Below are positions 1 through 64,000 of a DNA stretch of 64,000 bases, in pieces (within the stretch, counting starts at the first letter, position 1; each line of letters begins with the position of its first letter). The notes under the pieces are model-generated. The model had not been told where the DNA came from. It ran no database searches and saw only the letters and a list, made by a program, of their open reading frames with translations. The DNA comes from Agelas oroides (Eukaryota; Porifera; Demospongiae; Agelasida; Agelasidae). The position numbers and the translations under genes were made by a program. The stretch is taken from the NCBI GenBank assembly GCA_949130485.1, contig OX422203.1:7032710-7096709 (forward strand), in the 5' to 3' direction.

Positions 1-363
1 GCTTTCTCTCGGGTAGAAGAGTAGTGCGCCGGTTCAGAAATGTAGTTTCTACTTCTCCGATGTCACAGTTATGGAAACAACGCTAACGGAACTAACTGCT
101 AATTAACAAAAACAGTGCTCGTTAATTAGAATGTTGACCGGATAATCACGTGCGCGCAAAGTTGCAATCACCACGCCCATATTCTGCCACGCCTAAGACC
201 GCAATTGTTAATAATTTGATTACTAAATCACTGCTACTGTACTGCCGTACTGGTGTGCCAAGCACTATTTATAGCTGTAGAATTCACTTCAAGTCACTAC
301 AGTACTGTTGATTGGATACCTAAGTACTTTGGTTGTTCTTTGTTCTCAAAGAACGCAGCTACG

Positions 364-25162
<24,799 letters not shown>

Positions 25163-26649
25163 TAGTACATCATCCCTGGCCAATTTTTTTCCACACCCCA
25201 TTCTTTTCAGTCTATTGCACGAGAGTTTGTAAGCACAGAATTTGTTCTTTGTGATTTGGTGTGTATGTGAAATAGCTGTAACCATTCTCCTGTCGGGTGC
25301 TTAGCAAACCCCACAGCAATACTGTTGATTTGCACTGAAAGTGGTTTATTTACAGCACGATTTTGTTTATTAAGTTGTTTGTACTTTTATATCTCACTTG
25401 TATTGCAAGATGTTTGACATTAAATTTTGTGAGTGCAGCTACCTACCAATAATGAGGCTTTTTTTTTTTTTGCGCTACTGCAATTTATCAATGCCAGTTT
25501 GAAGGTTATCGCAAACTTTAAAGTCTGTTCTTTTTTGGGATGGCTTATACATTACAGCACAGCTAGATACATATGTCTGCGATAGTGGCCCTTCTCGGCT
25601 TTAAGGAAGAGCAGAAGTTCTGTCAATAATGTCAGATCATTGTTCCACTCCTTGCAAGGCATTAGCTTGTAACACTTGGAACACAGGTGAAGGAAGCCAC
25701 CTTGAAGACATTAGTGCATTCAAATATGGTATCTCTGTAAGTTTATCTACGTATCGTCGGTCCTCACAACTTGAAGCCATTCTTTTTGCAATTGATGAAT
25801 AGTTACAGCTCAGCTAGGTACAATGCATGAACCTAGGTGTAGGTGTGCCATACTACAACTACATTAGATGCTCAGTTTCAAGGACGTCCACATGCAGCCG
25901 TTCGACACACACACACACAAAGTCATGCATGGTACTGAGTTTGTGGATAACATACTCCATTACTTTTACCAATACCTTTGGTTCCAGACCTTTCCACCTG
26001 TATTGCATGGACTGAGCCACAGTCTAAGTTAAAATGTAAGTACAATGGTATCACTGCAAAAACACTTGGTTGTCTCAGTTGCATCAGTGCCCTTGAAAGT
26101 TCATACCTTGTTGAAAAATAGGGTCTGGACACGTTCACTGGTAAAACTGGGGCATAATCATACAAGTGTATCGGCATATTGCTGCACCAGTCACATTGCT
26201 CAGGGAGGCTTACATGTCATCACAGATAGCCAGCTTTTGCAATTAACACCTATAATAATTACTGACTGCCTTATGTCAACTGGCCCCAAGTTTTCCTAGT
26301 GAAAGTGTCCAGATCCTAAGTCCACAGGGCAAATACATGCATGACCTGCATGCCGTATGATACTACCGGCCCAGGGCCAGTAGCATATGTGCCTAATTGG
26401 AAACCTAATATGGAAGCCCGGCAGTAAAATGATTGGGATTCTCCTAGGCTATGGCTACTACACCCTGAATTTTCATGTGTACAAATACCCATATCATGGA
26501 ATGTGTTTACAGGAATGATATCTGTTCCGTGCTGCTGGGTGCATGGCATTTTGTTGGTTTCCACTCATTAGAAATAACAAAGTTGTAAGAAGGTAGCTAT
26601 TGCTTTGCTTGTGCTAGTTGTGGTAGCTATAGTTATATAGAGCTACACA
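25163..26649 (+). other. Intergenic, no gene seen
   Basis: It includes the likely IQSEC 3' UTR (ATTAAA at 25419) and unique-looking sequence with only short ORFs. Confidence 0.6.
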
Positions 26650-27066
26650 ATGAATCTGTCAAATTCTACAGCCACTACAGCAACTGGAGGAACTGAAGAT
26701 CATAGTCCATCACCTCTACATGTGGGTGTAGTGTTTGGAATAGTTATCATTGTCATTGTATTGATTGCAACAGTGGTGCTACTTTTGTGCAAAAACATCG
26801 AGTCCACATATCTGCAGAAAGTTAAACTTTTCAGACATCGGACAAATGGAAGCAGAAAGAAATCCCGTAGTGTTGTCAACCATGGTACTGGAGAGAAGCG
26901 TAAAGTGTCTACCAGTAGTAGGCCAGACTTCCAACCAGTAGTCAAAGAACAGCTGCAGGAACTCAGTGGACAAAATGAGAATCCAAGCAGCTTTGCACAG
27001 CACAAGAGTGCGGCCCCTGATTATGAGTGTAGATCAAGTCTACAAACAGAACTGCTCCCAGCTTAG
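26650..27066 (+). CDS. Gene F: short single-pass membrane protein (truncated paralogue of gene G)
   Basis: A 138 aa ORF with no signal peptide. The N terminus has Asn glycosylation sequons (NLS, NST), followed by one hydrophobic helix (VGVVFGIVIIVIVLIATVVLLL, residues ~25-46) and a basic stretch (RKKSR), so the N terminus is probably outside. It is clearly paralogous to 39602-40165, down to the 3' UTR with AATAAA at 27872-27877. Compared with that copy it stops early: a TAG sits where the other has TAC in its PPPAY motif, with further frame damage after it. Its tail therefore lacks PPxY. It may be a functional decoy-like product or a decaying gene. No known family recognised. Confidence 0.6.
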   Translation: MNLSNSTATTATGGTEDHSPSPLHVGVVFGIVIIVIVLIATVVLLLCKNIESTYLQKVKLFRHRTNGSRKKSRSVVNHGTGEKRKVSTSSRPDFQPVVKEQLQELSGQNENPSSFAQHKSAAPDYECRSSLQTELLPA

Positions 27067-27871
27067 CTAGTCTGAGACCATCTGAAATTCAGCCATGAAC
27101 AAAACAACTTCTAGATATACATTTCTGTACAGTAAGTTTCGATGTGCTGCTAACTTTTATTTTGGTAATGTAGCTAGATTCTGTGTTTTAGGCAAGTACA
27201 CCATGCAGTAAATGTATTGGCAATTTCTGAGCTTAAGTTAACAGCTAGGTGTTCTATATACATAACATCTAGGTCTATGTGCCTTTTTACCAATGTTTGT
27301 GTAAAACAACAAACATGTTTTTATATACATAGCTTGCCCTATAGGAAGATGTGGTTCATCATGCACCCTCAGCCTACCACCCACACCAGTGTCAGTGTAA
27401 CGGACCAAGCTGCAGCACAACTCAATATGTTCAATCTGCAACTTTACTTTAAAGTCTACATTCCCCAGACAGAACAACATTCACCATTCAGGCTCATGCA
27501 GATCTGTCTGGGACTATAACTATTGCTTGTAACTGTAAGCAAAAAGGTCTGTAACCAATACAATAATTGGCAGTCACTTAGACTGTGGTGTGGGTGTAGG
27601 TGTATACAGCAAGTGCATGATAACTGCATGTTAGACTAGGTAGTGATTCTTTGAGCTATTAAGCCGTAGCAAATTCCGAGTTACATGCCCCATGGCAACA
27701 GGTGATGCAAGGTTATGTAATAGGTCTGACCACCCTTAATTAAGCCGTAGCAAATTCCAGCACGTTGTTACTGCATGTTATCGGCAACCAGATAGGTAAA
27801 ATATAATAGTATGAACTGTAATATAATACTGTGGGTATTTGGTGATGAAAATATCTTAGCAATATCTTAGC

Positions 27872-27877
27872 AATAAA
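27872..27877 (+). terminator. Polyadenylation signal of gene F
   Basis: AATAAA lies about 800 bases downstream of gene F, within sequence also conserved downstream of paralogue G (AATAAA at 40725-40730). The gene A stop codon on the other strand is only ~40 bases further on, so the two transcripts converge tail to tail and may overlap. Confidence 0.5.
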
Positions 27878-27915
27878 CATCTATGTACTGAAAGGCAACA
27901 AATGGATACTGTAAA

Positions 27916-30900
27916 CTACTGGGGTGGGCCTGGGTAGGGAGGTGGAAGTTCATCAGAATTCTTATTCTGTGAGGTGGTTTCATCTGGTTGGATATACAGT
28001 GGGTACTGGTGGGCAGCAGAATAGGCTGGTGGTGGTGCATTCTGGAGCTCGGACTCAAGGGGTACTGTGGAGTGTGGTACACCAGTGGATATACTGGTGG
28101 GTTCTGAGCTTGAGTTCACAGTTGGTGGCTGTTGCAAGGAATAGCTGTATGCTGTGGATGGCTGCTGGACCCTTGGTCGTACATGTGATGAGTTTCTTAA
28201 CCAGCATTTTAGAAGACAGATTGCTAATCCACATATAAAACCAAAGATGCCGAAGGTAGTGCCCAAGATTATTCCCAAGCTACTGGAACTTGGGCTTGAG
28301 GGTCTGGGGGGTCTGGGGGGCCTGGAGGGCCTCGTATCTGTAGTGGTAGCAATTGTAACATACGGATGAGAGGCAAGGATAAACACACATGCATACATCA
28401 CATTCAACACATACATTACAGCCCACACCAAACACAAGGGATCAAGTTGGACAACTTACAGCTGCAGCCTCTCTCATCTCTTCCATCAGAGCAGTGTCTG
28501 ATTCTATCGCACACCTGGTAGCGAGGAATACACCGACTTCCACAACGGAGACCAGCACATGTGCCTGAATCAGTTGAAAGGGAAAAGGGAGAGAAAAAAA
28601 GAGCTAGCAAATAAATCATCACCATATTAGTAATTACGTGGGGTTCTAAATTGTGCAATTTCAGCCTTTTGGGGTACTTTTATATTTATGCAGTTCTTAA
28701 TTATGCATTCTATTATCTGGAGGCTGCTTCTGGGAGTTCATTTTCTAGACTTCAATGACAGCCTCAATCTAAGCATAAGCAAGTATGTGGCTGAGGTGTT
28801 AGGCTACTTATCATGAATACTGAAAAGCCAGTATTATCCACTTACAAACTAACCCATTCCCATGCTGGGAGAGTCTGGGAATGAGGCTATTTACAAACCA
28901 CACACAAGTGCACAAAAATGATGCATGCACAAATTTACGCATACAGATACTGATTTACATATATAGCATAATTGAAACGTATTTACGGCACTATGGTAAG
29001 CCTACATAGCTCATCTAAGTAACTGTTATGGTGCCACTATTATATGAATGAATGTTTTATGTCAGCAATAATTAATGTTTTATGTCAGCAAGCCACTTTT
29101 GGCTCCCTGCACATGAGACAGGAGCCTAGTATAGATTCATAATGCTATGTTGCAAGTCCTTACTGGATGCTGTTGTGAAGCCTGTTGTTGGGGGGTCTGT
29201 CGTTGGGGGGTCTGTTGTTGCAGTCACTGATGTCACACAACCTGCACAATGATATTATACTTGGTGAACAGATGTAGCAATGTCTCCATACTGTAACTAT
29301 GTAGCAAGAGCCTTTCCCAATGACAAAGAAGCAGTAGCGTAGCTACACCCGGGCATACCCGGGCCTGTACCCACGTAAAATTCACTGGTGCCCGGGTAAA
29401 AATAATGTGGAAAGCTTAGGTCAAATATCAAGTATTAGCATGTGCGATCTCAAGTTTCATGCGGACATGAAGTGAGCATACAGGTAAGACTGAAAGACTG
29501 AAAGAGTGGTATTTGTGACCGAAAACAGCCTCAGAAGTTATTTCATTTAGAAATTTTTCATGGCGGGAGCATGCCCCAAATTTCCTAGCAGATGCGTGTT
29601 ACGCACACACTGGGTGTGCCCATGTTGTGCCCACGTAACTTGCTCATCCTGGCTACGCCACTGCCAAGAAGGGTTACAATGGACTGTTGAACCAAAGCCA
29701 CTATCAGACCTCTACAAAGTAGAGTCAATATATAGAAGGTACATTAGTTACAAGCTCAGTGAATGTCAAGTGTTATGTCCAGTGAACCACCTATATAGAT
29801 TTTGTTTTATCTCACTATACCTCCCAGAGTCACTAGGCTCTTCCACATTATGCTCAAAAAATTACGTATTTATCCTTGCCCATTATTCCATATTATGCTC
29901 TCAAAAAACTGAATCATTTATTAACATTATACAATATTATATTTTGTTGTACACGAGGGACACTTCAATATAGTCTTCGAGAGCATGTTGCTGTTGACCT
30001 GTTGACCTGAAGACTCAAGACTCAGAATTAGTTTCCTCAAAATCTTTAGTAGTAGCTGTTTTCTGGTTTTTCGACACGTGGTTTGGGTTTAATGGTCACC
30101 ACCTCCCACGTGATCTCAAGTTTTCAAATTTTACCTATTATCCTCGCCAAGAGCGCATAAGAACGGGCGGCTAGAGTAAGAGCGTGTAACTCCATAAATT
30201 TGAAACCGGTCGGAATTATTGAACCGTACTAAAAATAGTAACACGTACTGCGCAGCTGCGCGTAGACATAAGCCATTGTTGCTAAGCATGTGACCGGGTG
30301 TTCTATTTTTAGTACAGTTTAATAACTTCGACCGGACTGTGGGCTTCTATTGGAGTTACACGCTCTTACTCTAGCCGCCCATTCTTATGCGCTCTTGTCC
30401 TCGCATAATTTCTTAGTGCTAGAAGTCTTGCTCAAAACAATGCCAGCATAATGTGGAAGAGCATAAGAGTCACACATCTTCACTTAACCTTGATTCCTTC
30501 TCAAAAGTCTGACAATAACACTATACCGTAAAAGCGGAATATTAAGCACCGGTGCTTATTTTCGAAATTAGCAGCCAGAATGGGTGCTTATATTCATGGG
30601 GTGCTAAAAAAAACGAATGTAATATTCTAGTAGCGTACAGGTGTGCGGGAACAAACTAGCTGTGATATGTTTTAGGCATAGAGGTTCTAACTCCTGTCTC
30701 ATGTCTATAGCTTTACTAGAACCATACATTCAGTCGGCAATTGATCGCTGCCAATGTAAAGCGCTTGGAACTACCGAATCTGTGAAAGGTTTTGGTAATT
30801 CCTGTTTTATCAAGAGGCCTTGCCTAAAGTTTGATTTTTATCCTGTGTCGATAGCTTGCTTACAATCGGAGATAGACAGTGGCGAAAGTTAGCTGCTACG

Positions 30901-33900
30901 TTCAAAAGGTGGCTCCGTTTGCGTGGTAACGGGTGCCTTTTTTGCGGGGTGCCTATTTTTGTATGGGTGCTTATAAACACGATGTGGTTGCTGTAATCAA
31001 AATGGGTCCCTATATTCATGGGGTGCTTATTTTGTGTGGGTACCTATTATCCCGATTTTACAGTAGTGCGTTAGCGCTAACTGATAACAATATTCATGAC
31101 TCTTACATTATACGACTCACTGTCTGAAGAGCCATTCTCTCTTTGAATGTCAAGTACCCATCTATCAGCACTGTATGCTCCACTGAACGATGCTATTGCG
31201 CCAAAGCGGTTAATCAGATACTGCAGTGATTCTGCTGTTGATCCACTACTGACATCCCTCCCATAGCCATAAGGAAGGTATCCATATCCAACTTTCTCAA
31301 CTGTCCCTACCCTCCCTGGGGTGTGGGAGACATTGGTCCTGTCTGTGTAGTAGGAACTCTGTAGCGTGAAAAGATGACAACGATATACCAGACAGACGTA
31401 GATGTTGTTTTAATTACAAATGTATTTTGGTAAGGTATAGTTCATTAAAACTGTTCTTCAAAATTGACCAGAAATTAATTTATTTTTAAAACTATTCCTC
31501 ATCATCAATCAGAAATTAAAAGCTATGATCGAGAATGGGTCAGGCCAGAAACGGAAAGAGCAGGGAATCATGTTTACTTGCTTGCTGTACACCCTGTGGA
31601 GAATCATGCTTTATAGCATTCCATTGTGTTACTATCTAGAGGAATCTATAGATATGTATAGCTTTTTAATCCTTTTGTGTTTTTTTCTAAACTAAACTAA
31701 ACTATTAAGCATAGACTATACCTTTCTTTAATTGAACTACAAACTATATTGTTCGTTTTAAGGTGCCAGGTAAGCTATCAATGCAAGCGCAATAATCAAT
31801 TCTGGTTCCCGCCCACCATTGTACCACAAGGCCACAGCTGTCTCTTTTTCTCGAGTGAGGCAAATGACCACAGCAGCTGCTTCAGTAGCTTATCAAAGAG
31901 CTACGTAGCCATACTACAAGCAACAAAAGTATGAAGGCCTGAGAAGTTTCAAAGTTGTCAATCGCTGTACACCACCAATGGCTACACCCATCCAAAAGGC
32001 CTTGGATATATTCTATCGTGACGTCTCTTGAATCAGATAAACAACTTTAGCAACTCTCTTTATCAGCTTCTTCAGTGGTTAGTTGAGGGGGTAATGTGAA
32101 GTATTCGTGACTAACAAACGCTGGGGAGAATTTGTACTGTGAAATGCCACAAAAAGTGACCTTGCAATAAGACTTTCAACTCGCTATCCATTAAGCTTTA
32201 CAGCTTATGTAAGTGATTGCACAAGTAGTGAGGTGAGATAATTTATACATGACAGATATTCCATTACAAAATCATTCACTCACCACCTTAATTACGACAC
32301 TAATAACTAACACGACAACATTTTTCATACAAAAACACCACTGATACCAGACCAATATGTAGGTAGTCATTCAAGACGAGATGACTGCTTACCACCAAAA
32401 TCCTTTCAATGGTAACCCCATTGGGCACATTGACTGTCCACTGTAGTGCTTCGTAAGAGGTGAGCACCAGTACCAGAGGTTTTGAGCTCCCACCACACAC
32501 TGTCATTTCCACAGTGGTATTTCGGTTACGAAAACTGTATGTACTTGAATACATTCCAATCACATGTACTTCATACTGGGCTCCAGTGCAGTCTGTAACA
32601 CAACTGTAGGTGGTTGGAGAGTAACTTGACCATCTATATGGTGTCCCCACAGCATTGGAAGAGCCTTCTTGCACAAGGCAGCCTCCCAGCCTTGCTGTAT
32701 TAGAGAAAGAGATGTAAAATGAGATTTCTGAAGTCCTTTAGGGCTATCATAGCTAATACATCTGTCTATTATGGTTTTGTATATAAGCACAGTCATTGCT
32801 CTTGAGAGCTACATACACTTTGCACTTTGCACTGAAAGCATATTACCATTTAAACAGGAAATGACCTATTCACAAGTGGAAGGTCTACTTCCTGCACAGT
32901 GTGCTATAATTCTTTGTCCCAAGAAATACCACACAGTATATGTTTGCATACAGCATAAAGTTGGGAAGTAGCCTAAAGCTTTACTGACAACTCATTCCTT
33001 CAAAGATACAGCCAGTAGGAGAATGTACACTTCTAGTCAAAAGAACTTGTTCAGATCTTCCAATTGTTTATTTCTCAAACTCTTTTGCAGATTAATGCAC
33101 TGCTCTGCATCTGATACTACACAACTTTCAGATACATCTTCATACATGTAGCATGTCTGCCCCCGAATGCACACATACATACTCTAGCATATGTATACTC
33201 TAGCTGATGATTTCCTCACTTACGATAGCAGTTGCAAGGTTCCCGAATTAAACTGTTTGGACATCTGCAGTATCCAGACACACATGTTGCCTCCTCTTGT
33301 CTACCTGAACAGATCAGATAATTGAAGATATTCCGGACACACTGCCGCCCACCACTGCAACTGCTTGTACCTGAAAAGAAACACACACATAGAATATCTG
33401 AAACGGATCCAATGTGCACTGCAGTGTGTTGTGATGTAACTATGAACCAGAAATCATGCCACATAACTCTGTCTGATGCATGTCAGCAAGAAGCTCCGCA
33501 GTGTAGCCTACTCTGCCTTTAATGTAGCATGCTGCTATAATAGTTCCAGGCCGTAATAGATCTAAATCCTTAGCTCTTCCATACACTTCTATCACACATC
33601 ACATGATAGAACAATTGCATTATCATACAGACATGCACTGAAGTTGAGTGACACTTGCTAGTGCTCACCTTGTGGTGACGATGGTTCTGTGCAACTTGCT
33701 GGTGCCACGGTAGAGGTGAGTAGAGGAGTGGAGATAGTGGGAGGAGGAGTCACTGACACACAACCTGTGAACAATAGAGGGATCAACTTTGCATGGCCTG
33801 GGTTTAGAGTAAACACTGAGTCCAAGAATATATACATACAGTCTCCAATACCATACACCACACTTGCAATGTGAATAAACATACCCGAGCCTGCATTTCT

Positions 33901-34932
33901 TCTGTGGATGTTCAGTCTCCAGGAGGTAGCTCGGTATGTTCCAGTGAAGGAAGCCACAGGACCAAAACGGTTGGCAATATACTGTAAAACTTTGATGGTG
34001 TTCCTGCTCTCTGACCCATAAGCATATGAAAGAACTGCTTGGCTTGGTTTCTCTACTGCTAATACTCTTCCAGGTGTAAAGGAGACCTCACTTCTTACTA
34101 CATAGAAACCGCCCTTGAAAAAGGAAGACCACGCAGGATTATATAGTAAAACAGCGGAATAGTTATACATTAGAAAAAATTGAAGCACTAGTGTCAGTGT
34201 GGATTGTTCATCAGAGGGGGTGAAGACAGCAAGTCAGTTAGAAAGGGTCTGCACAGTGATAATGTTGCTATTTAGTGTAGGCTTACCACAATGACTGTAT
34301 CAATCACCACATCAGTGGGGATGCTCAGAATCCACCTGATTGGTTCGTAAGACAGCAACACAAGGATGAGAGGCTTGGAGCTCTGACCCTGGACGTTTAC
34401 AGACACATATGCATTGCGAATCCTGTGGCTGAATCCATTGTCATAACTCTCATAGCATCCAACTACATGGACATCATAGTTACAATTATCATTTGCTACA
34501 CAGCTGTACACTCTCCTTGGTTGACTGTCTCGACTGTGGGTAGGTGTTCCTATACTGTCGCCAGCATCTGCCTCAATGTGACAACTTCCAAATGTAGCTG
34601 CATGGAATAGTGTAGTTAAGAAGTATAATTTATATAAGCTGAGTTTATATAATTCTGGTTCACCGTACAGCTACATAAATTACCACTATTTACCAGCCTA
34701 ACACTAAACCAGTCCTCACTAATTGTCTAGCTACAAAACTTACGTAGCTGGGACTTTGCCAGACCACCGCACAGGAGAACTGAGGGAAGGAGGTGAATGC
34801 AAGATTATTGCCAAAATCAAGTATAGTTACAGTGCAGCCTCAATATCAATTAATCGCCAGTTGCATATTTTAGATGTATAATTCGCATGTGCTCAGCATG
34901 GACTCACCAAGTAACAATTGAATTGCAGTCAT
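27916..34932 (-). CDS. Gene A: modular receptor with two copies of an unrecognised ectodomain, Cys-rich module, LDLa, TM and PPxY tail
   Basis: Exons in transcript order: 34908-34932, 34744-34779, 34287-34597, 33885-34113, 33669-33764, 33224-33370, 32393-32694, 31121-31358, 29164-29241, 28460-28564, 27916-28337. All are GT-AG, phases agree, total 1989 nt (662 aa). Order: signal peptide (~1-20); ectodomain copy 1 (21-200); Pro/Thr linker; eight-Cys module (~233-281); ectodomain copy 2 (282-461); Thr/Pro linker; LDLa repeat (~488-522, [16 protein letters not shown], calcium-site acidic residues present); Pro-rich stalk; one TM helix (~545-568); cytoplasmic tail with APPPAY and LPPPY. PPxY motifs are ligands of NEDD4-type WW domains. 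A ~250 bp MITE lies in the long intron before exon 9. Function unknown; a cell-surface receptor is inferred. Confidence 0.82.
28460..28564 (-). CDS. Gene A LDL-receptor class A exon
   Basis: One symmetrical phase 1-1 exon of 105 nt codes a complete LDLa repeat. Six cysteines and the C-terminal DGRDE calcium cluster are visible. The same exon occurs at 44232-44336 (gene B) and, six bases shorter, at 50142-50240 (gene C). Confidence 0.85.
29336..29665 (+). mobile_element. Putative non-autonomous DNA transposon (GTAGCGTAGC termini)
   Basis: The left end, CAGTAGCGTAGCTACACCCGGGC, is roughly complementary to the right end ...CCTGGCTACGCCACTGCC. Similar CAGTGGCGTAGG termini occur at 35808 and a related terminus near 53390. 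No ORF of note. Ends and target duplication are not firmly defined. Confidence 0.4.
30148..30397 (+). mobile_element. MITE family 1, copy 3 (7 bp TSD)
   Basis: A 250 bp element with long terminal inverted repeats beginning CAAGAGCGCATAAGAAC and ending in the complement. It is flanked by the exact 7 bp duplication TCCTCGC (30141-30147 and 30398-30404). It is inverted relative to the copies at 6405 and 6934 and has no coding capacity. It lies in gene A's intron between exons 8 and 9. Confidence 0.85.
30526..31063 (+). mobile_element. Putative TA-flanked MITE
   Basis: The left end (CCGTAAAAGCGGAATATTAA) and the complement of the right end (CTGTAAAATCGGGATAATAG) form imperfect inverted repeats of ~25 bp, each next to TA. 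The interior has repeated GGTGCTTAT/GGGTGCTTAT motifs and no convincing gene. The TA target suggests a Tc1/mariner-like mobiliser (inference). Confidence 0.5.
33224..33370 (-). CDS. Gene A eight-cysteine module exon
   Basis: A symmetrical phase 1-1 exon of 147 nt codes 49 residues with eight cysteines in the pattern SSC, RQC, LIC, ATC, GYCRC, EPCNC. The copy in gene B (47328-47474) is the same length and differs at only a few residues. I do not recognise the fold; it is a small disulphide-rich module between the two ectodomain copies. Confidence 0.7.
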
Positions 34933-35271
34933 TTTAAATGCATATCCGAATAAACGCTAGCCTGGTAAATATATACCCCACGGTTTACGATATTACGGAC
35001 GGTTATGACGTCAGGGTCATAGTGTCAATTAATGATCACAGGGCCAAGGGTCAGACACGTCAGATCCAGCTCAGCGTACCGGGTATATACGGATGTGCCG
35101 GGGTCAGAGATTATTCCCTATGGACCTAGTCTCAACTGGTCACGAGACTACATTCATAGATAATATACCTCCTCCCCCGGGATTGGTCACGAGACTATAC
35201 ATTGGACCCTACTACATGCCAGTGCAGTGCAGCAGTCTCGTGCCCAGAGAGGGTACGGTGGAGTCTAGTCT

Positions 35272-35939
35272 GGGTCACTCTAAAAGTAGGAACGAGGAAA
35301 TGGGGAAATGAGAAGAAAGTACATTGCATTTCACTCAGCAAAAGGCTGCTGGTGTTTTGTGACTGCAGTCATCAAATGTGATGAGAAAGTCAATGTCCCT
35401 CCATGCATGCATGCACTCACTGAGAGATCATCTTGCCTGACAAAGGGCATTGCATCACGGTCTGCAAGCTAGTTCTATGTAGTATGTTCTTCACTTCTGG
35501 CAGTTTGTTAGCTTTCTTGAAGTTTGTTGAATCTGTGTCATACCAACTTTATTTTATACAAGGAGACATTTTGAGGCTTCTTCATGCAGTTGCTTGCATA
35601 ATTTATTATGGATTATATTTGTCTCACATACAGCACTATTATTTAAAACAGCATGTACTATTCAAACTGCATCTATAATAGAAGTTCACAAAATGCCTCT
35701 TTGCAGTCATTCTCCAGTGGATACACACACCAACTCTGTAGAGAATATAATTACTGTGTGTGAATTATAGTTTGCATGCACTGAGTGCAGGAGGGAATAT
35801 ACAACAGCAGTGGCGTAGGAAAGACTTTTTGATTGGGGGGGGGGGGGGGGCACAGTTTAAAACTACACATAGAGTAGTGAGCAATTTATATAACAATTTA
35901 TGAAAATGTGTGTGGAGAGGGGGGGGGCACATGCCCCTG

Positions 35940-35998
<59 letters not shown>

Positions 35999-36264
35999 TC
36001 CTACGCCTATGAACAGCTTTATACCTGAGTGTGACAAATTCTATTTACTGTCTGACAAAGTAGATATATGCACACACTCCAGTTCTATTTCCATGCTACT
36101 GTTAGAAGGACTCTATAGGCCTACATCTAGCTAATCATGGCTTTGGCAACTTTGCACAACATGTACACTCCTTTACACCACTTGTGCGTTGCCGTTCCAT
36201 TTCCCCATTTCCTCGTTTCCCATTTCTCATTTCCCATTTCCCGTTCCTACTTTTAGAGTGACCC
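35272..36264 (+). mobile_element. MULE-like element with 9 bp TSD
   Basis: The 993 bp element is bounded by inverted repeats GGGTCACTCTAAAAGTAGGA and its complement, extended inward by GAAATGGGGAAATG-type sequence. It is flanked by the exact 9 bp duplication GTCTAGTCT (35263-35271 and 36265-36273). A 9 bp duplication is typical of Mutator-like elements; superfamily placement is inference. No transposase is encoded. A second, 5'-truncated copy spans about 57262-57816. Confidence 0.8.
35808..36011 (+). mobile_element. Nested element containing a 53-base poly-C run
   Basis: CAGTGGCGTAGGAA at the left and TTCCTACGCCTATG at the right form an inverted repeat inside the MULE-like element. Between them are a G-run (35838-35850) and an uninterrupted run of 53 C (35943-35995). 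The G-run and C-run could pair or form G-quadruplex/i-motif structures; run length may be affected by sequencing. Confidence 0.45.
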
Positions 36265-36937
36265 GTCTAGTCTGTGAGGTTAATAATCTATGGTCTGGGG
36301 ATCGGGACGAGACTAGGTTTACGTTAGTTTACGTTAGTCTCGTCCCCAGACCCCACCTCTCTAGCTCTCGCGCGGGCGGGGCACGAGACTAGGTTTACGT
36401 CTCACGGCTTTAGCACGTGAGGTCAGGTGATAGTGGAAGGCATGGCAACCCAGACCCTCTTGCGCTTATTATTGTATACCCAGTCCCAAACAGTTAATAC
36501 ACAGCCAAAAATTTTCTGACCCGATACAGTTCCGTTGCCAAAAAGTTCTGTTACGGGCGTATTTTCGGAACTGAACCAGTACCGCAGTAGCATCGGGACA
36601 GTATCAGATCAGTACGCACATATCTGTAGCAGACCTGTACGAACAGCATGTCTTAGGGCTGTTTTTGCTGAACTGATACAGAGCTGCAGAACTGATACAG
36701 ATCCGATTTACAGTTCGGTATCAGACCCATTGCCAAAAAGTTATGTTGCGTTTCTGGGTACAGATCTGGATCAGATTGGTTCCAGTTCTGATTCAAAACG
36801 TACGATTTTGCTGTGTACCGCAAGTAGCTAATTTTTGAGGACTATCCAGAGAGTGTTTACAGCCGCTACAATCGTATTTCTCGGAACTACCCAGAGGGGG
36901 ACTACGCGAGTTACGCGGCTAACGGATTTCAGAAATT

Positions 36938-37104
36938 ATGTCAGAGTCGGACATCACACAAGCGAGTCAGGAAGAAGAGGCCCTGGAGAATCGTGGCGGA
37001 AGCAGCCTCGTGGTAAACCTCACTCGGCAGCTAGTGCAAACTCTGGAAGGCAGTGTAGTCAGTGTAGGGTCACAGGGCACGGATGAGACCCGTGCGGGGC
37101 CAAG
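36938..37104 (+). CDS. Possible orphan first exon
   Basis: ATG at 36938 opens about 56 codons (MSESDITQASQEEEALENRG and onward) with protein-like composition, followed by the donor-like CCAA|GTAAGT near 37105. No downstream exon could be linked, and the next kilobases are repeats. It may be a first exon of a lost or distant gene. Confidence 0.25.
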
Positions 37105-37315
37105 TAAGTGTGCATATGCATTGCACTGACATTGCACTCAGCAAAACCAGCAGTGATAGGGTTTCTGGAAATACCGCGGTGCGGGTCCGAAAAAGCGATA
37201 TTGTATACTAGCTATAGCTTACTCTAGACACTGTTTCACAAGGCTTTAATTAATTAAACACCCATCCCTCCACACTAGAGTGCAACTGTAGTGAAATGAT
37301 GTAGGGATACCTATG

Positions 37316-37536
37316 CTATGGTGGCCCGTAAGTGCACTCGCTGCGGAACATTGCAAACACAGTCGAACTCAGACATTTAGCGGCCGCGGTAGAGCGGAAA
37401 GCGACACTATTCGGCCGCTCTCTGCTCTCATGATTGCGGCAGGTCCCGACGCTGTTCTGCCGCTTACTGCTCTACTGCGGCCGCTCAATGTCGGTGTTCA
37501 GACAGTTCTCCGCAGCGGAGTGCACTTATGGGCCAC
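37316..37536 (+). mobile_element. Foldback element with GGTGGCCCRTAAGTGCA termini
   Basis: The left terminus GGTGGCCCGTAAGTGCACTC is complementary to the right GTGCACTTATGGGCCACC, and the interior is GC-rich with further self-complementarity (GCGGCCGC blocks). No target duplication was seen. Confidence 0.5.
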
Positions 37537-37921
37537 CTGCCCGGCTCCTAGATCCGCCCCTCAGTTCCCCAGAGCCGCTCGAATCGGCGCTGAGGAACGG
37601 AAAGGGTCTGGCCTCACGTGCACGAGTTAAGGCAGGCCAGCGTCGTTGCATGTAAGGAGACTCCTCGATTTTCCTCCGCACGCGCTAGACTGCGCCTATC
37701 TTCCCACTGTCATGTTTTAGTTTGATGTTAGGACTCATATTTAGTTTCATTTTACTTTAGTATAGTTTTAATTAGTAAATTTACAAACTGTTAGTATCAG
37801 TACTTTTGGTTTTGGTTAATATCTACATTGTAAAAACAGATTGGTAGTTTTAACCACAGAGTGATTACTCTGGTTGCACGGCCTATTTTGGTATCAGAGG
37901 CTAGTTAGTATAATTAATAGC

Positions 37922-38047
37922 ATGGTTTCGAGTGCAATTTGGGATTAATAGCACGAGTGAATGGCTATTAATTGCATGAGGCGGAGTGCAATTATGCCAA
38001 TCACGAGTGCTATTAATCCCAAATTGCATGAGAAAACATGCTATTGA
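37922..38047 (+). repeat. Foldback element (TTGGGATTAATAGCAC arms)
   Basis: The left arm TGCAATTTGGGATTAATAGC pairs with GCTATTAATCCCAAATTGCA. The family is shared with 40247-40394 and 41419-41551. Confidence 0.8.
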
Positions 38048-38300
38048 TTGCTAATCATAAACTTTGCCAAGTTGACAGTACACTACAATAAGTATGAGCA
38101 TGTATGAGATAGCCAAGTTTATTGTATACAAGTTTACAGTACACTGTATAGTTTACAGCAAATTGTTGATACTTACAAGTTTACAAGTTTATATAGTACA
38201 TTAGATAGTTTACAACAAATTGTTGTTACTTACAAGTTTACAAGTTTATATAGTACATTAGATAGTTTACAACAAATTGTTGTTACTTACAAGTCACCGA

Positions 38301-38448
38301 CCAATCAGTGAGCTACTACACTCATGCACTGTTGACAGTTTGTTTTTCAACCAATCAGAGAGCTATTACACTTTTGCACTGTTGACAGTCTGTTCTTCAG
38401 CCAATCAGAGAGCTATTACACTTTCTGCACTGTTGCTTAGCCAATCAG
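38301..38448 (+). promoter_or_regulatory. Array of four CCAATCAG boxes
   Basis: CCAATCAG occurs at 38301, 38351, 38401 and 38441 inside 40-50 bp tandem units that continue GAGCTATTACACTTT. CCAATCAG is the consensus NF-Y site; a regulatory role is inference. Confidence 0.4.
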
Positions 38449-38869
38449 TGAGCTATTACACTTTGTGCACTGTTTACATGTACAAGAAAAACACTATTTG
38501 GCATTTATTGCACTGTTGTTAATGTATGGACTGTGATATAGTCATATGATTATAAAGAAAAAGGTATAGTTTTCTTATTGTTTCCTCCTGTTTTCCTTAT
38601 TCAAGAAGGAGGAAAACAAGAAGAAACGTACAATTAGCCTGTAGTACTGAAGTAAACCATACAACCAGGAAAACCACATTGTGCATGGTTAAAACAACCA
38701 ATCTGTATACAGTTTTGGGGTGATTACAAATCAGTTTTTGGTTTTAGCTAGCATGATAAGACAGCATTAATTCACTTAGTATCATGGGGCATTGAATTTT
38801 GAAAATAGTAATCGCTGGCTCCAAGACTTAGGCAATTGCATAGGGTCAAACTGCACATTTAGAATCATT

Positions 38870-39190
38870 TTAAAGCCCATATCTAGCTATATAGGGACTT
38901 TTAATTAGACACTAAATACAACCTCTAGTGATCATGACTCTGAGTTGAAAATGTGGAAACATTAACTGCCATTTTCGAATGGTTTTGCTCACTTGGCAAC
39001 AACTCCAATTTCAGATTAAGTGTGCAAAAGACTATATATCTAGCTATAGGGACTTTTAATTAGACACTGGCTATAAATACATGCAACCTCTAGTGATCAT
39101 GAGTTGAAAATGTGGAAACATTAACTGCCATTTTCAAATGGTTTTGCTCACTTGGCGACAACTCCAATTTCAGATTAAGTATGCAAAAGA
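38870..39190 (+). repeat. ~165 bp tandem duplication
   Basis: AGGGACTTTTAATTAGACAC and downstream AACCTCTAGTGATCATGA ... ACTCCAATTTCAGATTAAGT occur twice in direct order. Confidence 0.8.
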
Positions 39191-39601
39191 GTAGTTTAGA
39201 TGTATGATTTCATGTCAACTTGACACACCTAATACTGGTAAATTAATTAGACCGTGTATACATCTAATCAGCAGTAGCTAGATGACAGCCAATGGAATGG
39301 GCAAAAGAATTTGTGCGCCACCAAAACAAGGGTGAATCACTTGCATCAATAAGGGTAGAAGCCAGATATCACAAAAGCTCCACTGTACCACTACAAATCA
39401 CCAGCCCATCCTGTATGGAACTAATTAGAACTATGGGTAATAAAAGCCACTCCTGTGTGCATACCTATAGCTCACTCTGCTTGGCTACATTTAGTTTATC
39501 ACTAGCTATATCTGTTCAGTTGTTCATTGCAACCCAGTGAGCTAGAACAAGTCACAAGATAGATATTGTTTTGCTTGCGCAAGTTGTGGAGGTCTAGCTA
39601 A

Positions 39602-40165
39602 ATGATGAATCTGTCAAATTCTACAGCCACCACTTCAACTTACAGCAGAGGAACTGAAGATCATAGTCCATCACCTCTACATGCGGGTGTAGTATTTGGA
39701 ATAGTTATCATTGTCATTGTATTGATTGTGACACTGCTGCTACTGTTGTGCAAAGCCATCAAGTCCACATATCCACAGATGCATACAAACTGGACTGCTG
39801 ATATTTTCAGACATCACACAAATGAAAGCAGGAGGAAATCTCGTAGTGTTGTCAACCACAGTACCGAACAGAAGCATCAGGTGTATACCAGTAGCAGACC
39901 AGAGTTTCAGCTGGTAGTAAGAGAACAGAAACTCTGTGGATCTCACAATCACAATCGAAGAAATGAGAATCAAAGCAGCTTTGCAGCCCCTGATGACCAG
40001 TATAAATCAAGTCTCCAAGAGAAACCACCCCCAGCTTACTCTGAGGTCATCCTAAATTCAGCCTACCCGTCCCACTTTACAAACCAGCAAACAATCAATG
40101 GTGTTCTCACTGACACTCGTAAACCTGCCTGTTCAGATTACCCACCACCTACACTCCCAGCTTGA
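39602..40165 (+). CDS. Gene G: short single-pass membrane protein with PPxY motif
   Basis: 187 aa encoded in one exon. N-terminal NLS/NST sequons, one TM helix (VIIVIVLIVTLLLLLC region, residues ~30-52), a basic juxtamembrane region, and a cytoplasmic tail with KPPPAYSEVI and a terminal YPPPTLPA. It starts ATGATG; the second ATG matches the start of paralogue F. The 3' region ends with AATAAA at 40725-40730. The PPxY motif and TM-plus-tail layout resemble the tails of the - strand genes A-E, although overall sequence differs. Function not known; WW-domain binding is inferred from the motif. Confidence 0.65.
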   Translation: MMNLSNSTATTSTYSRGTEDHSPSPLHAGVVFGIVIIVIVLIVTLLLLLCKAIKSTYPQMHTNWTADIFRHHTNESRRKSRSVVNHSTEQKHQVYTSSRPEFQLVVREQKLCGSHNHNRRNENQSSFAAPDDQYKSSLQEKPPPAYSEVILNSAYPSHFTNQQTINGVLTDTRKPACSDYPPPTLPA

Positions 40166-40246
40166 TGAAAACCAGTATAGCTTCTAACATAGAATATACT
40201 ATATGTCTCTGCTTCTACAGCACATCATTGGTGTAGGTAATAGCAC

Positions 40247-40394
40247 ATTTTACTGTGGAATTTGGGGTTAATAGCATGCAAGTAATGCCCTAAATAGGCC
40301 CCTCCTTAGCGGGGAGAGCCTGGGAACGCCGGAGGCTAGCCAAATGTTATTTAGGGCATTACAAGTGCTATTGATCCCAAATTCCACAGTAAAT
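40247..40394 (+). repeat. Foldback element
   Basis: TTTACTGTGGAATTTGGGGT and TAATGCCCTAAATA on the left pair with the right arm ending CCAAATTCCACAGTAAAT. It lies in the gene G 3' region. Confidence 0.8.
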
Positions 40395-40724
40395 AGTGTT
40401 ATTACTCACTGATAGTATTTGTGTATAGTATAGTATAAGCTATATGTATTTATTATAATCTGTGCTATAATTTACAGGTAAACAACATATCAGTGTAGTA
40501 CATTGTGCATTGAAGTGACTATTAAAGCTTTCGCTCAGTAGACAGCCATGTGAGCAATCTCATTGGTTGTCTCACATACCTATTACAAAGAACAATAGGT
40601 GTAACAGACATAAACAGTTTACACTGGGACCAAACTAAGTATATTGTTTTAACCTGATTGGTAAAATAGAGATGACTTTGTACAATATAATACTGTGGGT
40701 AATTGTTGATCAAAATGTCTTAGC

Positions 40725-40730
40725 AATAAA
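40725..40730 (+). terminator. Polyadenylation signal of gene G
   Basis: AATAAA in the context TTAGCAATAAACATCT, which is also conserved downstream of gene F at 27872. Confidence 0.5.
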
Positions 40731-40811
40731 CATCTTAATACTATAGCTAGTATAGTTACAATATAAAATGCGTATATAAAAAGTGTAGTATTATTTTGAA
40801 ATACTACACTT

Positions 40812-40889
40812 ATTGACCAATCAGATTAGTATTACACTTTTTTGACAGTAAAGTATCAAAAAAGTGTAATACTAATCTGATTGGTCAAT
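40812..40889 (+). repeat. Perfect foldback with CCAATCAG arms
   Basis: Arms of about 33 bp starting ATTGACCAATCAGATTAGTA are perfectly complementary across a 10 bp loop. Confidence 0.85.
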
Positions 40890-41418
40890 GCGAAGCGCCG
40901 CGAACGTGGTTGCTACAGGAACGCTGCGGACGCAGCCGTTCATTTTTCAAATTTGGGTGGAGCAGAAGGCGGAGCTCTCTTTTTCGGACTACAATGCGAA
41001 TAGCTGCATGCTGTAACAGCGCTTTACTGTTAGCAGAACAATAAAATTATCGAGCGAAGGTGCTTCAGAAGTCGTGTCGACGTTGAAGAGTATAGGCAGT
41101 AGCGAGAACGGCCCTGACGAGTATATGCTTGCAAAATTACGGAAGCTCGGCACTGGTTGGCAAGCGCTGTGTTACTGCGTTCGGCTTGTGCTTGCGAGTT
41201 TAGCCTCATATTCGGGTTTTATCGCCACAGCGTTTGCCGCTTGCGGTACCACGAAGGTTAGTAGGTGCTACAGACAGCAAACGCTGTGGTGAGAAAGCTT
41301 GGTTACGAGGCTAATAACTTTCGAGTGCCTCGTCACCGAAGCTCAGGAGTGCATGGCTTCTAGGAGCCGTTTTGATGGCAGCTGAATGTGGATTATAAAG
41401 CTATAGTATTAATACGTG

Positions 41419-41551
41419 ATAGCATGGTTTGCTGTGGTATTTGGGATTAATAGCACTCGTAATGCAGTAAATTGTACTCGGCTGCGCCTCGTACAATTAT
41501 TTCTGCATTACTCGTGCTATTAATCCCAAATACCACAGCAAACCATGCTAT
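41419..41551 (+). repeat. Foldback element
   Basis: Arms ATAGCATGGTTTGCTGTGGT ... AATAGCACTCGTAATGCAG are near-perfectly complementary, with an inner CTCGGCTGCGCCTCG stem. Confidence 0.85.
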
Positions 41552-41828
41552 TACATATACTTATTATCCAGTTCATATTTCTACAACAGTATTTTCCTAT
41601 TCCCGTGCCGTGCAATATCACACGATATATCCCACCTACTATACTTCATGCATAGGCCAGAGTGGACTTTAACTGTCATAATTTGTCCCCTCAAGGCTAC
41701 AAGGGAAATTATGGCTCATAATTCCCTCTCCATGTATTTTTAGTTTACAGTCTACTACATTGTCAGACATCATTTTTCTGTGACAGTAAATAATATCGAA
41801 GTTACTGTAAACACTTGCACATGTACAG

Positions 41829-42585
41829 ATGTGTTTACAATAATAACAACAAAGGACCAATCAGGTGGGATATATAATAATTATAGCACAGGTGGCCAGG
41901 GATTTATGGCTGTAGTAAACAAACCTCGTCCTCGGGCTACGCCCTCGGACTCGGTCTGTTTACTGCCATAAATCCCTGGCACCTGTGCTATAACTATTAC
42001 ATATTGCACGGGTAGTTATTGCACGGGTAGTTATTGCACGGGCCCTGAGGCTATATACGCGCGATATCCTAGCAACCAGCGTGCGCTTTAATTAGAACCA
42101 GTGCGTTCGAACGGCGAGTTACTCGGGGCTTGGTGAGAAGAGACACGACGCTGTTGTGGTAATGGATAATAAATACTTTATTACACTCGTTAGCGTACAT
42201 ATCGCGGTTATTGCACTCGTGGGCTGCATTTTCACTCGCCTTCGGCTCGTGAAAATACCACGCCCACTCGTGCAATAACTCGCGATATTGCACGCTAACG
42301 AGTGTAATAAGGTATATTTATACCACTTTGCACTAAGTATTTCATTGACTGAACAGAGGAGTGTAACACGTCATATACTCCTGTTATGTAAAGTAGTTTG
42401 CACAAAAGTTGCGTGATGTAGTTTACTGTCTCAATGTTGGTATAAATTGGATATACATACTCAGACTATATGTTATAGATAAACCACAGTAGACAGGGAT
42501 TTATGGACCATAAATCCCTGTCTACTGTGGTTTATCTGTTATATTCTCCACTCTGATTGGTCCTTGTTGTTATTAGTAAATACAC
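41829..42585 (+). repeat. Compound inverted repeat
   Basis: The sequence at 41829-41910 (AACAACAAAGGACCAATCAG ... CAGGGATTTATGG) recurs inverted at 42508-42585. Inside are complete foldbacks at 41877-41998, 42174-42310 (TTATTACACTCGTTAGCG arms) and 42477-42536 (60 bp palindrome). Confidence 0.75.
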
Positions 42586-42823
42586 ATGGTAGTTTTCACT
42601 GTAAACAAGGTATGTTATTAGTAAACATGTAAAGTAATTTACACTCTAAACAAGGTAGCTTATAGGAAACATCATTTTACAACTTCCTGTGGTATATGGA
42701 ACAGAATCTACAGAACCTACAACTTCCTGTCAGTATATGGAAAATAATACCCACCTGTTACCACAGAAACAAGGGTGAAGTGGAGTATATGTATTGGTTA
42801 TACTCCTCATATAGGTAGAGGAG

Positions 42824-42939
42824 TGTTCTTCATCATGGGTCCCATTCTGTGAGGTGGCTTCATCTGGCTGGGTATACACTGCACGGGTACTGGTGCATGG
42901 GAAGTAGAGTAGGCTGGTAGTGGTGCATTCTGGAGCTGC
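42824..42939 (-). pseudogene. Relic of a PPxY-tail exon
   Basis: The - strand carries recognisable pieces of the gene A-E cytoplasmic tail ([11 protein letters not shown] and flanks), but with frame breaks and a small hairpin transposon inserted at its 5' side (42949-43037). No signal, LDLa or TM exon is linked to it. It lies downstream of gene G in the convergent position seen for F/A. Confidence 0.65.
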
Positions 42940-42948
42940 ATGGACAGC

Positions 42949-43037
42949 TAGCCTTGTTCCCAGGCTCTCCCCTCGCCCCGACGAAAAATAAAAACTATTT
43001 TCCGTTGGGGCGAGGGGAGAGCCTGGGAATGAGGCTA
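42949..43037 (+). mobile_element. Perfect-hairpin micro-element with 9 bp TSD (89 bp)
   Basis: TAGCCTTGTTCCCAGGCTCT at the left pairs with AGAGCCTGGGAATGAGGCTA at the right around an A/T-rich loop. It is flanked by the direct duplication ATGGACAGC (42940-42948 and 43038-43046). It is the same family as 63431-63493. Confidence 0.8.
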
Positions 43038-43630
43038 ATGGACAGCATCTACCATACAGTAATACCATCACAGTGCAGTGAATAATTTCACGGATTGGGA
43101 TAGTGTTCCATATACTGGACGGGTGTCACGATACAATGGTTCAAAGGTGGACATGCATAGTCATAACCCGTGCATGGGGTCAGAATGGGTACAAAGCTCA
43201 AAACAAAGGGAACAGTACAGTGTGAACAAATTTATCTTGGTGTCAAGGAAACGAGAGGGTTTACAAGTCTTATATTAATGCATGGCTGTTAAGAGCCGGT
43301 GATAAACAAATTAAGAAGCCCACTACCCACCATCCTGTTTATGATCACTTACAGTATGCAAGTGATCATAAACTGGGCCTATATAGGAATGAGGCTATAG
43401 GGCACATGCACAATACTATGTTTGGTAAATCCAAATGCCCATGCAATTCAAGATCAAGAGTGCATGATGACGCCATTTTTATTGCAATGAAAATGACATC
43501 ATCATGCGCTCTTGTCAAGAGTGGCGTGTTGCACAGCGAAATGAGAAACTGATCAATCAAGTACAAAATGACATAGTTTTAGGAGAATATTATAATATTA
43601 TGGGGAAACAACTCTGACGTCATTTGGAAG

Positions 43631-46600
43631 CTAATCAAGGTAGGGAGGTGGGGGTTCTTTGATGCATTCTTCATCATAGGAAGGTGGAGCTTCTGCAGTG
43701 GGTTCTTCACCCTGAAAAGTGTTCTTATTCTGTGAGGTGGCGTCATCTGGCTGGATATACAGTGGGTACTGGTGGGCAGCAGAATAGTCTGGTGGTGGTG
43801 CATTCTGGAGCTCGGACTCAAGAGGTACTGTGGAGTGTGATACACCAGTGGATATACTGGTGGGTTCTGAGCTTGAGTTCACAGTTGGTGGCTGGTCCAA
43901 TGAATAACTGTATGTTGTGGATGGCTGCTGGACCCTTGGTGGTACATTTGATGAGTGACTTTGTGAGCATATAAAGTTCTTTACACGAGCGATCATAATT
44001 CCACATACAAAAATTAAGACACTTGTTACACCAAAGGTAGTGCCAAGGATGACTCCCAAGTTACTGCCCCCGGAACTTGGTCTGGAGGTGCTGGTATCTG
44101 CAGTGGTAACAATTATAGCAACGATCAACTGCCTGGGTAAGAGGCTGCATGCATAGGAACAAGGATGTACACATGCATGGCACACATACAGTCTGCATAC
44201 CAACATAAAGGGATCAAGTTTGACAACTTACAGCTGCAGCCTCTCTCATCTCTTCCATCAGAGCAGTGTCTGATTCTATCGCACACCTGGTAGCGAGGAA
44301 TACAACGACTTCCACAACGAAGACCAGCACATGTGCCTGAATCAGTTGAAAAGGGGAGTGGATTAATATCAATGTATCTGCATGCCAGGTAGCTGTGTGC
44401 CAATATTATTGGTTTAGGTCCTTACTAGATGTTCCAAAGCTTCTTCTTGGAGGGTCGGTTGTTCCAAAGCTTCTTCTTGGTGGTTCTGTTGTTGCAGTCA
44501 CTGATGTCACACAACCTGTACAATGATATTATACTTGTTGAACAGATGTAGCAAAATCACAGTCTCCATACTCGATACTGAAATGTAACAGAGAATTCTA
44601 GCTCTCCAAATAGTTGAAATTTGGGTCTGCACATGTAAGAGACCTCAGACTTCTGCAAAGCCAAGGCAGTGCACAGAAAGTAGAAAACAAAAAATGAGTA
44701 GGGTCACCAGAATCAGTTCTGAACATCACTATAAGTAGCTATAGTGCACTATCTCACGATCTAACACAACAGTATAATAACTCACTGTTTGTAGAGCCAT
44801 TCTCTCTTTGAATGTCAAGTACCCATCTATCAGCATTGTATGCTCCACTGAACGATGCTATTGCGCCAAAGCGGTTAATCAGATACTGCAGTGATTCTGC
44901 TGTGAATCCACGACTGCCATCCCTCCCATAGCCATAAGGAAGGTATCCATATCCAACTTTCTCAACTGTCTCTACCCTCCCTGGGGTATGGGAGACATTG
45001 GTCCTGTCTGTGTAGTAGGAACTCTGATCAGAAGAGAAAAGAATGAGACGAATGATACAGCAAAACCAGTAATTGTCCATATGTAGGTACTACTGGTAGA
45101 TGTAAGAAACAAGGTGACTCTACTTACCACTAAAACCCTCTCAATAGTAACCCCGTTGGGCACATTGACAGTCCACTGTTGTGCTCGATAAGAGATCAGT
45201 ACTAACACAAGAGGTTTTGAGCTATGGCCACAGACAGTCATCTCCACAGTCACATTTTGGTCACGAAAATTGTATAGATTTGAATACATTCCAATCACAT
45301 GCACTTCATACTGGGCTCCAGTGCAGTCTGTAACACAACTGTAGGTGGTTGGGGAGCGACTTGACCATCTATAATCATTATATGGTGTCCCCACAGCATT
45401 GGAAGAGTCTTCTTGCACAAGGCAGCCTCCCAGCCTTGCTGTATTAGAGAAAGAGATGTAAAATGAGGTTACTGAAGTCCTTTAGGACATATATTAGCTA
45501 ATACATCTAACAGATGCTTTAGCACTTGGTGATGGATCCTCAACAGTGTCTCATACTCTGAGCTTCATCAACACAGTATGAAAAGTAGTGTTTATAATCT
45601 CAGGTCACATACCCACAGCTGTATAAATATACTGTGTACTGGAAAATATCACGAGTCTGTTGCCAATGCAATACAGCCAACAGACGAGTTCCAGTACACA
45701 ATATATAATGTATTAATTTATCATGTACTAAAGTAACTTTGTAAACTACAATTGTATACATGTAAAAGCTGTAGCGTACATGAATGGAAACATATAATTG
45801 TGTATATGTAAACTATTTTGTTTACAAAGGTGTTGTCCCATAACAATGAGCCTGTATACAGTGGAACCCCTCTATAACGGACACCATTGGAACCCAACAT
45901 TTTGTCTGTTATAGCGAGGTGTCCCTAACTCAGGGGTTTCTGGTATATTTCCAGTAGGCGTGGTATGCGTAATCAGGCTGTTGAGCACAACGTGGCTGCG
46001 TTTTCAGAGCTTTCCTTTGCTGTACGCTGGCAGGGAATGCTCCGCAGAGGCTAGTACTACGAGTAACAGCGCTAATCTAATGGCAAGTTGTTAACTACAG
46101 CAGCGATGGTGGACTATCTTGCAAAAAAGGTTGACAAGTGTCCGCTAAATCGGAGTCGTTAAGTATTGTTTGCGTACAATTAAGCTGTCCGTTATACGGA
46201 GTAGAGAGGTGGCCGCGAGGCACGGGTTTCTTAAGTACCATTCTGAATGGCGATGCAGTCGGGACCAAGGTGAGTGTCCACCATAGACAGGGTGGCCGCT
46301 CATCAGAGGTGGTCGTTAAGAGGGGTTCCACTGTAGTTACAGTGCAATATTTATTGTGTACTTATCATGTAAGCTCGATGTGATAGCTCTGTAGACTACG
46401 TGATAACTTTGTAGACATTGCCCAGGGGGGCGTGATATGGTAAAATATCACCCTTGTTTGGAGCAGTGCTTCTCACATATGTTTTGAATGGGTATATCAC
46501 ACTGACTTTAGTACAGGATAAAACCAGATGTCAGTTTGTGATCTGTGTGTCTATCCTGTCAAATATCAGCCAACAAGAAACAAAGAAACAATGTGATATC

Positions 46601-49166
46601 CCATGGCATCCCACTTTGGAGCAGAAGATGCAAGTAGCTAACTACAAGATTCATGTCCAAAGAATGCCAAAAGGCATGCAAAATGATATAGATGGGAGTG
46701 AAGGCAAATAGTTACAGCTACAAAGCCTAATCCTTACATTTTTTTTTACACATTTGTGATAGGGGAAATACTGGACTTTGGTCTTGACTCCTCACGATTC
46801 AGGATAAAACTTTTCTAACTACTTACTCACAGCTATTTGCAAAGAATCTTTAGACAATAAACGCTCAGATCTGCAAATTAACCTAAAGGAAGGCAACAGG
46901 AAATTGCCCATTGACAGGTCCCAAGGAATGTATACTACACAGTGTTTGTATGCATTCTCTGTCCCAAGAGATGCTAAACAGACCTAGCAGTATCACATGT
47001 CAGCACTTTTGACACTTGAGACTTCAGTCCCAATGAAATACCACACATTCTGTATACAAAGTCAGGAAGTATAGGCTAGACAGCTATTACACAGTAATGG
47101 TATGTTTGTGAACACACTTCCTTTGGCAATGGATGAAAATATATATACTGTTAGACATTGTATGGTTCTAGGCAACCATAAATGCTAAGAAATCAGATCA
47201 AAGACATAGTTTGGCATTATCTCATCGATACTGTAATTATGTGTGTTCTACTGCCTACTTGGGCATGTGCAACTCCATACATTTTAGCATGCACACAAAC
47301 TAAAGTTGCATGTAAGCTTTCACTTACGATAGCAGTTACAAGGTTCCCGAATGGGACTGGATAGACATCTGCAGTATCCAGACACACATGTTGCCTCTGT
47401 TGGGCCACCCGAACAGATCAGATAATTGAAGATATTCCGGACACACTGCCGCCCACCACTGCAACTGCTTGTACCTGCAGAAGAGAAACACACACATAGA
47501 ATATCTGAAACGGATCCACTGTGCAGTGTGTTGTGATGTAACTATGAACCAGAAATCATGCCACATAACTCTGTCTGATGCATGTCAGCAAGAAGCTCCA
47601 CAGTGTAGCCTACTCTGCCTTTAATGTAGCATGCTGCTAGTTCTAGGCCGTAATAGATCTAAATCTTCTCCTACCTTAGCTTTTGCATATACACTTCTGT
47701 TACACATCACATGATAGAACAATTGCATAATCATACATACAGACATGCACTGAAGTCGAGTGACACTTGCTAGTGCTCACCTTGTGGTGATGAGGGTTCT
47801 GTGCAACTTGCTGGTGCCACGGTAGAGGTGAATAGAGGAGTGGAGATAGTGGGAGGAGGAGTCACTGACACACAACCTGTGAACAATAGAGGGATCAACT
47901 TTGCATGGCCTGGGTTTAGAGTAAACAATGAGTCCAAGAATATATACATACAGTCTCCAATACCATACCACACTTGCAATGTGAATAAACATACCCAAAT
48001 CTGCATTTCTTCTGTTAATGTTCAGTCTCCAGGAGGTAGCTCGGTATGTTCCAGTGAAAGAAGCCACAGGACCAAAACGGTTGGCAATATACTGCAAAAC
48101 TTTGATAGTGTCCCTACTGTCACTATAACCTGCTGATCCATGGGCATCAGGAAGAATGGTTGGGCTCGGTTTCTCTACAGACAGCACTCTTCCAGGTGAG
48201 AACGAGACCTCACTTCTTGCTACATAGTAACCACCCTTGAAAAGAAAATATGAAACAGGTAAGTATATTTATCATAAGCACAATATAGAGCATCATGGTG
48301 GAGTCAGTGCAGTTAGAGAGGGAGTGGAAATAGCAAACCATGGCATGCCTAAAGGGACTGATAGCATAATGATGCTGTTTAGTGCTTACCAGAATCACTG
48401 TATCAATCACCACATTACTGGAGATGCCCAAACTCCACCTCATTGGCCTGTACGTTAGTAATACGAGAATGAGAGGCTTGGAGCTCTGACCCTGGACATT
48501 TATGGACACATGTGAACTACTGAGACGTCTGTTGCTGAGATACTGACTCTCATAGCAGCCAACCACGTGGACATCATAGTTACAGTTGTCATTAGCAACA
48601 CAACTGTACACTGTACTTAGTCCTCCATTGCCTCGGCGACTGTAAGTAGGTGTTCCTACGCTGTTGTTGGCATCTGCCCCAATGCGACAACTTCCAAACG
48701 TAGCTGCATGTAAGAGTGCGTAGTTTATAATAATAAGCGAGTATACATGCATTTATCAGACCTTGCTGAACAATAGCTATAGAAACTTACGTAGCTGGGA
48801 ATTTGCTAGACCACCACACAGGATAATTACTGGGAAGGAGAGTATAAATTATTTGACAAAACTAAGTTAGAGAAATACCTTCATTGCATATATTGCAGAG
48901 GCGAGTATAACAACTGTGTTCGTTTTTGTGTTGTCCCCCTTTAACAGGGTGCACTCCTTATTAGCATATGGCTATTTTGTGCATCCATTGCCTTTTGCAT
49001 AAAGTTTTATATAAAAAATAAAAAAATAAAAAAATTAAAAAAAAAACAATACAGTGGACTTGTACACAAATAACTTAGCCTATTAATACTACTATTACCA
49101 TGGGCCAGCCTCAATTGCACAATAAATTTGCACGAACTCACCAAGTAACAATTGAACAGCGGCCAT
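43631..49166 (-). CDS. Gene B: full-length paralogue of gene A
   Basis: Exons in transcript order: 49142-49166, 48791-48829, 48390-48703, 47995-48235, 47781-47876, 47328-47474, 45128-45438, 44786-45023, 44426-44515, 44232-44336, 43631-44097. Total 2073 nt, 690 aa, all phases consistent. It has the same module order as gene A: signal peptide (MAAVQLLL...), ectodomain 1, linker, eight-Cys module, ectodomain 2, linker, LDLa, stalk, TM, tail. The linker before LDLa has two PPRRSFGT repeats instead of TTDPP. The tail has three PPxY motifs (APPPDY, APPSY, PPPPY), one more than gene A. Introns are also alignable with gene A, so the duplication is recent. A TA-flanked DNA element sits in the intron between modules. 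Confidence 0.82.
44232..44336 (-). CDS. Gene B LDL-receptor class A exon
   Basis: A 105 nt phase 1-1 exon nearly identical to the gene A LDLa exon. Six cysteines and the SDGRDE calcium cluster are intact. Confidence 0.85.
45859..46333 (+). mobile_element. Tc1/mariner-type MITE (CAGTGGAACCCC termini)
   Basis: A 475 bp element with ~26 bp inverted repeats starting CAGTGGAACCCCTCT, flanked by TA on each side, typical of Tc1/mariner-mobilised MITEs. It lies in gene B's intron between exons 6 and 7. It has no coding potential I would trust. A fragment with the same terminus appears near 15678-15695. Confidence 0.75.
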
Positions 49167-49533
49167 ATCGAGCTTGATCCGAGTGCGTAAACGCTATGAT
49201 TGCGCTCTTATAATATGTGTGTAAGGTTATGACGTCAGGGTCATATGCGCAGCGCAGCGCAGTTAAGTTCATCTCAGGCGCAGCGGCGCCCCCGCATATC
49301 GCATCAGATCATGATATCATATTAGGGTCATGACGTCATATGCATACTGTAAATGATCATAAACTGGGCGCCTTGGAATGAGGCTAGGGCACATGCACAA
49401 AATTCCCACATAGCTAATTCAAGATGGATGGATAGTGATGAGTTGCACAGTGATCAATCAAGTACAAAATGACATAGTTCCAGAAGAATATAAAACATGA
49501 CTGTAGGGAAGGAATTCTGAAGTCATTTGGAAG

Positions 49534-50826
49534 CTAATCAAGGTAGGGAGGTGGGGGTTCTTTGATGTGTTCTTCATCATAGGAAGGTGGAGCTTTTGCA
49601 GTGGGTTCTTCACCCTGAAAAGTGTTCTTATTCTGTGAGGTGGCTTCATCTGGCTGGGTGTATGCAGGGTACTGGTGGGCAGTAGAATAGTCTGGTGGTG
49701 GTGCATTCTGGAGCTCTGACTCAAGGGGTATTGTGGAGTGTGGTACACCAGTGGAGGTGCTAGTGGCTTCTGAGCTTGAGTTCACAGTTGGTGGCTGGTC
49801 CAATGAATAGCTGTGTGTTGTGGATGGCTGCTGGACCCTTGGTTGTACATTTGATGAGTGGCTTTGTGAGCGCATACAGTTCCTTACAAATATAATCATC
49901 ATTCCACATACAAAAAGTAAGAAACTTATCATGCCCAAGATAGAGCCAATGATTATTCCAAAGTTGCTGCCCCCGGAACTTGGTCTCGAGGGTCTGGAGG
50001 TGCTGGTATCTGCAGTGGCAACAATTATAAACAATCAACTGAAGCTGTCTGGGTGAGAGGCTGGGAACAGGGATGTACACATGCATGGCACACATACAGT
50101 CTGCATACCAACATAAAAAGGGATCAAGTTGGACAACTTACAGCTGCAGCCTCTCTCATCTCTTCCATCCGAGCATTGTCTGATTCTATCGCACACCTGG
50201 TAGTGAGGAATACACCGACTTCCACAACGAAAACATGTGCCTGAATCAGTTTAAAAGGGGGAAGTAAATACCAGCCAAGTAGTGTAGCTAGGTATGTGCC
50301 AATACTATTTTAGTGCAGGTTCTCACTGGATACTGTTCCAAAACTTTCTGTTGGGGGGTCTGTTGTTGGGGGGTCTGTTGTTGCAGTCACTGATGTCACA
50401 ATGATATTATACTTGGTGAACAGATGCATGTAGCAAAATCAGTCTCAATTATATAGATGGGAGATTTGACAAATACAGTTTAACTATGCAGTCTGAGGTA
50501 ATCAAATTCCCTACTATTGCATGGGGCACTATCTTCAGTCAACCCCCCCCATATAATCCTCATCAACTGCCCAATAGGGGGGTAGTGGGGCATAACATTG
50601 ATAGGCGCATAAACAATAGCTATAGACTTACGTAGCTGGGAATTTGACAGACCACCACACAGGAGAATTACTGCATGAGAAGGGGAGTATATTAAATTTG
50701 GCGAAACTATTATAAAGTAATACAATACTCTGAGCTACCCTCAATTATTAATCAAATTGACCTGTTGCACAATAAAAATTCGCATGTACTGCATGACTCA
50801 CCAAGTAACAATTGAATAGCAGCCAT
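49534..50826 (-). CDS. Gene C: short paralogue, signal peptide + LDLa + TM + PPxY tail
   Basis: Exons in transcript order: 50802-50826, 50632-50670, 50142-50240, 49534-50009; total 639 nt, 212 aa, phases consistent. It keeps the signal-peptide exons, one LDLa repeat (two residues shorter than in A/B, six Cys kept), the TM helix and a tail with three PPxY motifs (PPPDY, APPSY, PPPPY). Both ectodomain copies and the eight-Cys module are absent. A linker exon like that of gene A remains at 50342-50395, but an 11-base deletion has removed its normal acceptor, so it is probably skipped. A weak upstream-free AG could still include it in frame. Confidence 0.7.
50478..50612 (+). repeat. Dispersed repeat, copy 1
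   Basis: GAGGTAATCAAATTCC ... CATCTTCAGTCAA ... CATCAACTGCCCAATA, homologous to 63736-63895 in a PRPF18 intron. It lies in gene C's intron between exons 2 and 3. Confidence 0.75.
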
Positions 50827-51159
50827 ATCTGAGTACGTAAACGCTCCGATAGCGCGATCTATATATTTGTGCGGTTATGATGTCAGGGTCATGATGTCAG
50901 GGTCATGACGTCAGGGTCATAGCAGTTCGTTCATGCGCAGTTCATCTCGAACGATCTCGAGCATATGCGCATATCCAGGGTCATGACGTCAGGGTCAATC
51001 AATGTCATGTCCGGCCGACTCGCCCGGGTCAAAGGTTATCCGGCTTTGCACGCATGACATGACAGGAGTTAGACTCTCACGTGCGGATCGGAGAGTGAGA
51101 GTCTGGCCTGCGAGACTAGACCGGAGTACGAGTCCAGAAATTCGTTCAGAGGACAGAAG

Positions 51160-51430
51160 CAAGGTGTACGTGGCCAGACTTCCAACCAGCAAGCAGAGAA
51201 CACGAACCCAATAGACCTCACAAACAAAAGACTGAATGAAAATGCAATCAGTTTTGCACAGAAGAGTGTGTAAGGCCTGATTGTGAACGTAAAATCAAGT
51301 CTGCAAGAGGAACCGTCCCCAGCTCATCCGAAATCCAGCCTGACCCCCCTTACAAGCCAGCAAATGATCAATGGTGCTCTCACTGACTTGTGAAGCCTGC
51401 CTGTTCAGCCTGCACCCATCACCCAACTTA
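51160..51430 (+). pseudogene. 5'-truncated relic of a gene F/G copy
   Basis: Sequence homologous to the 3' coding part of F/G (GTGTACGTGGCCAGACTTCC..., AAATCAAGTCTGCAAGAGG, CAAATGATCAATGGTG, ACTTGTGAAGCCTGCCTGTT) with stops, frameshifts and no TM segment. It lies convergent to gene D, as F does to gene A. Confidence 0.65.
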
Positions 51431-51695
51431 TACAGTGAAAACCAGTAGCTTCTAATGTAGAATGCCATAGTTAGCCTGATAGTGAAATGTACTATATACT
51501 TGTTCCCAGGCAACTCCCAGATTTTATCTCACAGATTCTACCGATTTTTCTCCACAGCTGCAAGATGAAATCTTGGAGTGCCTGGGAACAAGGCTACTTT
51601 ACTATTGGTATATATTTGGTGTTGAAAATGTCAAGCAAGAGCACCTCTATACTGATACGTATAGATATATACATGAAGGGCATATACACATACAA

Positions 51696-52459
51696 CTACG
51701 GGGTTTGGCTAGGGTAGGGAGGTGGGGGTTCTTTGATGGGTTCTTCATCATAGGAAGGTGGAGCTTCTGCAGTGGGTTCTTCAATGTGTTCTCCATTGAC
51801 AGTCTTATTCTGTGAGGTGGCTTCATCTGGCTGGGTATACACAGGGTACTGGTGGGCAGTAGAATAGGCTGGTGGAGGTACATTCTGGAGCTCTGACTCA
51901 AGGGGTACTGTGGAGTGTGGTAAACCAGTGGATGTATTGGTGGCTTCTGCGATTGTGTAGCTTGGCTCAGGATGTGGCTGCAAGGGATGGCCGTATGTTG
52001 TAGATGGCAGCTGGACCCTTGGTGACATTGACCGTTGTTCTTGTGATCTCACAATGTGTTTATAGAGTTTCACATAAAAAGCACAACAAAAACAGCAACA
52101 AATTACAATTGTAACAATGGTTGAAACAATGCCAAGGATGGTTCCAATCAGGCCATTGCCAGAGTCAGATGTCTGGGCATTTACCAAACCAGTACACATG
52201 AAGACAGCTGCAATATAGTGAGGAGAAAGAAGTATAGGTCATACAATTAAAATCTTCAGTTTAAACACTGTAGTATGGAAAGTGTGGATAGCCACGATTT
52301 TTAATACTACCGGTACCAACCATGTAGCCTACTATTTCAAGCTCAAACTGAAGCCTGCATGTCTAGATCTGTGCAATACTTGTGCACAAACTGAACTGCA
52401 TGTTATCGGATCTCTCTGCAATAGTGCTACTCACCAAGTAACAGCTGGACAGCATCCAT
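51696..52459 (-). CDS. Gene D: minimal paralogue, signal peptide + TM + PPxY tail
   Basis: Two exons, 52435-52459 and 51696-52207, total 537 nt (178 aa). The mature outside part is only about 10 residues (AQTSDSGNG...), followed directly by a TM helix containing several Cys (ICCCFCC) and a tail with VPPPAY, APPSY and PPPPYP. It shares the signal-exon start (MDAVQLLL) and tail with genes A-C but lacks any ectodomain. It could act as a signalling adaptor-like subunit or as a tail donor. Function unknown. Confidence 0.7.
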
Positions 52460-55400
52460 CTTTCAGTAAAACCTTCGCAGTGCAGTGAATAACGGTTGGT
52501 ATCGAGGTTGGGATAGTGTCGGTGTCACGGTACAAAGGTTCATGGGTTCAAAGGTGATAATGTATTCATAACCATGCATGCATGCATGTGGCCAGAGTGG
52601 GGTATATTGAATACTCTACTTCAGATGCATATACTAGGCGAATGCGGTGCATTGTGGAGCGAGGGTGAGCAAGTGTATGGAGTTACACTGGCAGTTAAAT
52701 ATTCAAAGCCCTTCCTCCCGAAGTGCTCATAGTTATGGATGTTTATACATAGGCCTATGTAATGAAATTATGTTTACATAGGTAATGAAATTATTAACTA
52801 GAGCTAGGAGGTTGAACAGCGTAAACAAGACACAAAATATGTATATTAATATATATTCACATAGGCGTAGGAAGCAAATGTGAAGTGTAGAGGCCATGCT
52901 GTGCCACGCGAAGCGCTGCAAAAAATAAAAGGGAAATAATTTGGCCGCGCATAGCGCGGCGGCGAATTTTTTCACAGTGTGCACCTTTAGACTGCAAAAT
53001 AAAGCCTTTTTTTCAACGGTGTATAATATTCTTGCCTCGTTCGCAGACCTTACAAACCCTCCAGTACAAGATTCAATTTATGTGGAAAACAGATTATACT
53101 GACTTCGTCGTCGTTCCCAGGAGAGCGCCCGGCTAGCTTTCGTCGCTTGTAGTAGTCTCTTTGAAAATCTGCATTAGCTTCGTACCGAGCCATCTCACAG
53201 TGTATACTTTAATCGGAAATGTACGCATGTAACTGCATATGAGACTGATGCAACGAAGAAGCTGCTTGACTTTAGCCTCGCTCCCAGACAACGAGGCTAG
53301 CTTGAGCCATAGCTAACTTAGCAGGTTATGAATATTAATTTACGGCCTAAAAAGTGTAGCGGCCAAAGCCGCTACGGCCGCTACGGTTCCTACGCCACTG
53401 ATTTAGCATTTTGAGTAACACATCCAAGCTTTGACTGTCATTCAAAACCCCAGGGTGACCCACATGGAGAGTACTCATTCACCCCACTCACCCTGTTTGC
53501 ATGGTTGCATAGAGTTGTGCGTTCGAGGGGGTTCGAGCGAACCCCCCTTTTGGCCTTCAAAAGATTTTATATACACCGCTGTACATTTTAAAGTGCCCTA
53601 CCGTTTGAAATTGGACCACTAGTCTCGCTGCTATTGAGAATCACCGCCGTCCAAACGAGTGTGGTTGCAGCTAGTTCGTTCATGGAGGACAAGCACGGAA
53701 CGCGCGCGTAAGCTATTTTTACGCCGCAGCGATGAATGTAGTAGAGCCTTGGTAGAAGTGTAGTACAGTCAAGCAGAGCCAAGTGGAGCCATGGTAGAGT
53801 GTAGTAGAGTGCAGTAGAGTCAACTAGAGAAGGACGCGCGTAAATACATGCGTAAATACATGCGTAAATAAAACGCTATTTCAGGCGCTCGAGAGTTCAC
53901 CAGTTTCCTTATAGTGATGTCACCTCACCTGCTGTTCTGTCAACCTTAGTACCTTCTCTCTATTCGAAGTCAGCTGGCTTAGTAAATACATACGTGGACA
54001 GCCAAAAATTGGATGCAATACTCCGCGAGCCATGTAGCTACTGCGGCTCTGCTTCTGTCCCAAAATGGCCTCAGAAGCAATCTCAGAGCATCTAATTTCT
54101 AAAATTTCCTGGGGAAGCATGCCTCCAGACCCCCCTAGTTTTGTATGCTTATGCATGCATACATACACATCAGACATCCATGTAACCCCCCTTCTAAAAA
54201 TCCTGGCTACGGGCCTGCTGTGCATATATACAACACAAAATTGGGTTGAGAAGTTAAGTGAAAAAAACTGTTGCCGCATACATGCATATTTAGATTGCAG
54301 AAAGGGTAAAGGCTGACCATGGGGACAGACAATCTTCAGTCTTGCTCTAATTATCCCCCTCTCTTTGTCATGGCACAAAGGAGCTAGAGTCTGGAAATGA
54401 GACCAATGTAGCCATGTTTGCATGAGATTTATGCATCGTGGCTTGGATGGAACACTGCATGCTGAAACAGTCTCAGGTTGTTCCCCGTGTCTTGCTCTGT
54501 CACATTCCAACCTGGCATCTCTTTAGTGGTAGTCTCAATCTTTCACGCTGACGGGCACTCATCTGCTGTATATCTGGCATCTCTTTCAGCAGCACTCTCA
54601 GCTGCTAACCTATGCCTGCATGATGCTGCAGGGTTCTCACATGCTGCAGTCTGGCGTCTCTTTCAGCAGTAGTTTCAGCTGCCAACGGTTGACGCTGACG
54701 GGTTCTCACATGCTGCAGTCTGGCGTCTCTTTCAGCAGTAGTTTCAGCTGCCAACGGTTGACGCTGACGGGTTCTCACATGCTGCAATCTGGCGTCTCTT
54801 TCAGCAGTAGCCAACGGTTGACGCTGACGGGTTCTCACATGCTGCAATCTGGCGTCTCTTTCAGCAGTAGTTTCAGCTGCTAACCTATGATGCTGCAGGG
54901 TTCTCTGACATGCTGCAGTCTGGCGTCTCTTTCAGCAGTAGTTTTAGCTGCCAACCTATGATGCTGCAGGGTTCTCTAGCTGACATGCATGCTGCAGTCT
55001 GGCGTCTCTTTCAGCAGTATAGTCTCAGCTGCCAACCTATGATGCTGCAGGGTTCTCATCTGCTGTAATCTGGCGTCTCGTTCATTGGCAGTCTACTCCT
55101 ATAATTCCTCCGCCTTCTCACTTTCCTGTTTTTTTTCGTCTGTCCGGTCTGCCGCGCGTCGAGTCCGATCCTCTCTCGTTCTCTCCTCTTAGGCCACTAT
55201 TTATTGTAAATTAGTTTCTATATCTGGGACTTTCTCTGATGTTCATGCGGGCGGGCACGGCCATTACCATTATTCGTCGATCTCAATAAAGTTGGTCTCC
55301 TGCATGGACTCGAGAGGTCATACCCCCTGTGGAAAGAAGCACGAAATATGGCGTCTGTGGGGTGAGCGCTCCGATGTTTTCGGAAAGGAGACATATTTTA

Positions 55401-55574
55401 GCTGGCTTACAGTGCGCTGAGTAGTTCTAAATCGACGTGCAACTCAGCATTACCGACGTGGGGCTCGCTCACGCTCGCCCCAATTATCCCTAAGCTTTCA
55501 GTGTTGAAAGCCACCTAAAGGTTCAAGCTAAATAATTATTCCTCTCTCCTATAGCTAACATGCGGCACACTCAC
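52460..55574 (+). other. Intergenic between genes D and E, mostly transposon debris
   Basis: It contains GCGTAGG-type termini (52864, 53390), a repeat with - strand frames like PVARIFRRGV (near 54200), and the Helitron-like repeat remnant. No intact gene recognised. Confidence 0.5.
54490..55095 (-). pseudogene. Remnant of a Helitron-type N-terminal repeat region
   Basis: On the - strand, ~69 bp tandem units translate to AERDARLQHVRTRQRQPLAA-type repeats of 23 residues. Such ERxARLQ repeats are known from the N-terminal part of Helitron/PIF1-like helicase proteins. Units are interrupted by stops and length changes, and no Rep or helicase motif follows. The link to Helitrons is from memory of the repeat style and is moderate. 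Confidence 0.45.
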
Positions 55575-55603
55575 CAAGCAACAACTGCATGGACAGGGTC
55601 CAT
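55575..55603 (-). pseudogene. Orphan signal-peptide exon relic
   Basis: Similar to the shared first exon of D/E (ATGGA..CTGTCCA then GTTGTTGCTTG|GTGAGT) but with a 4-base insertion that breaks the frame from the first ATG. The second ATG at 55590 would restore MQLLL in phase 1. No matching downstream exon precedes gene D, so it is probably a leftover of a deleted copy. Confidence 0.5.
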
Positions 55604-55962
55604 CTGATAACCTCGGCAGTGAGTACTATAGTACATATATGTGGGCTTATGACTAGGGACAAGACGCATCTATAACACCGCACTTCATGTGCCCAAACGA
55701 TTTGCTGCTAGTCTCACGAAGCCAGACTCTCACAGTCTGCGATAACCGTAACATCGACTCAGTCCTCCGAAGTGTCAACCACATAACAACATAGATAGTA
55801 GAGTACTAGTGTATCGTCACAATAACATTCATATTGGTAGAAAACAACAAACACAAATAATGATAGAGCTCAATAATTAAGGGTGCAGACTGCAATAGTA
55901 GACTTATATACAGAAATTGTATAGCTATCCAGTTACAACAGTGACAGGCTGCTCTCTATGAT

Positions 55963-56697
55963 TTACTCAGGATAGGAAGGTGGAGGTTCTGCAGTGGGTT
56001 CTTCACTGTGAAAAGTGTTCTTATTCTGTGAGGTGGCTTCATCTGGCTGGGTGTATACAGGGTACTGGTGGGCAGCAGAATAGTCTGGTGGTGGTGCATT
56101 CTGGAGCTCTGACTCAAGAGGCACTGTGGAGTGTGGTACACCATTGGTGGTTGGGTTCACAGTTGGTGGCTGTTCCAATGAATAAATAACATGACTTCCT
56201 GTGGTGACAGGTGGATCTCGAGTTACTTGCTGTGCTCGTGATCTCAATGCCTGGCTGCGCTTTTGGACTAAATAGATTCTGAGGCAACATACTGCCACCG
56301 CTATCAGAATAGTTACAGCTGAAAGGATGCCAGTAACAAGACCAATGGTTCTTCCAGTGCTAGTAGTAAATGTCTGAGCATTTACCAGACCAATACACAT
56401 GAGGACAGCTGTGGATGTAAGGAGAGAGGACAAAAGAGAGTAGCTATACATAATGAAAGTTGCGTAGACTGATTGTTCTGCATGTGAGCTGAGCATAAAA
56501 TTATAACCCTAGTAGCTAGCTACAGTCTCAATGTTTCACTACATGAATGTAGCTATATACATGCAACTGTGGGTATAGGTGACTATACTGGCTTCAGTTT
56601 GAGCTAAACCAATGAAACAGTAGAAAGAGCAATTAAGTACACTCTGCCTGTATAATACTGTGAAATACTCACCAAGTAACAACTGGACAGCATCCAT
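55963..56697 (-). CDS. Gene E: minimal paralogue, signal peptide + TM + PPxY tail
   Basis: Two exons, 56673-56697 and 55963-56408, total 471 nt (156 aa). It has the same layout as gene D: MDAVQLLL signal start, NAQTFTTSTGRT short outside stub, TM helix, basic RSQALRSRAQ stretch, and a tail with PPPDY and PPPSYP. The tail's last PPPPY motif is missing. Tail identity to genes B and C is much higher than TM identity. Confidence 0.7.
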
Positions 56698-57261
56698 CTC
56701 TCTTGACTATAGGGTATACTGTGTCCAAAGTAAAATTAATGCTTAACTCAATCTTTGTATGGAATGCCTTCCACTACTTATGTAGAGTTGGAGAGCCCAT
56801 ATATATAACACTACCACATGCCATGGCTGCCAAACAGGAAGTCATTTGTGTACTTCCCTTTTGGGACACCGCATTCACAGCCATCAACACTACTACTGTG
56901 GAGTTTTGAGACGTAACATCGGATCTATGTACGGATATATACGTGCATCTCATACCGGTGAAATTTATGCTTAAACTGCCATTCAGTTTTTGGACTGGAA
57001 CTGCATGGAAGGTTTCCCAAAACAAACCATCTCCCCCTTGCACCAACATACCGTCATTGTCGCGCATGTGCATGCGAGTCGTAAAGTAGTATAAATTGCC
57101 TAATGTTTTGACTGACGATAAAAGTAAGGATCGTGAATTACTGATCTCCCCCATTAGGCATCTCAAACAACTGTTTGGGCATTTACTACTACGTATGAGG
57201 AAAAGGATAATGTCTTCTTCTTCTTCTTATTCGTGAATTACTCATACCCTTGTTCCAACTT

Positions 57262-57816
57262 TCTACGAGGAGTCATTTTGAGGCTTCTTCGGTTTCTTGC
57301 TTCATTGGAGCCACATATATACATATTTGTTTCACACGCAGCACTATTATTTACAAAATCATGTATTATCTATAATATATGACAAATGCATGTTTGCAGT
57401 GGATACACACACCAGCTCTGTGGAGATCAGACATAATTTGATATAATTACTGTGCATGTCAGTGTGATTTATAATTGGATGCACTGGGTAGAGGAGGTAA
57501 TGTTCAACAGCTTTATAGCTAAGTGAGACAATTCTACAAGAATAATCAGCACTAGAAATAGCATGGATCAAATAACTGGAGTGTGTGCATATACTTAGTC
57601 AGCATATAGTTGGTTTCCTCATCAGAGAAGGGTAATGCAAACGAAAGTGTGTCTAGGCCTACCCCTCTAGCAAATACTTGAGCTACTTTGCACAACATGT
57701 ACACTGTACTTTCCTGTTTTACAACTCACCAATTGTGTCGTAGTACAGTGTCGTTGTTGTCTCCATTTCCCCATTTCTTCATTTCCCATTTCCCGTTCCT
57801 ACTTTTAGAGTGACCC
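57262..57816 (+). mobile_element. 5'-truncated copy of the MULE-like element
   Basis: Homologous to 35565-36264 (GAGGCTTCTTC, GTGGATACACACACCA, TTTGCACAACATGTACACT, TTCCTACTTTTAGAGTGACC). The left terminus is missing. It lies just upstream of the GH2 gene and may supply part of its upstream sequence. Confidence 0.7.
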
Positions 57817-58103
57817 GATCGCCGGCGATATCGATCGGCTCAGGAAGGGTGTTGTCCCTGTTCCGTTCTAGTCTCGGATCCGGAAGCGCCAGCCTCGTTC
57901 CCAGGCTCCTTCGCTCCGGAACGCGAAATTGACATTTGGAGGCGTGGCACTTTCGGTCTTTGCATTGTACCAGGCAGGAGCTTGTGAGCGTATGAATGTT
58001 GACAAGAACTCGTGACGGTTTTGTGACCTTCTCTACCGTGTGTTTGCAGGCTCAAGATTGTAAGCTATACAGCCATTGAGCCAGGCGCAGCGAGTTCTGA
58101 GCA

Positions 58104-61016
58104 ATGCGCTGGATACTGCTTTCGCTACTTTGCTTTTTGCTCACGACGCTGGCTAGTGGCATCGGTAAGCACGATGGTTCCCGTCTTTTTTCTTCTCCCC
58201 GAGAAGACGTCAACTTTGATTTCGCATGGAGGTTCTACCTTGGGAATTTCTCCAATTTGTTCCAGTGCGAGGAAAATGCCTTTCCCACTAACTTGAGCAC
58301 AGTTCAGTGTTTGGGACTGCAGTCTGCTTCAGCTACTAATGCTAACGAATGCCGTGATTTTTGCTGCAACAACATCATGTGTGCCATTTGGCAGTTTGCT
58401 GATGATCAAGGCTGCTGGGTTGAAGTTGGAACAAACGATAACTGCAGTCATAACCACAGTAGCAGTGACTGGGTAGGTGGAGGAAGACCCATTCCAGCAA
58501 AGCCGCCACCACCAGCTAAAAATGGACCCACTTCAAGAGACTATGATGACAGCTCATGGGAACTTGTGGACACTCCGCATGATGGACTCATCGCTGGTAC
58601 ATACACTCAGGATGGTCCCGAAAAACATGCCTATCTTCCCACCAATATCACCTGGTATCGCAAGCACTTCAATCTTCCTGATGACTGGAAGGGTCAATCC
58701 ATTTGGGTCTACTTTGAGGGGGTCTTCAGGGCCTCGCTTATCTACCTGAATGGTCAGCAACTGCTCTACCATGACAGTGGCTATACCAGCTTTTCAGTTC
58801 GTTTGGACAATGCTACAAATGTTTTCTACGGTGATGGGGAAGAAAATGAAAATGTGATAGTAGTGAGAGCTGATGCCACTGAGGGGTCGGGATGGTGGTA
58901 CGAGGGAGGTGGGATTTACAGGCATAACCATCTCGTGAGCACCAGTCCTGTCCATCTGGTTGTGAATGGAGTGTATGGAGCATTTGATGTTAAGAGCAAC
59001 ATCAGTTTTCACGACAAGAGTGACCACAAATCCGGGATGTTTGCTGAAGCAGCTATGTTATATCTCAGTGCTGAGGTTGTGAATGATCGATCTTCTGGTC
59101 TTCAGCTTGTGAAAGTGCACTTCACCTTGTTTGATCAGAGTGGGAAAATGATAGGGTCTACCACATCTGCCTCAGCTGCATCAACATCAACTATTGAATT
59201 TGTGGAAAATATGACTGTGTCTAGTGTTGAACTATGGAGCATCAACCGACCCTACCTGTATACCTTACAGACGGAACTGCTATCTGGCTCAACAGTCATA
59301 GATGTGGTTAATACTTCAGTGGGTGCACGTCACACACGCTGGGATTCTCAGACTGGCTTCTACCTCAACAATGTGCATTTCACCTGGCGGGGATTCAATA
59401 ACCACAATGATTTCACCGGTGTTGGGATAGCAGTGCCAGACAGATTGAACCTGTTTCGAGGACAGTCCATGAGAGCTGCTGGAGGTAACGCTTGGCGGAT
59501 GTCACACAATCCGCCCATTCCAATGTTACTCGACATCTTAGACCGAGTAGGTGTTGTAGTCTGGGATGAGAATAGGCAGTTTGGAGACAGTGAAATTTGG
59601 GTTGACAACCAAAGAGACATGGTGAAACGAGATCGCAACCATCCTTGTGTCATGGTGTGGTCATTCTGCAATGAGGCAGGGTGCGATCTTAATAGTGATG
59701 AAGAAGCTGTAGGGCAAAAGTTTAAGGATGCTTCAAAAGATGAAGACAAATTCCGACCTGTCTCAGCTAATCAGAATGGACACATAGGGGGTGGGCTCAG
59801 CAGTGTGATTGACGTACAAGGATTTTCTCACAGATCAGGAGCTACCTTTGACTCCTATCACAAGGAATTTCCAAATAAACCACTCATTGGTTCTGAGTGT
59901 TGTTCTTGCCGAACTCAGCGAGGGGAAGACTTCACTGAATCCAAGCAATTCACCAACTTTAATGCAGACTGTAATCAGGAACAGACTGGATACGAGCTAG
60001 ATCGGAAGTTTGTGGTTGGGTGTATGGTTTGGACTCTGTTTGACTACTATGGTGAGCCAACTCCATTCGGCTGGCCCATGGTTTCCTCGTCCTTTGGCTC
60101 TATCGACCTTGCTGGCTTTGCAAAAGCATCTGCGTACTGGTATCGAGCATGGTGGCTGTACAGTTCTCAACACAACCAGTCTTCAAATGGTGATTTTCCA
60201 ATAAACCCACCAAGTCTTGTCGATCCTGATGCTACTCCGTCGGAAGAGAACACACATGACGGGTACCTTGTCCACATCGTGGAGCGCTGGGAGCCTCATG
60301 AAGACGCTACCACTCGTCTTATTCATGTGTATACTAACGCTCCAATGGCAGAGCTGTTTGTGAATGGCAAATCTCAGGGAGTGCAGCAGTTGAGCTGGCA
60401 GGGTTGGGCACAGTGGAGTGTCACCTTCTCTCCAGGAAACATCTCTGCCACTGCCCTCTCCAGTGAGAAGCAGGTGCTTGCCTCGCACACAGTGCCAACG
60501 GCTGGAGCTGCCGTTAAGATTGTTGCGCATGTTGATGTCCCAAGTGAGGAGACGCAGACTGGCACTGCCCTTGTTCTTGATGGTCAGGATGCAGGCATGG
60601 TGAGGGCTGCCATTGTCGACTCTAACGGTCGAGTTGTTCCATCAGCCTCTCATAATGTCTCCTTCCGAGTGATAAGTGGTCCAGGACGTATTATCGGTGT
60701 GGGTAATGGGGACCCATCTTGTCATGAACCTAATCACGCATCATGGAGGAGTGCCTATCATGGCCTGGCTCGTGCAATTGTTCAAGTGACAGAGAACAGT
60801 GCAGCATCAGAAGACCACCGCCATCGTCTGTTACAGATCGATGCAGAAGGAGGAGTCCGCACTCGTATAGTTCCCCCAGGAGTACACGTGAAGGCTGCAG
60901 AGAGCATTATGGTAGAGGCATCAGCCCCTGGCCTTGGCAGCTCTACGGTGACTATTCCTGTCACCAATGATATGGATAAACACAGTGTGTTGTCTGTGGC
61001 TGAGAAGTTGATGTAA
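58104..61016 (+). CDS. Secreted glycoside hydrolase family 2 (beta-galactosidase-like) with PAN/apple-like insertion, intronless
   Basis: 970 aa in one exon. A signal peptide (residues 1-18) is followed by a Cys-rich PAN/apple-like segment (~54-115, NECRDFCCNNIMCAIWQF, CWVE). Then come the GH2 sugar-binding jelly roll (~145-300, GWWYEGGGIYRH), an Ig-like domain (~300-410) and the TIM barrel (~410-690). The acid/base Glu is E524 in CNEAGC and the nucleophile is E598 in GSECC; both are present, so hydrolysis of a beta-galactoside or related bond is plausible. The C-terminal part looks like the extra beta-sandwich domains of bacterial GH2 enzymes. Several N-glycosylation sequons fit secretion. 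Absence of introns beside intron-rich genes suggests horizontal or retroposed origin (inference). Confidence 0.85.
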   Translation: MRWILLSLLCFLLTTLASGIGKHDGSRLFSSPREDVNFDFAWRFYLGNFSNLFQCEENAFPTNLSTVQCLGLQSASATNANECRDFCCNNIMCAIWQFADDQGCWVEVGTNDNCSHNHSSSDWVGGGRPIPAKPPPPAKNGPTSRDYDDSSWELVDTPHDGLIAGTYTQDGPEKHAYLPTNITWYRKHFNLPDDWKGQSIWVYFEGVFRASLIYLNGQQLLYHDSGYTSFSVRLDNATNVFYGDGEENENVIVVRADATEGSGWWYEGGGIYRHNHLVSTSPVHLVVNGVYGAFDVKSNISFHDKSDHKSGMFAEAAMLYLSAEVVNDRSSGLQLVKVHFTLFDQSGKMIGSTTSASAASTSTIEFVENMTVSSVELWSINRPYLYTLQTELLSGSTVIDVVNTSVGARHTRWDSQTGFYLNNVHFTWRGFNNHNDFTGVGIAVPDRLNLFRGQSMRAAGGNAWRMSHNPPIPMLLDILDRVGVVVWDENRQFGDSEIWVDNQRDMVKRDRNHPCVMVWSFCNEAGCDLNSDEEAVGQKFKDASKDEDKFRPVSANQNGHIGGGLSSVIDVQGFSHRSGATFDSYHKEFPNKPLIGSECCSCRTQRGEDFTESKQFTNFNADCNQEQTGYELDRKFVVGCMVWTLFDYYGEPTPFGWPMVSSSFGSIDLAGFAKASAYWYRAWWLYSSQHNQSSNGDFPINPPSLVDPDATPSEENTHDGYLVHIVERWEPHEDATTRLIHVYTNAPMAELFVNGKSQGVQQLSWQGWAQWSVTFSPGNISATALSSEKQVLASHTVPTAGAAVKIVAHVDVPSEETQTGTALVLDGQDAGMVRAAIVDSNGRVVPSASHNVSFRVISGPGRIIGVGNGDPSCHEPNHASWRSAYHGLARAIVQVTENSAASEDHRHRLLQIDAEGGVRTRIVPPGVHVKAAESIMVEASAPGLGSSTVTIPVTNDMDKHSVLSVAEKLM

Positions 61017-61680
61017 ACTAAGTCAGTATACTGTAGATAACAACTTGATAGCTTCCTCTCGTTTATATTTTTAGACAAGTTATAGGCCGGTGCTATCTGT
61101 GTAACCACTAGCTGTCATTTTGTACCAGTGCACTCTTATGGTTTTATTAAGGCTCATTATGAAACTACATAACTACATAACTGACTCTGTTTGTATAAAT
61201 GGTTTTTGGCTAATTGTTATATCTGTTTATATATGGTTATACTATAATTATGTCACCATGGTTATACTAATTTTGTCACCATGTTCCTTTCTTGCTTCAA
61301 TCTAGGCTCCTAGTTCACCAGACAATTCTGTTTTCTTAGCTTGTATGTCACACTGCATGTAGCCTGGTTCCTAGGCCTTCCCTGTTAGTGAATGCTGAAG
61401 AATAAGGGAGAATCAATTAAGGCCTGTGAACAAGGCTCGTCACATTGCCTGGTGTAGATGGTATGAACAGCTGGGGGGGGGGGGGGGTACTGCAGGCCCT
61501 AGTTGTATTGATTTGACTAGTACCAGAACTACAGTGAGATGCAATGAAAATGCACAACTTGGGAATTCGGTGCTCTTAGAAGTTCGTAAGAGTCTAGTTC
61601 CATCAGTTAGCAGAAACATGTCTACAGCAGGTTTGGTGGTAACCACACAAGTGAGTGGATGACATTATGACTGGTTGCCG
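61017..61680 (+). other. Intergenic between GH2 gene and PRPF18
   Basis: GH2 3' region and unique-looking sequence with a G-run (61473-61487). The two genes converge here. Nothing else seen. Confidence 0.6.
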
Positions 61681-61812
61681 GGAGATACATACATACATAC
61701 ACAAAGGGTTAATTTGCAGGCCATGATACATAGCGCACACAAAGGGTAAATTTGCAGCCCATGATACATAGTGCACACAAAGGGTTAATTCGTAGCTTGC
61801 AGGCCATGATAC
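61681..61812 (+). repeat. Tandem repeats of the PRPF18 stop-codon region
   Basis: Three imperfect ~38-50 bp units (CACAAAGGGTTAATTTGCAGGCCATGATAC type) overlap the last codons and stop of PRPF18. Read on the - strand, each unit repeats codons for YHGLQ followed by a stop. Confidence 0.65.
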
Positions 61813-63607
61813 TCCACTGATTTTGAAGGGTCCGTTTCAAATTTTCTCTGACAGAACGTCATCAATCTTTTCACCGCCTGTGAGTAAAGTACAAAGTTAA
61901 CAAACTGTAAAATATATGAACAAAATCATATGTGGCGGTCCTCCGGTCCACACCTCACATGATATCCACCCTTCCCTTCTCCCTCTTTCACAAAAACATA
62001 CCACAGCCCTCCAAGCCTCACATAATCCTCCCCATTCCTTACACAGTCCATCGCTCCCCCCTCCCACCTTTCCCCCTCCCACCTTCCCCCCATCCAACAG
62101 TCACCTGAATATACTTCCTCTGTGTCTCATCGTTTAGCACATGTGCTATGGACTGCGAAAAGATCTTCTCTCTGCCTGTCCTAGCATGGATGCCCACCAT
62201 CGTGACACCAATAGGCCAGGGAGCATTACCAATAGCCATTTGGAGGTAAGCATCATTAGCCTGCACGGAGCGAGAGGAGCATTTTGTACTGTTATTGTGG
62301 TTATTAGTTTTGTACATAAAACTAAGAGAAGGGCTAAGCCAATTTGAGTGTGATATGGGAATTTTTGCAAGTGTGACCAGGCCCTTTTCCCATTTTTGGG
62401 CGGGGCCTGGGGACGAGGCTAAAGCCAATTAGCTGCCCAAACAAAGCTCTACACAGTGATAACCATGGTAGCCCACCCAGGTTTGGGGCCCTCTGTATCA
62501 CCCCTGCATCGTGCTGTCACTGACCTGCACATACTCCTTCCTGAGCATATGAGCACAGATCTGAGAGAGGAACATTAGGATGTCTGGTAGGGTGTTCTGG
62601 ATGGGGACAAGGTAGGGACAGAGGGTGGGAAAGAGGAGGGAGGGATGGAGGAAGGACAAAGTGGGAGGGAGAGAAGAGGATCACCATCATACTGTGGACA
62701 GATAATGATGTAAAGGAGCAGCTGTCATTGTACCTTCTTCTTCAGTTGTCTGAAGAGTGGTCTGAGGTAGGACTCGGTCTGCTTGAAGGTCGCACTAGCC
62801 AGCTTGCCCTGCAATGTGGACGATGTGGTAGTGTTTCAACTGTCTCCTCCCAACATCTCCCTTCTCATGTTCTTTCCACATTCCCAGGTCCTCACTCTCC
62901 CCTTTCCGTACCCTCTCCCTACCCCCCACCCCCACCATCACCTGGTAGCTTCTCTTCACCACCATGCTCCTGGCATTGAGCTCCTTTGCCCACTCCTTTA
63001 GCATGAACTGAAAAGAGAGAGAGAGAGGGAGGGAGGGTGGGAGGCAAGGAAAAAGGACAAGAGAGGGAGGGAGGAAGGAGGCAATGGAGGGACGAAGGAA
63101 GAGAGGGGGAAAGAGTAAGAGAGGAGGAGGGAGTCGAATTCCTCAAGAGCAGAGCCATTGATTTGCAAGTGTCACCTTCAGCGTTCTCAGACAAATCTCC
63201 TGTTGTTTGTCATTGTCATCTCCCTCAAGATCACCTGCAAGAGCCTGTAGGAGGGGGGAGAATGTGGAGGGAGGGATGTGGGAGGAGGGTGAGGTGGGAA
63301 GTGGGAGGAGGGTGAGTTTATCCAAAAAGCACATGGCAGCTGCTGTGCTTGGCTCTAGAAAGGCCTCAGTTGGCACTAAGCCAATCTTTTGTGGTTTAGT
63401 ATGGTACGGTAGAATGATCAATAGGCTAAGTAGCCTCGTTCCCAGGCCCGTAAGGGTCCGACTTTAACCCTTACGGGCCTGGGAATGAGGCTATAGGCTA
63501 AGAGACCACGAAAGAATAGACTTTGGTGTCGTTTAACTCACCATGAGCTGCTCAAGTGTTGTCCCATCGTCCCTCACTTTGAGATCAGCACTCTCGTCTT
63601 CCTCTCC
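61785..63607 (-). CDS. PRPF18: Pre-mRNA-splicing factor 18, 3' part (7 exons; 5' end outside window)
   Basis: Exons in transcript order: 63542-63607, 63176-63244, 62942-63007, 62734-62808, 62525-62596, 62105-62260, 61785-61877. All are phase 0 with GT-AG junctions. The translation matches the PRPF18 C-terminal half: [29 protein letters not shown], then the highly conserved [20 protein letters not shown] and [11 protein letters not shown] stretch, and [21 protein letters not shown]. The protein acts at the second catalytic step of splicing with the U5 snRNP. The first visible exon begins at [11 protein letters not shown], so upstream exons lie beyond 64000. The last residues (HGLQATN) differ from the usual end, and the stop region is tandemly repeated downstream. 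Confidence 0.93.
63431..63493 (+). mobile_element. Perfect-hairpin micro-element with 9 bp TSD (63 bp)
   Basis: TAGCCTCGTTCCCAGGCCCG pairs with CGGGCCTGGGAATGAGGCTA. It is flanked by TAGGCTAAG at 63422-63430 and 63494-63502. It lies in a PRPF18 intron. Confidence 0.8.
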
Positions 63608-63735
63608 CTGTGTGGGGGTGTGAGTGGGGATTCGAAAATGTCAATTGCCCCTATAGTGGGGCAGAACCTGTAATCCAATCCCCACAAAAAGGTAGGTGAT
63701 TACTGGGGAGTTGACACATACTGTTTAACTATACA

Positions 63736-63895
63736 GTTTGAGGTAATCAAATTCCTGACTATTGGGACACCATCTTCAGTCAAACCCCATGTAATCCCCA
63801 TCAACTGCCCAATACGTAAGGCGTGTGCAATCGAATTCACAACAGTGGGGACAGTGCATGTTCAGGGGGTAGTGGGGCATAACACTGATAGGCAC
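63736..63895 (+). repeat. Dispersed repeat, copy 2
   Basis: Same sequence family and orientation as 50478-50612, with one insertion of ~40 bases before GGGGGTAGTGGGGCATAACA. Confidence 0.75.
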
Positions 63896-64000
63896 ATAAC
63901 GTGGCATGGTTAATGACCTAATGCCCTTTGTACCATTACACAAGTGACGTCACAATCAACTGACTAATACCCTCAGACAGAATTTCAGGTGTAATACCAC

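Follow-up and report, generated by a model that had tools for sequence, protein, structure and literature searches.

Five genes in tandem on the minus strand of a 64,000-nt stretch of Agelas oroides DNA (the window) are best explained, with a probability of roughly 0.6, as a family of type I membrane proteins in which capture receptors (genes A–C) and short adaptors (genes D and E) carry a common tail that recruits NEDD4-type E3 ligases. The constant part would consist of the signal exon and the exon encoding the transmembrane (TM) region and tail, whose PPxY motifs should, judging from the motif, bind the WW domains of NEDD4-type HECT ubiquitin ligases. In A and B, two beta-rich modules, putatively of the betaglycan/endoglin orphan-domain superfamily, together with a Cys-rich unit and an LDLa probably capture a secreted or membrane partner, and C would have kept the LDLa as its only ectodomain module. 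D, E and a copy on another contig (C10), which have almost no outside part, are probably membrane adaptors through which the ligase reaches other cargo, by analogy with CYYR1 and PMEPA1 and, less uniformly, with Commissureless-type proteins. We infer that the products of A–E are expressed, adopt this topology, bind an E3 ligase, undergo endocytic sorting and capture ligands.

Five tandem genes and their copies

We rebuilt all five gene models by hand with GT-AG introns. Together the genes occupy exactly 27916..56697, and all five frames are open from ATG to stop.

34932..27916, minus strand: gene A, 11 exons, 662 aa, tail with PPAY and PPPY; signal exons 34932-34908 and 34779-34744, Ser/Thr 33764-33669, Cys-rich 33370-33224, Ser/Thr 29241-29164, LDLa 28564-28460, TM and tail 28337-27916
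33885..34597, minus strand: gene A module 1, putative orphan-domain type, two exons (34597-34287 and 34113-33885)
31121..32694, minus strand: gene A module 2, putative orphan-domain type, two exons (32694-32393 and 31358-31121)
49166..43631, minus strand: gene B, 11 exons, 690 aa, tail with PPDY, PPSY and PPPY; signal exons 49166-49142 and 48829-48791, Ser/Thr 47876-47781, Cys-rich 47474-47328, Ser/Thr 44515-44426, LDLa 44336-44232, TM and tail 44097-43631
47995..48703, minus strand: gene B module 1, putative orphan-domain type, two exons (48703-48390 and 48235-47995)
44786..45438, minus strand: gene B module 2, putative orphan-domain type, two exons (45438-45128 and 45023-44786)
50826..49534, minus strand: gene C, 4 exons used, 212 aa; signal exons 50826-50802 and 50670-50632, LDLa 50240-50142, TM and tail 50009-49534 (PPDY, PPSY, PPPY)
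52459..51696, minus strand: gene D, 2 exons (52459-52435 and 52207-51696), 178 aa; signal, ectodomain of ~12 residues, TM and tail (PPAY, PPSY, PPPY)
56697..55963, minus strand: gene E, 2 exons (56697-56673 and 56408-55963), 156 aa; signal, short ectodomain, TM and tail (PPDY, PPSY)

The initial annotation had described five minus-strand genes with the same phase-1 signal exon and nearly identical tails containing two or three PPxY motifs, and the rebuilt models agree: the first exon is 25 nt long and ends in phase 1 in 5/5 genes, and the last encodes the TM region and tail, with two PPxY motifs in A and E and three in B, C and D. Between these ends, A and B share the order second signal exon, module (two exons), Ser/Thr, Cys-rich, second copy of the module (two exons), Ser/Thr and LDLa. 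D and E have only the plan signal-TM-tail, their second signal exon and TM exon forming one fused exon. The proposed distribution of a long ectodomain set in A and B, LDLa only in C and none in D and E was thus recovered, for C only if its Ser/Thr exon is skipped. Most internal exons are phase 1-1 as claimed, but each large module is made of two exons joined in phase 0 (1-0, 0-1). The 10 kb flanking the window on each side yielded no further family exons.

In a self-comparison of the window, C aligned with A over the signal exons and with A as well as B from the Ser/Thr exon through LDLa to the tail. The alignment extended into introns, and none of the aligned blocks covered the modules. In the Ser/Thr exon of C, 11 nt present in A have been deleted between two TTGTG repeats, and the splice acceptor has been removed with them. 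A C model that includes this exon runs out of frame, whereas skipping it keeps the frame, so that C presumably reads signal-LDLa-TM-tail. With these matches, no modules and a deleted acceptor, C looks like an A/B-type gene that has lost its heads. The data support the earlier view of one family with a common tail and exchangeable phase-1 ectodomain exons, exon loss accounting for C. On this view the cluster is a small but clear example of heads being exchanged over a constant tail, and C is a preserved exon-loss intermediate. The same self-comparison revealed tandem-repeat arrays at 22006-22728, 24061-24646 and 54500-55098.

Relics of the family and a second set of PPxY genes also lie in the window.

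42820..43143, minus strand: relic sixth copy, D-like, consisting of the 5' region and distal tail, separated by a ~90-nt foldback (MITE-like) element (about 42949-43038)
55575..55603, minus strand: orphan signal exon, 81% identical to the E region over 37 nt (55569-55605)
39602..40165, plus strand: companion single-exon gene, 187 aa, one TM stretch, PPPAY tail, intact
26641..27066, plus strand: second companion copy, 141-aa open frame lacking the PPPAY end, 62% identical to the first over 151 columns
51223..51387, plus strand: decayed companion fragment with an internal stop, 43% identical over 60 columns

The foldback element of the relic is flanked on both sides by GCTGTCCA. We found no tail exon between the orphan signal exon and D. 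The companion copies at 39602-40165, 26641-27066 and 51223-51387 lie past the 3' ends of B, A and D, respectively. This second family of PPxY membrane proteins was probably duplicated along with the receptors.

Searching the genome with the D tail gave 12 matches at E up to 1, which correspond to the five window tails, the C10 gene, the window relic and five weak places. Two of the weak matches, on C17 and C73 (E 0.006 and 0.1 genome-wide; 9e-5 in a small set), fall in the TM region and contain an in-frame stop, and were set aside. With B module 1 as query, the 14 exon matches represent the four A/B modules and three modules of a single gene on contig C9, at two exons each.

L029:6556-7268: C10 gene, D/E-like, intact frame, 159 aa
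L027:5399 to L028:4857: C9 gene, three modules and two Cys-rich exons

The C9 gene reads signal, Cys-rich, module, Ser/Thr, Cys-rich, module, Ser/Thr, module, short exon and TM, with phases as in A and B and a TM region that differs from that of the window genes. An in-frame last exon would probably give C9 an SPPPQYEEL end (PPQY); the TM exon could instead end at its own stop. A match of the C9 protein to a bacterial phospholipase C C-terminal model (22.7 bits against a cut-off of 24.4) and matches of TM regions to assorted Pfam families (best TMEM52, E 0.0012) were taken as compositional or chance.

Divergence along the PPxY tail

PPxY motifs in the tail are a feature of clients and adaptors of NEDD4-type ligases, and here two to three occur per tail, on a side predicted to be cytosolic from the signal peptide and TM region. 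These counts exceed those in residue shuffles (20,000 per cytosolic tail), in which they were reached with P = 0.016 (A), 0.00035 (B), 0.0002 (C), 0.0011 (D) and 0.0073 (E); the excess is modest for A alone. The corresponding PPxY DNA pattern across the genome was uninformative (637 places against 976 in the reversed control).

When the five tails were aligned, the distal tail was the best conserved stretch among the genes. We compared its silent divergence (from HSTVPLES to the end) with that of the TM-side part of the same exon in 12 of the 15 pairs formed by A–E and the C10 copy, leaving out A, B and C each against C10. For A, B and C each paired with D or E, and for D paired with E, synonymous divergence was 0.10-0.55 in the distal tail and 0.71-2.06 on the TM side. 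On the TM side, D and E contribute their fused second signal exon, to which nothing in the last exon of A, B or C corresponds; this will inflate the comparisons across the two groups but not D-E. The difference was significant in these 7 pairs (Fisher p 0.003 to 3e-7) and between D and the C10 copy (0.34 distal against 0.97 TM-side, p 0.009). The remaining 4 of the 12 pairs (A-B, A-C, B-C and E-C10) showed no significant difference. For A and B the outcome depends on the cut: dS was 0.95 in the TM part alone and 0.15 in the cytosolic tail, and by the HSTVPLES cut it was 0.37 and 0.23, with no significant difference.

Because silent divergence is so much lower in the distal tail than in the adjoining sequence, gene conversion of the distal tail appears to be the best account of the unequal divergence and would have made the tails alike. 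The alternatives are constraint at silent positions and a poor alignment where the sequences have diverged more. Between A and B, dN/dS was 0.27 and 0.36 for the two modules, 0 for the LDLa (no amino acid change) and 0.69 for the cytosolic tail; between the C10 gene and E it was 1.6 for the TM-side part and 0.35 for the distal tail. The initial annotation had proposed exon gain and loss with conserved intracellular signalling or ubiquitin-dependent turnover. The tail is indeed common to all genes, but its likeness is not a matter of conservation alone, given the lower silent divergence distally and the A/B value for the tail.

These values also bear on a rather unlikely alternative, in which the tail carries the function and the ectodomain modules are mere passengers in the course of loss, from A/B through C to D/E. 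The survival of D, E and the C10 copy with intact frames and no modules would fit such a purely adaptor family, as would the conservation of the distal tail and the loss of the modules and one acceptor in C. Against it, purifying selection is stronger on both A/B modules than on the tails, and the separate C9 gene retains three modules with a different TM region. We prefer a family of both capture receptors and adaptors.

The large ectodomain module and its relatives

A and B each hold a module of ~180 aa twice, the first and second copies being 42% identical. Scanning the modules against Pfam and NCBIfam, and searching the PDB with the sequence of one module, gave nothing useful. The modules are homologous to a bacterial protein domain (33-41% identity over matched segments; hhalign 98.9%), and the bacterial form has a fold match to the orphan domain of betaglycan and endoglin.

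L033-L035 and L039-L051: bacterial relatives of the domain, in scattered bacterial proteins, C-terminal in L033-L035

This domain has no name in Pfam or NCBIfam. In L033-L035 the region before it matches beta-propeller models, and only in L035 does a match (PQQ_2) exceed the Pfam cut-off. Unlike the window modules, the bacterial domain has no introns and lacks their N-terminal, Cys-containing extension of ~33 residues. The bacterial set (A5) comprised 13 of 16 open frames (L047, L051 and the second frame of L049 were left out; L044 gave no frame), and a mixed profile (A6) combined 5 of 7 animal modules with 8 of these 13 bacterial domains. Among viral contigs, 51 stretches matched the pattern of the window modules and 31 that of the bacterial domain, none of which was confirmed; no plasmid with the L034 domain was found.

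The main ectodomain part of A and B looks like a relative of the betaglycan/endoglin orphan domain that is common to bacteria as well. To our knowledge, that domain was named for the absence of known relatives. We tentatively suggest, at less than even odds, that it was not born in vertebrates: it may be old, common to bacteria and, in this animal, already a tandem phase-1 exon module of receptors, where its joining to a NEDD4-recruiting PPxY tail would define an independent class of ligand-capture receptor, with the tail kept uniform by gene conversion and the heads gained and lost. If the orphan domain does have relatives in bacteria and in receptors of an animal remote from vertebrates, it would gain an ancestry and natural comparison proteins, and it would become testable whether TGF-beta capture is the original or a late use of the fold. 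In the accessible text of open-licence papers, the orphan domain was not described from any sponge or bacterium.

A and B could also be true TGF-beta superfamily co-receptors like betaglycan and endoglin, with tandem modules that hold a TGF-beta- or BMP-type ligand and a PPxY tail that couples capture to receptor turnover, but we consider this unlikely. The fold and sequence link is to domains that bind TGF-betas and BMP9/10 in vertebrates (PMC11865472); the two tandem modules recall OD1 and OD2; and TGF-beta receptors are stated to date back to sponges (PMC13187141). However, no ZP domain was listed when the proteins of A, B and C9 (C9 without its last exon) were scanned with Pfam, and in A, B and C it is the LDLa exon that precedes the TM exon. 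The modules are also ~80 residues apart with a Cys-rich unit between them, and the domain is found in bacteria, so the fold does not imply a TGF-beta ligand. Betaglycan and endoglin themselves bind ligand with different surfaces (PMC11865472). The module fold thus suggests a growth-factor ligand for A and B by analogy but does not show one, and for these genes we retain the broader reading of capture receptors.

Diversified recognition receptors of the allorecognition or immune type, with variable heads and a constant tail kept alike by gene conversion, are improbable. Variable heads, signs of concerted evolution of the tail and tandem duplication with relics are what such receptors might leave, yet the copies are few and the A/B modules, 73% and 89% identical and under purifying selection, are not hypervariable. 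It is still less probable that A–E make up only one or two transcription units, in which alternative ectodomains are spliced to common ends. In favour of this, the genes share a strand and compatible phase-1 junctions; against it, each has its own start exon and its own stop-ending tail exon, and the C10 copy stands alone elsewhere in the genome.

Comparison with known systems

LDLRAD4 consists of an LDLa, a TM region and two PPxY motifs. C would follow this LDLa-TM-PPxY plan, with a putative LDLa that scores 23.4 bits against a Pfam cut-off of 24.1. The Smad-interaction motif of LDLRAD4 and PMEPA1 is PPNR; this motif, the only one compared, was absent by eye from the five aligned tails and the C10 tail.

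Commissureless, PRRG4, CYYR1 and Shisa-like proteins are, like D and E, short single-pass proteins with PPxY or LPxY motifs, and the PPSYDEE of B, C and D resembles the extended LPSYDEAL of Comm. Assignment to Commissureless, CYYR1 or the Shisa-like proteins was rejected. The Pfam Comm model scored 17 bits on D against a cut-off of 27 (E 0.007) and matched 1 of 5 tails in a tail scan (E 0.0097); the CYYR1 model scored 17 bits on C against a cut-off of 31 (E 0.007). The six-Cys ectodomain of Shisa-like proteins and CYYR1 is absent from D and E, where the stretch from the presumed signal peptide to the TM region contains no Cys. CYYR1 is reported to bind WWP1 through PPxY and to direct it to lysosomes, the PY motifs of PMEPA1 are reported to bind NEDD4-2, and Comm, PRRG and yeast Rcr proteins are described as sharing the same build and being linked to membrane-protein trafficking. 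It is also reported that Comm control of Robo does not require Nedd4 binding, and a PPxY motif alone therefore does not settle the mechanism.

Compared with betaglycan (TGFBR3) and endoglin, A and B have module copies separated by Ser/Thr and Cys-rich exons, and an LDLa and PPxY tail have been added. By the sequence features tested, the family is not betaglycan/endoglin, LDLRAD4/PMEPA1, CYYR1, Shisa-like or Commissureless. The initial annotation knew of no described family with this architecture, and we likewise found no orphan-domain-type ectodomain combined with a PPxY adaptor tail in the accessible text of open-licence papers. That claim stands only in part, because each half has precedents, the PPxY tail in CYYR1, PRRG4/Comm and PMEPA1 and the module in betaglycan and endoglin.
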